Below, piece by piece: positions 1 through 64,000 of a stretch of 64,000 nt of DNA. The DNA is taken from positions 1 through 64,000 of the forward strand of contig BDIU01000131.1 in NCBI GenBank assembly GCA_002118135.1, given 5' to 3'. The DNA comes from Trebouxia sp. TZW2008. Lineage: Eukaryota; Chlorophyta; Trebouxiophyceae; Trebouxiales; Trebouxiaceae. The stretch's first letter is position 1; every line of letters starts with the position of its first letter. Both the position numbers and the translations under genes were made by a program. The notes under the pieces were generated by a model. That model saw nothing but the letters and a program-made list of their open reading frames with translations, ran no database searches and had not been told where the DNA came from.

Positions 1-311
1 CAGGGCGAAAGCTTTCGGCCCCTTTCGCTGCCGAAAGCTTTCGGCTACCTGCCCGCTCACTGCGCCTGAACATCAGCAACGCATTCGACACTCTATGCCA
101 TGCGTTTTTGATCTCTGTACGTCATTATTCTTCTTCTTGCTTTTCAAATTGTGCATGAAGATATCGTGCTTCAGCGCATCTCGGCATTCCGACTGTTCGA
201 AACTTCTAACGCGCAGCGACTTATAGCAGAATCAGAGGCAGTCGCACGTGCCGCGCGCAAGAAGACCGTCAAGACGCTCCCTGCCTGTGTTATCACGGCT
301 CGCAGCCGGCC
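1..311. other. 5' flank of the first gene, no gene seen
   Basis: No coding sequence is supported here. The first 55 bases contain two near-palindromic blocks around GAAAGCTTTCGG. The stretch presumably holds the promoter and 5' UTR of the gene starting at 312. Confidence 0.4.
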
Positions 312-843
312 ATGAAAGACAAAGCGCAGGCTGCATGGCAGTGGACCACCGGCACAACGAAAGCAGCAGCGAACGCAACGGTCGCCGGCACTTGCAAAGT
401 CGCCGCCATGACGTTTGATGTGGCTAGACCTGTAGCGAGAGCAGTCGCTGGCAAGAGTAAAGACGCTGCGGGTGTAGCGGTCGGCACCGCAGCTGTGCAA
501 GCTTCTGTTGTGCCCGCACTTAACTGGTTCGGCTGGTCTTCTATTGGTCCTGTTGCGGGAACGTATGCATCATCCCTCATGGCAGGGTATGCTGGTGCCG
601 TCCCAGCCGGTGCGCTTGTTTTCTGACTCCGGTCCAGATCTACTGCAACACTCTCAGATCTCACCAGAGCTGCAGCTAGCAAAGTTGCGTGTTTCTCACC
701 GTTGCTCTTTTGCAGGGGGCGTGTATGCAGCAGCACAGTCAGTAGCCATGACTGGTGCAGTGGGCCTGACAGGCCCCTTCGTTGTTGCAGCTGGTGCATA
801 TGGTGCTTGGAAAGGCGTACAGTACTACAGATCAAAGCCATAG
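312..843 (+). CDS. small Ala/Gly-rich hydrophobic protein, ISG12 (IFI6/IFI27)-like
   Basis: Two exons are proposed, 312-609 and 716-843, giving 141 aa. The donor G|GTGCGC and acceptor TTTTGCAG|GG restore an uninterrupted frame. The N-terminal half (residues 1-55) is alanine-rich and amphipathic, like a LEA-type helix. The C-terminal half is a glycine-punctuated hydrophobic segment: GPVAGTYASSLMAG, then GVYAAAQSVAMTGAVGLTGP, then a short tail ending YYRSKP. The Gly/Ala spacing and the AxQSxxxxGAxGL pattern resemble the Ifi-6-16 (ISG12) family, whose members are small membrane proteins of mitochondria or the nuclear envelope. Family membership is my inference from pattern, and the function in algae is unknown. 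The intron is 106 nt. No poly(A) signal was found close by. Confidence 0.55.
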
Positions 844-1920
844 AAGGAAGGGCGAGCGACCAACATTGCTCTATTGATCATCCTGCACCAACTTGTGCTG
901 GCAGCGTTCGTGGGCTTCCACCAGCAACCAATACGTGCACAATTTTCTCTGCTTGAACGACATTACCTACATATTGAGCCAGAGCAGGCTGGTCACCAGG
1001 GCGTCCAGTAAGGGGTCCTTGGTTGGCCTGCTTGGCAAAAGGTCAAAAGTGCTGACCATAAGGGTCGTGTACTGTAGCTTCTGCTCAAAATGCTTCAAAT
1101 GACCAACTGAATGATGCACATCAACAGTTTGGTGGCCATATCTTTTAGATTCTAATGAACGCTTTCCACTAGCTTCCGTGTTTTCAGGCTGCAGAGCCTC
1201 TTGTGTTGAAGCAACATAGGGTTGACTGTGCTGAACATGCTTGTCAGGTATGTTGCACAGCCTGGGGGGGTACAGTCACATTATAAGACAACTAAAGTCT
1301 GTGCTGTTGGGCATTGGCATTTCTGTACATGTAGCTACAGCTTGCTGCAAATGAACAGTAGCTCAAGCCCCGCTGTGTAGCCTTACACTTTTTGGTACTT
1401 GCAATTGCTGTTGTTGCTTAGCTGATTTTCTGCGCACCATGAAGTAATGTGCTTTGGTGTACTTGCGCCAAAATTGGCGTTCAGCACAGAATGCCAGGAT
1501 TAGTGTTCATAGTGATGACCATGAGCGGCAGTGTGGTAGCACATAAGCTAGTGAATATAGCCAACCGTAGGCATCAACCTTTAATTGTCGTTCTGTGACT
1601 TTTGTACTACGCATGCACATATGAACAGGCCGTAGACATAACATGATGCGTTGTCCCGACTGGCCTGACAGAGCTACTGCAAAACCGGAATCACTGGCAT
1701 GAGACGCGACTTAGATGCACAGCGTCCTTTGCAGGTATGACGCCGTGGTATGCACTGGTATGGCTGCTCAGGATATGCAGAAACTGATGCACAGTGCATT
1801 GGTGCTGTGACTAATTTTTATCAGCGTGGTGCACCTGGATCTAAATACCGTGCACACGCAAGACTTTTGATTATGAGAACTGGACACACTACACATTGCA
1901 CAAATGCAGGCTAGCCAAAG
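844..1920. other. convergent intergenic region, no gene seen
   Basis: This is about 1.1 kb between the 3' ends of the ISG12-like gene (+) and the NSRP1 homologue (-). Only short, compositionally random open frames are present. It probably holds both 3' UTRs. Confidence 0.4.
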
Positions 1921-4372
1921 CTATCTGCCAGTTTTCTGTCTTTTTCGTGCCAAATACTTCTCCCGTGCTGCTGCAATTCTGTCTTCTTTACTTATTTGAG
2001 CTGGCATGTCAGCATCAACCGCATCACTTGGGGCGGCATTGTGCTCAGCTGCATCAGTCTTCTCAGGATCATCTGGTGGTGCTGCTGCTGCTTGATGTAC
2101 TTGCTGTGCCTTAAGAGTGTCTGGCACAGCTGCTGTGCTGCTGTTTTGCGTCTTATGCCTGCACACACATAAGAGGCCGTTAGCATGGTGAGGCAAAATC
2201 ATGACCTGGAATGCTGGGCACAGACAAGGAGTGGTCTAGTAAGCCTACACAAACCAGACAAGTCGTTTCTCAGCTCTAGTGCTTACTATGTGCAACATCG
2301 TCGCTTGTACTGCAATGCACCAACAACAGCATTGTGCTGAAGACCATGCAACTGTCTTATTTGAAAGAGTTAATAGTACAAAGACATTGTTGCAGCATGG
2401 AATGTTGATCACACAGATGTCACATCTTCAGCCGGACAGTGCAATTTGCAGTTGTAAGCAAATGTTGGTGCAACAAAAGCACACTGCATGGCTGCCATAA
2501 CAACATGTTAGCTACCGGCACTGCAACCACTACGGTAAGTGCATTTTGGTGGGTTGTTTCAGGTGGATTCTGGTACTCTATCCATGACAATGTAAAAATG
2601 CATGTGTGCACATGTGCATAAAGCAGCACTTGCTCACCTATCCCGCGCTGCTTTTGCAATGTCCCACTCAGCAGGTGCAGCAGAAGCTTCACCAGCGGAA
2701 GACGCAGGAGCAGTCTGTCCGTGAGATGGTGATGTTGCATCTGTCTGTCTGTGAGAGGGCGCTGTGGATGCTGATGGTTCTGCTGGTTCTGACATATGCG
2801 CTGTGTCAGTTGGTGCTGCCCTCTTTTTGCCCTCCTGTTCTGCCTTCTTCAGACCAGTGCGTACATCATTTGTTTTTAGGATGTTCCTGCAAATCAAGAC
2901 CATGCTTGAGCTGTGTTATGGTGAGAGTCCTGAGCATAGTGAAAAGCGCATTGCCTGCTGCATCCAGCAAGTACAAGCAATGTTGGGTTCTCTTAAGCTT
3001 TGTGCTGAATCCAGCATCAGCACAGCAAGACTCAATCACATCAGCTACAAGGCCCACATGTACACTCAAGCATCAGGCAAGGAGCTTTCGGGGTTGCTGC
3101 ATGGCACAAATTCAAGTGTCAGATACACTGCTGACAGCGCACAGAGCTACGCAGACAGCATCATGCCATTGTGCCATCAGCCAACAATCGTTGTCACTGA
3201 GCAGTCATGGCAATGTTGAAGTTGATTGCACTTGAAGCTTCTTGCACCTGCTATGCATGGTACGCATTGTCTGAGCGCTGGAGGCAAGAGCTATATGCAA
3301 TGCCAATCAAGTGCAGGCTGATGCAGAAATGCTGTGCTGTAACTGATATGGATGCAGCAACTGGTCGACCCAGCATACCTGTAGAAGTCACCCATGTGAC
3401 CCTTCTTGACTACATCGTTCTTGCGCTCTTCTGCTTCTCGTAGTTTCTCCTCAGCTAGCCACTGCTTCTCCTCCTCAAGTTTCTTCTTGTAAGCAGCTGT
3501 CACAAATTTCTCCTTGTCTCCAAACAGATGGTCTTCTGCAGACCGTTCCTTGGCTAGCCTGCATGCACAAACAAGCAAGCTCTTATAAGCATGTGAACTT
3601 CATCAGTAACAGCTTTTACATCTTGTGGTGCAGCAAACACTTTGTCTAGCCTGTTGAGAGCATACGTCTGAGATGATGTGATGGCGAGAAGTACTTTTGC
3701 TTGACTGCACACTATGTCTTTGACTGCGACAAAAAATCATGTGCAATATCACACACCATCCATGCATGCAATCATTCCTTGGGCTGCAGTGCATGCTGAA
3801 GCAAAGCAAGAAACCACCAAGCAGTAGAAAGCTGCGTGACTGGCAAATACAATAGACGCGTCAGCAAGCACTTCACCACATGACGTCAGCTATGCCAGCA
3901 TGCTTACTTGCGCTCATAAACAACATTTTGCTCCCTTTCTCGCTGCACTGCTTTGTCTTTCAGTGCTTCTATGTATCGTGACTTGCGCTCAATCTTCTCT
4001 TGCATGGCTGGACGAACTTTCTTCTCTTGCATGGCATCAAAGTGACTGTCATAGTCAAATATTGAGGGGTCCTCCTCCAAAGCCTTTGCATGCAAATTTG
4101 CAACCTGCATCACCGGCAAGCGCTTTGGGCTTGACTGTCCACCGCAGGCACTACCAGTGCAATAGCATGCTCTGACGGAGGACCATGCAGCTTACTTTGA
4201 CGTCGGAACTGATCTTGGCTTGCTGTCTAGCGATCTGCTGACCAATCGTTTCGTCGTCGTCTGACCCCTCCTGAAACGCTGATATGGCTGCTTGCGGCTT
4301 CCTGACTTGCTTCGGGGCTGGCTTCGCTGAAAGCTGCAAGCCATACTTGACGCCCTTCTTCCCAACAAGCAT
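1921..4372 (-). CDS. NSRP1: nuclear speckle splicing regulatory protein 1 homologue (NSRP1/CCDC55, DUF2040)
   Basis: Five exons are proposed on the minus strand: 4196-4372, 3908-4104, 3379-3558, 2638-2886 and 1921-2158 (1041 nt, 346 aa). All four junctions are GT-AG and in phase. The start MLVGKKGVKYGLQL matches the short N-terminal 'xYGLxLxKK' opening of the family, followed by an acidic SDDDET patch. The DUF2040 coiled-coil core spans exons 1-3: DPSIFDYDSHFDAMQEKK, then SRYIEALKDKAVQREREQ, then GDKEKFVTAAYKKKLEEEK, ending GHMGDFYR as in the animal and plant proteins. The C-terminal third is Ala/Ser/Pro-rich and disordered, ending in a basic KYLARKRQKTGR. Known NSRP1 proteins are nuclear RNA-binding modulators of alternative splice-site choice. 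Given the many decoy splice sites in neighbouring genes its presence is suggestive, but an ordinary genome also carries it. Confidence 0.9.
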
Positions 4373-4619
4373 CGTGGTGTCCCCTTCAACTGAAAACCTT
4401 GAACAGGTGCGCAAGACACGTTTACGTATGCATCTACTCAGGCAACGCGACAGGCGTACTACAGGGCACGCAACCTGTCAGGCATCGAGCAAATTGTCCG
4501 AAAGCTATGCTGTCGGAACACTTAAGAAGAAGAAGTGAATCATCAGGGAAATCAACAATGAACCTGTCTGCAGATTTTAAAGGCGCCTATGCCTTGTGTC
4601 CTTGCCACTTGAGCAACAT

Positions 4620-5162
4620 ATGAAACTGAATCATGCTATGTGCAGCTGCAGCAGCACGACGCACGAAAATTTCTCCATATGGGCAGACTCAGGCACAGGG
4701 TCTTACAAGGTACCGATGTGTGAGAAAGACGGTCGGTATCTGGATGACACACTTGCCGCTCAGGGGACAACATGTTCTCGCAGTGCTGCCTTTCCAATTT
4801 TGTATGAAGTTTCAAAGCATGTTGGTTTCGGAGCTGCCTTTGCTTTCCTGCTGAGCATGCGAACTTCCGCAGCAGACTGCAATCATGTGAAGCAGATGCA
4901 GAGTTTGGAGCTTGGCAAATCATCACCCACCGAAGCTAAATTGCGTAGACGCGGCCGCAGACACCTGTCAACAGCTCGTGCATACCTGTCTCTCTTTCGA
5001 AGGCGTCTTGCTGCCTACGACCTCCAACATTTAAAGGCCAAGCTTAAAAGAGTTGCTTGCGCTGCGGCTAAAATTGTTGCAGTTTCCCTGACGGCTTTTG
5101 CTCTTTGGATTGCGCTCGTGGTCCTGTACGAGATCTGGCTTGGGATTCGAGCTGATCGCTGA
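4620..5162 (+). CDS. hypothetical protein with C-terminal membrane anchor
   Basis: An open frame of 180 codons runs from the first ATG at 4620; the frame is open further 5' only from a GTG. It is divergent from the NSRP1 gene. The N-terminal half is Ser/Thr/Cys-rich without recognised motifs. Residues 110-150 are strongly basic (KLRRRGRRH, then SLFRRRLAAY). The last 40 residues hold one hydrophobic span around AVSLTAFALWIALVVL, suggesting a tail-anchored topology. A second frame overlapping the 3' end (to 5307) also looks protein-like, so a frameshift or a missed short intron near 5120-5160 is possible. No family was recognised. Confidence 0.35.
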   Translation: MKLNHAMCSCSSTTHENFSIWADSGTGSYKVPMCEKDGRYLDDTLAAQGTTCSRSAAFPILYEVSKHVGFGAAFAFLLSMRTSAADCNHVKQMQSLELGKSSPTEAKLRRRGRRHLSTARAYLSLFRRRLAAYDLQHLKAKLKRVACAAAKIVAVSLTAFALWIALVVLYEIWLGIRADR

Positions 5163-6402
5163 ACCCCTCCAAGAAGAAGTCTACACAGAAGCAGATCACT
5201 CGCGGGTCAAGTTTCAGAGTTCTGCTGCCGCCATCATCACAAAGGCATATTGGCAGGCTCTCGCACAGAGATGTCAAATCGTGGTCCAGAAACTGCAAAC
5301 TGTTTGACCTGGGCAGGCTCAACTGGAGGCAAGCACTAGCTTCGAAGAGCAGAACCTACACGGTTTTCCTGCCCAATCAAGGGATCATCTGCCAGCCAGT
5401 CTGATGCGTCAATTGCTGCCAATGCACTGATCTCCTGGTGTGAACAGCTTGTGCTGTGCTCAGCAGTACTGCTTCAGTATGTTACAGTTCAAGCTTTGAT
5501 GGCAGGCATTTGCACATGTCAAACCTTACACAAACTTCATCTGATTCCAGCTGCAGCAGTGCAGCAGCCAACATCATGTTGCTTTTTGGTGCTCAGCAAG
5601 GCAGACTTTTGTGTAATGAATCAAGTTGATGTATTCTTAGCTCTAAAGTCAACTTGGTATTGGCCTATCTTCGCTGCATTCAATTAGCACTGAGTCTTGG
5701 CTGATGTTCACAAGGGGTTGAAGGGTCAAAGGATTAGTACTAGTGTGGCCATGGCTTGCTGTGTACAGCAAATTTGCACTTGCAAGTTTTGCTGCAAAAC
5801 TCTTGACAGGTACTGGTTTCAGTGATGTTTGGTGATATTTGCGTGTGCTTGTCATGCAAGCAACACAAAGGTCAAGCAATGACATTCTGATGTGTCATTG
5901 CACCACAGGTGCTTCAATTGGTCTTTAGATTTGATTGATCTAAGACGATAGTTACAAGCAATGCTGAGTGCTGCTAAAATCCACGCAAAACAAGCTGTAA
6001 AATTCAGAAAAGCACACAATTTTCTGTCAGAATGCAAGCAAAATCTGTTGCAAATGCTGAGATATACACATGCATTGTCATGTGCACTGTCCAAATGAAC
6101 TCGAATCATAAAAATACAGAAGTGCAGTCAGAAACGTTGGCACATCTACAGCTATATATAAAAAAGCAAACAAAAAGGAATTGATACACTGGGAGGCACC
6201 ATTACGGGACCCTCTGCCTGTACAGGCAGTATTGGAAAAGCTATTGTTGAACTGCAAGATGTATAAGACAGTGGAAGCATGTGGTGTAATTGACAATAGC
6301 GCCATCGCCAATGCCATCAAACTGGGCTCAAGCGAGGCAACGCATTGCATGCAAAAAAGATGTGAAGCACTACATATTGCTGCTGCATCTGCTGTGCCTA
6401 CT
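5163..6402. other. intergenic, no gene seen
   Basis: About 1.2 kb of AT-richer sequence carries only short open frames without protein-like composition. It includes a possible TGTAA poly(A) signal on the minus strand (TTACA near 5954), which could serve the gene at 6403-6837. Confidence 0.35.
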
Positions 6403-6837
6403 TCACCTTGATGCCAGTGAGAGTCTTTGTCGCAGCCTTGATGCAACCTGATGCTCAAAGTATGCGTCATACGACCTGAACACTGAAATGCCCAATATCG
6501 CGCAGCCTATGACGCTGGCTCGAGGCCATAGTTGCTGCAGCAGTAGGTAATATCCTGCCACCACTCCGCCCGTCAAGCATATAGCTGCAGCTTCAACTAG
6601 CCAAGCAGCGTAGGCCAAAAACACGGTCAAGGGCACCAGGACAAACGCGTGCCGCAAGAGTCCAATCAAGTCCAACGCTGCTCCATTGTCTCCGCGTTGA
6701 TATGGGGACTCGACATGCTTTTGAAGAACAAGCTTGACGCCGCAAGAGATCTCGAGTATCACCACAGCTAAAGCCCAAAGCAAACCTCCTGTGACCGCTG
6801 TAGCTGCTACCACCAGCAGAAATCTTATCACGGCCAT
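6403..6837 (-). CDS. small multipass membrane protein, unknown family
   Basis: A single-exon frame of 144 aa starts at an ATG. Four hydrophobic segments are visible, at roughly residues 4-30 (FLLVVAATAVTGGLLWALAV), 58-84 (LLRHAFVLVPLTVFLAYAAW), 85-101 (EAAAICLTGGVVAGYYLLL) and 109-120. A charged loop between the first two contains KHVESPYQRGD. The C-terminus is a basic amphipathic tail, ASRLRQRLSLASR. The composition is far from random for this genome, which supports it being real. I do not recognise the family, and no neighbour suggests a role. Confidence 0.6.
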   Translation of the reverse strand: MAVIRFLLVVAATAVTGGLLWALAVVILEISCGVKLVLQKHVESPYQRGDNGAALDLIGLLRHAFVLVPLTVFLAYAAWLVEAAAICLTGGVVAGYYLLLQQLWPRASVIGCAILGISVFRSYDAYFEHQVASRLRQRLSLASR

Positions 6838-8330
6838 GCAGCCGCCTTCATATGTTTCAGATTGACAGTGTCCGCTTCACACGCCCTGCTTGCGACAGAC
6901 ACATCGTGCAGGACAACGACCGTGAGAGCTGCACAAGGTCTGCTCCGAAGCCATTTTTGACCGTTCACTCAGGACCGTGCACACAGCAATCCAGTTGGTT
7001 CGAACGTGCTCTCTTGGAGAGCCTGAACTCATGACTGAAGTGAGGGACTAACAAGTCCGCAAGCTTTGCTAACAACTCCATCGATCAGGCAGTGCGTAAA
7101 CTTCTGCAGCTGTCATTCTGCTTTTGGTGCAACAAACTCGGACCTCCAGTTTGTGGAACATGTTACACAAATCAAACGACTGGTGAAGCATGCACAAATG
7201 CTTGAAAAATTCATTGATCAGAGTATACTTGGGCTGAAGATATAGATGACTTGCAGCTGATGAAACGATGCAGAAAATCATCATGTAAATACTTGAGCAA
7301 TGCCGCTCAACACTCGCTGAAAAAGACAGCTACCAAGTGGAAAGTTGCTGATGCCTGATGGACTGCAAGCATCAACAAGTTGCCACCTTGAGCCAGTGTC
7401 TGCCATGTGATCACTGCTTGCAAGGTCTGCACTTCTGCAGACGACGTCCTGCAGCAGTTGCAACCATGCCTTGTCAGTACTATGCTTGACTCTTCAGCTT
7501 TGACGGCTTTGCTGTGACATAGAACACAGGGCCAAGAGACTGCACTCAAGAGGTGACAGAGGGGAGGCTTGAAGCAGATTCGACAAAAAGACAGACTCTG
7601 AGTGTCAAAAACACTGACACAGGCGTGGCTGCTGTTGAACAGGGCTACAACATGCTACGGCATCTTTTGGGCCAAGGTAAACAGCAGGAATGGCATCAAC
7701 AGGTCCCAATGTCAAAGTGCAGGCATCCCTCCTGATTTCTGCTCATGCAAGTTATTGTCCATGCAATGCATGCGCACTTAGGGTCAGTGAGTGACAACTC
7801 ATTCTGCATCGAGGCGTATGCTTGTTGTGAATTGCAGTGTTGAGCCAAACCAGAAGAAACGCCTGGTGTTCAAGTCAGAGTCTGCAGCTCTGTGGTGCAT
7901 TCAGAAGCATTGGCTTCAATATCCTGCATAGCACAGCTCTTGCTTTGAATGCTTGCATGTACAGATTCAGCATGAGCTTGGGTCAGATATGTTGCCAGAC
8001 AAGCAAACTATGGTTGCAGGCTTGCATTTGTCAGGGTTTCTAGCGCATCAGAGTGACACAGGCTTTGCTTGCTGCTGCAGCAGTGCAGCAACATAAAGCA
8101 TCAGCTGCAAGTGCTGCATTTGACTTTGTGGTGTGGGGCATATGAAGCGAGGCTAAGATATAAACATGGACAGAAGCATAGGACAGCAATATAACATCAC
8201 ATGTACCATTGCAGAGCCAACGTGTTTGACAGCAGGTGATGACATATGCCTCACAGAGAACCCCAACAGACTGAACTTGACCTGGCGAGTCACAGAGACG
8301 CAAAAGCAGCAAATCAGGGATGTTGCTCAC
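6838..8330. other. intergenic or 3' side of the aquaporin gene, no gene seen
   Basis: No frame with family resemblance was found. The final coding exon or 3' UTR of the aquaporin (minus strand) should lie here, because the last exon I can support ends in a clean GAG|GTGAGC donor at 8331. I could not find the terminal exon. Confidence 0.35.
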
Positions 8331-11300
8331 CTCGTAGATAGTGCCAATCTCCTCAGCAGTGTCACGACGGCGAGCTGGACCTCGCTTGTTCTTGCCACTC
8401 TGCATTCATAGGCAAAAAATTCACTCCGCAACTCTCTTGAGGCCAATTGTCAATAACAATATCAACAATCGTAACTACACATGTCAACTCATGTGCTAGG
8501 GGTGTGTGGCCCAAGTCCTATCTTGCCAGGCAGGGTTGTTCTGAGCATCTTTTTAGGGACGTCTGATGCTCAACTTGAGGCCAGCTGTTAGAGACAAATA
8601 ACAAATGTGCCAGCATCCTTTTGCACACCAATTGGTGCATGATGGTCTGAGCAGCAAAAATGACACTTCAGGTCACAACTCCAAGTAGGTTATGCTGTCA
8701 TACCCTGCACTCTGCTCAAAACAGCTCATCCAGAAGTGCCCCATAGCAGCATAGACGCTTTCTGCAATCTCTGTACAAGGGCATGACAAGCACAGGGAGC
8801 AAAGGTACTTACTGCCTCAAAATCGTCCATCTTTCTGTCCTCAGCGTCTTGCTCAGCGTCCAGGCCAGAGACTCCAGAGTAGCCAGGCAGGCGGGTGGAC
8901 CGCACCTGCTGCCCGTCCTCATATACATAGTCCACAGACTTGATCTGCAGCATGTCAAAGGATGACAACCAAGGCTCTCCTGCTCCCATCAGACCATATT
9001 TCATATGATGCACAGATAATCAACTGCACTTGTGAAGGAACTGCTCAAGCATTGGCTGTGCAAAGGAATGCTCCAAGTGTCCAAATCAGATTAACTGTGG
9101 GTTGAAGGTCAACTGTGGATCAAAGAGCTTGCTTTGACCAGAAGAACGATGGTGTGCCCTTGATCTGACAAATCAATGCTGCGCCTGCTTTGTCTGCGTG
9201 TACAGGTAAGGCACAGCATTGCAAGGAGGGTACAAGCTTGCTGGTCAAGTGCTGACTAAAATGGGCAGACAAGTTCCTGACGGCACTTTACATACAGGAG
9301 GAAGACAAGAAAGACACTGAAGCCAGTGCAAGGATTACTACTACACCGGCACAGACTACTCACCGGCTCCTGGGAAGGTCTGAAGGTGAACTCGTACACC
9401 AAGAAAGCAAAGAAAGCTCCAGTGAAGGGCCCAACCCAGAAAATCCAGTGGTGCACCCAATCGCCGTACACCACAGAAGGCCCAAAGGACCGGGCAGCTG
9501 CACAAACCCCAATATTGAGACTGATTACTAACGTTTTCGAGTATAATTGTGCCATCTTGCAGCACAACTGCCGAAAGAGCGAAGCAGGTTCCCACAGCAC
9601 AAGTCAACAGTGCTTAGTTGCAGTCATATAGCCTCAATGACAAGTCCAGGAAGGCAAAAAAGCTGAATCAATCCAGTGAAGATGCGGGCTCCAAGGAGGC
9701 AGTGCTGGACCAAGTCACCATAGACCACAGAAGCCCCAGGCAATCAACCAACTAAGGCACAAACAGGTTGCAAACATCAATGGAAACAGGCAGTACCATG
9801 TACAGATAGCCACAGACATAAAGCAACTATATTTCGGGCAAGAGTACATGCATATCACACACAATATGTATACACACATTAGGCAATGCCAAATTTGATA
9901 GGAGCAACCTGGGGCCTACAATTCCAGTTGCAAAGGGAACGCTGACAGGCAAACAGGCGTACTATATATAGGCAGCCACAAACAAATAGAGTGGGTTCTT
10001 ACGGTTGATGCTGCACCCATCCAGCGCAACTCCAGCCAGATGGCAGATGAACACGGCAAAACCTATGCCGGCAGGGGCAAGAATGGGGAGATGGGCAGTG
10101 CTCTGTGCCCTGGCTTGGTCAGTGGCAGTGAAGACGACGAAGACCAGAACAAAGGTGAGCAGAGCCTCCATGAGCCAGCCAGCACTTGTAGGCAAGCCTG
10201 AGAGCAGCCTGTTGCACCCACCCTTGGCTGCTGCAAAACCTGCCTTGTGTGTCTGCAAGCAGAAAGACAATCAGTCAGGAGCCTGTGGGCAAGCACCACA
10301 AGCTGAAAGGCAAGCCTGTGAAGCAATCTGTTGCATCCTCACTTTACTGCTGCAAAGTATGCTTTGTGTGCCTGCTGGCAGAAGGGGCTGTAGGTGAGAG
10401 GAACAATCAGGAGCAGCGATAGAAGAAGAGCTTTGAAGCTCTGAGCAACCTGTTGCACTTGCTTATTGCTTCGGCTTGACTGAGACAACAAGGACAAGTG
10501 CGACAAGGAAGGGGAGAGGGATAGACCCAGGTGCAAACAGATATGCTGAGCCTGTGTTGGCAAAGAAGGCATTGTTGCTCTACCTGTTATTGTCAATACG
10601 CTCTACATGCGTAGACAAAAATGCATGCTAGTTGGGCTCAAAGGTCTTGCTAGGTACGTATAGTCCCCGAGTGATTTGCTCTGAACAGGGTTCAACACCA
10701 TGAGGCCTTGCTTGCAGATTGTACAAGACAGTCGGAGGTGTGAGCTGTTATAGAAAGACGCTTGCATTGCAGAGTCATGCAGGCAACAGAAGGCAAGCTT
10801 TGGTATGGTGACTTACTGCAAAGACTAGAGCTGAGCCTGTGATAGCTCCAAGCAGTTGCATGACCACATAGGTGAGGAAGCGCTGCACACTGATCTTCTT
10901 TGCCAGCATAAAAGCCAGGGAGATGGCAGGATTGATATGACCGCCTGCACACATTGTTTTTTGAATGGTGAATCGATACAATGCTTTATGTGTGCACGTT
11001 GCTGGCTCATTGCCATGCATGATAGACAGTCTTGATACCCAGAACTGCGCATGTGCAACTAGCTGACTCTAATGTAGCTTGCACCTTCCCATTGCACTGC
11101 ACATGAGATTACAGCTGTAAATGTGCATACATTGCGTGCTTTGTGTGTTGCATGTCAACTTTTGAGTACTCCAATGTGGATGCTTTAGACTGTTTGCATC
11201 TACATCATGTTTTTGCTTTAGCTGTTGCTGCAGCCAACAACTATGAACGCTATTGTTGCAGTGTCTGCCACGCTCTATGCAATGTCTACGCCATTCACAG

Positions 11301-12539
11301 TATGCTCACATGGCTGACTGGCTTGCAAGTATTTGCAGCACGATTTGCAAGCACAAAGAGTCCAGAGCACAAGGTGGCAATACAAACAAGGATCATTGCA
11401 ACTCTTGAGAAGTTTGTGGTATTGCTTGATGATAACTGCAACAACATGCAACAGAAAGAAGCTGGGCAACCAAAAGGATGGAAGGTAGCTCGATAAGTAA
11501 TCATAATAAATGTGTACACTTTCCAGCACATGTGCTAGGTGTGTGTAGCCCAAGTCCTGTCCCGCCAGGCCGGCTTGTTCTGGGCGTCACAATAAGGACG
11601 GTTGTTCAACACGCAAAAGTCTGACAAAACGATCTGATTCCATATCTTCCTATTGACCCCGTGGGTTTGGAAGGTAGCTGGATATATGCATATGGACAGA
11701 GGAGCTCACCACTGAAAGCTGCAGCCACATACACAAGCACAAAGATGGTGAAGCCAAAGGAAGTGGCAATGGACAAGACCCTTGAGTTGTCCAGCAGACA
11801 GTCAGTGGGGGTTGCTGCAGGCACAACACACGATACAGTCAGTTGTGCTTTGCTCACACGTGAATGCCAGGAAGAGTCAACTTCACACAGAGGCCCAGAA
11901 ATGCCCGCATCTTGGCATGTGAGAGAATTGCAGCTGTAAAAAGGGTTGTGGTCGACTGATGGTCACAGTCTGCAAACGAGGCAATGAAAGCTGCTGTTAT
12001 ATGTGGCAAACAACAAAGCTGTTATCTGTCTTCAAATAGTTGCGCTTACCTCAAATCTGATTTCACTGGTGTGGAAGTGCAGCAAATATGCATTGATTGG
12101 TTCCTGATCAAGTTCCGTGCGCTTACAGTAAGAAGCACGATGCAGCAAGTGTCCTTGTATCAAGGTTTTGGTGTACCTGTGGTTCCTCCAGAAGAGCCTG
12201 TTGCTCCTGTTGTTCCACCTGAGGTATCTGTGGTGGAGCATCCAAAGACAATGGATCCAGTTGCTAGGTACAGGAACAAAAGGGTGCAGAGGTATTCAGT
12301 CCAAAGAGCCTGCAAGAACAAAACCCACCATCAGTAAAAATGCATTTAAAGTCTGAGAGGACACCAAGGTTTTGCCAGAGTCTTTGCAGAGTATCTGTGA
12401 ATACCTTCAAGAATGAGCCAGTGACTGGCTCAAAGAGCCTGAGCTTCTCCCTGAAGTATGGGATCCTGCCTTTCATTCTTGGCACAAAGCCACCTCCTTC
12501 GGTCCGAGCATTGACGTGGCCATTCGGTTGCGTCGGCAT
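8331..12539 (-). CDS. aquaporin (MIP family), PIP/AQP1-like water channel; 3' end unresolved
   Basis: Eight exons are proposed: 12405-12539, 12177-12309, 11710-11814, 10817-10944, 10003-10252, 9364-9497, 8813-8944 and 8331-8399. They give 362 aa before a further, unidentified terminal exon; all phases match. Both half-helix signatures are intact: SGGHINPAIS in exons 3/4 and CSINPARSFG across exons 5/6. TM1 is in exon 2 (YLCTLLFLYLATGSIVFG), followed by an unusual Gly/Thr-rich first extracellular loop. The selectivity-filter positions read Phe (GFTIF), His (VFICHLA), Cys (three before NPA) and Arg, the combination seen in orthodox water channels such as AQP1. A long charged C-terminal tail (exons 7-8) contains RRRDTAEEIGTIYE, possibly for trafficking or phosphorylation. 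Introns 4 and 5 contain decayed copies of the following exon. Water transport across a plasma or vacuolar membrane is inferred from the family. Confidence 0.88.
8440..8575 (-). repeat. SINE-like dispersed repeat, copy 1
   Basis: In minus orientation this shares the core GCCTGGCAAGATAGGACTTG and ...GGGCCACACAC...TAGCACATG with four other copies in the window. It appears 5'-truncated and ends in an AT-rich tail. It lies in aquaporin intron 7. Confidence 0.7.
9650..9745 (-). pseudogene. decayed copy of aquaporin exon 6 5' edge
   Basis: In intron 5, upstream of real exon 6, the minus strand reads SVVYGDLVQH, then a diverged stretch matching SVVYGDWVHH and the following TM segment of exon 6. Substitutions destroy the hydrophobic helix. 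It is in the same orientation as the real exon. Confidence 0.7.
10310..10372 (-). pseudogene. decayed copy of aquaporin exon 5 5' edge
   Basis: An acceptor-like CAG is followed by AHKAYFAAVK, stop, GCNRLL. This parallels THKAGFAAAKGGCNRLL at the start of real exon 5 (10252). The in-frame TGA shows it is not a usable exon. A third, weaker match lies near 10430-10465. Confidence 0.75.
11493..11626 (-). repeat. SINE-like dispersed repeat, copy 2
   Basis: Minus-oriented near-full-length copy in aquaporin intron 3. It starts with GTCAGACTTTTGCGTGTTGA and carries the core GCCTGGCGGGACAGGACTTG and the palindromic TAGCACATGTGCTGG. The tail is ATTTATTATG. Confidence 0.75.
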
Positions 12540-13437
12540 GCTGAAATAGTGTCAGACCTGTGCTCCCCCTGCTACATCACGACCCTGTTGGCTGTGTGCG
12601 TAGTAATTGTGAGTTGCCTGCTTCCGCTGTATGCAGAACTGCGATGAAGAGACGAACAAAAATAGATGCGCGAATGACCTTGCAATATTGCACGGCAAGC
12701 ATAAAGCATTGAATAACGCAGCTCGAATCTAGATGGTCAAGACTGTATCCCAATCAGATTGCTGACTCAGTCAAGATCAAGTCGAGGCGGAACCAACAGA
12801 CGCTCACCTGTGTGTCTCACTCGACCTCGCCGAGCTTAGCGATTGTTGCTGCGGCCAACTCCAGTCTACCTATCAAGCACGCTCAGCCAGGTCAAGTGCG
12901 TTGTGCGTCCGGCACGACTTTGGTCAAAGATGTCCAGGTGGACAAGCCACCGCTGCCGAAGCCACGTGACTACACAAGCTGGAAATTCCACCTCTGAAGT
13001 TGGCCACTGAAACCATCTGAAATTAAATTTGTTGCAAGGGTCTCCAGCAGCATGTACTACCTAGCAGCGCCTTGTTGGCGAATTAAACCAAGCAGCATCG
13101 CCAAACGAAGCGTGAGTGCACTGCAAGCACCCTTTGCAGCATTAGGACAATCATTACCCATTAATTTTAACAATGCAAACTGAATGATTGCATTGAAGTG
13201 CATTTACCTGTACTCACTTCGTTGGCCAATTGAACCACAGCAACAAGGAACAGATACTACGTGCTACCAAGCTGTCCTGCACTGTCTCTCGTCAGCTGTG
13301 AGCCGCACAAATGGGGCAATGTCTTGAGCGTTTGGAGCACAGGTGTGCAGTTTGGGTTCAGAGTAGATGCTCAACAAGTCCTATGAGATTGTCTGACACT
13401 TGTCCCAGAGAAGATCAGGCTGGCTTCTTGGCGTGCC
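12540..13437. other. intergenic between NAD+ synthetase 3' end and aquaporin 5' end
   Basis: Both flanking genes are on the minus strand, so this 0.9 kb should contain the 3' UTR of the synthetase and the promoter of the aquaporin. A 61-codon plus-strand frame at 12812-12997 begins with GTG and has no recognisable features. Confidence 0.4.
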
Positions 13438-16400
13438 TTAGTTTACTGAGTGTACTCCCTCCTTGTAGCTGTCATGATGATCACCTCTTGCATCGTGCCC
13501 CTTGCTTTCGCTCTTGTCAGTTGCACCAGCCTCAAGGTTTTCAGCAATCTCATCAATCCTCTTGAACTGCCAAGGCCACCGGTAGTTGTACAGGAATTGA
13601 CGGTGGTCAAAGCGGTGGTCGTCTGGGGAGTAATTTTCTGCATGGTATGCTGGCGTCAGGGTGGTTGCCTTGTGCCTGTTCATGGAATAGTACCTGCAGC
13701 CAAAAAACCCATCTTGACTTACCTGAAGGCACATTGCTGCTACGACGTCTGCATGGGCTCAGATGTTCACATGCATATTGCAAAGCAGTCAGCAAGGACG
13801 CCATGAATTGCTTATGTGCTACGCAGCTCACAGGATCTGAGCATGCCTGAGCAAATTCATGTTTGTAAAGCTCCTGGCCAAAAGGGTGTTCTGGTGATGA
13901 CAATTAGACATTAAGGCTAAAAAGAGTGTGCTGACTGTATTTGCACATCTGACTTTTATTGCAGCAGTCTTGGCATTCGCAGGGGTGCTGTTGTGCAAAT
14001 TCCCACCAAGTGCATAAGCAATGCAGAGACAAAATGGCAGTAGTTGCTTCTTGTTGCCCATTTTGGAAACAACAGAGGGCAAGAGCACTGCAGCATGACT
14101 GCAATTCAAGCATGTTGGCAGCTTCACAAACCTGAAGAAGTCCTTGACTCTCTTGGCAATGACATGGGGCGGGTACTTGCCCTTCCAGGTGACTAACAGG
14201 CTTCTGAACATGCTGACTGGACCACAGTTGCTGACCTTCCTCAGTTTGCCATAGATGCTGAGCTCCTGCAAGCAATTGCAACAGCAATGTCACAACATGC
14301 CAAGCACACTAGCATTTGATTTTGCGTGGTGCAATGCTCGATCAAGACAGTAAGCTTCAGAGCAACCATCAAAGCAACTGTGAGACGCTGAGGTGCATTG
14401 CATGCTTCGAGACCTAAGCTTTGTTCATGTTGTACGGCTGTCACTGTTGTGGCCACTGCTGGTGCTGCTGCTGCTGTGATTGCTGTGTTTGCTGCTGCTC
14501 CTGCTGCCATTGCTAATACTGCTCATTCAGCCCTGTGCTATGTGTCACATCAAAAGCTCCCATGACATTGCATCAAGGCACAGACTATGGTTTCTCTTCT
14601 CTTTCTGCTCCAAATCGCTGTGTTATTACAATCCCAAGCTCCCATTGATTAAACACCTTGATTGCTGCCTCATGGGCAGGGTTGTACAGACCGATGACCC
14701 TCAAATATCTGGCCCATGAGCAGAGCCTTCAGCAATAAGGCTGGCTAGCAGACAAACAGGCAGTTAAACACAAAATGCACAGGTTTCAGATGCAGATGAT
14801 GACAGAGAAGCATCAAGGGAAGGGGGTTTCAGGCGTACATCATACGTCATGCCCATGTCCTGCTCATCTGTCTGTGCCTCTTCGCCTTCTCTGATAGGTT
14901 CCAGCTCAGCGCTGGGAGGTGCAGCCACAACACTCCTGAGCTCTGAGTAGCCGAGGTTGTCAGCAGCCCAGTACAGGAACCTCCTGATGTCAGTTTTACT
15001 TATGCCCCCTGTGAAGGCAGAAGCAACGTTGTTGAATGCTTGCTACTTGCCGTAGTGCTGAAAGACATTGCAATGCCCAAAGCGCACAGCAATGCATAGT
15101 TGTGTCTACCTGCTTCTGCCAGCTGTGCATTTCAAGACACTGTGCATGCGTCAAAGTGTGTTGATGCCATCTCTACAGATACTTCACCAGCACTACTCAG
15201 CTGGTGGATGCCTCCATAGCTTTCAGTGCGCATCAAACATGCAGATTGAATTGCCAGCGCCATGCATACGGTCTCAGCATATTTGATCGCGTCCTGTGAC
15301 AGAGATGACAAAGAACTGCACGCTTCAGCTACTGCACCGTGTGCATCGCAAGTTATAGTTTGCTATGTGAAGACTTCTCTACTGGTCACATGCTACTAAC
15401 ATAATACCGCAGGGCAAGCACAATAGTGAGTGAAAGGCAAGTACTGGATTTATGCCACCTCGTAGCATGCCTACCAATGGGGTTGACATCAGCGCTGCTG
15501 CAGTCGTACTTGGTGAGGTAGCCTCTGAGGCCCTCATCCACATTGGCACTGCCAAGAACCAGCAGGAACCCGCTCCTGCATCAGCGTGCCTGTCTGAAAG
15601 AGGTTTTAAGCATGCCTGAGTGCAGGTATTCCCAGACTAGGGTTAGACTGATCCTACACTAGAATGCACCATTGAAGCAGCTAAGGATCAGCAGAAAGTT
15701 GCTCGTGCAGCAGCATACCTCTCAGACAAAAATACAAGGACAGTGGCCAGATCAAGGGCAAACTGATCAATGCTACCAGAGTGACAGACAAGTCCCTGCC
15801 CTTAGGCATCATGACATGTGCGTCAACAACTTTTACAAGGCCTGATGCGTCGAGCTTGCAATTGCTGACCTCTCGCGCACCCAGGGCATGAGCTGAGCCA
15901 GCAGGAAGGCCAGCACCATACGCAGCCGTGCCTGGATGTTCTGCAACGCCAGATTCTCAGCATTGCTCCCTCCATCCGCCTGCACATGCGCTCTGTTTGT
16001 TTTGTGTTGTTCTTTGTGCTGTGTTGCACCTGTAGTCAATGAGCTGCAGCGTCAGCTTCTCTGCATTGCTTCCTCCATCCACCTGCAGACAAGTTTTGCA
16101 GTACGGCAGATTTGGCATGGCGTGTACAGTTTGCAGGGCCGTGTTTCTCATCCCTGCAGTTTGACTGTTTCTGTGTGTTTGACTTGTGCACGCTGGGCAG
16201 ACTTTACACAGCATTGCGTTGATCTGTCCGTGCGTCGATGACCAAACCGTGCATTGATGCATGAGGCAACAATCACATAGACCTCACGACTGGAGGACAC
16301 TCTTTTACAGGGCTTAGTGCTGTGCAGCTCAACACAAGCAAAAGTCCCTGTCTGAATCTTGGCGTTCTACCTGATACGCTCAAAAAGCTTTGCCATGGTA

Positions 16401-19400
16401 TGAATCACCATGTCAAGTTTGACATGCAGGTGATGTGCGGCGATCTGTTTGGCTAGGTTCCTGGCTTGGGAATTGATTGCAGAGCGTGACTCTACATCTT
16501 GTTCGCAGGCTTTGATGCACTGCTGCAGGATTTAAATACAGCCATTTTGCATCCACATAGGTCTTACCCTGAATCTTGGTGTTCTGCCAGTGATCATCTC
16601 AAAAAGCTTTGCCATGGCATCAATCACGATGTCAACTTTGACATCCAAATGATCCGCACCAATCTGTTTAGCCAGATTCTTGGCCCTGTTCTTGGTTTCG
16701 GAGCCGCTGTTGACTGTTCCCATGTAGACAGTGGTGAAGATGCGGTTGGCCAGCTCTTGAGCTGTGCCAATCTTCTCGCCTTCCTTGTATTGTCCAACTC
16801 TGCAGTCAGCAATTGCAACAGTGATCTGTTCCAACTCAGCTCGAAGATCTTTTGCCGTAGCTGCCATCACAAGGTCACCATTGACGTCCAGATGATCTGC
16901 ACTAATTTGCTTAGCGAGATCATTGCCTCAGTTGTTGATGCCAGGGCTGCTGTTGTCTATTTCCATGTAGACAGTGGTGAAGATGTGGTTGGCCAGGTCT
17001 TGAGCTGGGCCAATCTTCTCTCCTTCTTTGTACTGTTCGACTCTGCAGCAAGTAGTTCCACCAGTAGTTCCACCAGTAATTTGCTGATGATCAGCTCAAG
17101 AGCTCGTTCATGGCGTCCATCACAATAACAACCTTGACATCCAGATGATTTCGGCCTGACCATCATGCAAAAGCTTTAATTAGCGCGTTTTCTGCAAGTT
17201 TGCAAGTTTGTGCATGTTTTGCAGCAGCCTTTTGCAAACATGCATGCAGGCATGATCAGCACACCTTCTGGCATCAGCCTGGTACAGTCATGCTTTCATG
17301 AGGCAATCCCAAGCATGACTCCAGAACGCACAAGTATCACATGGCCCACCTTCTGGCGTCAGCTTCCACCAATTTATCTCCAGCGTCCACAGCCTTAGTC
17401 ACCAGCTGAGTCATGCAGCCCACAATGGCAGCTGTGGCACTGCTGTCAGCACCGCCGCTAAGAGGCAGCATGTAACCTGACGCTCCTGACCTCCTCAGAT
17501 AGTCCCACAGCCAACAAGCAGGCCCTGCATGCGAGCTCAAACCTGCTGTGATCCCTACTCTAGGAACTCATTTGCTAAGCTTTTTGTTTGTATACCACGC
17601 TGCTGTCAGCACCGCCGCTAAGAGGCAGCATGTAGCCAGAGGCACCAGATCTCCTCAAACAACCCCACAACCAACAGGCAGGCCCTGCATAAATGCACAG
17701 ACTTGATTCAGGGACTGTTGCCCCTCTGCAATAGTTGATTCAAAATTCCAGCCTGGGAACACGCTGGAGAATGATACAAGCTTGCTGCCAATGGATCTGA
17801 GAATTGAAACGAAATGCAACGTATGAAAGGCAATGCATTGGACCGGACGAGCACGTGATTGCCCCGGTTATGCATCATATTCAGCAAACTTCTGAGATAC
17901 TGATGAGAGCCAGTGCATTCTTCACACAGCATGCATTTGCATCAAATTCTACCCAGAGCACTTTCTTCGTCTGGCTAATGGACAGCTGACCAAAGTTGAT
18001 GTCTTGCCTAGAGTCCTCTTTGACATCAGGTGGAAATGAGTTCTTACCCAGAGCAATTTCCTCTTCAGGGTCATGATATCGGATCTCAATTGGCTGGTTG
18101 GGCAGCTTTTCTGTGTCTTTGGGTAAACATGCCGCCCAGTCAATGTAGACGGTGGGCATGCGCTCTGCCTTGCTTGCCTGTTCTTGCAGGCTGCTGATCA
18201 CTCCTGCAGTACACATAAATCTGCTTTGATATTAATTTCACTGTTTCTTTCAGCCGTGTTTCTGGGGTTAAGCATGCGGCCCAGTCAATGTAGATGTTGG
18301 GCATGTGTTCAGCCTTGCTTGCCTGCTCTTGAAGGCTGCTGATCACTCCTGCAATACAAATGCATGTGTCTCAGGCTGCAACAGGGAACAAAAAGGTTGG
18401 CAGCACAGTAACAATTTTGTCTTGGCATGTGCTCTGCCTTGCTTGTCTCTCAGCTGACAATAGTGACTCCTGCATCACATAGGGACCTTCTTCAGTGATA
18501 GCTACCAGCAAAGCCTGTGTGTCTTCTGAGCATCTGTGTTTTTGGGCAAGTACGCCGCCCAGTCAGACTACAGTGCAGACATGTGCTCTGCCTGGCTTGC
18601 ATGTTCTTGAAGGCTGCTGTTGACGCCTACAATGAGCAGATAAATTGCTTTTGAGGGACTAGGGAGAAGGAGTTGCAGACTGTCAGGACATTCAACATGC
18701 GTGTATGCTGCTTTTCTCATGAATGTGGGCAATATTACCGCAGGCTCTGAGCATATGCTCTGCCTTGCTTGCGGTTTCTTGAAGGCTGCTGATGATTCCT
18801 GCAGTACACATGCATCCCCTTGAGGGCAAGAAAGGGCATCAGTACTGTCAGCGTAAACAGTGGGCATCCCTTTGATGGCAGCTGCCGGCACTGTCATTGT
18901 ACTTTCAGTATGTGTCCTTGGGTAAGCACGCTGTGCATTCACTGTAGACAATGGGCTTGCTTGCTCAGGGATGCTGCTGATGTCTCCTGCAGTCACCATG
19001 CGCAGGGAGGAGGGGAGGGGGGGGAGAGGACAACTTCTAACATCAGGCTGGTTTATTGCACATTCGCAGACAGCAGTTGACTCAAGAGCTGGCAGGCCGC
19101 ACAAGGCAACATGCAGAAATGTTGCAAATGCAGCTGTCTTCAAGTGTACTTGCGCAGAGCTACTCAAATGCAAACCTGTTGGGCACAATAGTGCCCAGAT
19201 GCAGTCCTACAATGCACAATACCGATGAGGCGCACAAGACCACAAATCAACCACCCTATAAGCTAAGTGTAGCTGTCATGTTTGATGTGCTTTCACATTC
19301 TTGGAGCACAATAAACAATCAGTGCTCAATACTGGAACAGCGACTGCATCTTTGGGCATACCTCTATATCGCACAACCTCGTCCAAGTCCACAGTGGCAG

Positions 19401-22400
19401 TCACAACCTCCACCTCATTCACGCTGAACTGTGAACCCTGCAAGCAACATCACACACAATCAGCAGTGAGAAGCTCTGTTGCATACAAATTCAAGGTCCA
19501 GGATGAAGATTCTTACAGCTTCCCAATTGACGCCTCTTGCTTTCAATTACACAGAACTTGAAACCCTGCAACAGGCATCAACTTTTGCTTCAAAGGGGCA
19601 ACATACACATGATTGACATTGAACTCAGGACCCTGCAAGGGACATCAGCATTGTTGAAGCAAGAGCCAGCTCGTGTACAGTGGACTGAGATTCCTCAAAC
19701 AGGCATCATGAAGCAATATCCAGGACTGATCATGTTGGCATTCTTGATAAGCACTTATGATTGCCGTAATTTTCTCAAGACTTGGTGGACCTGACACAGA
19801 TGATCAGAAATTTTGGGCCAGATATACGTTGAGAATCTAGTACTGGAGTCTCATGGTCAAGTAAGGATAGTATGCATTGAATGCAATACACTCAGATTTT
19901 GCAATTGCATCAGACAGCTTGACGATGGCCCTGACCTGGTTATTAACTTGCTCCGCCAGACTGTGTGGCCACACTAGCAAACCCAAAAAAAAGATGGTGA
20001 GACTGCAATCAGCTTGCACACTCCATACCTGAGCAAGAAATTCGCCATTGGACGCAATACACGCGCAGCCGTCGTAATACAGCCTGTTGCCATCACAACC
20101 TTGCTGATTGGCATACATGTATACGCCGCCGCATTTCCTTGTGGCACCTCGCATCAAGTCCAGCCGTTGATCTAGCTTGCGCAGCTGCAGGCAGAAACAA
20201 AGAGTGATTGTTCAGTGTTATTTGTCAATTGTCCGATGGTGAATCTGTGTTTCTTTTCACATTACATCTGTGCAGCTGCAATCAGAGCAGCAGCGAAGTC
20301 AGCATGTATGGTTGAGGAGTTGCACTCAAGTACTTGCTGAGAGGTGCAAATTCCTGTTGAAAGGTCAACATGACAAGAATGTGTTTGCTTACGTGTTTTT
20401 GGCATTCAGCGCGGCTATTGGGCTATTGCTGAGTTTGCAGGTTTCAGTGAGATACAACTTGATTTGTATGTGGTTGCTCGCTACATTTGCTATGACCTTT
20501 TGCGCTTGCTTCATCATTGTGGTAAATGTGGTTGCTCCAATTATGCAGGAAGAGCAGTCAGAGGAAGGCCAAGGGACATGCCAAGCGTTTGAGAGATGAA
20601 GAGAGGTCATTGAAATGATCACTGTGTTGATGCTGAGCTGTGCGTGGCGCATATGAATCTGCGTGACAGATGCAGTGACACAAAAATCCAGTTTCAGGCG
20701 TCAACTACCTGGTGATGACTTCCACTGCCATTTGAGAAGACCTCAATCCCACTCAAGGCCAAGAAGATGTGTGGTGCGGCTGGCGTGAACAGCTCTTCAC
20801 ATGTCTCAGGCGCCAAAGCCAGATCTCTGCAGTTGTAACAATTCCAGGGTCTTCACAAGCTGCAGCGTGCACTCAAGCATATTACATTTGCTAATGCAGA
20901 GTCGTCACAGACTGCAAGTTCAGAGTTGTGTGCAAAGCCCCTAACCCCAAGACATTGCGACAGGCATAGCAGAAGAAGATCAGGAACTGTGCACAGCATC
21001 TCAGGCAACGACACCAGATACCTGCAGTTGCTGTAGACAGCAACTTCAGCTCAGGCGTAGGGTGCCCACTCAATAATTGCCAGTTGCAGTTACCTGAATA
21101 TGAGAGCTCCATCTCCAAAGGGCACTGAGCGCTGGCCAGTGAGGTCAGCAATAGCCGTCATAAGCATGTGGTCCTCCACGTACCTCAGCCGCTTCCAGGT
21201 CTTGAAGTACCGGCTCTCCCTACGTCATGCAACAAAGTGATAAATTGCGCTGTCAGCGCCGAATCTGGACGCGTGCCAATCTCAAAAGATCATTCATCAT
21301 AGTGAAACCAGCAAAAGTGGTAATGACAGCAATTTTGACAAAAAAGCAGAAGTCAGACTGACAGCAATGGCAGTGATGATATAATATAGACTCTAGCAGA
21401 GATGCTGGGCATGAGCGGTCGAGCTCTTGCTGTGCCTTGAGGTTCATGCAGTTTTTTTGTGCCTTGTGTGCAGCACGCTTGCCTGTAGTTGCCATCATCT
21501 GCCATGGAGAGCTTGGGCCTGATGAACAGGATCTTGCGATTCAGCAGGAACACCCGGCAGTTGAACCGCACTCCCCTACACATATATTTTACAGCTTGAA
21601 CAACTGAAGAAAGAGAAGAATGCTTTGGTGCATGCTTTCATGCTTACCAGCATATACTGAAACATGCATACATCTTGGGTGCTTTAGAGTGCATGTCTTG
21701 CTGCTACTAAAACTTCTGCCAGAATCCAGTGTCTTGCGCAATGTAGACACTCTTATTGTGAGCACCCGATAAGGTGCAGACGGCATGCTGGGTGTTAACA
21801 GCTGCAGGATCTCCAATGCAACTTTAGTTGTCTTACTGATGTTGTTCTGATTTGCAAGAACAAAAGCTTCAAATGTACATGTCACATGTCCTGGGCCATG
21901 ATTGCATGTGTCAGACCCTCATGTAACGATATGACCACACTAACATGCATGTGTGCACAGTATGTACCTATGTATGACTGGCATCCCAATATCACAGATG
22001 ATGTCATCTGTGAGGTCAGTCCTTAGCAGCTCTGCACAACAAGCATGACTGTTGTCAGCGTGTTGCCCAGATCAGCTGCTTGTTATTCACTGCTTCTGTA
22101 TTCACCCTTCAGAAGCGAGTCACAAGGCAAACACTGCTTGTAGTACTGGGGAAAGTACACATCATACTGCGCCTCCAAGGCAACCACTGCTTGTTGTCAG
22201 CTTGATGCCCAAATTAGGTAACTGTCAGTCGCTGCTTCTGTGTGCACCTTTCAGACGTGAGTCACAAGGTAAGAAATGCGTGTTGTACTTGGGAGAGTAA
22301 ACATCATAGTGCGTCTCCAAGGCAGACTTTGCTTGTTGTACAGTAACTTCTCTTTGTAAGGACACTCATCGTGTGGTCACTCTTGCTATAAGCACAATGT

Positions 22401-23241
22401 CATCGAGAATCAATACTGTACTCTAACTGCAATGACACCTCTCAGTAAGGACAGTTTGGTATAAGGACAATTTTGTTGATACCCAAAACAGTTATTATCA
22501 CGAGAAGTGATTGTACTTGCAAGTTGACACAGCTCATGCTGTTGCAGAGAGAAGAGAGAAGCAGGAACACCGCAAGACTGCACCTGATATGCATTCCCAG
22601 CAGTGCTCTACAGTGTCCAACTCCTGGAAATGATCCTCACACCCGTACCCTGGCAATTCCAATTCTGGCCCTACCTGTACAGATACAGTGGACTGCATGC
22701 CTGGTTAGTTGTGAATCGCATGCCTACTTAGGCTCTGTGGTCTATGCAGTGGTTTGTATCAGAATGCAGCACAGTTGAGAGTAATAGTTGCCAGCATGGC
22801 AGAGTTGTATAGCTTTGTATTGATGCAGCAGCACAAGCGAATACAGCATGGCTGCAAAGAAAATGGTAAGGAAGCGGATGGAACGTGCCTAAGCTTGTGG
22901 GCAAGATGCAAGAAAGCTCCTGAAATTCTGACATGCAGTGGCAGCAGCAACAGTGTATTGCATGCATACAGGTTGAGGATAGCACAGGACCAAACTGGTT
23001 GGAGACAGTTGATTGCTCCAGTATGTATCTAGCTGGGCCTGCTAACCCTGTCTAACAAACATGTTAAACGAATGAACTGAATGAAAGAATGCATACAGAG
23101 TCTGAGATAGGTTACCCTGTATGTGGCGCCTCTATCCTTTGCAATTTGAATTGACTCCTTCACACGACGCAGATTGCCCTCAAAGTCCATGGCCCACTGG
23201 TCAAGATTGCAAGTGGCCAGTGTGATCAGACGGTGGGACAT
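13438..23241 (-). CDS. glutamine-dependent NAD+ synthetase (EC 6.3.5.1)
   Basis: Sixteen exons are proposed: 23116-23241, 22584-22674, 21968-22031, 21483-21575, 21094-21219, 20709-20826, 20029-20184, 19362-19437, 18048-18203, 17350-17524, 16568-16799, 15870-15979, 15475-15575, 14839-15008, 14132-14265 and 13438-13693 (2184 nt, 727 aa). This is the usual length for eukaryotic NAD synthetase. The N-terminal nitrilase-type glutaminase domain has its Glu ([15 protein letters not shown]), Lys ([13 protein letters not shown]) and nucleophile Cys ([10 protein letters not shown]). Further motifs are SGSHHQ and [15 protein letters not shown]. The C-terminal ATP-pyrophosphatase domain has the P-loop [10 protein letters not shown], then [36 protein letters not shown] and CGPVSMF. 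The enzyme amidates nicotinic acid adenine dinucleotide with glutamine ammonia in the cytosol. Intron 4 uses a GC donor (AG|GCAAGC). Several introns are filled with decayed exon-edge copies. It is divergent from the GH43 gene. Confidence 0.95.
16040..16088 (-). pseudogene. copy of NAD+ synthetase exon 12 5' edge
   Basis: An acceptor CAG is followed by [16 protein letters not shown], duplicating [16 protein letters not shown] at the start of real exon 12 (15979), about 105 bp upstream in the same orientation. It retains an intact acceptor and opening frame, so it is a plausible cryptic splice site. Confidence 0.8.
16325..16490 (-). pseudogene. copy of NAD+ synthetase exon 11 3' edge
   Basis: Downstream of exon 11 the minus strand reads [20 protein letters not shown] and then a frame broken near FERIR. 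This matches [20 protein letters not shown] and FEMITGR of the exon's 3' half. Confidence 0.8.
16862..17165 (-). pseudogene. copies of NAD+ synthetase exon 11 (5' side)
   Basis: Upstream of exon 11, a nearly full copy reads [18 protein letters not shown], then [14 protein letters not shown], then a stop. A shorter, more decayed unit follows at 17060-17165. The real exon reads [19 protein letters not shown]. The copies contain stops and indels. Confidence 0.8.
17575..17695 (-). pseudogene. copy of NAD+ synthetase exon 10 5' edge, including the P-loop
   Basis: CAG is followed by [19 protein letters not shown] and then [10 protein letters not shown], duplicating the first 29 residues of exon 10 (start 17524). 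It diverges immediately after the P-loop. The copy keeps the acceptor and an open frame up to its break. Confidence 0.85.
18240..18995 (-). pseudogene. tandem array of five decayed copies of NAD+ synthetase exon 9 5' edge
   Basis: Real exon 9 starts at 18203 with [17 protein letters not shown]. Upstream copies start near 18348 ([16 protein letters not shown], then IYIDWAACL), 18472 (SKAEHMP, with a stop), 18627 ([13 protein letters not shown]), 18800 ([14 protein letters not shown]) and 18990 ([11 protein letters not shown]). Spacing is about 120-190 bp. Each has an acceptor-like CAG or TAG at its edge, and decay generally increases with distance. Confidence 0.88.
19500..19640 (-). pseudogene. 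two decayed copies of NAD+ synthetase exon 8 5' edge
   Basis: Real exon 8 begins at 19437 with CAG|GGTTCACAGTTCAG (GSQFSVNE). Short copies begin at 19565 (CAG|GGTTTCAAGTTCTG) and 19632 (CAG|GGTCCTGAGTTCAA). Only the first 8 to 10 codons are still recognisable. Confidence 0.6.
20965..21021 (-). pseudogene. decayed copy of NAD+ synthetase exon 6 5' edge
   Basis: CTGCAG followed by GTATCTGGTGTCGTTGCCTG parallels CTGCAG followed by AGATCTGGCTTTGGCGCCTG at exon 6 (start 20826). Similarity fades after about 35 bases. Confidence 0.55.
22055..22345. repeat. tandem duplication inside NAD+ synthetase intron 2
   Basis: Two diverged units of about 140 bp are present, beginning TGTTGTCAGCGTGTTGCCCA and TGTTGTCAGCTTGATGCCCA. 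Each contains CTGCTTCTGT, GAGTCACAAGG and ACATCATA. No exon-derived sequence was recognised in them, so this array is purely intronic. Confidence 0.75.
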
Positions 23242-24276
23242 GTTGATGCCCGGCATGCTGAGCGCTTCTGCTTGTTGCAGAGTGCCTGCACCCATTAGCT
23301 GTGTGAAGGCACAGTGGATGCTTCTACTCTCAACTGAGAGAGCCTGAACTTGAGCTTACAGCTGATGGGTGTAAATCCTCTAGGCGCCCGGATTACTGCT
23401 CTATTCGGCTTCCTGCAAGCTTTTCTTGTTGCGAACGAGCGCCGGTGCAGCCAAGTGCTGCTGATGCTGTGTAGGTTGCTTGAAGCTGTGAAACTGTGAT
23501 ATACGGAATTGTTCAGGCCGCAGCTGATGAGCATATAATGAGCTGCAATGTTCTAGGTGAAGGGTGAGGCCGACAAGTGCACGCTGGCAAGCTACTTGCT
23601 CAGCATGCACTCAGCACGGCATGCGCATGCAGATGGGTGGCGAAGGCGTCGACTTGACTACGCAGCATGCGTGCAGCCTGTGTAGCATGCACAAGTTTGA
23701 GCAGGTTTGCTTCGTAACGACCTGTGCATGCACAAACAATAAATTGCGCATCGCCTAGCCGTCTGCCTTAAGCCAGCAAGGGCTAGTCAAAGTTGAACAA
23801 GCCTTGCATATTCCCAAGCACAGGGGTCACGCGAGCAGTGATCTCAACGCAGATTCGGAAGCGTTTTGGGCTGTTGGTGTGTCGCAAGCACCGGCAGGTG
23901 CCGTCTGTCACAACTTTCGAACGGCAAGAAGTCTTCAGCCTTGGCACTGTCACACGATCAGCTGCAGCTCGAACGTCCTATATAGAGCGCTGCCAGCGGA
24001 TGTTGAGAGTCTGTAGGATCAGAAAGATGTCAGAAGTGAGTGAATGATGTTGCCATGGGTCCGAACGTCTCCATCGCAGCATGTCCTGACCCCTGGGGTC
24101 AGACCGATGCACGCCACCTACAGAACGTTTTTTGCATTGCTTGCATGCTGAAAGCTCGTGTCATTCTTGAATTTGTGGGGGACTTTGATCTTGTGGCAGT
24201 GTTTGCAGGCGCCACAAGTGGCCAGCCAGAATAAGTCTGTATAAGTCTTGATCTTGCCTCACTTTGCTAGAACAGC
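23242..24276. other. divergent intergenic region (shared promoter space)
   Basis: About 1 kb separates the start codons of NAD+ synthetase (-) and the GH43 gene (+). Open frames inside it have no family resemblance. Short, oppositely facing 5' UTRs are expected here. I see no specific promoter motif that I can defend. Confidence 0.4.
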
Positions 24277-27200
24277 ATGGGACTGAAATTCAGTCAAACC
24301 AAGTCACCTAGCGCATCTGCCACATTCACAAACCCTGTGATCAACAGTGACTTCCCTGATCCCAACTGCATCAAGGCCAAAGACACCTTCTATGCCTTCG
24401 CCACCAATTTTGGAGAGTTGTCTGCAACTAGCAGTCACATTCAGCTGGCGACTTCCACAGACCTTGTCAACTTCAAGGTGTGCCATACCGCGTGTCTTGC
24501 TGCTTTCCCTGGCGGCTTTTCACGGGCATGACCTTTTGCGCTGACGCAGTCATGCCCATGAACAGAATGGGAAGCTTTCTGCCGCAGATCCAGCCTGATG
24601 CCTTGCCTGAGTTACCTACTTGGGCAAAAGAAGGGCGTACTTGGGCTCCCAACATCACACACATTCAAGAAAAGGGCAACAGCAGCTTTGTGCTCTACTT
24701 TGTTGCTTGGGATGTGGAATCAGACCTTCAAGCCATTGGAATTGCCACTTCCAAGAATCCTGAAGGGCCGTACAAGTGCGATGCTGCCAGACCCTTCATC
24801 CTTCAGGTGACGTTGCATGTGTCTTTCCAGCTTGCCACTGACAGATTGTGGTAAATTCACCATGCTGCCATTGCTGAAAATTATTGAAACCCCAGTCATG
24901 ACTGGCCTCTGCAAAGCTGGAAAGCATTTGAATGCAGAACTGCCATGTGGATTGGCCACCTGCAAGAATCCTGAAGGCCTGTACATGTTTGATGCTGCTA
25001 GACCCTTCATTCTCCAGGTGATGTTGCTTATGTCTCTAGCCTAATACTGACAAATCTAGTACATTCACCATGCTGCCATGGCTCGGAACTGCTGAAACTC
25101 CAGTCATGACTGACCTCTGCAAAGCTGGTGAGTGCAATTTTGCAATGTGGATTAGCCACCTTTAACAATCCTTGAGGCCTGTACAAGAGTGGTGCTGCCA
25201 GACCCTTCATTCTTTAGGTGACATGCTGACATTTGCTTCTGGTGAGTGATTCATGAAAGTGACACTTGATGGTCAATGAACAATGGGCAATCATTGCTGA
25301 TTTATGCTGGGATGACCACCATGAGCCGCCTCTTCAGAAGCTACTTGCCAAGCCAATTCACGGTGGGAGGTTGTTTGTGTCATATGTGAGGGCTCTGTTC
25401 AGCACCTTTGCCCATCAAACGCCTCTGTGAAGTTTCCCCACTTGCAATGCAGACTACTGGAGCAAGTAACATCAGGAGGCTCCTGACAGCCTTCAACTGC
25501 TCTTGACAAGCTTGACAAAGAGACAACTCACGTACCTTCTGTGGCAGCCTGCAGAGGGCATGGTGATGTAGCGTCAGCATTGGGTCGTGTGAATTTTTCT
25601 TTTATTGTTTTTCTGTTGTACTGGTGTAGTCAAATTAACTAAATTTTGTCTGTGTAGTGCAGGCTGATCAAGGTGGAAGCATTGATCCCTCAGTGTTCAC
25701 TGACTATGCTGGCAAGAAATGGTTGCTGTTCAAAAATGATGGCAACAGGGTTGGTCAAACCTCGTATATCTACCTGTGTCCCCTCACTCAAGATGCTTTG
25801 CAGGTATTGCTTGACCGCTTGCAGCCTTGCATGGCAGTCTACATTGTTTGACTTCAAGCTTGGTGATGTCATACACCCGCTTAGACTTGCATCATGGCAG
25901 CGGTCTGGGACACAGTAATGAGAGAGGTGGTTTTTGTGGTTGAATGTTGGGATGCTGCTGTTTTGACAAGCGATCACCTTGCCTATCTAAGGACAGCTTT
26001 GACACATAATTGGTGAAGATAAGCCCTGACTTCTTGCAGCTATAGTTGAATGGGGAAGGGTCTCCTTTTGTTCTGGTCTGTATCGATTTGTCTATTCTTA
26101 TGTTTTCTGTTCTGTACCGCTTCTCTTTCTACTGCAAGACGTGCCCACATTTGCAGCGTAAAAAGCGACAAGAACCATGTACATGAGGCGCCAGGCTTGC
26201 TGACTCAACTGCCTCAGTTGGCTGCTGGCAAAAGTCATAGGTGTGACATGCTGCCCTGTCTCCAGCACCGAAATGTACAATCTATTTTGTATTGCTGACA
26301 TCTTAAACTGCAGCTTGCAGGAACACCTGAAGCTATAATCAAGAATGACCAGCCTTGGGAAGGTGCTGTCGTGGAAGCGCCCTTCATGTGGAAGCATGAC
26401 GGCCGCTATTACCTGTTCTACTCTGGTAATGCGTACATGTCTCCGGAGTACGCAGTGGGCTACGCTGTTGCAGACAAAGTCACAGGCAAGCTATTTATTA
26501 AGGCACTGTTGTGACATGTTGTTTGCTTCAGCCAGCTTTGTTTGTGACCTTGGAAGCGGTGGCGTCATATGTCAGCTTTGCAAACCTTGACCTGCTGTCA
26601 ACCTGCATGCATGCAACATTGATGCTTGATGTGGTGGCTTGCAAAATCACAAGCAAGCAATTGCTTCAGGCAGATTTCTGAAATGTAATTGGCCTGCGCC
26701 AATGCAACATTGGTATGCAACTAAACTGGTTGACAAGGTCACAGCCAAAATCCATGCAAAACGCCCCTGCTCATGAAAGGACAGACAAGCATTTGTCTAA
26801 AGATTTGCAAATGTTTGACCTGTTGTCAGCCTGCTCTGATGCACATTTGATACATGATGCCAAGGCTTACACAGTCACAGGGCAGTAGTCTTTCAGGGCG
26901 AGTTTTTGACATATCATTGATCTGCGCAAAGTTGGTATGTCACCCCATTGCGTACATTGTCGGCTCGACCAAAGGTGGTGCAGTATGTCATCGCTGACAA
27001 CTTGACGCACAAGCACTGGAATAGCTTCCACTGATTTGTGGTACAATGCAAATTTGGTGCAAATCAAGCTGTCACACCATCACTGCCATTGCGCCTTTCT
27101 GCGTTGTGCTGACTGCCTTATGCCTTTTGCTGCAGGTACCTACCACAAAAGCCCACACACAGTGCTCAGGAGTGAGGGCGCGGTGATTGGACCTGGAGCC

Positions 27201-27696
27201 TGCTGCTATGTGCGAAGTTCAAACAACACAGAGTGGATGCAGTACCATTCTTGGAATTCGCAAGGACATCCTTTTGTTTCTGCCTCTGCAGGCACATACC
27301 ACAAAAGCCCACAAACAGTGCTCAAGAGTGAGGGTGCGGTGATTGGGATGCTGTACCATTTTTGTAACACGCAAAGCAAGCACACCTGCTGTTTTGCCTA
27401 TCACAGAAGTTCAAAAAAAAAAGGGAAAAAGCTGATTTTGCAACTGAGTCGTGCCTTTTGCTTCAGGCCCGTATCAGAAAAGCCCAAAGACAGTCATCAA
27501 GAGCGAGGCTGCCGTGATTGGCCCAGGAGCCTGCTGCATTGTGAATGGTCCAAAAGACACAGAGTGGATGCTATACCATTCCTGGGACTCACAACGCAAG
27601 TACAGGGCCATGAGCATTGCTGAGGTGAAGTGGCAGGGCAAGGAACCTGTCGTCAAGCCAACTTGGGGCAAACCTCAGCCTGCACCATATGGCTAA
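24277..27696 (+). CDS. glycoside hydrolase family 43 protein (arabinanase/xylosidase-like)
   Basis: Five exons are proposed: 24277-24477, 24588-24806, 25663-25803, 26314-26485 and 27467-27696 (963 nt, 320 aa). The five-bladed propeller family is recognised by its three catalytic acidic residues in context: base Asp in NSDFPDPN, the pKa-modulating Asp in GGSIDPSVFTD, and acid Glu in VVEAPFMWKHDGRYYLFYSG. Other motifs are FYAFATNFG, TWAPNITHI and YMSPEYAVGYAVA. No signal peptide is obvious at this start, so either the enzyme is cytosolic or a 5' exon is missing. Intron 4 uses a GC donor (ACAG|GCAAGC). Copies of exon 2's 3' edge and exon 5's 5' part sit in the adjoining introns. Substrate cannot be told from sequence; arabinan or xylan side chains are typical. 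Confidence 0.88.
24930..25217 (+). pseudogene. two copies of GH43 exon 2 3' edge with donor
   Basis: Exon 2 ends at 24806 with NPEGPYKCDAARPFILQ and then GTGACG. Downstream copies end at 25017 (NPEGLYMFDAARPFILQ, then GTGATG) and 25217 (decayed, ending CCTTCATTCTTTAG and then GTGACA). Spacing is about 200-210 bp. The intron flanks after each donor are also similar (TGACTG near CTGCAAAGCTGG), so the repeated unit is exon edge plus intron. Confidence 0.88.
27136..27375 (+). pseudogene. two copies of GH43 exon 5 5' part, both with acceptors and open frames
   Basis: Copy 1 (27136) reads GTYHKSPHTVLRSEGAVIGP and then GACCYVRSSNNTEW. Copy 2 (27292) reads GTYHKSPQTVLKSEGAVIG and then degenerates. 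The real terminal exon (27467) reads GPYQKSPKTVIKSEAAVIGP. Copies 1 and 2 share one open frame running to a stop at 27623, so use of the copy 1 acceptor would yield an alternative C-terminus. Confidence 0.85.
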
Positions 27697-28835
27697 CAAA
27701 GAAGGCAGGAAAAGGGACAACACAACGCTCAGGTGGGCAGCTGTAGGCAAGCCTCAGCCTGCTGCGTAGGGTTGTTATCACACCTATGCTGTTGTGGAAA
27801 CATCATTTTTCTGGTCCAGACTGCTGGAGACTGTGTGAAGCGAACAAAGCCAGTTCTATGAGGTCTCAACTTCAGAAAGTTTGTGCAGCTAGGTTGGCGC
27901 AAGTCCCAGCCTCACTGCTGATGCAACCCCTGTCTGTTTTGGAGAGCTCACTTTCTTGATGGAGATGATTTGCATGCAGCTCGTTCAGACACTCACAGAT
28001 GCGGCTCCTGGAATTGCACAGAAATTCAAAACGGCTCAAGCGGTTCACACACACACACAGTGTGGTTTAGCCCTGAGTATATAGCCTATAAAGCAAATGA
28101 GCAACGATGATGACAGCAGGAGGCAAGCTTGTATAGCCATGAAGGTGCACTGAAGAAGCAAGTGGCTGCAGATTGCACTGAAGATGCAGATGCTGATGCT
28201 AAAACCATGAGCTACCACGCCAGACATGCAAGCCACTTTATAGGCGGCCCCTAGAGTTAAAGCACAAGCCTAGGTGAACCAACAGCTGAAGGATGAGTCT
28301 GACAGCATACGGACCTCTCGACCACACGCAGTCAGCCTGTGCTGCAACAGTAGGAATTTTCTGCTGAGATTGTTGTCACAGATGCCATGGCAGCTAGGTA
28401 CTGAGAAGCTACAAGATGGTACGCTTTAGCAGCGCAAGATACATGGTCAGATAAAGAGTGTCAGATACATCAGTTGAGCCATGCTGTTGTCAAACAATTT
28501 CATTCTGAAGACTGATAACAAACGTTGCGCAAGGTGCAGACTCATCTATTGCTGCTAGGACAGCATGACTTGCTGAAACGACGGCGTGGCAACAAATATG
28601 ATTTGCTGGACCCTCGTAACTGCACTGACTGTGCTGATGCAATTTGGCATTGTAACCTGTATCAGGATTTGCTACAGTTAGGTCCACTGTACGTACAGTA
28701 TACTGACCATTCACCGACTACAATCTGAGCTGCCCTGCTCAGTTGACAGCGCAACACTGTCTATGTGAACCCATCGTTTTGCACCTGCCGTTCAAGCCCT
28801 ATTGCATTCGAGACTCGAGGTCACTTGTGCAAGCT
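27697..28835. other. convergent intergenic region, no gene seen
   Basis: About 1.1 kb lies between the 3' ends of the GH43 and pseudouridine synthase genes. It contains a short (CA)n run at 28046-28062 and no protein-like frames. Confidence 0.4.
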
Positions 28836-31800
28836 CTATTGCATTTGCTGAACTAAAGCCTTCATACAAAGTGAACTTTCAGCTGTGGCAGCAAAAGCAG
28901 GCTTTCCAGGCTTCTTGATGCAAATTGTTTCTGCGTGCAACTGCAGAGGCAGTACAGAGGCTGTCAGTATACGCAGTTGCATCACATTGATGGGAATCCC
29001 TCTGATTACATTCTGAGTGACAAGCCAATCATCAGCCAAAACAGTTGAGTCGACTTCAGGAGGATCCTCTTGGAGCATTGCCTTCAGATCTGCCAACACT
29101 GAGCGCTGTATTGGCCCCCGTGTCATCCCGTACCTTGCATCCCCCAGAATTGGTGCTGACAGAGACTTGGCACAGTGAATTCGGAGCTGATGCTTGCGCC
29201 CTGAAAACAAACCAACCTGTTTTGGACTCTGTGACAGACATTGTGATGCAACAAGAAGGGCTGTCAAGTAATCAGCAGGAAACCTGATGCTTTTCTGTTC
29301 GCAGTATATTATTGACATGCAAGTATGTGGCTTGCTATGCAAACGGCAAAGCATCATGGAGTTGCCACATGGCTCCCTGTTGCCTTGATTGCCTTGAAGA
29401 GCCAGATGGAATCTTTCATTCTCTGTACAAAAATTTGTCCAGAAGTCTACCTGTTTTCGGTGTCAGCTTGAGTAGCGCAATGGTGTCATTGCTTTTCACT
29501 GTCTTGTACAAGGTGGTAGCAGGTTGCAGGGTGCCCCCTGGACCCATCAGGGGTTCCTTGATGGCCCCACTGGGCTGCTGTGACAACTGCTTGGACTGTT
29601 GCACCACTGCCAGATACTCCCTTTGCACAGTTGCACCTGCGTGATGCAGCTTCAAAGACAATCAATAGGCGCCAAGGGTTTTGTGCTCAAAAAATGGTGG
29701 TAGCAATTGCAACGAGCCAGGTAGGGTCCAGAATGCATCGGTGACGGCACCGTGAAAAAACTAGAGTTAATTTCTGTCATGCCGTTGCACATGACTGATA
29801 CAATTGTTGTTTAGCCCTTGCACGTACACTTTTGCTGTGTATTCTCTTTGTTGTGATGTTTCTGCACTGAAGCCAAATTCAGGCAAGGCAAAGCTCAAAG
29901 CTTGTTTCAATTGTCATCAACAATTTTACAATCCACATATCGTTTTACATCGCTCCTGATGAGGCATCGCGTACCTGAGTAATCTGCATTGGGGTTGGTA
30001 GCAGCAGTGGCATGCTGTGCAAACGCCTGACTAAGCCATGCTGCTGAGTCAGCATTGCACGCTATAACTAAACAGCCGCTGGCGTCTTTGTCCAACCTGT
30101 GAATCAGCCTGCACAGCAGGGGACATGTTGAATTTCAACATACAGCTAGCAGAAAGATAGTCTTGCTTGATGCCTCAGAGCAAATTTAAGGAAAAGGTAT
30201 TTGTTACTCAAAACCTCTTTGTACACTCTTCCCTCTTCTCCCTCTTTGTCAGCGAGACATTCTTTCTATGGAGAATTTCGTTTTTTCAGCAAGGCAAGAC
30301 GTGTTGTGTTATGCCAGCTTAGCAACTCACTTGAGCTGAGGATTGCTGCCAGATCCCAGGGCTGATCCCATAATCTGATCCAAAGAGAGCTTGATCCCAG
30401 GACCTCCTTGAACAGACAAGCCTGCATAGCATGACTCTTTCTGTTGTCAGAAAGGCAACACAATATTATGTAACCAAACTAAGTCAGATACCCCGAAACA
30501 GCTGAAACCTATCAGGACTCAAACTGCCTCAAGCGTATGTGGTACAATAGTCATGTGTGGTCAGCTGTTACCAAACAGTCACAACCTGGCATTTGTAAGT
30601 TAGGGGCTTTGAGTAAGGCCGCGCACACAGTCACAGATACCCATGTTTACATAACTATGACATAACACTGAAAAAGCTTAGTCAAAGCAAATGGTCAAAG
30701 CTCGGGCCTGCAAACACATGCGTAAAGACTGGCAGCAAGCGCAATTCAGAGCCAAAGAACTGAGCTCAGCTACTCAAGTTGACAATGCAACATTAACACT
30801 GCATGCGCTGGTTGGCCAGCCGAATTGACACGGCGTCTTACACATGACTAGCTGGAGCCAAGCATCATCAATCAGCGTCAAGTGCAGCTGCGATCATGCA
30901 GTCACATCTCTAGCTGTTGCAGCATGCACCAACTGAATGTTTGTTGAATCATTACCAGGGACTGAATTAGGCATTGCTGTAGCATCACAACATCATGTCT
31001 GCATGTGCAACTTGGACTTTGAGGCATCTTAGTGAGTAGCAGACCTGCTTTGGCTATCAAAGCAGCATGCAACAGTGACAGTTGGGATAATGATTGGGGC
31101 CTGGTTCATGCATTGCTGCAGCATTGCAAGATAATGTCCTTGTGCTCAAAAGTCATGTCTTCATGTGCAAAACTTGAACAAGTTCAGTAAGAAGCAGATC
31201 TGCAGGCTTGCACCAACTGAAAGTTTGGATAATGACTGGGGCCTGGTTCATGCCTTGCTGTAACATTATAATATCATGTCTGCATGTGCAAAACTTGAGC
31301 AACTTCAAGAAGAAGCAGACCTGCGGGCTTGTTGATGACCAAAAGCTCGTCATCTCGATACAGAACGCTTTGCTTCAATCTGTCTGCAAGCTCTATTGCT
31401 CGAGCTGTGGACAAGTCTGGCAAGGATCTAGATTGAGTCTCTTGGCGGTGCTCATCAGGCAAGACAGCGTCTTTGGGTATAAGCAGCTGACTGCCCTCAG
31501 GGAGCTCGGTGTTCTCAGAGATGGACTTGATCTGTGAAGTTGCTGGCACAAACTGCTTGATCTTGTGTTTGCGAAACAAGCTGTACAGGTGCGTATGGCT
31601 GACCGCTGGACCCCTGCGCTTAGCCCACTGACGTGCTGCAGCCAATACGTAATGTCTTTGGCTTGTGACTAAGTAAAGCATCCTGTGCTGTGGTTGCACA
31701 CCTCAGCGCTTGCCTGTAGGTGGCTGGCTCTTGACCACAAACTTGACGGGCTCAGTCCAATAGTATTTGATGCGCCACACGCTCTCGACGGTAGCTGCGC

Positions 31801-31948
31801 AGCTAGAAAAGCTACAGGTGAGACTGCGGTGCTGATTTAGTGGGATTGGCAATAGCTGTCCGCAGAGCACCTTAGAAAGACTGGGACTGCACTTGGTACG
31901 CCAGCACGGCGAAATACTGCCCCAACATTGATGGCCAGCTCTGTGCAT
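28836..31948 (-). CDS. RluA-family RNA pseudouridine synthase, probably organellar; 5' end unresolved
   Basis: Exons supported by phase and homology are 31714-about 31948 (5' limit uncertain), 31321-31635, 30331-30421, 29975-30108, 29451-29636 and 28836-29200. The first exons resemble the N-terminus of plant RPUSD-type enzymes (RQWAKRRGPAVSHTHLYSLF, then RKHKIKQFV), followed by DELLVINKPAGLSVQGGPG. The catalytic Asp lies in LIHRLDKDASGCLV, the RluA signature with Ala replacing the more usual Thr. ATVQREYLAVV and TGRKHQLRIHCA complete the fold. The protein converts specific uridines to pseudouridine in rRNA or tRNA. An N-terminal targeting sequence probably lies in 31948-32025 but cannot be joined reliably. 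The first intron (31636-31713, 78 nt) uses a GC donor (ACAG|GCAAGC). The intron after 31321 contains copies of that exon's 3' edge. Confidence 0.85.
31020..31215 (-). pseudogene. two copies of a pseudouridine synthase exon 3' edge and adjoining intron
   Basis: The exon ending at 31321 (CCCGCAG|GTCTGCTTCTTCTT) is followed in transcript direction by units with boundaries near 31201 (CCTGCAG|ATCTGCTTCTTACT) and 31045 (AGCAG|GTCTGCTACTCACT). Each continues with the same intron sequence (GCACATG, AGACATGAT, CAGCAATGC, GGGGCCTGG in plus-strand order). The unit is about 120-160 bp. Confidence 0.8.
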
Positions 31949-32305
31949 TCAGCCTCGGCAGGCCTGCCTTCAGCTAAGCATGTGCTGTTGCATGCCGTCC
32001 TGCATGCTGGTTTCGGAGCCGTCACCTCTGAGGATCGATCAGATCATGTGTGTATTGAGATGTTGGCACATCAGCCCTCGAACCGTGGTCTCCGGAACCG
32101 CTCGTAAGAACAACTACCTGTTTGTTTGCAGCCATGGCCGATGAGCTGCACACTGCAGCTGCGATCTACAGTGTCTAAGTCCTTCACTCAGGTCTGGACG
32201 TCACCTGCCCGGTCAAGCATATGTCTGAAACTCATGTTGCTGAGGTTGTCAAAGCATACCCTGAGTGCTGCAGGAGACGCCTCACAAATAGAGGCACTGC
32301 TGAGG

Positions 32306-33118
32306 ATGTCACAGCTTAAACGAAAGCGGGACACTACCGACAATGGTGCTGCCAAGGCTGATGCCGTCGTTGAGCTGCCATACCTTGCCAGTCTACCAGC
32401 GGGCAGCGCCGAGCTTGCAGATGTACAGCTTCAAGTCGAGGGCCAAGCGATTCCGGTGCACAGCTTCACTTTGTTACAACACTCGTCTGTCTTTGTGACA
32501 GCCATTTCAACAGCGAGCAGCAATAACAAACGTGTCTGCCAAGTGCCTCTGCCAGGCGAAAGCAGAAGCACTGTCTTGCTTGTCCTCAAGCACCTGTACC
32601 AACCTACTATGGACATCACATCTATTGCCGATGCAGAGGTTATGTCTGCTTTTGCCCACAAACATGAGTTGCCGCGCTTGATGAAGCAGTGTAGTGAGTA
32701 TCTGGCCAAAAATATCACGGCAGTGCTGGCAACAAAGAATGCATTTGGATGGGCACAGTTTGCGGAGCAACTGCAAATGCGGGAGTTGCTGGCGCATTGT
32801 GAGCGATATATCACACTGAACTATGCTTCCTTTTCGGAATCAGACAAAAACTCGGACGCCATTAGTAGAAGCAGCCTGATGCGCATAATGGATGGGTTAG
32901 CTGGCTTGGGAACAGCTTCTGAGGTGCGCGTCGGCGATGCAGGTCTGCGCCATTGCATGTACTGTCAAGCCATCTCAAGGCAGTGCGAGTGCAAGGGCAG
33001 TGAATCATTTTGTCACTATTCCATTATGACAGTGGACAAGTATGCTCAAGATTGTATTTTCAGGCTTTCTGTGCCTAACACGCAAACTTATTTGAAATGG
33101 CAACAGCGCCAACCTTGA
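32306..33118 (+). CDS. BTB/POZ-domain protein
   Basis: A frame of 270 aa starts from MSQLKRKRD; an in-frame upstream ATG at 32141 is possible but its leader is not protein-like. Residues 30-110 form a BTB core: ELADVQLQVEGQAIPVHSFT, then LLQHSSVFVTAI, VLLVLKHLYQP, SAFAHKHELPRLMKQC. Residues 125-180 continue like the BACK-like linker of algal and plant BTB proteins (FAEQLQMRELLAHCERYI). BTB proteins dimerise and many act as CUL3 adaptors; a substrate-binding domain is not obvious here. An alternative GAG|GTGCGC donor at 32924 with acceptor TTTTCAG at 33064 would truncate the protein to about 210 aa. The basic N-terminus may be a nuclear signal. Confidence 0.8.
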   Translation: MSQLKRKRDTTDNGAAKADAVVELPYLASLPAGSAELADVQLQVEGQAIPVHSFTLLQHSSVFVTAISTASSNNKRVCQVPLPGESRSTVLLVLKHLYQPTMDITSIADAEVMSAFAHKHELPRLMKQCSEYLAKNITAVLATKNAFGWAQFAEQLQMRELLAHCERYITLNYASFSESDKNSDAISRSSLMRIMDGLAGLGTASEVRVGDAGLRHCMYCQAISRQCECKGSESFCHYSIMTVDKYAQDCIFRLSVPNTQTYLKWQQRQP

Positions 33119-33174
33119 GCGAAGTCAAGCTATCTAGCATGTAGAAAGATATAGGTTTGACTGACGAATGATTC

Positions 33175-33179
33175 TGTAA
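33175..33179 (+). terminator. putative TGTAA polyadenylation signal of the BTB gene
   Basis: TGTAA lies 56 bases after the BTB stop codon and is followed by a T-run. TGTAA is the characteristic poly(A) signal of green algae, so it supports both the gene end and the lineage inference. Confidence 0.5.
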
Positions 33180-34051
33180 CAATTTTTTTGTGAGTCTCGT
33201 CAGACTTAGTTGCAGACATACAGAGCATTTAAAGGTTACATCAGTTTCAAGGTCGACACAGATTGATGCCCTTCTGGTCACAGACAACCTTGGGAACATG
33301 GACACATTTACTCGATAGATATTTGACATCAACATAACACTGTTCGCTGGAGCTGCAACACATATGCATAGCAGACAGAGAGCAGAACTTGTGAGCTGCC
33401 ATTGGTGGCTCTCTGGACGGCTGAAGTTCATAACCCCGCTTTGATGGTCTAGCTCAAGTCAGCTCTGGCAAGCATGGAGTGCCTTGAGCAGGTTTCTGTC
33501 AGTGCATATGAAGCATCAGGCGCTCTATAAGCCATCTGTGATGTTTGCCTGCGATGTTGTTGATGTTCACGCATGGCAAAAAGCAATGCTTGTCTTTAGG
33601 CTACTGTCAAGTGGTGTCATGGTGGGACAATGTAGCTTGGTGAGGTGACACACGCTGCCAGTGTGACAGAGTCAATTCAATTGTATGCATACTTGCAAAC
33701 AGCAGCAGTCAGTGTTCCGCAGAATGCAGACCGTCTGCATTCAACTGCACCAAACAGTTGTTCTGGTTTCGGAGTGCATGCTGGCCCTATCTACACTGCG
33801 ACATGGTCTGGGAGTCCCGGCAGAAGCCCTGCATCCGTAGCTTGCGTGACGGAACTCAGAAACTACCATTATCTGACTGTGCTTGAAAGGCTTGCTTACG
33901 ACAGCGCCGGAGTTTCGATTGCTCAGCACAGCGTAGCTACGAGACTTCTGCCAAACTTCGTACACCGCTTCCTGCACTTTGTCGCCAGACTGGCAGGGTT
34001 ACTTGGAGGTCTCACCGAGACTGTCTTGCAGGACAGCAGCGTTCAAGCTTC

Positions 34052-34132
34052 ATGTCGGAGTTGAAGCGCAAGCGATCTGACTTAGCGGGAGATGACCCGC
34101 AGAAGCTTAAGTTGCACGGTCTCCCATGCTGA
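34052..34132 (+). pseudogene. possible remnant of a second BTB-gene N-terminus
   Basis: A short frame, MSELKRKR followed by SDLAGDDPQKLK, stops after 26 codons. It mimics the BTB gene start MSQLKRKRDTTDNG at 32306. No BTB core follows. It could be a truncated tandem duplicate or the first exon of a gene whose other exons I failed to find. Confidence 0.3.
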
Positions 34133-35687
34133 ATGCGTGCGTGCGATTGCAACTGCCTCATCAATTGCACATCGTTTGTTGATAAAATTCATGAAGCTAT
34201 TCTGAATGATTGGTCAACACATGGATGTCTACCGTAGAAAACATGTATCAATTTTGTACAATTTGAAGGACAATACAGGCAGAATCTGAATCCTCAAAGC
34301 ACACTCTTGCATCGCTCAACGCAGGAAAAAGCGCGCGTCCATGGTCATTTGCCAACGTATATTGAGTCTATCAATTAGATCTCAGTTGAGGTGCTGACTG
34401 ATTCACATGGCTGGACCAAGTGAACTGACAACGTATTATGTAGATGAAAGCATGTTGAGGCTGCCTTGGGTGATGATTTCAGGCTGGTCTGGGTGATGAT
34501 TTCGTTTGGGCTTTGCAGCTATCTGAGCATTGCGTGCTCATCTTGGCTTGTTGCAAGCCAACAGCAATTCAGGCAGCATAACTTCGCTACAACATGAACG
34601 CGCAGTGCATTGAAGCTTGCACGTCAGGGGCCTTGCAGGGTCCACCATACGTCATGGCGGCACACTAATTGCTTGCATCCTCTTACTAATGCCTGCAAGT
34701 AACAGGCCTAACTTGGTTGACTGGCACCACAAAAGGCGTCCCTGGCCTACTCAACAAAACGCCCACGGAATAGCTATGTAGGTATAGCACACTGTTTCCA
34801 TTCCAAGCAATCATGCTTAAATTCCTGAAAACACTTTAATATGCTGGCAATACTGCTTGACATTATTGAAGACAAATTTGGCTGGACAAACCTAGGGAAT
34901 CTGGCAAGCATGACTGCATTCTTGTCACCATGACACAAGGTTTAACGCAGTTGACGGCTAGCTTGCTGACTTTTGCTTTTGCACAACTGTAAGTTAAGCC
35001 TCACCTGCTATAGCCGGTGAAGATGGCGCTGCATTATGTGTGCCTAGGCCTCTGACTGTTCGTCCTGCAGGGACATTGGCGCACTAGTCTGTCACGCTTG
35101 AATGCAGTAAGACAACATACGTGACACACAATGTGCAGTACGGAATACACAATATAGGGTATTGGAGAGCATAAATCACTGCAAGTAGGGGGTATGGTGA
35201 TCCCCTCCTGTACAATTGGCATTTCATTGGCGCCAGTACAGCATTACGCCTTGACAAAATGCAAGTGTTTTGCAGTGCATATTAGGGCATGGCGATCCCC
35301 TTCTTGGATGACATCAAGGGGGCTTGAGATGCAGTCAGAGGAAATATGATTGTATGAAGAGGGGAAAAAGGCTAAGTACAGCATGAGGCGCCATAAAGGG
35401 AGCCTCTGTACATAGAGGCAGCCCAAGATCAGCATGAAAGGGCATGAAAGAATTTGTGCTTGCAGCAAAAGAGACGTTGTGCTGATGTCGTTCTAGCACG
35501 TGCAGTTGACATGGCATTTTAACTCGCTGCTGGGTCATGGCATGCTCAAGTTGGCATACATGATGTCTGTAGGCAATGAAATGAATATGCAACTCAATGC
35601 ATATGTAACTGGTTGAATATGCAACTGAATGATCACTTTTGACAGCCATAAGTGCCAGCATTAACAAGGCCATGTGATACCAGATAC
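34133..35687. other. no gene seen
   Basis: About 1.5 kb has only short, random-looking frames. Two related motifs, GGTATGGTGATCCCCTCCTG near 35193 and GCATGGCGATCCCCTTCTTG near 35287, hint at a small duplicated unit. Further 3' exons of the minus-strand gene at 35688 may lie here. Confidence 0.35.
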
Positions 35688-36290
35688 CTGAGCCCATGCT
35701 ATGCCTCTGAGCACCTGCTGGCCATCTAACGACGCCTGCTTGGGGGTAATGCTGAGCAAGGCCAATGCTTTCAAGAGTTCTGATGCAAAGTCTGCTTGTG
35801 GCACTTGCTGCTTTGATGTTGCATCCTGGCAGTAGCGCTGATACAGGTCACTCTCAGCGAGGGAGTTCTTTGACACATGCTTGAGCCTTGCCATGCACCA
35901 AAACATCAGCAGCATTTTCTTGGCCCTGGGATATTTGAAGTTGAGTCTTTCTTGCATCAGCAGGAACAGCTCATCACTGTCAACTGGCGTCGTGGCTATG
36001 TTCTGCTTTGTGCTGTGCATGGCAAAGGATGAAAACTCTCGTCGCGCACGATGCTGCCGGGCGCCAAGAGTGCACGCGGCCTGATCAGCAGAGAAATTGT
36101 TCAGGATGCGCAACGACCAGTGCAGAGCCATTGAATGAGATGCCTGCTTGCAGCACAGTGCTGAGCTGCAATGCAACATTGTTCTTACAATGAGCTGATA
36201 CCTTCGCATAGAGACGGGATCCCCAAACGCAACGTGCTTGACCACTGTTGTTGCTGCCCCTGAGGGCTGCAGCACAGCAACAGATTGCAT
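35688..36290 (-). CDS. hypothetical protein, two exons recognised, 3' end open
   Basis: Exon 1 (36202-36290) starts with an ATG and encodes a 29-residue leader. Exon 2 (35688-36012) joins in phase through AAG|GTATCA and GCACAG|CACAAA and ends in a GCTCAG|GTATCT donor, so at least one more exon is expected downstream. Even unspliced, the region is open for 209 codons. Exon 2 encodes a helical, charged domain: DELFLLMQERLNFKYPRAKK, then YQRYCQDATSKQQVPQADF, then ASELLKALALL. The pattern looks like a small helical or winged-helix domain, but I do not recognise the family and assign no function. Confidence 0.45.
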
Positions 36291-37149
36291 AGTTACTGCT
36301 GTTCTCGCTAGGTCTTGCAGTTGCTCTATTTCAGACAGCGGCGCAGAGCAGAAGTCACCTTTGCGTACGGTCCTTTAACCGCAAAGCTTTCGAGGCCAAA
36401 GCAGCCCGGCATCCTCACCTTTCAAGCATGACTCATTTCGCAGCTGGAACAGCAGCTGGGCTCCTGGAAAGCATCAACATTGTCAAGCTCGCTGGCCTGA
36501 CACTTCGAGCTTCCCTCTACCTCTGCAAGCGGTGCTTGCAGCTTGTGACATAAGTTGCTCGCCATGCAATCTGCACACATGAGCAATCAGCGTGGGTCCA
36601 AAGGCTTTTTGGATCCCACATGTAGTCATTTGAATCGTTTGCATCAATTGCATCTGCGCGCTGCCTGCGGCATGCCTGACACTTCGAAGTAATTGCACGG
36701 CCCTAAATGCAGGAAGAGCTTGGTCAAACAGCAGTCAGGATGAGCAATGCGTAAGGGGAGACAAGTTCCATGTCGTGAGTTGCCTTTGAGAGTCAATGGT
36801 CACTTGGACGCGATCGCATATGCAGCTAGCTTGCTGCAGGCAAGATGCCGCCGTTGCAAGGCCGGAACCACCAACAATCTCAGAGCACTTTGATAAGCTG
36901 AGCAAGCACCCATGACTCATGAGGCAAAATGTAGTCACAAATTCGCGGAATTTGATGCAAATGTCGCCCTCAAATTTGGAAGCCCTGCAACATCAGCTGC
37001 TGGGCAGAGGAACGAGATTCAACTGTATCGAACAGGTGTCCGCCCGCATCGTTCAATCCGAAACCTCGAGCCGTCGCGCGCGCACTTTGATCCGACATTG
37101 CTTGACCTGCATCGCCTTTGTCGCCGAGCACCACCCTCCCTTCGTCGAA
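36291..37149. other. divergent intergenic region, no gene seen
   Basis: This stretch separates the start of the unknown minus-strand gene (36290) from the secreted-protein gene (+, 37150). The last 240 bases are open in frame with that gene but lie upstream of its signal peptide, so I regard them as 5' UTR. Confidence 0.4.
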
Positions 37150-37843
37150 ATGCACTCTAAGCAGTGCCTCGTGCTACTGTGCGCTTTGCTTGCTGGCGCG
37201 TCATCAGTGATGGCTGCCAGCAAGATCGTGACCACCACTCCCGTCATCTTTTTCGACAACAAGGACTACTCCGGCGACACTCAGAACTTTCCTGTTGCAA
37301 TGCCCACTACCGTACAAGGAGGCTGCGCGCCCTGTGAGAGTCTGGTGAGTTTCTTTAACAGCACGATATGGCACAGCCTAATACTTCCAATTTCGCGAGG
37401 CAGTGCAGCCTGCTTGTCTTGGCTGAATGATGGTATCTATCTCACGCTTTGCTTAAGCGATCGCATACCCTTCGCTACCAGCGGATCACTTTCATATTGC
37501 CCAGCGCGTGATCTCTCTGCAGAACTACATCAGAACAAACTCCTGGGAATCTTACGTGGCGGGAAATGGCACCAGCATCCAGCTCTTCGATAGCCACGGC
37601 TGCGGCGGTAAGCGATGCAGTACCAGCAACAACACGATATCTTAGAAACCTTGTCCACCAGGACGAGTCTTCTGATTGCAGCAGCAGTCAGACAAGTTTG
37701 TGTGTGCTACAGGCAAGACATCAGGGAAGGTGGCAACCTGGGGTGTCATTCAAGGCACCCTTTCAAACTCTGTGGACTCTTTCATTCTTTGCAATGAGCC
37801 AACGTTGCCATTGCCACCCACACAAGGCCGCAAGCTGATCTGA
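37150..37843 (+). CDS. small secreted protein, possibly beta/gamma-crystallin-like
   Basis: Three exons are proposed, 37150-37344, 37523-37607 and 37713-37843 (411 nt, 136 aa), all GT-AG and in phase. A clear signal peptide (CLVLLCALLAGASSVMA) precedes the mature protein. The mature part has two similar halves. The first is VIFFDNKDYSGDTQNFP, with the aromatic-x4-Y-x-G spacing of a Greek-key motif. The second is SWESYVAGNGTSIQLFDSHG. Four cysteines (two in GGCAPCESL, one in HGCGG, one in ILCNEP) suggest disulphides. The crystallin-like assignment is inference from pattern only; a novel small extracellular protein is equally possible. The ATG was chosen because the signal peptide begins there. 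Confidence 0.65.
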
Positions 37844-38639
37844 TCTTGTACATGCCGCATATGTGCAAGCTGTCAACAAGAAAGCAGCGTAGCACATCCC
37901 CTTGCGAAGCTTTGAAGCACAATGTATGCAACAGCTGAAGTAGCTCAAAACAAAAAGTTGCAATAGTGCGTAAATGAAAAGCTCGTGATGTTGGCTATGC
38001 ATAGGCCGCCTTCTTGTTGTGCAACATTTGTCTTGTGCAAGCGGAAGAGCTTGGCAATGAGCAAGTAGACCTTCAACATGGGCGCAGCCCTAAAGGTGGA
38101 GGCGTCTACAGGTTCCGTGAACTACTTATGGTTGCCACTACCTCATTTGGACTTCATCAGGCAGATCTTGATATGTTCTAATTTGCAATGCAATCCTGTA
38201 ATTAGCAAGCTACACAGCGCACGCATCCTGGAAACTGCAGCTGCATTGGACGTGCCAGTGCTGCGCCAAAATGACGCAAGCGTCATATCTTCGTCCCTAG
38301 AAAAAATTTCGTGTTTTCAGTTTTGCAATCTTTTGCAGCAGCTCTTGCAATGGCAAAACTGGCCTAACATGCTTCTTAAAGGTCATGTCTGTCTAGGCGC
38401 TGTCATCAGCCGTCTTGTGTCATAGCTGTGTTTGCATGCTGCTACGCAACTCATCTTGTTTGGCTATAACAGCTCAATCTGGTGTTCACTAAGCTATCGC
38501 CTCTTGATATGAGACTCCCTCATTGTCTTGAAACTTTTCAAGCTTGGCAGCCAAATTCGCAAAAACATCCATTGCACACTTGGTAGCGGGCTCCTTGCAA
38601 TCCAGCTATGCACTAGCCAGTACTGGCACTAGTGCAAGG

Positions 38640-39700
38640 CAATGCTTTCTTGCATTTGCTATGAGAGCTAGGCTGCTCTAGTCAAATTCACAGTTGCGTG
38701 CAGCTTTAATGTATAGACTGCAGTAGCCAACAACTTGCTTCACTACTTGGCTTGACCAGTACTGAGCATTGACATGTACATCACTTCATGAAGCATTGCT
38801 GCCTATTGCAAAAGCGAACTCACGATCAAAGTGAAGGTCAAGCTGCTTCAGTTGAGTTCATAGCTGCTTGCAGCTTTGATGTACAAGCCTTGACAAGCCT
38901 CACATATATGTATATACATGAAAGGCATAATATCTACACATGCAGAGTCTTCCACATGCCTCTGGCAACTTGTAATCCAGCTGCACCTTGATTGGTGTGA
39001 GGTAGTGCTGCGCTATGTGCAGCATGTAAGTCAAGCTGCTTTGGCTGAGTGCACAGTTGCATGAAGTCTTGATACAGACTTTTGAAGGCATCACCTTGCA
39101 TTCGCTTGCACACTAGCTGCAAGGCAGTTCTGCTGTACATGGAAATGAAAGGCATGTTGCTTTGGATGAGTCCACAATTGCTTGCAGTTCTGATGCACAG
39201 GCTGCAATAGCCGACAAACTGCATTTGTTCGCATACCAGCTAGCTATAGCTGGTGTCAGGCAATACTATCGTGTGTTGGGGTTGAAGAGCAGGCTGCTTT
39301 GCATAAGTACACAGCTGCTTGTAGCTCTAAGATACAGGCGTTAAAAGGCAAACAACTTGCATCACACCTGCACACTTGGTGGTGTAAGGCAGTGCTGATT
39401 TACAGTTGGGGCAGTTCAAGAAGCTGTAATAAATTCCAGAGATGCTTGCATCTCTGATGTACAGGCCTTGCATCTGGCTAGCAATGCGTTTTACCCCATT
39501 CGCGCTCTGCAACATTGACAGTGTGATTGCGAGTGAACACTAGCTGGGGTTAGGCAGTGCTAAGCCATGTTCAAGATGAAAGTCAAGCTGCTTAGACCAA
39601 GTCCACAAATGCTTGCACCTCTACTGTTTAGGCCTGAGAAGCCAGCAACTTGCATGGCAGTTGTACACACAGGCTTGGCTCTGCAACAGCAGCAAAGCAG
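38640..39700 (-). repeat. orphan tandem array of about seven decayed units
   Basis: Units centred near 38710, 38880, 39065, 39190, 39330, 39457 and 39620 share GATGTACAGGC-like and TCAAGCTGCTT-like blocks at roughly 120-190 bp spacing. On the minus strand several read as an L-Y/C-I-R-x-A-S-x-C-G-L pattern: SLCIRTASNCGLIQSNM, GLYIRDASISG, GLNSRGASICGLGLSS, KVCIKTSCNCALSQSS. This looks like exon-edge copies similar to those in SecA introns, but I could not find the parent exon. A minus-strand frame at 39985-40248 with a basic, proline-rich start could be the 5' exon of the host gene. Confidence 0.65.
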
Positions 39701-40315
39701 CCTGGTGTGAGCTCTGTGTCTGGTGGCACACCAAGTGAGCAGCTGTTGCATATTGTGCAATCATGCAGGGCTCTCCTCTGATGCTTCTTTTTTCACAAGG
39801 CTTTGCACTAATGCTGAACTGCTGTCTGGTGGGGGCAAGCCATTGCTCAACCGCCGTTTCGTCTGCCTTCGAGTCGTGATTGACCATCATGAGAACATTC
39901 AGAACATGTACAATGCGACTGCGCAGAGTGTGACCTGCTCTTGAGAGCTGCTACACGCTGGTGACTCGAGAGACTTCTTCAAAATTAGCTTGCGCTTTTA
40001 TATATCTCGCCGCAGGCAGCTGCCGAGAAGCAAGGAATCGCTTCATCGTGCGTGATCAAGATGTTTGCACTCTTGCGAGAGGCTTGCCGAGATATGTGAG
40101 TATGCTGCGGGTCGCTCGAACACTGGTTAAGTGAGGCACATGTACCCGCCTCTGTCGACGCTATCGACGAACGTGGTCGCTCGACCGCAGGCTCAAGTTG
40201 CAACGGGGTGTACACCTGAGGCTGCCTCGAGGGTCTAGCTCGCTTCAATCTCCTGACGGACAGTTTACAGCGGGTGCAGTTGCGGTGTCTCCTGGTGAGC
40301 CACCCTCGTGCTCCT

Positions 40316-41340
40316 ATGGATCAAAGCAGTAAGCTCAAAACGACCTTGACAAATCTGATCTCACAGGATTTAGTTCCAGCAGCTCAGGCGCCCTCTGCAT
40401 AGACGGCAAGGTGCAATCAGAGCAAGTACTTCCGGACATCTCTGCCCTGCACAAGATGCTTCAGGACCAGTGGGACCCTGCAGCCAATGCTCATCTGGGC
40501 AATGTTGTCATAGCAAAACTCAGCAATAGAAAGGTCTGGTGGCAATGCCACCAATGCCCAGATGGCCATTTGCACCGATGGCAGGCAACTGTGGCAAAAA
40601 GAAGCTATGGTGCAGGCTGTCCTCAATGTGATGGCCGAAAGCTGTGTAGGCACAACTCGCTTGCCACAGTTGCCCCCAAGGTTGCACTGCTGTGGGACGG
40701 CGCCAAAAACGGCTGCACTGCAGACATGGTTCTTGCAGGAAGTCACAAGTCATGTCACTGGCAATGTCACAGCTGTGGGCACGAGTGGACAGCAACTCCC
40801 GGCAAAAAAGTGCAGTATGGCTCTGGGTGCCCGAAGTGCAATCACAAGAGCAATGGAAGGCGGCATCCTACATTTGCTCAGTGTCAACACTTTCTCTTGC
40901 ATCAGTGGGACCACCAAAGAAATGCTGCTGAAGGTTGGTATCCTGACATAGTAACGCTTGGCAGCCAGAAGAAGATTCACTGGCTGTGCAACAAGTGTCC
41001 TTTGGGTCATCAACATGCCTGGGCAGCTGGTCCTCACAGTAGGCTTTCTGCAAAGCAACCAGGCTGCCCATTTTGTGCTGGCAAAGCTGCTTGCAAGTGT
41101 AATTCCCTGCAGACACATTATCCTTCCATAGCTGCAGAGTGGGACTATAAGAAGAATGAGGGGACACCACAGGATTTCACGTTTAGTTCAAACTATGTGG
41201 TTTGGTGGCGTAGTGTTGCTCGAGGCAGCTGGCAGCAAAGGATCAATAGTCGCACCAATTCAATCCGGCAACTTGCAGCCAGGCAGCATTTTTCCAAAAA
41301 CAGCTTACAACATGACAGCCTTCTTGCAAACCAAAGCTAG
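40316..41340 (+). CDS. zinc-ribbon repeat protein (DUF4379/PF14311-like)
   Basis: The frame is open from 40367 to 41340. From the ATG at 40316 it can be joined by a 38-nt intron (AGCA|GTAAGC to CTCACAG|GA) that keeps phase but is unusually short, so the 5' end is tentative. Three complete treble-clef ribbons are visible, each preceded by a W-D-x-x-x-N linker: WWQCHQCPDGHLHRW with GCPQC; WQCHSCGHEW with GCPKC; WLCNKCPLGHQHAW with GCPFC. A fourth unit keeps the linker (AEWDYKKNEGTPQDF) and VWW but has lost all its cysteines. Such repeats are frequent in green-algal and some plant proteins, with unknown, possibly nucleic-acid-binding, function. The C-terminus is low-complexity and may result from a frameshift in the fourth repeat. 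Confidence 0.8.
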
Positions 41341-42002
41341 CGTCGTCATGTATCCAGTGTGACTCACGAAACGCATCATGTGGGCTAAGAGTCACTTCCC
41401 ATCTCCAAAAGTCATTCAATTTGACTACAATCTGGCTGTATATGTGTGGTGCCCAAGCCACCTTTATGTCATCAACGTTACGTGTATGCTGCGGTGCATG
41501 CAATTTACTACTTGAGAAATACCGGTTTGATGTATTGGCTTGTCCCTTTCATTATCTTCTTACTGCATGCATTCAAGCTCTAGCCGTTATTGCCTTCATG
41601 CCACCTGCCATGCTCTGCAACTTGAGAGATCTTATAGGACGTGACCATATGCTCAGGCTGCAATTTGTGAACTTTGTGTTGGTACGGCAAGATCGAGCAA
41701 AGGTTATATGAGTTGTCTGTGCGGTATAATATGCGTCACCTCACTGACAGGTGTGAGTGGTGCCACAGATACTCTCATGCCCAAGTGAGTCTCAAAGGTT
41801 ATGTGAATTAGCATCAGGAAATGCATAATCAAGGTCACACATAAAACGAACTCCTATCATCTGTACGAGGACTCTATTGTTGAGACAAGGCTGAAGACTG
41901 AGGCGCCAGTAGAGGATGCCAAGCTGCAACTTATGCTAATTGCGTGCGACCAATACGCGACAATGTCAGGTGGTAAACAGGACAAAATAACACACGACGC
42001 TA
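41341..42002. other. convergent intergenic region, no gene seen
   Basis: About 660 bases lie between the 3' ends of the zinc-ribbon gene (+) and secA (-). There are no supported features. It presumably holds both 3' UTRs. Confidence 0.4.
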
Positions 42003-45000
42003 CTACTCTCGTACAAAATTAGGCATCCTAGCTGATTGCCCTGCATCAGAGTCGTTGCCTGGATCTTCAGAATTGGCATCATTTGGGTGTGCGCTGACAG
42101 GGACACCGTTCATGCTTTTGCCAACTTTCCCTGTCTGTGACTCAGACTGTGTTTTGCCCACTGCTCCTGATTCCTGCTTAGCCTGTCCATTACTGGAATG
42201 TGCATTAGCTTCCTGTAAAAGGCCACTGTCTTGGGGAGTGGTCATGTCAGATTGGAATTTGCTGGCCAGGGGTGGGGGCTGTTGTGGGAACGCTTTGGCC
42301 CAGTTAGCTGCAAAAGAGCGGTGTCTCTGCTGCTGAGGCGGTTCTCTGAAGGCTTGGTACACACATTCCTGCCTGAAGTTCACAAGCGCTTGCAGAAACA
42401 AGGCACCTGCATCAGTGCAACATGCAGTTGAGCAAAGGCCTCCCCTAGCCGTTTAGCAGAAACAGCAGCTGCAAAAGCAGGTCACTAGGGTCAAAGCAGC
42501 TCCAGTGGCAATGTAGGCAACAATTTCTGGCATTGCCACCATGGTGCATGACACATTGGCTGCTAGAGCACACCCTAAGTGAGTGATTGAGTGACTGGAT
42601 GGGTGGGTGGGTGGGCGGGCGGACGAGGGAGCGAGTGAGCAAGTGTCTGAGTGAGTGAGTGAGTGAGTGAGTGAGTGAGTGAATGAGTGAGGGAGGGAGG
42701 GAGTGAGGGAGGAAAAGTTGTGAGAGACCAAAGAGTGAGCATGAATGCAGCAGTGCATGGAGCAATGCACATGTGTTCAAAAAGCTTCTGATAGACCTGC
42801 ATGGAGGCAGTTGATGGCGCTTGTATGCACCTAGTTGCTGGGTTTTGAAGCCTGCCCAGCAAATGTATGTAAGGGCTGGATGAAGCAGCAAACAAATGAG
42901 CGAGCAAACAAGTGTATGTATGAACGGGTGGATGAATGAATGTGTGCATGGACGAATAAGTATGTGCTGATAATACCTGCTTTTAGCCTGATCTCTTGCG
43001 CGAGCAGCTAAATGCATGTAAGCCAAACTGAAATGCTGAAAAAGTGTCTGACAGTACCTGCTTCCAGCTTGATCTCTTGCGTTAATCATTCATTCATTCA
43101 TTGAAAACCTGGGCTGAGCAGGCTCAGCAGGCCCAACTAGGTATATACAGAATCAATCAACTGTCTCCGACCAGTTGCGTCAATAGCTGAATGCATGTGC
43201 AATTACGTGCTGGAGTAGTGTCTGACAGTACCTGCTTCTAGCTTGAATTCTTGCACAGGGTCCAGACGGCTGAAGGATCTCAGATTCACAGCATGCTGTA
43301 GACTTGACGTGTCCTGCAGCACAACTACACTTGTGTTGTGTTTTGCCTTCACAACCTCAAATCAGCGGCATGCTGTAGACTTGATGTTTTGGTACAAAAA
43401 GCAGTAGGAGTTGAGGTAATAATGATGATACTTTGTTTTGTCTTATGACAGGTGCTTAGCTTGAGGTCAAAAGAGAGATAGCACATGCAGGCTAGTCACT
43501 GACATCTTGTACTGTTGTAGTACATATGCATGTGACAGATCAACTTGCGCTGCACATGTAACGCAAGCGCCAATTTGTTGTGGCGTTGATTCACATAATC
43601 CAAGTGACAACCCTGTTGGACTTTTTGACATGAAATGTATTGTAGGTCATAGGCACATCAAGCTTGGCTGTCACATGCCGTAGATTAGTGCTGATTGTTT
43701 TGCACGCTTTGTTAAAAGCCCTGTTAGGCCCACTTCAAGAAAACTGTCGTGATATCAAGGAAGGCACCATGTGCAGAAACATGTTTGCTGACATGCTGAT
43801 ACTGATACCATTACAGCACCCATGTACGAAGACACGTGTTACAATATATCAACACTGCTTCCACATAAACATAATGGCAGCAGAAGAAGGTTTACCCGGA
43901 GAAAGTGCATCCAAATGTCGTCCAAGGTGTCAAGCATCATGTCCATTTCCCAGAAAGCCGTCCTGCACCACAACAAGTCGCTGAAATCTGCTCATTTGTT
44001 GTATGCTGAAGGGCAACATCTTTGTGAGAAGAATTTAGTCCTGAAGTTGCAAAAGAGGAGAGGCTCACCCTCCCATGGAGAGGAACTGGCGGTTCTGCTT
44101 GTACTTGACCCGAAGGGACACCAGGATCAGTTGCTTCCCATGAGCAGAGTCAGATGCAATGCAGACATGCAAGCTAAGCTTCAGTGTACCAACTTTTGCG
44201 TGCAAGCTATTTTGGAGGGAAATGATCAGAACAGCAGGCAGGATCCTCATCCGGATCTCACCCTCATTTAAAAAGAAAGTGGCACTTCTATTCATACTTT
44301 GACATTTGTGACACCAGCCACATCTGGGTCCTGTTAGAAAGGGAATGCAAGCTATAGTCGAGGGCAGCAAGCTTGCAGGAAAACAATCATCCAGAAGACT
44401 TACAGTAGAGCAGAGGGTTATCCTCCCTTTGACAGGGTCTGGCGTTTCTGCTCACACTTGGCCAGCAGGAATGAATAATAAATAAACCAATAACGCAATA
44501 ATGCAGCAACTTGGCGTCAGCAAGGGCAGATGCAACAGTCGTGCAAGCTGAGCTTCAGCGTACCAAAAGTGAGGAAGCTTTACTCAGGACAACAGATCAG
44601 AACAGAACAGCAGCAAAATCCTACCCGCCCTTGGGACAGAAAGTGGCAGTTCTGCTCATACTTGGACAGCCAAAATTCACTCAGCCAATGGTGCAGCTGC
44701 TTGGCGTCAGCAAGGGCGCATCCAATGTAGTCATGCAAGCCAAGCTCAAGTCCATTGAGGTTTGTAAGCAAGCTTTACTCGGCTTCAGCATTGATTTATG
44801 TCTTTGGACACTCTTTTGCCCAAGATATAAAAGCTTTGCTTGCGACAACAGAACGGAATTTGATCAGCAGGTAGAACCCTACCCGCCCTTGGAAAGGAAC
44901 TGGCGATTCTGCTCATACTTGGCCAGCAGAAACTCGCCCAGCCAGTTGCGCAATTGCTCAGCGTGAGCGCCAGACCTGCCTTTGATGCGCTGTCGATTGC

Positions 45001-48000
45001 CATTTGCAGTCTCTTGCTGGATCATTCGTCTATGCGCTGCAACTTTCGCCTGCAACAACAGTCATTGCTGTCAAACATGCATTGCCAGTTGCACAGCTGC
45101 TCAGCTTGACCACCAGATCTGCCTCCAATGCGTGGCTGATTGCCATTTGCAGTCTCTCGCTGGATCATTCGTCTATGCGCTGCAACTTTCACGTGCAGTA
45201 GCAGTCACTGCTGTCATATATGCATTGCCGGATGCTCAGCTGCTCAACGTGAGCACCAGATCTGTCTTTAATGTGTGGTCGATTGCCGTCTGCAGTCTCT
45301 TGCTGTATCATCCGCCTATGCACTTCAACTTTTGCCTACAACATCACTGACTCACATTACTTCAGCTAGGGCCTGCATAAGTTGGAAGATGTGAAGAGTG
45401 CAAGAAGAGACATGGCTTGATGCACGGCCACTTGCCATTTGCAGTCTCTTGCTGTATGCATCGCAACTTTGGCCTGCAACACCACTTGCTGTTTCCATTG
45501 ATGCATGATTCATTGACTTTGACATGTTATAACGCCCAAGCAAAGCAATGATGCAGAGTCATTTGCCATTGACAGTCTCTTGGTGTATCATCAGCCTATG
45601 CGCCACAACTTTGCCCTGCAACACCTGTTAATACTACAATTGATGCATGGTTGATTGACTTTGACATGCACTGCAACTTTTGCCTGCAATAGCAGTCACT
45701 CAATACACTTCTTTGTGGCCTGAACAGATTTCAAGACAGGAGAAATCTGACAAGGAACAACACTGTGATGCACAGCCGGTTGCCATTGGCCTGTGTCTTG
45801 GTGTATCATCAGCCTATGCGCTGCAAACTTGACCTGCAACACCACTTGCTGTTACCGTTGATGCACAATTGATGGAATTTGACATATGGTGTCGCCCAAT
45901 CAAAGCAATGATGCGCAGCTGCTTGCCGTTTGCAGTCTCTTGCTATGTCACCCTTCTGTTTGCGACTTTGGCCTGCAACACCCATCACTCAAGTCACCTG
46001 TCCAAGGATTTTAGTATACACAAAAGACCAAAACGAGCTTTGCACAGGATGGCAAAATATCAACAGCCAAACAGAAAAAGCATTTGTGCCTTGACTGTAG
46101 CCTACCTGTACTTCACTGCACCCACATACTACAAGGCAAACATTATTCCTTGCCCAGAAGATTGTACAAAAAGCTTTTCAATTTGAAACTTTTGAACGCT
46201 ATTTCCATTTGGCCAATGTCTTGTTCAGGCCTGTTTCAAATACATCATGCTGCAGATCAGTGTATGGGCATGAAGTCACAAGGGCGTTGGAACCCTAGCC
46301 CACCTTATACCCTAGGTCCAGGACCAGTGGCTTTGGTGCAATAGGGTCTTGGTTTTGCTCTAGGGCTTGCCTTACAGCCGCCCATTCTTCTTCTTCCATG
46401 CCGCCCAAGTCCATCCGCACCTCTTCATCTTCCTTTTTAGGCATGAGTGAGGAGCTCCATTTCAAAAAGTTTATGGCAGCTTCATTGAAAGCGGATTCAT
46501 CAGGCGCAGTGCCTGGCAGTGGGAACACAAATTGCAACAATCAGGAGCAAATGTGCACAGAACAACACAAGGTATGCAATACTCACTGCATCATCAAGTA
46601 TCACACGATATGCAAGTGTTCAAGAGTAACACCGCTGATTTACAGTGCAAACTGTGACATGCAGGATGCGGTGATGCCAGTGTTTGAATGTCATATGCTA
46701 GTTTAGCAGAGAGTCAATCATCAAACCGGTAAGGGCCCGGCTCCTTGGGTTTGGCCCATGCATGGAGACTTCAGCAAGACACTGTCCTGTCTGATTTTCA
46801 ATACATTGCTCGTCCTTATCATGATGCTCAGCACAAGTCAGCCTGGCAAGATAGGATTTGGGCCACACACACCTAGCACATGTGCTGGGAAATGTAATGA
46901 ATTACTACCATTGTGATCACGATTGCCCATCACTGAATGGGAAAATATGGCATTGACGGGTGCCTGGATTTGTACCTGACTGGCTCTTGGGAGAGGCAGG
47001 ATAAACGCGTGGCCCCAGCTGTGGCAGCTGTGGCTGTAGCTTTGAAGGCTGTGGCTGCAGCTGTGGTGGGCTGCCGCTGGTGGTGGCATCTGAGGGCAAA
47101 TGACTAGGCTGATGATATGACTGGCGGCTGCCATAAGAAGAAGCGGAGGATGCAGCAGGAGCTGAGGCAGAAGAAGAAGACAACGCTGAAGAAGAAGGGT
47201 GGTTGCTGGGGGTTCCTGACGGGTTTGTTGGGGTCTGGGAGGGTTGGTTCAGCTCCACAAAACCGCTGATGGTGATCTTGGGTGCAGGCCTGGGCTCAGG
47301 CTCAGGTTCTTCGAGGAGCTTACTGCAACATATAGCAGACTTTGTCAGCAAGAGCAGTGCAATTTCCAGGAAAGAAATTGCAAAGTTGACCTGAAAGTCT
47401 AAAAGATATCTGGTAGAATGTGCCACAGCACCTGTCCACAGCATGCAGCAGCGTTGACACTGTCAACTTGACAGCATGTGTTATGTACCATACTTACTCT
47501 ACTTGTATGCGATGCTGCTGTGCCCTATCGATCAGGCTTTGCTGGGCACTGCAAAGAGCGCATGTGACCAAAGCAAACAGGCCAACTACAAGCAGAAGAA
47601 TGTACACAGTAAGCATCAGCGACCATAGAGTGCCCTTTGGACAGCAGCATGTATCATGGCGGGAATCACAGCAGCATCTCAGGCACAAACAACAGGCGTC
47701 AAGCGGGGCCCAAGCACGCACTTGATCACAGCAAAAAGCTTGTCCCAGTCCCAGTGCTTGACAGGTTTCCTGGCATCTATGCAAGCGGCGACCCACCGAT
47801 CTGCCTGATCCTGCAACACATACAAAGAGCTTGAGACTGCAAACATGCTGAAATTGGCCAACTCTGTGACCAGCTGCTGGCTGTTTCGACCATGCAATGG
47901 CCTTCTGGCGCCCATGCTTCCCCTCCAACCCCTGATGCTGCAACACATCTCAAAGCCAGGGTTGACATGCTAAAGCACCACTGCATCACAGGACGTTCAA

Positions 48001-51000
48001 TGTTTGAGTCATGACCTTTCCGGCATCTATGCAGGCGGCAGCACATCTATCTGCTTGATTTTGCAATGCATGCAAAAAAGATGAGACATTCGACATGCTG
48101 GCTCAAGGCACACAAGACAGGTCTACAGGAGCTGGGCAATAGGATCCTGGCATCTATGCAGGCGGCGAGCCATGTGAATGCCAGATCCTGCATGGCATGT
48201 AAAGGACATGAGACTGTCAACGTGCAGGCATTTCTGTGACAGGATGTCAGAGATGAGTACAGTGCAATGGCTACCTGAAACCTGCATTGACTACATGCAG
48301 CAACAGTAATGTGAGCGCCATCTAGGGCAGAACTGCAGCAATAAGCTTTCACTGACTGCAAAGTGAATTTCCAACATGTCAATGATGTCGTTGTTGCCGC
48401 CTTGCAAAAATCAGGTGCTGCTGCCATGAAGAGTCCACAAAAATGATGATGAACACCAATGCTCATGTGCAGGATGTCCAAAGCAACACACTAAGGCATC
48501 AGTCAATTATAGCACAAGATCAGGCAGAACAGCATCGGCTGACCTGGAAGTACAGTCTGAGGACATCGACATCAAACTTACTTAGAGATCAGGTATAGCA
48601 GAGACATACCTGAAAGTACAATCTCAGGATATCCTCACTCTGTTCATTGCTGCTTTGCAGAATCAGTTGCCTCAGAGTATAGGTGTGCTGTCTGACTCCA
48701 TGACAGAAGAAGTGAGACATGCTACTTATGCGCAGGATACTGGACAGACGAGACCCGTGAGTCAGCCACCAAAGCGTAAACTGACCTGAAAGTACAGTCT
48801 CAGGATGTCCACGCTCTGTTCATTGCTGCCTTGCAAAATCAGTTGCCGAAGGGAGTAGGTGTGTTGTCTGAAAGACACTGTGACAGTAACATGGGGAAAT
48901 GTTACTAATGTCCGGAATATCAAGACCAAAATCACCTAGAGATCAGGTGGAGCAGAGACATACCTGAAAGTACAACCTCAGGATATCCACACTCTGTTCG
49001 TTGCTGCCTTGCAAAATCAATTGCCGAAGGGAGTAGGTGTGCTGTCTGAAAGACTCCATGACTTCATCAAACTGCTGTGTCTCAGCACGGCCACCTCTCA
49101 TTTGGCTCTCCAAAGTATTCAACAATGGGGTCATGTATCTGTCCAAAATTGCCCCTTGCCAGTATCTGTCTCCAGATAGCATGTCCTCATTTTTCCACAG
49201 CGACCCTGCAACCAAACCCAACCTGATCTTGTCTGTGACACCTGGATCAATATCACTGTGGTACAAACCTGCGCTTTGCCAAAATCTGTCGCCAGTCAGC
49301 ATATCCTGGTTTGCCACGAGCTTTCTGTGATTGCCACATTGCAGGCATATTAGATTTTGCAGATGACAGGCATGCATGTGCACGTGTGTGTTGCAGCAGC
49401 AGCTGCCAAAAAAGCCTCTGTGTTTTCAAAGGTCCTCGAACTGTACACACACACACACATTACGTGCTGTGGGTGGTCAAATGAGCTAACATTGTATCAG
49501 GCTAAGGGACACTGAAAGCGCCCTTCACAAGGAGACGATCTTGTATGTCACACATCATGAGAATTTTGACAGGCCAAAGTTCTACATTTCAGGCACCAGA
49601 ACTCAGGCACGAAATGCGAGATACTCTGTTCAAGTGCTCAATTTGAATCAGACTAAGAGAGACTGATAGCGCATCGACAAAGAAGCTGTCTTGTACGCCA
49701 TACATCATCAAAATTTCACCAGAGCAGACTTCTACAGTTCAAGCATCAGATGTAAACTTTTGCTATCAAGACATGCTTACTTTGTATCAGGCCAAGAGAC
49801 ACTGACAGTGCCTCTACAAAAAAGTTGTCTTGTACGTCATACATCATCAGGGTCTCCCCAGGGTCTCCTTGCCTTGCAGCACGGCCCTTCAGTTGAAGCT
49901 CTGTTCTCTTAGACTCATGTGGGTTGATTCCCACAACCAACAGTCCACCCTCCTCTTTCACCTGTAGAAAAGGACATTGTATATATAGTAATTGTATGAC
50001 AATAATTTTCCCTGTTAACGGAAAGTGTCGAATTACTATATTATAAATAAATACAGCAGAGTGAGGGGGGATTGTGCTTCATAAATTATGAAAAATTGCC
50101 CTTGAGTCTCCTTGCCTTACAGCACAACCCTTCAGCTGCAGTTCTGTTGTCTTAGATTCATGTGGGTTGATTCAAGCAATCAACATCCACCTTCCTTCTC
50201 TGCAGGTGAAGAAGAGCTTGTGAAGCTTGACAGCTTGACGTGTGATGTGCTGTTGGTACCATTGTTGTTTGCAGCAAGGCCCAGCTCTGTGAAATGCAGC
50301 TCTTGTGGGGTGAAGTCTGGCACCAACAGTCCACCCTCCTTCATGTATCAAGCAGAAAGGTCTGTGACCAACAGTCGCTTGGCATGTAGTTCGCTGCTTG
50401 TAGTCACGCTGTTGCATTTTGCAAGAAATTGGGCACCACAGCAGCTCTGGCACCTTGGATAAAAGAGGAGGGTGAGCTCCTGGTGTTAGGAGTCATCACT
50501 CATTCGTAGTACCAACGATCCACCCTCCTCTTTTGTCTAGACACCAGAAGAGTCTGTGACCAACTGCTTGGCATGCAGTCTCTTGTCTGTAGTCATGCCA
50601 TCAGCTGACAACCTCAGCAAGACAACAGCGACATGTCAGTGGTCTTGCATCACAGCGCTAGCGCTGCAGTTCTGTTTTCTTAGAGTTCATGTGGACTGAT
50701 GGAGTCCTGCTGGGGCAGCAATAGTGACAAACAGAAGGAGCTTGCTGGGAAACACAGGAAGATTCTGGTGGTGGAGATGAAAAAGAGCAAAAGAACTTAC
50801 AGCTGCAGCCCACTTCTGGCACTTTGCTTCCAGGAACAGCAGCAAATGCACAGCCGCCCAGGCAATGTGCTTCTGGGTCTCAAGGCCAAGCTTTGGCGCT
50901 TTCGAGCTGGAATTGGTGGCCATGGCTGCGGGTCTAAAGCCCTTGTTCTGACTTGAGGCTTGAGCGCGTTTTCTGGGCTGTTGGAAAGCTGGGATCTCAT

Positions 51001-54000
51001 CATTCTTGAACAGTTTGTCCAGCTTTCTACGAGCCTCTGCTGCATGCTGCTGCACATCAAAGTTGCCAATGCCACCCCTACAGCATGGCAAGCGTTGCAA
51101 TTTATAGTCTGGGGTTTTCAGGCAAAAACAACTGCTACCAGAGTTGACAGCTGCTGATCTAAAGCTCTTGTTATGGTTTGAGGCCTGAGTGGCCTTTTTT
51201 GGGCTGCAGGAAAACCGTGATCTGACCACTGTGGAACAATTTGTCCACCTTTTGTAGAACCTCTGTTGCATGTTGCTGCACGTTAAAGTTGCCGATGCCA
51301 CCTGTGTAACATGACAAGTGTATCTTCAACTGCACTGCAGGGTCTCAATTGCAGTTTGCAAAAGGCAAAATGAGGCCAGCTTGAACAGGAGGAGACATGG
51401 TCAATGTGTCATGCACTTCAGGTAGCTTGGACATAATTCACAGCACTCACTGCATGGCACAACAAATGCAGACTCTGGCCCAGCGTGGATTGACACTGGA
51501 TTGCATGCAATACACTCAGGCAAAATGCAAAATGGCTGCAATGCTGCGTCCTGAATTGCGGGTCATGAGAACCAGCATGAACCAACATGAAAAGGTACAA
51601 ATGTTGCCGATGATTCTCACCAGGTGTCCGTCAGGACTTGCATCTGAATGGCTTCAGCCTGCTCCAGAATCTGGCTCATGCTTTCCTGAGCCTGTTCCAG
51701 GGTCATTGTGACACGTGACGCACTAGCGACATTGTAAGTCCTCTGAAGTCTGTCAATCAGGGTCCAATCATTGTTCTCTGTTAGGTAGTACTCCATAGCG
51801 TCCCATGGACAGTCCGCTTCAAACTTCGCGCCTCGCGGTTGCTCATGGATTGAGACTTCATCTGACCAGGCAAAGTCCTTGAGAGGAACTTGATCCAATG
51901 CTTGGATAATGCCAAGCCATTCCAGTGGCGTGTATACGCTCTCTGCAAGATTCAGACACTAATTGCAGTCAACAGCATCATTTTTACATCAGCATGGGCG
52001 TTACTCATGAACTGAGACTTCGTCTGCCCAGGCAAAGTCCTTGCCAGGCACTTGATTTACTGATTGAATGATGCCCAGCCATTCCAGTGGCATGCATGCG
52101 GTCTCTGCATAATGCAGACACACTGACTTTCAGTCCGCTGCTGAGCTGTGACAATGACACGACGCGGTCCCTCATGAAGTAAGACTTGATACCACCAAGC
52201 AAAGTGTTTGAGGGAACTTTAACCACTGTTTGAATGATGCCAAGCCATTCTGACGGTGTGTAAGCGGTCTCTGCATGATGCAGGCACACTGACTTTCACT
52301 CCACAGCTGAGCTGTCATAACGACACAGTGCCTGACGGTTGCTCTCGGATTAGGGCACTTCATCTGACTAGGGACAGTCCTTCAGAGGTACTTGTTTGAG
52401 TGCTTGAATGATGGTACGTCATTCTGTCAGTGTGTATGCATTATCAGCAAGATTTTAAACACACCATCTTCCACACACAAAGGGGAAACTTCATGGGCGT
52501 GTCTCAAGTGGTGAAGAGGATGGGGACAAACAGGACAAGTCATGGGCATGTCAGAAGTGGTGAAGAGGATGGTAACGAAGGGGACAAGTCATGGGCATGT
52601 CATAAGTGGTGATGAGAAAGTGCACCTGTAAGTAAGTTGCGAGCATACAGCTTCATCAGAACCTGCAGGGCCAGACCCTTGGGATTCCCGCCCAAAACGA
52701 TGTCAGTGCCTCTTCCCGCCATATTCGTTGCAATTGTCACTGCTCCTGGCAAGCCTGCTTGGGCAATGATCTGGGCTTCACGCCGTACATTCTCTGGTTT
52801 GGCGTTCAGCACTGCCAGATCCTTTGAGCTGACTTCATAGGCGTACTCTCTGCAGAATCAGCCAGTAGCTCGCTGAATCATTCACGTAAGGCACGAAAAC
52901 AACACAAGCACTCAACGATGCTTGCCAGCTTTGGTGTTCAGTACTTTTGTGCCAGGTCCTTAGAGCTGACTTCATAGGCAAACCCTCTGCAGAAGCAGCT
53001 CAGTATCAAGATGAGCAGTAGTGATGACTCAACAACTCAGCAGGCCAATACAACTTACAGACTCAACAGAGCTGAGTGAGCTCAGTAGACTGAGTCATGC
53101 CGCCGGAGTCTTTCAGGCAGTTGCAGACTTGGCACTGCAGCATGCTCAGATTTAGCGTTCAGCACTGCTGCGTTCCTCAAGCTAACGGCATCGTGTACTA
53201 GTAGCCTCAGCTTGCTGTCACATTCAGCGCCACCCAGCTTGACACGCGGGAGCTGGCTGACGCCGGGTTCAACAACAAGCCAGCACAGCACAGCCCAGCC
53301 CTGCCCGGCCCGGCCCAGCCCAGCACAGCACAGCACAGCACAGCACAGCACAGCACAGCACAGCACAGCACAGCAGGTAGAAGGGAAATCCATTCACTTT
53401 CACGGGCGCGCGTCAGCCAAAAGCAGCATTGCCAAATGCCAAAGGACAAGCATTGCACTGCAATTGGCATGCATGCAAATGCTACAGGCACCAGCATTTC
53501 AATTGAATGACTGATGTACATCTGACACTCTTGAGGCTGTGCTTTGAATGTGCAGCTGGTGTCCTTGGTGTTTCATGTTCCCAATGTCGCAACGTTCAGT
53601 GCAAGTTTGCCTCAAACAGTCAAATCGCAAAAAATCGTTTTGTGCCGCCAGCATCACGCTTGCAAATCTACCGTGGGAGCATGCACATTTTCACTCACCC
53701 AATAGGGATGTCTCGAGCCCTAAGCAAGCTCCTCTCAGCGTCCTGACCCTTCAAATCACAGCACTTCCAAAACGGGGCGATCCTGCCGTGTGCATCGACC
53801 CTGCGCGCTGTCGGGTTCCAAGTGTGCTGCAATCGAAGCAGATCGAAGACGAACTCAGACTCTGTGACTGAGGATGTCCCGATCAGGACCGGCCTCCCGC
53901 GCTGATAGGCGTCGATGACGATCATGTACAGGCTGACGAACTTGGCTTCTGTGTCTGGGAACATTCTTAGAGGGTGGTCGATGCGCAAGTTTGGCAATCT

Positions 54001-57000
54001 GCTGGGAACTGTGACCACGTTGAGTCTGTATACATTGTACAACTCCTCAGACTCTGTGGATGCTGTGCCCTGCAATAACAGCTTTGTCAGGTGGTGTACA
54101 CAACAGAATAACAAACCCACTCAAATCTGGGCAGGGCAAGCATCCACTCAAAAATGCAAAGACTGTGCGCACACTTGCATGCAAAAGCAATGCCCAACAT
54201 AGAGGCCATTAGCAGCAACAAAAACACATGTTCTTTTAGACTTGCAGCCAACAGCTCAACAGTTTTGCACCAGAGTTAGCTGTGTACCGTCATTCCAGCC
54301 AGCTTGGCGTAGTATCTGAAGAAGCACTGGAAGGTGACGCTGGCCTGTGTAACACTGTCCCGCCCGATCTTGACATTCTCTTTTGCCTCCACTGCCTGAA
54401 TAGGAAGGAAAGAATAAACTCATATGCCTTAGGCAAGATTGACTGCCTATGGGAAAGAAGAAATCGTCAAAACGTGGTAGCCAGCCAATCAGACTGAAGG
54501 CATGCACAAAATTCTGGTGCCAACTTTTTATTTACGCATTTCATCACTGCATCATGGCCTGAACTTTTTCACATGCCCATGCCACAGTCCACAGACGACA
54601 GCCATCACTTGACATGAAGCTGTCGTCCGCTTGATCACAACCAGAAGTATGACAGGTTGTGTAAACTGTGCACATCAACACTCTGGTGCAGTTGAGGCTC
54701 CTAGCCTATAGGCTCAAGAACACAGTGGGTCCCTGCACAGCACTTATTTAGAGTTTGCTTTCAGCATATCAGTTTCTGCCAAGGAAGGCTCACCTGATGC
54801 ATATTGTCCTGCCATCTTGCCCTTGACAGCACATGTCTGGTGCTTCTGATGATGATGTGAAACTTGTTGCATGAAACTGGTGATGGGTTGAAACATACAA
54901 TGCTGACTTTAGTGAGCAAGGGCTCAGCATACCTGATGCATATTGTCCTGTCACCTTGTCCTTGACAGCACATGTCCGGTGCTTCTAATGATGATGTCAA
55001 TCTTGTTGCATGAAACTGTTGATGGGTCGAAACACACAATGCTAACTTTAATGAGCAAGGACTCGGCATACCTGATGCATATTTTCCTGCCACCGTGTCC
55101 TTGCCAGCAACTGTACAATGCTTATATCGATCATGTCCACCTTTTGCACGAAACTAGGTGAAATCCAGCCTGTTGTAATTTGCTGAGGAACCTTCACCTG
55201 ATGCATCTTGTCTTACCACATACTCCTTGCAAGCACATGTGCAATGCTGCTGTTGATGATCTTGATCTCCTTGCACAATTGACGATCTACCCAAATGCAT
55301 CATATGACATCAGTTACCTGATGCATGTTGTCCTGCCACCTTGTTCTTGACAGCACACGTCCAGTGCTTCTGTCAATGATAATGAACATCTTGTGTGAAA
55401 GTGAACACAGTTTCTAAAACAGTAAGATGGATTTGCCGAGGAAAAACATCACCTGATGCATGTTGTCCTGCCACCTTGTCCTTGACATCACCTGCCCAAT
55501 GCTTCTGTTGATGACGACCCCAACTTGGTGTGAGTCCGGAAAATTTCAACCCCAGTATGTTGAATTTGCCAAGCAAGAAGTACCTGATGCATATTGTCCT
55601 GCCACCTTGTCCTTGACAGCACACGTCCAGTGCTTCTGTTGATGATGTTGATTTCCTTGGTGTCCTCTGTCACAATGTAGTCAATGTTCCTATGGAACAA
55701 GTGCTCAGCCTTGAGAGCATTAATGATGAAAGGGCCCCAGGGCTCGTCTGTTTGCCAGACTGCAACTGGATCCAGCCCAGCTTTCAAATGATTCCGCTCC
55801 ACTGCAAATCACAGGTGCAAAGTCAGCATGTCACGAAGTGCATGTATGATTAAATATGGACAACAGGACAATCTTATGAGGGGCGGGGCTGGAATTGCAA
55901 TTCAGTTGCCAGACTGCAGCTGCGTCTATTCCATCTGCGTCCGTCCCAGATTTGTGTTGAATGCAAATAGACAAATTGAAGCAGGCAAATTCAGGCAGTC
56001 ACAACTTTGCATTCTGTGTTCTTGTTGAAGCAGTCGCTGACTTGATGTGTGTGTTTTTCATGCACAGCATCCTTCCTGCTTCCTTTGCTGATTGCAGTGA
56101 ATACAAGTGTGAAACTGAAACCTGCTGGATAATGAGCTTCCGTGCTAAAATCCTGCCAGTTTGCTCGCAGCCATGTGCATACAAAGCACGACATGTCACC
56201 ATTGCACTTTGTGGCACAAAGCAGTTGGTACAGTTTGCCTCGGCACAGTCGTCTCAAAATTCCCCATTCCGCGCTGAAGTCACTTCATCACTCAAACATC
56301 TGCATGAGGAAAGACCTCACCCAGGGCATTGTAGACCTTTGCCAGCCCTCCTTCAGTCAGCGAGGCTTGCTTGGATTTCAGCTCCATGACAAAGTCCCAT
56401 GTCTGCTTCCCTTTGCGCACTTTCTTTGGATTTGATTCGTCTTCAGTATGACCTACCAGCCCAGCAATGACCTGTGCAACAAGAACATTAAAATTGCAAG
56501 TAAACAGAGATGTCTAGACAGAGTGATCTCATTGGCCTGATCTTGAAGATACACAATAAAGAAGTGTTAATGGCAAGCACTGTCCCTCAACAGCCTGATC
56601 TTGAAGAAACCCAATAAAAAAATGTTGATGACAAGCGCTGGTTCTCAACAGCCCAGAAAGTCATCAAGGCAATAGTGACATGTCAGACCATTGCAAGACA
56701 GGGTTGCCAGGCTCTAATACTGACAGTTGAGCTTTGGATGGGCATTGCTAGGTGCATGACACAAGAAAGCAGCATGAAAGACAACGTAAGCAAGGCATAC
56801 CTCTTTTGCAACAGTAAATCTGTCTGAGCTGCTGTCTTTAAGGCCGCTGATGATCATAGGGTTGCGGCAGTCATCAATGAGCAGAGAGTCAACTTCATCC
56901 ACTACTGCATAGTTGAATGGCCTATTGATAGCCTGCAACAACAGAATTCAGCTTTGGACAAATGCTCACATGCACCAAATGAGACCTGCAAAGCGGTAGT

Positions 57001-60000
57001 GAATTTGCTGAGCCTTGGGCAACTCAAGGCTCAGCAAAAGGGCTATCACTTGACCACATGAAGGACTTGCCTGGAATGTTTACATGGCCAAGAGAAAACA
57101 CATGAAAGTATGAAGCAAAGAGCAAGGTAGGGCCGGGGAATGACATTGTTTTGTCTGACTTTCAACACTTGAACATCAGGCGTCCATACTGCGACGCTCA
57201 AGACAAGCCTGCCTGGCGAGATAGGACCTTGTGCTACATATACCTAGCAGTATATGCTGGAACATGCAATCACTAGTATTATTGTTATTACTATTGTAGT
57301 TGTTGTTATTATTACTGTTTTTATTATTATATTTTTTGTTATTATTATTATTATTACCATTGTAATTGTTATAGTTATTGTTGTTATTGTTATTATTATC
57401 ATTGTTGTTGTTATTATTATTATTATTATTATTATTGTTATCATGATTATTATTACTATTACCATTATTATCATCATCATTATCACTATGATGATTATTA
57501 TCACGTTTATTGTGATTATTATCAGGGGCAGCATCAACATGGCCACAGCACAGCAGAGAGGCATGCATGATTTCAGCGCCAGCACCAGTCAGGTGCAAGA
57601 CAAATTCACTGTTCATACTGCAGCTCTGCAGGCCTGTCTGGGCAAGTAGTTAAGGCTTCAAGATGGCGCAATGGTGTAGGCGACGAAACTTGCACATAGC
57701 ATCAAGCTTTTAGTCAGAGACTTGCAATTTAACGAAGCGACCTCACCTACTGTTCTGCATTTGTGCAGGTCTGCTTGTGACGGTGCATGAAGCACAGGGA
57801 TTGTTGTGGTATAGGTGATGTCGCATGCAAAGAGCAAAACAGGATAGTTGCAAAATGCTTTGCTGCGTATCTGCTGATGACACATGCATGACAGAGAGCA
57901 GCAAAACGTCCTCAGCCTCCATTCTGCATCTCTGCAAGTCTGATTGTGGAGGTATGTGAAGCGTAGGGATTGCACTTACAATGTTCATGCTGCCACATGC
58001 CAAGGCATCACTGTCACATAGGTCATGCAACATGTAAACAGCCTTACCGTCCATTCTGCATCTCTGCAAGTCTGGTCATGCAAGTATGTGAGGCACATGG
58101 ATTGGGCCGTGGTTTAGGTGATGTCGCATGCAACAAGTAAAGTAGTAAAGCTGCACAACTGCTTCAGTTCAAATCTACTGATGTCAGGTGCATGACAGAG
58201 AGCAGCAGAGCAGCCTTACCGTCCAATCTGCATCTCTGCAAGTCTGATCGTGAAGGTATGTGAAGCACAAAGACTGTGCCGTGGTGTAGGTGATATCGCA
58301 TTCAAAGGGCTCCTTCCGGTGGCTGACCATTTCGGCCTCTGTAACAATGCCCACGCTCAAGCCCAGAAACTTGAAGATCTTGCCCATCCTGCATTCACAG
58401 TTGGAGTTAACCTTTTTGTCTACATGTTCTGGGGTTGTTTAGAAAGACGTATTGCGCTTTTGCTTTTGTCACAAGACACTTGGATATTCTGCCCATCCTG
58501 CAGGGCAAATCAAAGTGTCTTTCAAGCACAAGCTTCCATCATTTTCCAAGTACTGATGCTCATTTAAGGGCTCCTTCTGGTGGCTGATCATGGCAGCCTC
58601 TGTTACAATGCCAACGCTCAAGCCCAGTAACTTGAAGATCTTGCCCATCCTGCAATTATAAATCTCCTGTTTATCTACATGTCTGGAGGTATGGGTGTTA
58701 TGGGTGGTGTGGATGATGTCACATAAGTGAGGCTCCTTCAAGTGGCTAATCATTGCAGCCTCTGTGACGATGCCCATGCTTAAGCCTAGGAACTTGAAAC
58801 TCTTGCCCATCCTGAATTTAACAGTGATGACATTAGCAAAATGCCCATCCAAGCAAAGGCACTGAGTGAGTGGCTGCAAGGCTTGTTGCAGGAAAAGAAG
58901 GGAAACGCTTTGGCAAGCTTGCTTGCAAGACTGATTCCAAGCGCCGCATGACAGCAATGACTATATGTGCATCAGACTCAGGAAATTGTACTCCTGTGAT
59001 ACACCGCCAAACAGCAAGACAACAAGCAAAAACTCTGCTGGCCAAGCCTAAATGTAGTGATAATACATCAATGCAAGCACACTATCAACATCATCTGATT
59101 TTCGCATGCTGAACATCAACCGTCTTCATCGTGGCGTTCAGAAGCCGGCCTGGCAGGATAGGACTTGGGCCACACACACCTGGCACATTTGCTGGACAGT
59201 GGTAACATTTATTCATTATTGTTGTCAACATCAAGTTAACCTTAACTGAATCGTATAGATGATGGACAAAGAGAGCATGCAAGCAATACAAGCAGACCAA
59301 ACAATTGCATTGCTGCAAAGCAAACACTTACCACTCCCCATCACGCTCAGCAAGGTAGTCATTGACAGTGACCACATGAACTCCTTTGCCCGTCAGGGCG
59401 TTCAGGTAGGTGGGTAGGGTTGCCACAAGGGTTTTGCCCTCACCCGTAGCCATCTCTGCCACTTTGCCCTCGTGCAACACAATGCCACCAACCTGCATCA
59501 TGAGCAATTGATTGAAGCCTAAACGGGCAAGATGCCACTATGAGCAATTCAGAGTTTGCACTGCTCCCGCCGGGCTTGGCTGGGCAAGGACGTGCTGTGC
59601 TCTATCACGCTGTGCTGTGCTGTGCTGTGCTGTGCTGTGCTGTGCTGTGCTGTGCTGTGCTGTGCTGTGCTGTGCTGTGCTGTGCTGTGCTCATGGAATT
59701 TGATGGAAGCTTGAAGGTGTGATGCAATGATGCTTATGCTCACCAACTGTACATTAAGCCACACAGAGCTTACCGCCAGGCTAGAGACTGCACATGCAGC
59801 TGTCGTGGCTGCTGAAGCAAATGAACTATATTGAGCACTGCAAAGTCAGCAGTGGAATACATTGCATGCTTGTTGGGGACTGCTCACCAGCTATGCATCA
59901 AAATGACGTAGCCGCAACACTCTGCTGGACAACTCCCTCACAACAGCACTAAGCAACACACACTGTTTACCAGAAGGCTGAACATGGCCAAGGCAGCTAG

Positions 60001-61338
60001 CGTAGACTGTTGGCGCAAACACACAGTGGTTGCAGTATTGCACAGTCATTGATAATTTATGTTGCATGCTTGACAGCTCACCAGCTGAGCATCAAAGTGC
60101 CGTAGCCGCAACACTGTGCTGGACACCTCCCTCACGACAGCACTGAGCAACTCACTCTCCACTGGGAAGCTCTTACTTGCACATGCAGCTGCCATGGGCT
60201 ACTGTTGCAATTGTCTACAATTGTGAATTCAATGTGGAATGCATTGCACGCTTTGTGGGGATTGCTCACCAACTGTGCGTCAAAGTGACGTAGCCGCAAC
60301 ACTCGGCTGGACACCTCCCTCACAACAGCAAAAGCCTCCACAAGCAAGCTTTCAAGAGTAGCGCCGCGCTTGAGCCGCTGCCTGAATTCTTGCGTCTTGG
60401 CTTTGAGTTGATCATCTGACAGTTGTTGAAGTGCTGGCTCCGCAGCATTGATCTTGTTCACGGTGTCAAAATACCTGCAGCGGACAGTGAATTTGGGTGA
60501 TGCCAACCGTTTGAGATGATCATCTGGCAGCTTTCAAAGGGCTAGCTCCCCAGCATTGATCTTGTTTACAGAGTCAAGTACCTGCAGTGGACATTGAAAC
60601 GAGCTGATCTTGATTACAGTGTCAAGACACCTGCACATGATAGTGCGCTGTGGTGATGAATGGCATGTGCGCTGATGTGGAAGGTGAAATGCTTTTACAG
60701 ACTGATCACTGACAGGTGACATCAGTGGTCTGGAATGTGCTATCCTAGATGAGTATGTTGCAAATGACCACATCTGAATCACAGTGGCATTAGGGCGAGT
60801 GGCGTGGAAAGATACCACGCCGCATGCATTGACATCTACAGTAGAGTTGGATGTGTCTTGCAAACAAGACAGAGAAGAGTGCTTGAGTCAAATGGAGAAG
60901 CACAGGCTGCCATACCCAGCCAAGGCTCGCTTCTTGCCGTCTGTCAAGCCTTCTGCGTGATGCTTCCAGTGTTCAGGTATTGCAGCCTTGTCAAAGCTGA
61001 TTTTGCTGAGCTTGGTTTTGCCAAAGTTCAACGCCTGCAGCAGCTTCAGACTTGATGCACCATGAAGGCTTACAGCAGGAATAATAGTTTGGATATACTG
61101 CTTGTTCAGTGATCAGCGCATATCGGCTTGAAATTCAGTGAGCAACGGCGGCCTTGCTTACCTCCAGCACAGAGCCTAGTTTGGCACGAGGAGCAACACT
61201 TCTGGTTGCATGGGCACCGTCCCGTGAGCGCCTTGACTGAGCTTGTATTGTGCGACACTTCTGTGCTTGACCGGGCAAGCTTGTGCGCAAGGGCCGGCAA
61301 CTTGAAACGCTGAGCGCTTGTGCCCGCGCGCTATGCAT
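42003..61338 (-). CDS. secA: SecA preprotein translocase ATPase, probably chloroplast SECA2-like
   Basis: Twenty-three exons are proposed: 61162-61338, 60916-61034, 60270-60474, 59332-59492, 58220-58388, 56801-56932, 56321-56471, 55584-55801, 54288-54395, 53699-54069, 52626-52849, 51621-51942, 50801-51077, 49781-49961, 48964-49205, 47722-47810, 47498-47548, 46976-47322, 46304-46512, 44883-45049, 43896-43962, 43232-43313 and 42003-42406. They sum to 4473 nt (1490 aa) and every junction is in phase. Exon 1 is a Ser/Arg/Ala-rich transit-like leader; an in-frame stop precedes its ATG. Motor motifs are [10 protein letters not shown] (Walker A), [11 protein letters not shown] (Walker B), [34 protein letters not shown] and [20 protein letters not shown] (motif VI, Ala where Gly is usual). 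The scaffold reads [13 protein letters not shown] and [14 protein letters not shown] 115-codon Ser/Pro/Gln-rich exon 18 is an insertion. No C-terminal zinc motif is present. Introns are filled with exon-edge copies. Confidence 0.92.
42581..42715. repeat. tetranucleotide microsatellite (GAGT/GGGT)n
   Basis: Imperfect GGGT, GAGT and GGGA tracts occur in secA intron 22, including an uninterrupted GAGT-type run at about 42648-42680. They produce spurious Ser/His/Leu/Thr repeat frames on the minus strand. Confidence 0.9.
42950..43085 (-). pseudogene. two copies of secA exon 22 3' edge with donor
   Basis: Exon 22 ends CAAGAATTCAAGCTAGAAGC followed by AG|GTACTG at 43232. Downstream units near 43052 and 42977 read CAAGAGATCAAGCTGGAAGC then AG|GTACTG, and CAAGAGATCAGGCTAAAAGC then AG|GTATTA. 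Confidence 0.8.
43330..43390 (-). pseudogene. short copy of secA exon 22 5' edge
   Basis: ACATCAAGTCTACAGCATGC upstream of exon 22 repeats ACGTCAAGTCTACAGCATGC (TSSLQHA) of the exon start. The acceptor is lost. Confidence 0.65.
44060..44780 (-). pseudogene. three copies of secA exon 20 3' edge with donor
   Basis: Exon 20 ends at 44883 with [15 protein letters not shown] and then GTAGGG. Downstream units at 44622-44680 ([16 protein letters not shown]), 44418-44470 (strongly decayed) and 44065-44115 ([14 protein letters not shown]) carry the same edge. Spacing is about 200-350 bp. Confidence 0.82.
45150..45990 (-). pseudogene. array of about seven copies of secA exon 20 5' edge with acceptor
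   Basis: Exon 20 starts at 45049 with CAG|GCGAAAGTTGCAGCGCAT ([18 protein letters not shown]). Upstream acceptor-like starts lie near 45192, 45337, 45473, 45616, 45690, 45832 and 45972. Each is followed by a variant of AAGTTGCAGCGCATAG and GCAAGAGACTGCAAATGGCA. Spacing is mostly about 140 bp. Confidence 0.85.
46789..46915 (+). repeat. SINE-like dispersed repeat, copy 3
   Basis: The copy starts TGTCTGATTTTCAA and carries the core GCCTGGCAAGATAGGATTTG and TAGCACATGTGCTGG. The tail is ATGTAATGAATTACTACC. It lies in secA intron 18, opposite to the gene. Confidence 0.75.
48010..48195 (-). pseudogene. two copies of secA exon 16 5' edge
   Basis: Exon 16 (start 47810) reads [17 protein letters not shown]. 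Upstream copies read [16 protein letters not shown] (start near 48062) and [14 protein letters not shown] (start near 48189), each preceded by an acceptor-like or near-acceptor sequence. Confidence 0.85.
48544..48870 (-). pseudogene. three copies of secA exon 15 3' edge with donor
   Basis: Exon 15 ends at 48964 with [21 protein letters not shown] minus its first residue, followed by GTATGT. Copies end at 48786 (identical peptide, GTCAGT), 48610 (one change to [15 protein letters not shown]) and 48544 (only [10 protein letters not shown] remains, GTCAGC). Spacing is 178, 176 and 66 bp. Confidence 0.9.
49260..49345 (-). pseudogene. copy of secA exon 15 5' edge
   Basis: [17 protein letters not shown] upstream of exon 15 duplicates [17 protein letters not shown] near the start of the exon (49205). 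Confidence 0.8.
49490..49725 (-). pseudogene. two copies of secA exon 14 3' edge
   Basis: Exon 14 ends at 49781 ([13 protein letters not shown]). Downstream units near 49650-49720 ([13 protein letters not shown]) and 49490-49560 (more decayed) repeat the edge and the adjoining CATGATGTATGACGTACAAG region. Confidence 0.82.
50100..50530 (-). pseudogene. decayed copies of secA exon 14 5' edge
   Basis: Exon 14 starts at 49961 with [20 protein letters not shown]. Upstream units around 50110-50205, 50285-50345 ([20 protein letters not shown]) and 50470-50535 keep GAGGGTGGA-type edges and variants of the exon text with substitutions and stops. Confidence 0.72.
51180..51305 (-). pseudogene. copy of secA exon 13 5' edge
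   Basis: [20 protein letters not shown] then KLFHSGQI upstream of exon 13 duplicates [20 protein letters not shown] then KLFKNDEI at its start (51077). The acceptor (CAG|GTGGCATCGG) is preserved. Confidence 0.88.
52000..52440 (-). pseudogene. three copies of secA exon 12 5' edge
   Basis: Exon 12 starts at 51942 with [20 protein letters not shown]. Upstream copies start near 52106 ([19 protein letters not shown], then [11 protein letters not shown]), 52272 ([19 protein letters not shown]) and 52440 (decayed, with a stop). Spacing is about 165 bp. Confidence 0.88.
52490..52615. repeat. short tandem duplication in secA intron 11
   Basis: GTGAAGAGGATGG, GGACAAGTCATGGGCATGTC and AAGTGGTGA blocks repeat two to three times at about 55 bp. 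This repeat contains no recognised exon sequence. Confidence 0.75.
52880..53200 (-). pseudogene. two copies of secA exon 11 5' edge
   Basis: Exon 11 starts at 52849 with [17 protein letters not shown]. Copies start near 52989 ([14 protein letters not shown], then a stop) and near 53200 ([17 protein letters not shown]). Confidence 0.8.
53281..53375. repeat. pentanucleotide microsatellite (CAGCA)n
   Basis: A perfect (CAGCA)11 block at 53321-53375 is preceded by 40 bases of degenerate GC-rich units. It lies in secA intron 10. Confidence 0.95.
54790..55530 (-). pseudogene. tandem array of six copies of secA exon 8 3' edge with donor
   Basis: Exon 8 ends at 55584 with [20 protein letters not shown] then HQ|GTACTT. 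Further CATCAG|GT edges occur at 55453, 55317, 55198, 55072, 54933 and 54794. Spacings are 131, 136, 119, 126, 139 and 139 bp. Translations remain recognisable: [60 protein letters not shown] and others, with scattered stops. The array fills most of the 1.2-kb intron 8. Confidence 0.93.
56535..56650. repeat. tandem duplication in secA intron 6
   Basis: Two units of about 60 bp share CCTGATCTTGAAGA, CAATAAA and CTCAACAG. No exon-derived sequence was recognised. Confidence 0.75.
57153..57530 (+). repeat. SINE-like dispersed repeat, copy 4, with long (ATT/GTT)n tail
   Basis: The body (57153-57267) has GTCTGACTTTCAACACTTGA, CAAGCCTGCCTGGCGAGATA and TATGCTGG. It is followed by 260 bases of imperfect ATT/GTT trinucleotides, as expected for an expanded retroposon tail. 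It lies in secA intron 5. Confidence 0.8.
57745..58105 (-). pseudogene. three copies of secA exon 5 3' edge
   Basis: Exon 5 ends at 58220 with [18 protein letters not shown] and then GTAAGG. Downstream units near 58050-58105 ([12 protein letters not shown]), 57925-57990 ([17 protein letters not shown]) and 57760-57810 ([16 protein letters not shown]) repeat the edge at about 130-170 bp. Confidence 0.88.
58555..58815 (-). pseudogene. two copies of secA exon 5 5' edge with acceptors
   Basis: Exon 5 starts at 58388 with [20 protein letters not shown]. Copies start near 58649 ([20 protein letters not shown]) and 58809 ([20 protein letters not shown], then [12 protein letters not shown]). Both keep CAG|GATGGGCAAG. 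Confidence 0.9.
59094..59224 (+). repeat. SINE-like dispersed repeat, copy 5, with target-site duplication
   Basis: A full copy from TCTGATTTTCGCATGCTGAA through GCCTGGCAGGATAGGACTTG and CATTTGCTGG ends in an AT-rich tail (TTTATTCATTATTGTTG). It is flanked by the direct repeat TCAACATCA at 59085-59093 and 59225-59233. It lies in secA intron 4. Confidence 0.82.
59611..59690. repeat. pentanucleotide microsatellite (TGTGC)16
   Basis: Sixteen perfect units lie in secA intron 3. The reverse complement, GCACA, is a rotation of the CAGCA motif at 53321-53375. Confidence 0.97.
59880..60150 (-). pseudogene. two copies of secA exon 3 3' edge
   Basis: Exon 3 ends at 60270 ([18 protein letters not shown] and then GTGAGC). 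Downstream units near 60079-60150 and 59886-59960 preserve GTGAGGGA, TGCGGCTACG and the donor GGTGAGC, with changes in the last codons. Confidence 0.85.
60540..60640 (-). pseudogene. two copies of secA exon 3 5' edge with acceptors
   Basis: Exon 3 starts at 60474 with CAG|GTATTTTGACACCGTGAA ([14 protein letters not shown]). Copies start near 60583 ([14 protein letters not shown]) and 60631 (LDTVIKIS), each after a CTGCAG or GTGCAG acceptor. Confidence 0.88.
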
Positions 61339-62834
61339 CTGCCAGGCAACCGATGAGCGCTGCAAATCCGCGTCGATGAGCGGACACTGTCACCCACAGC
61401 AACAGAACAGCATGTATGCCAGAAAAACTTGTCCGATTCGATGTCGAGCAGCCACGCTAGCGCGGCGTGGAAAACCGGTCCACTAGCGTCTTACGCACGC
61501 TGTGAACTGCGCGAAGGTAACAGTGGCCGGACGACAACGCTGCCGAAACCTTCGACCTCGCACGGAGCGTGCACGCAAGAAAAATGCACGCGCTGCGTCT
61601 GCAAAGCATGCATGCACAGCATAATGGCAGATTCCTCAGACTTGACCAGTACTGTAAAGCTCTATAGTTCACAAAAGAGTAAAACCTGCAACCCCAAAGT
61701 TAGTGGCATGGAAAGATACTACACGGCAACCAGCAAGCGTAATATTATGGGGGCAGGATGACTTGCATCCTTTGGCCAGCCAACAAGTCTGATCGGAAAT
61801 GTCGGGATTAGTCAGAAGGTATTCACTGTGATCCGCATTAACAAAATACAGTAGTGATGATTGCAGTCTCGACATGCGTATGCACTGCTTTGAAATTTGC
61901 TGCCAAATCCAGACTTGGTTTGGACAAAACTCATGGGCCAAACATCACCTGGCCATGCCCATGTCAACCAGTGTCTTTTGTATGGGTTTCAGAGGTCACT
62001 TGGGCATAAGAGTATCTGTGACACCACTTACACCTGAGCTGATGCATGTGCCGCACAATTCTGCACAGAACATAGAGTTTACAGTTTCTGTTGCTGCTGT
62101 GTATGCTGTATCAGCTGCTGCAACATCCCACCAGATTGCCACCAAAAGTTGCCTTTCTGCATTTCTGATGCAATGGCAGTTTCAGATGTGCTGCAGTTGT
62201 TTTGCCGCAGTAGAGACTACGGTCCATGCGCTTGACATTGAGGCTCATGTCACTGACATCAAAACCTCTGCAAGCAATAAATGCATCAAAGGCAGGTCTA
62301 CAACGCTAGCACAGTGAACGATTTATCCTCAGACAAGATGGGAGCTGGGCTTTCTGCTGCTGTTTGTTATACTATATTTCTGTAACTGATTGACTCTCCA
62401 AGCTATGATCTGGGCGTAATCTAGCTCTACATTGTTCGTGATTTGTAGCCCGGCGTCATGGCATCTCACTGATCTTCAAAACTTTGGCTGACGTCAAAAT
62501 AGTAGCCTCCAATGTCAGCAAAGCTTGGTGGCACCTGCATAACAGTAAAACAGCTTGTTGAAAGAACTTCACATTGCACTGATCCTGCTGGCAGTCTGCG
62601 TCACACTCTCACATGCTATAACACAAGCAAAACAAAAACATGTCACAGCATACAATCATGCAAAAGCTATGGTATATGGTCATGTTGAATGCATGCAGAG
62701 CATTGCTGCACAACAGCACTTTCAAGCTAGACATGTCCTCGTCAACAAGAACGTGAAGGCATACAAGCTGACTACTTCACAAGAGCAATCAAAATTGGTG
62801 CAACCTTTACCGGCGTGAAAGGCACAGCGAGCTT
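61339..62834. other. secA 5' flank and intergenic, no gene supported
   Basis: Open plus-strand frames at 61429-61761 and 62555-62818 start with TTG rather than ATG, and one at 61874-62317 has no family resemblance. A short block shared with 60800-60830 (GTGGCATGGAAAGATAC and GTGGCGTGGAAAGATAC) suggests a small dispersed repeat. Confidence 0.4.
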
Positions 62835-63686
62835 TCAGCGTTTAGCTCCCACCGGCGTCTGCACGTTCGCGGCCTTGGCGTCGAACTCAGTGCCGGTGTT
62901 GTCAGCGTTCACTTCGGGTGTTTTCAAAGCTGGCGACTCGGCAGGCAGCACAGCCTCTGACTTCGGCTTTTTGGCTTTGCCCTGTGAGCTTTGTGCAGCG
63001 CTAGCTTTCACTTTTTTGCCGGCTTTTGCACCAGGCTTGCCGGCTTTCGCAGCAAGCTTTGGTCCATCCTGCTTGCCGAAGCCTTGAGACTTGCCACCAC
63101 CGCCAGCAGCCTGTACACAGATAGCAAGCTGTTAGCCAAGTCATACTTGCTTTCACCACACTGCTATACGAAAAGACAACAGTGCAGATTAGCTTGCCTT
63201 ACACAGCAAAGAAACACTTGGTCAACACATGATGATTTTGGAGTCACACGCTGAGAGCATACAAGGTTTGTCATGGCTTCACGTTGTTGTGTCAAGCTGC
63301 TTGAGTGGTGATATCTTGCCCAGCTTAAAGATCTTTTGACAAGATACAACAAAACAGTCAAGACGTACGACAAGCATTCTCAATCAACACATGAACAGCA
63401 CAGATATAAATGTATGTGTCCAGGGAAAAGTGAAGAAAATAGTAGAACAGTCGAGGAACCTGTATGATCAGCACAATGAAAGCACAGGTGATTGTCTACA
63501 CGCAGATGTCTCACCTTGCTCTTCATAGCCTCATACTGTTGCGTCAAGCTGCTCAAGCGATTCTCTGCTGCCTGGCGAGCGCTGACTTCTGCATCTTGGA
63601 CCTCTGCCAGCTGCAGCTGCAGTTTGGAAACCACATCTTCTGCATCAATTCTTGCTGTGCGCTCCTCTTCCAGATTCTTCCTTGCC
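62835..63686 (-). CDS. coiled-coil protein with basic disordered tail, 3' part only
   Basis: Two exons are recognised. The penultimate is 63515-63686 (57 codons plus one base), and the last is 62835-63110 (92 codons with stop). They are joined by AAG|GTGAGA and GTACAG|GCTGCT in phase. The penultimate exon is a heptad-repeat coiled coil (EEERTARIDAEDVVSKLQLQ, then LAEVQDAEVSARQAAENRL). The last exon begins with a Gly run and is Lys/Ala-rich (KLAAKAGKPGAKAGKKVKA), ending in an acidic-neutral stretch and VQTPVGAKR. More 5' exons must lie beyond the right edge of the window. The combination could be a kinesin-type, golgin-type or structural tail; the family cannot be named from this fragment. Confidence 0.75.
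63266..63308 (-). pseudogene. copy of the coiled-coil gene exon 3' edge
   Basis: SSLTQQREAMTN in the intron downstream of the penultimate exon duplicates SSLTQQYEAMKSK at that exon's end (63515). The donor has been lost. Confidence 0.8.
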
Positions 63687-63771
63687 CTGCGTGGACAATA
63701 TGTCATCCAGACAAAAATCATACTAATAGCACTGAAGATAAGATGAACATCGAGACCAGAGACATTGACAG

Positions 63772-63967
63772 TAGGGCTGGCATATACAACATTTCCCAGT
63801 ATCAGATGCGTATATACGCAGTATAATACGCCGTATGATACGCTTTTGTCTACTCATACAAACCGTAGAAGGGGTCAAGTACAGCCAAAATGGCCTCATG
63901 TACGGCGTATTATACGCTGTATTTCTGCGGCTACGTAGAACCAGACAAAGCGCAGATGCCAGCCCTA
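63772..63967. mobile_element. hAT-type MITE (non-autonomous), 196 bp
   Basis: The 12-bp terminal inverted repeats are perfect (TAGGGCTGGCAT at the left, ATGCCAGCCCTA at the right). The 8-bp direct repeats ATTGACAG sit at 63764-63771 and 63968-63975. The TIR start TAGGG and 8-bp duplication are typical of the hAT superfamily. The interior holds a second, imperfect inverted repeat (GTATAATACGCCGTAT against TACGGCGTATTATACG) and no coding capacity. It lies within or upstream of the coiled-coil gene. Confidence 0.93.
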
Positions 63968-64000
63968 ATTGACAGTGACAGTGACAACAATGGCAATCAT

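Follow-up and report, generated by a model that had tools for sequence, protein, structure and literature searches.

Copies of exon ends in Trebouxia introns, a probable by-product of general local duplication

Close direct repeats and short local tandem duplications have reportedly been described in eukaryotes, and partial gene segments are said to have been found duplicated in place. The copies that we describe here for the green alga Trebouxia sp. TZW2008 resemble close direct repeats in that they are short, closely spaced, direct rather than inverted, in excess over inverted pairs and decaying with age, and differ from them in that direct pairs occur in 21 of 22 ten-kb genome stretches with a step bounded near 150 bp (among eukaryotes, measured in this genome alone). 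With in-place duplication they have partial segments in common, whereas none of the Trebouxia copies forms part of the single mature message seen.

In the available sections of Pace et al. 2009 (PMC2671141), repair-mediated proximal duplications of vertebrates show a human median of 147 bp, some are exon-derived, and two full duplicated exons lack detectable constraint; near-tandem copies were left out of that set, and 4 of its 824 donors are partial exon/intron. Nearby copies of ~150 bp, partly from exons, are thus common to both cases, whereas the contrast lies between these 4/824 donors and the 25 of 88 tested exon sides with copies found here. The accessible text of Ma et al. 2016 (PMC4974935), quoting Hellsten et al. 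2011, presents tandem duplication involving splice sites, with a new intron as the outcome of the main case, as well as an 83-bp intronic tandem duplication that left the gene structure unchanged; a new intron is created there, whereas an existing intron is lengthened here. This kind of duplication is already known, and among the matches listed none described it from an alga at such a density. Likewise, no report of exon-edge arrays in algal introns was found among the matches listed, the literature searched being without most subscription journals, and the word ‘tandem’ is absent from the main texts of two Trebouxia genome papers in their accessible parts.

Exon-end copies and their decay

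Exons were defined by conserved protein within the window, i.e., the whole stretch of 64,000 nucleotides of contig BDIU01000131.1 that was analysed (Table 1). A contig of 2,944 bases yields the 800-aa protein P0001, on which Pfam identified CN_hydrolase and NAD_synthase and which aligns 800/800 over the 17 exons of the glutamine-dependent NAD+ synthetase gene (NADS) with GT/GC-AG junctions. The SecA gene matches P0121 (562/1016 identical in a splice-aware alignment, SecA Pfam domains being found on P0121), and several of its junctions were placed via this relative of only 55% identity. These two genes and GH43, together with SecA1, a locus picked without regard to repeats, provided a sample of 88 exon sides.

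Table 1. Genes and copies in the window, with positions counted from its first letter
Feature	Positions	Strand	Real exon edge	Remark
Aquaporin, acceptor-side copy	10308..10383	-	exon starting near 10250	direct pair with 10190-10264
NADS gene, 17 exons/16 introns	13441..23534	-		P0001 alignment, Pfam
NADS exon 10, acceptor-side copy	18256..18348	-	18203	AG kept in nearest copy
NADS exon 10, additional acceptor-side copies	18533-18619, 18748-18793, 18911-18966, 18424-18448	-		
NADS exon 11, acceptor-side copy	17600..17684	-	17524	AG kept
NADS exon 12, acceptor-side copy	16836..17042	-	16799	in-frame stop
NADS exon 12, second acceptor-side copy	17088-17149	-		
NADS exon 12, donor-side copy	16352..16465	-	16568	GT lost, stop and frameshift
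NADS exon 13, acceptor-side copy	16044..16080	-	15979	AG kept
GH43 gene, 5 exons	24304..27690	+		P0241 alignment, 214/310 identical; Pfam Glyco_hydro_43 on P0241
GH43 exon 2, two donor-side copies	24942..25222	+	donor after 24806	GT kept 2/2
GH43 exon 5, two acceptor-side copies	27121..27346	+	acceptor before 27467	
Copy in putative pseudouridine synthase stretch	31076..31210	-		direct copy of 31218-31331
SecA gene, fast-evolving copy, ~15 conserved exons	48960..61005	-		splice-aware alignment, Pfam; several junctions uncertain
SecA exon 2, acceptor-side copy	60510..60577	-	60474	
SecA exon 2, two donor-side copies	59888-59948, 60082-60142	-		GT kept
SecA exon 4, two acceptor-side copies	58566-58649, 58704-58811	-		AG kept
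SecA exon 4, three donor-side copies	57754..58133	-	donor after 58220	
SecA exon 7, six donor-side copies	54794..55514, incl. 55198-55273	-	donor after 55584	GT kept 6/6
SecA exon 10, acceptor-side copy	52930..52979	-	~52845, low confidence	
SecA exon 11, three acceptor-side copies	52000..52437	-	51942	
SecA exon 12, acceptor-side copy	51195..51302	-	51077	AG lost
SecA exon 14, acceptor-side copy	50106..50196	-	49961	frame broken
SecA exon 14, weaker acceptor-side copies	50300-50340, 50644-50700	-		
SecA exon 14, donor-side copy	49668..49710	-	donor after 49807	GT lost
SecA exon 15, acceptor-side copy	49261..49321	-	low confidence	threshold-level score

Copies of exon ends in introns are real. 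They were found in the adjoining intron for 25 of the 88 sides, with 52 copies in total (10 on 5 sides in NADS, 24 on 11 in SecA, 4 on 2 in GH43, and the others in SecA1), 35 of which reach the junction to within 4 nt. Under stricter edge tests (NADS, confident SecA junctions and SecA1), 20 of 71 edges have a copy, and none of these edges has an inverted match in its own intron or any match in the other introns compared. In detail, 14 of the 51 edges of NADS and confident SecA junctions score at least 40 against their own intron and 0/51 against the reversed one, while the top score elsewhere in the NADS and SecA introns compared is 31; for SecA1, 6/20 edges reach at least 40 in their own intron, with none in reversed introns and none in other introns of that gene. 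The copies therefore exceed chance. The ‘window-wide rule’ of the first-pass annotation does not stand, since no copy was detectable in the adjoining intron for 63 of the 88 sides and positions 1-10000 of the window contain no local pair at all. The same annotation had noticed that the full-length exon always uses the first donor and the last acceptor; this is true, yet it follows from the definition of exons by conserved protein, and polarity is a selection filter and no mechanistic rule.

The claim that the duplicates decay inside the intron and gather stops was borne out, 31 of the 52 copies having a stop or frameshift. Differences by codon position (107/97/192 of 835/846/847 sites in 34 copies) are as expected for a neutral copy next to an exon under constraint, and GT or AG is retained in 26 of the 35 junction-reaching copies against ~27 expected at 12% divergence (codon positions 1 and 2). 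The transcript is thus rightly described as containing decoy splice sites, which go unused in the one NADS message seen: all intronic NADS copies are missing from the source of P0001, a transcript-sized contig that matches the 17-exon model (one isoform). Coding constraint on the copies was rejected by the codon positions, stops and frameshifts; a few peptides suggested conservation at the protein level, which the pooled counts did not confirm. Altogether, the copies look like neutral debris.

Two other explanations can be weighed against these data. Alternative, mutually exclusive or regulatory decoy exons under selection could explain why the splice dinucleotide is so often kept, in many cases in a consensus-like context (CAG|GT in all six SecA exon 7 copies), and why the peptide is preserved in some copies, e.g., NADS exon 11. 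We consider them very improbable, because most copies are broken, the codon-position pattern is of the neutral type, the splice sites are retained at the neutral expectation, and P0001 contains no NADS copy, although minor forms are possible beside this one isoform; of mutually exclusive or tandem duplicated exons one would expect an intact frame, both splice sites and a place in the mRNA, whereas 31 of the 52 copies are broken and none of the NADS copies lies in P0001. Introners or another mobile element with splice sites would account for the many intronic repeats with splice-like ends, and this reading is scarcely credible: edge copies lie in the adjoining intron, in direct orientation, with sequence private to each array, and no edge scores at least 40 in the other introns of the same few genes. 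Edge copies resemble their own exon only, whereas the donor and acceptor that an intron uses belong to different exons.

Local duplication and the preference for exon edges

Local duplication in this genome is not confined to exon edges. The window holds 75 direct local pairs against 0 inverted, and in the 22 ten-kb genome stretches direct pairs outnumber inverted ones by 175 to 11. One direct pair is likewise present in a 5-kb control from E. coli. With offsets accepted up to 1500 bp, the step has a median of 155 bp (5-95% range of 79-255 bp, 70 two-copy families).

We consider it probable that short direct local duplication is frequent throughout the genome, its placement owing little or nothing to exon edges, with the outermost splice sites in use and the extra edges decaying. 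Such duplications, with a step of ~80-250 bp, would arise by slippage or by repair synthesis with local re-copying. Those that change the protein would be purged by selection (no coding-internal duplicate pair was seen, with fewer than one per gene expected), while intronic or junction-spanning ones would be tolerated as long as splicing keeps to the donor farthest upstream and the acceptor farthest downstream, which leaves the protein unaltered. The surplus exon edge would be stranded in the intron and decay neutrally, its decoy site being ignored through exon definition. Since only one member of an exon-touching pair drifts freely, such copies would remain recognisable for longer and appear over-represented.

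A competing view of placement is an exon-edge-specific process, in which duplication would start preferentially at splice junctions (e.g., through transcription- or R-loop-associated breakage near them) and introns would consist mainly of edge units. Counting each array once, against a placement null restricted to possible configurations, 19 of the 28 families include a copy that spans a junction, versus 14.2 expected (P=0.018, pooled, 1.3-fold). This excess is driven by SecA1 (7 vs 3.9, P=0.007), whereas NADS (2 vs 2.8) and GH43 (2 vs 1.7) are consistent with random placement, and SecA (8 vs 5.8) is roughly so. At the level of intron/junction pairs, which are not independent within an array, SecA shows 16 vs 8.3 (P=0.011) and SecA1 16 vs 6.6. 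Outward copies scoring at least 40 within 500 bp were found for 23/88 edge 60-mers (26%) against 198/1228 (16%) upstream and 247/1228 (20%) downstream for intron-interior 60-mers (P=0.07, the overlapping 60-mers not being independent), acceptor sides bear copies more often than donor sides (17/44 vs 8/44, P=0.057), and many acceptor-side matches extend just 5-24 nt into the intron from the AG. Against this, coverage of exon bases is flat at 25-29% out to 90 nt from the edge, coverage of intron bases is lower near exons (12-20% within 100 nt vs 45% beyond 300 nt), and purely intronic pairs are common in the window and SecA1. Moreover, in simulation, slower decay beside a conserved exon biases detection by 1.2-1.6-fold, so that the pooled excess is about the size that this bias predicts. 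An edge-specific process thus seems unlikely to us, and exon edges as a strong hotspot were rejected by the 60-mer rates, simulation, placement and coverage, with the pooled excess standing as contrary evidence; most of the ‘exon-edge rule’ can be put down to general local duplication. What survives of the earlier proposal is intron growth through recurrent local duplication, the units of which may include a splice junction; its part that takes edges as the preferred substrate is weakly favoured at best. Note that the copy's intronic flank has, in some arrays, diverged more quickly than expected; in-register intronic similarity in several arrays speaks against copies ending at splice junctions as a general rule.

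More weight can be given to repair-mediated capture of nearby DNA, in which synthesis-dependent strand annealing inserts spaced copies instead of a true tandem duplication. The step near the human median given in the available part of PMC2671141, copies whose median coverage of the offset is only 58%, and the lack of residual tandem similarity in 19 of 53 spaced pairs are in its favour, whereas flank similarity of the tandem-unit type is retained in the 34 other pairs (some of which sit in multi-copy arrays with other copies in the spacer), head-to-tail arrays are clear in places (SecA exon 7, also detected as tandem by TRF), and inverted copies are few; we regard it as possible, if doubtful. 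For general local duplication itself, the points on the opposite side are the junction excess, both pooled by family and at pair level in SecA and SecA1, the acceptor bias, which uniform duplication does not predict, the fast-decaying intronic flanks, the short reach of many acceptor-side matches into the intron, the 19 pairs without tandem similarity and the E. coli pair.

Intron growth and the remaining loci

General local duplication would offer a concrete route to longer introns without transposons, with about one quarter of the tested exon edges accompanied by intact or decaying duplicates, and the genome lends itself to direct tests of how a spliceosome discriminates between splice sites that are nearly identical and of what governs the length of local duplications. 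We tentatively put forward a narrower possibility, namely that a genome-wide process with a fixed step of ~150 bp, seldom over 250 and thus close to nucleosome or Okazaki-fragment size, nearly always direct, keeps seeding introns with splice-competent edge copies. Since such decoys would be passed over and left to decay neutrally, the spliceosome would have to choose the outermost pair by exon definition; if true, nature would here be running an experiment on splice-site choice on a mass scale.

Among the six genes for which the pattern had been claimed, it holds for NADS, SecA, GH43 and one aquaporin case, the single edge copy in that gene; it was not confirmed for the coiled-coil gene, where the best direct pair is only 31 nt (E=0.008), and the putative pseudouridine synthase stretch shows direct pairs as candidate copies, with neither of its two open frames scanned being named by Pfam. 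Over the window, Pfam gave no name to 15 of the 17 open frames scanned, no tRNA or tmRNA was found, and Rfam had no match at the gathering score. At six further aquaporin-like loci, inverted copies were found on none of the 36 exon-segment sides and direct copies on 4.

Gene models and copies at exon edges

The NAD+ synthetase query best matched P0001, an 800-aa protein encoded on a contig of 2,944 bases, followed by Trebouxia sp. C0005. Since P0001 matches the window's gene (NADS) at 800/800 residues over 17 exons (span 10.1 kb), its contig very likely represents a spliced transcript from the same species, and the junctions of the 16 NADS introns are exact. Junctions of the fast-evolving SecA and of GH43 were placed via P0121 (55% identical) and P0241 (69% identical), respectively. 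Beside this SecA, a second gene (SecA1; L025, G000 C192:40501-50500; 11 exons read), located on another contig and chosen as its paralogue and not for its repeats, resembles cyanobacterial SecA (330/506 residues identical to Gloeomargarita SecA). The genome size is 68.5 Mb and the G+C content 48–52% in 22 sampled ten-kb stretches; passages of PMC11523091 and PMC12712428 give 63–74 Mb and ~50% for Trebouxia genomes, in keeping with a Trebouxia or a close relative as the source.

Self-comparison of the window (offset 40–1500 bp, E<=1e-4) gave 75 direct local pairs and no inverted ones. Own-intron copies with scores of >=40 were present for 14 of 51 edges (NADS and confident SecA junctions), versus none with that intron reversed and a top score of 31 in the other NADS or SecA introns compared. 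SecA1 showed own-intron copies at 6/20 edges, and none with the intron reversed or in that gene's other introns. When whole exons of four genes were compared with adjoining introns, lower-confidence SecA junctions included, 52 copies were found at 25/88 exon sides (acceptor 17/44 vs donor 8/44, P=0.057), 35 of them extending to within 4 nt of the junction. The pattern, originally described for six genes, stands for NADS, SecA, GH43 and, with one exon-edge copy case, aquaporin, but not for the coiled-coil gene, whose direct pairs include no copy worth counting; the putative pseudouridine synthase stretch contains direct pairs, its gene name and exon edge being putative.

Local duplication across the genome

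Of the local pairs in the 22 stretches (17 contigs sampled singly and five consecutive stretches of one contig), 175 are direct, spread over 21 stretches, and 11 are inverted, in 5 stretches. Among 5192 sampled 60-mers, 332 had a direct and 19 an inverted copy, and in an E. coli control (5 kb) direct copies were found for 2/112 60-mers. Six further aquaporin-like loci had four direct and no inverted copies at 36 exon-segment sides. Duplicate coverage is uneven, with 29% in the introns of three window genes and 8% in the remaining window; the studied genes are enriched for duplicates, since they have long introns and the number of duplicated bases rises with intron length (r 0.65, 0.69 and, for four introns, 0.91). 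The highest coverage among 2-kb bins (77%) belongs to a dense array, with units partly of ~143 bp, in a stretch without an identified gene.

Overlapping pairs from the window and the 22 stretches were merged into 123 families, with offsets up to 1500 bp accepted. The 70 two-copy families have offsets of 79–255 bp (5–95%), with a median of 155 and a maximum of 499, and only 2 pairs in the 22 stretches lie >2 kb apart. Since introns should tolerate longer duplications, this upper limit probably reflects the mechanism. The step would resemble nucleosome and Okazaki-fragment size, and a passage of PMC2671141 gives a median of 147 bp for human proximal repair duplications.

Exon edges compared with other positions

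Within 500 bp, an outward copy exists for 23/88 edge 60-mers, against 198/1228 (upstream) and 247/1228 (downstream) intron-interior 60-mers, which overlap one another (P=0.07). With each array counted once and the exon map slid at random, 19/28 families had a junction-spanning copy vs 14.2 expected (pooled P=0.018; NADS 2 vs 2.8, SecA 8 vs 5.8, GH43 2 vs 1.7, SecA1 7 vs 3.9). Intron/junction pairs numbered 4 vs 3.6 expected in NADS, 16 vs 8.3 in SecA (P=0.011) and 16 vs 6.6 in SecA1; under a null restricted to configurations placing one copy in an intron, the expected values were 4.1, 10.2 and 6.8 (SecA1 then having 15 pairs, its stretch being trimmed). An edge excess exists and is modest. In simulations with inputs of our choice (indel rate as in the copies, evenly drawn ages), copies with one conserved member had a 1.2–1.6-fold detection advantage, which would suffice for the pooled 1.3-fold excess; the SecA1 excess alone exceeds that range. 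Copy coverage of exon bases is flat (25–29%) from the edge out to 90 nt, and that of intron bases is lower near exons than at distance. We conclude that edges are duplicated much as other positions, a modest true preference being compatible with the data.

Origin and state of the copies

Tandem duplication followed by uneven decay is favoured, since head-to-tail arrays are present (e.g., SecA exon 7, where diverged versions of one intron stretch follow the copies) and flank similarity persists in 34/53 spaced pairs, an upper figure because some pairs sit in arrays with other copies in the spacer; the other 19/53 may be spaced insertions made during repair. In many cases acceptor-side matches penetrate the intron by just 5–24 nt, though the similarity extends deeper at SecA exon 11 and in some of the SecA1 copies. 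A genome-wide local duplication process would produce the copies, and selection on the protein would filter them. The observation is judged good and the proposed intron growth through junction-spanning duplication right, whereas the exon-edge rule appears mainly a by-product of these two processes. The system belongs, as a variant, with close direct repeats or local tandem duplication; its notable features are how often it occurs, a step of bounded size and how many intact splice sites go unused.

In 34 NADS and SecA copies, differences from the exon at codon positions 1/2/3 (107/97/192 at 835/846/847 sites) come close to the pattern expected of a neutral copy paired with an exon that varies mostly in third positions. 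Frameshifts or in-frame stops disrupt 31/52 copies (stops scorable in 48). GT or AG is retained in 26/35 junction-reaching copies, with ~27 expected from 12.1% divergence at codon positions 1+2; thus, as far as this sample shows, these decoy splice sites are neither retained nor purged by selection. The claimed polarity was seen at transcript level in NADS, the first donor and last acceptor being used at 5/5 arrayed sides; an unchanged protein demands this, and polarity therefore says nothing on mechanism.

A dispersed repeat (~80–150 bp, at least 5 copies, 70–89% identity) differs from the local direct duplicates in occurring in both orientations and is possibly a short mobile element.

Other features of the window
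Feature	Positions	Orientation	Location
Dispersed repeat	8476-8573, 11505-11641, 46778-46925, 57137-57296, 59094-59213	both	
Dense array	44419-45982		
Open frame, four treble-clef zinc finger (DUF4379) stretches	40333-41340		
Pentanucleotide runs CAGCA and GCTGT	53281-53375, 59609-59691		inside SecA introns
GAGT run	42625-42711		
TAT run	57277-57501
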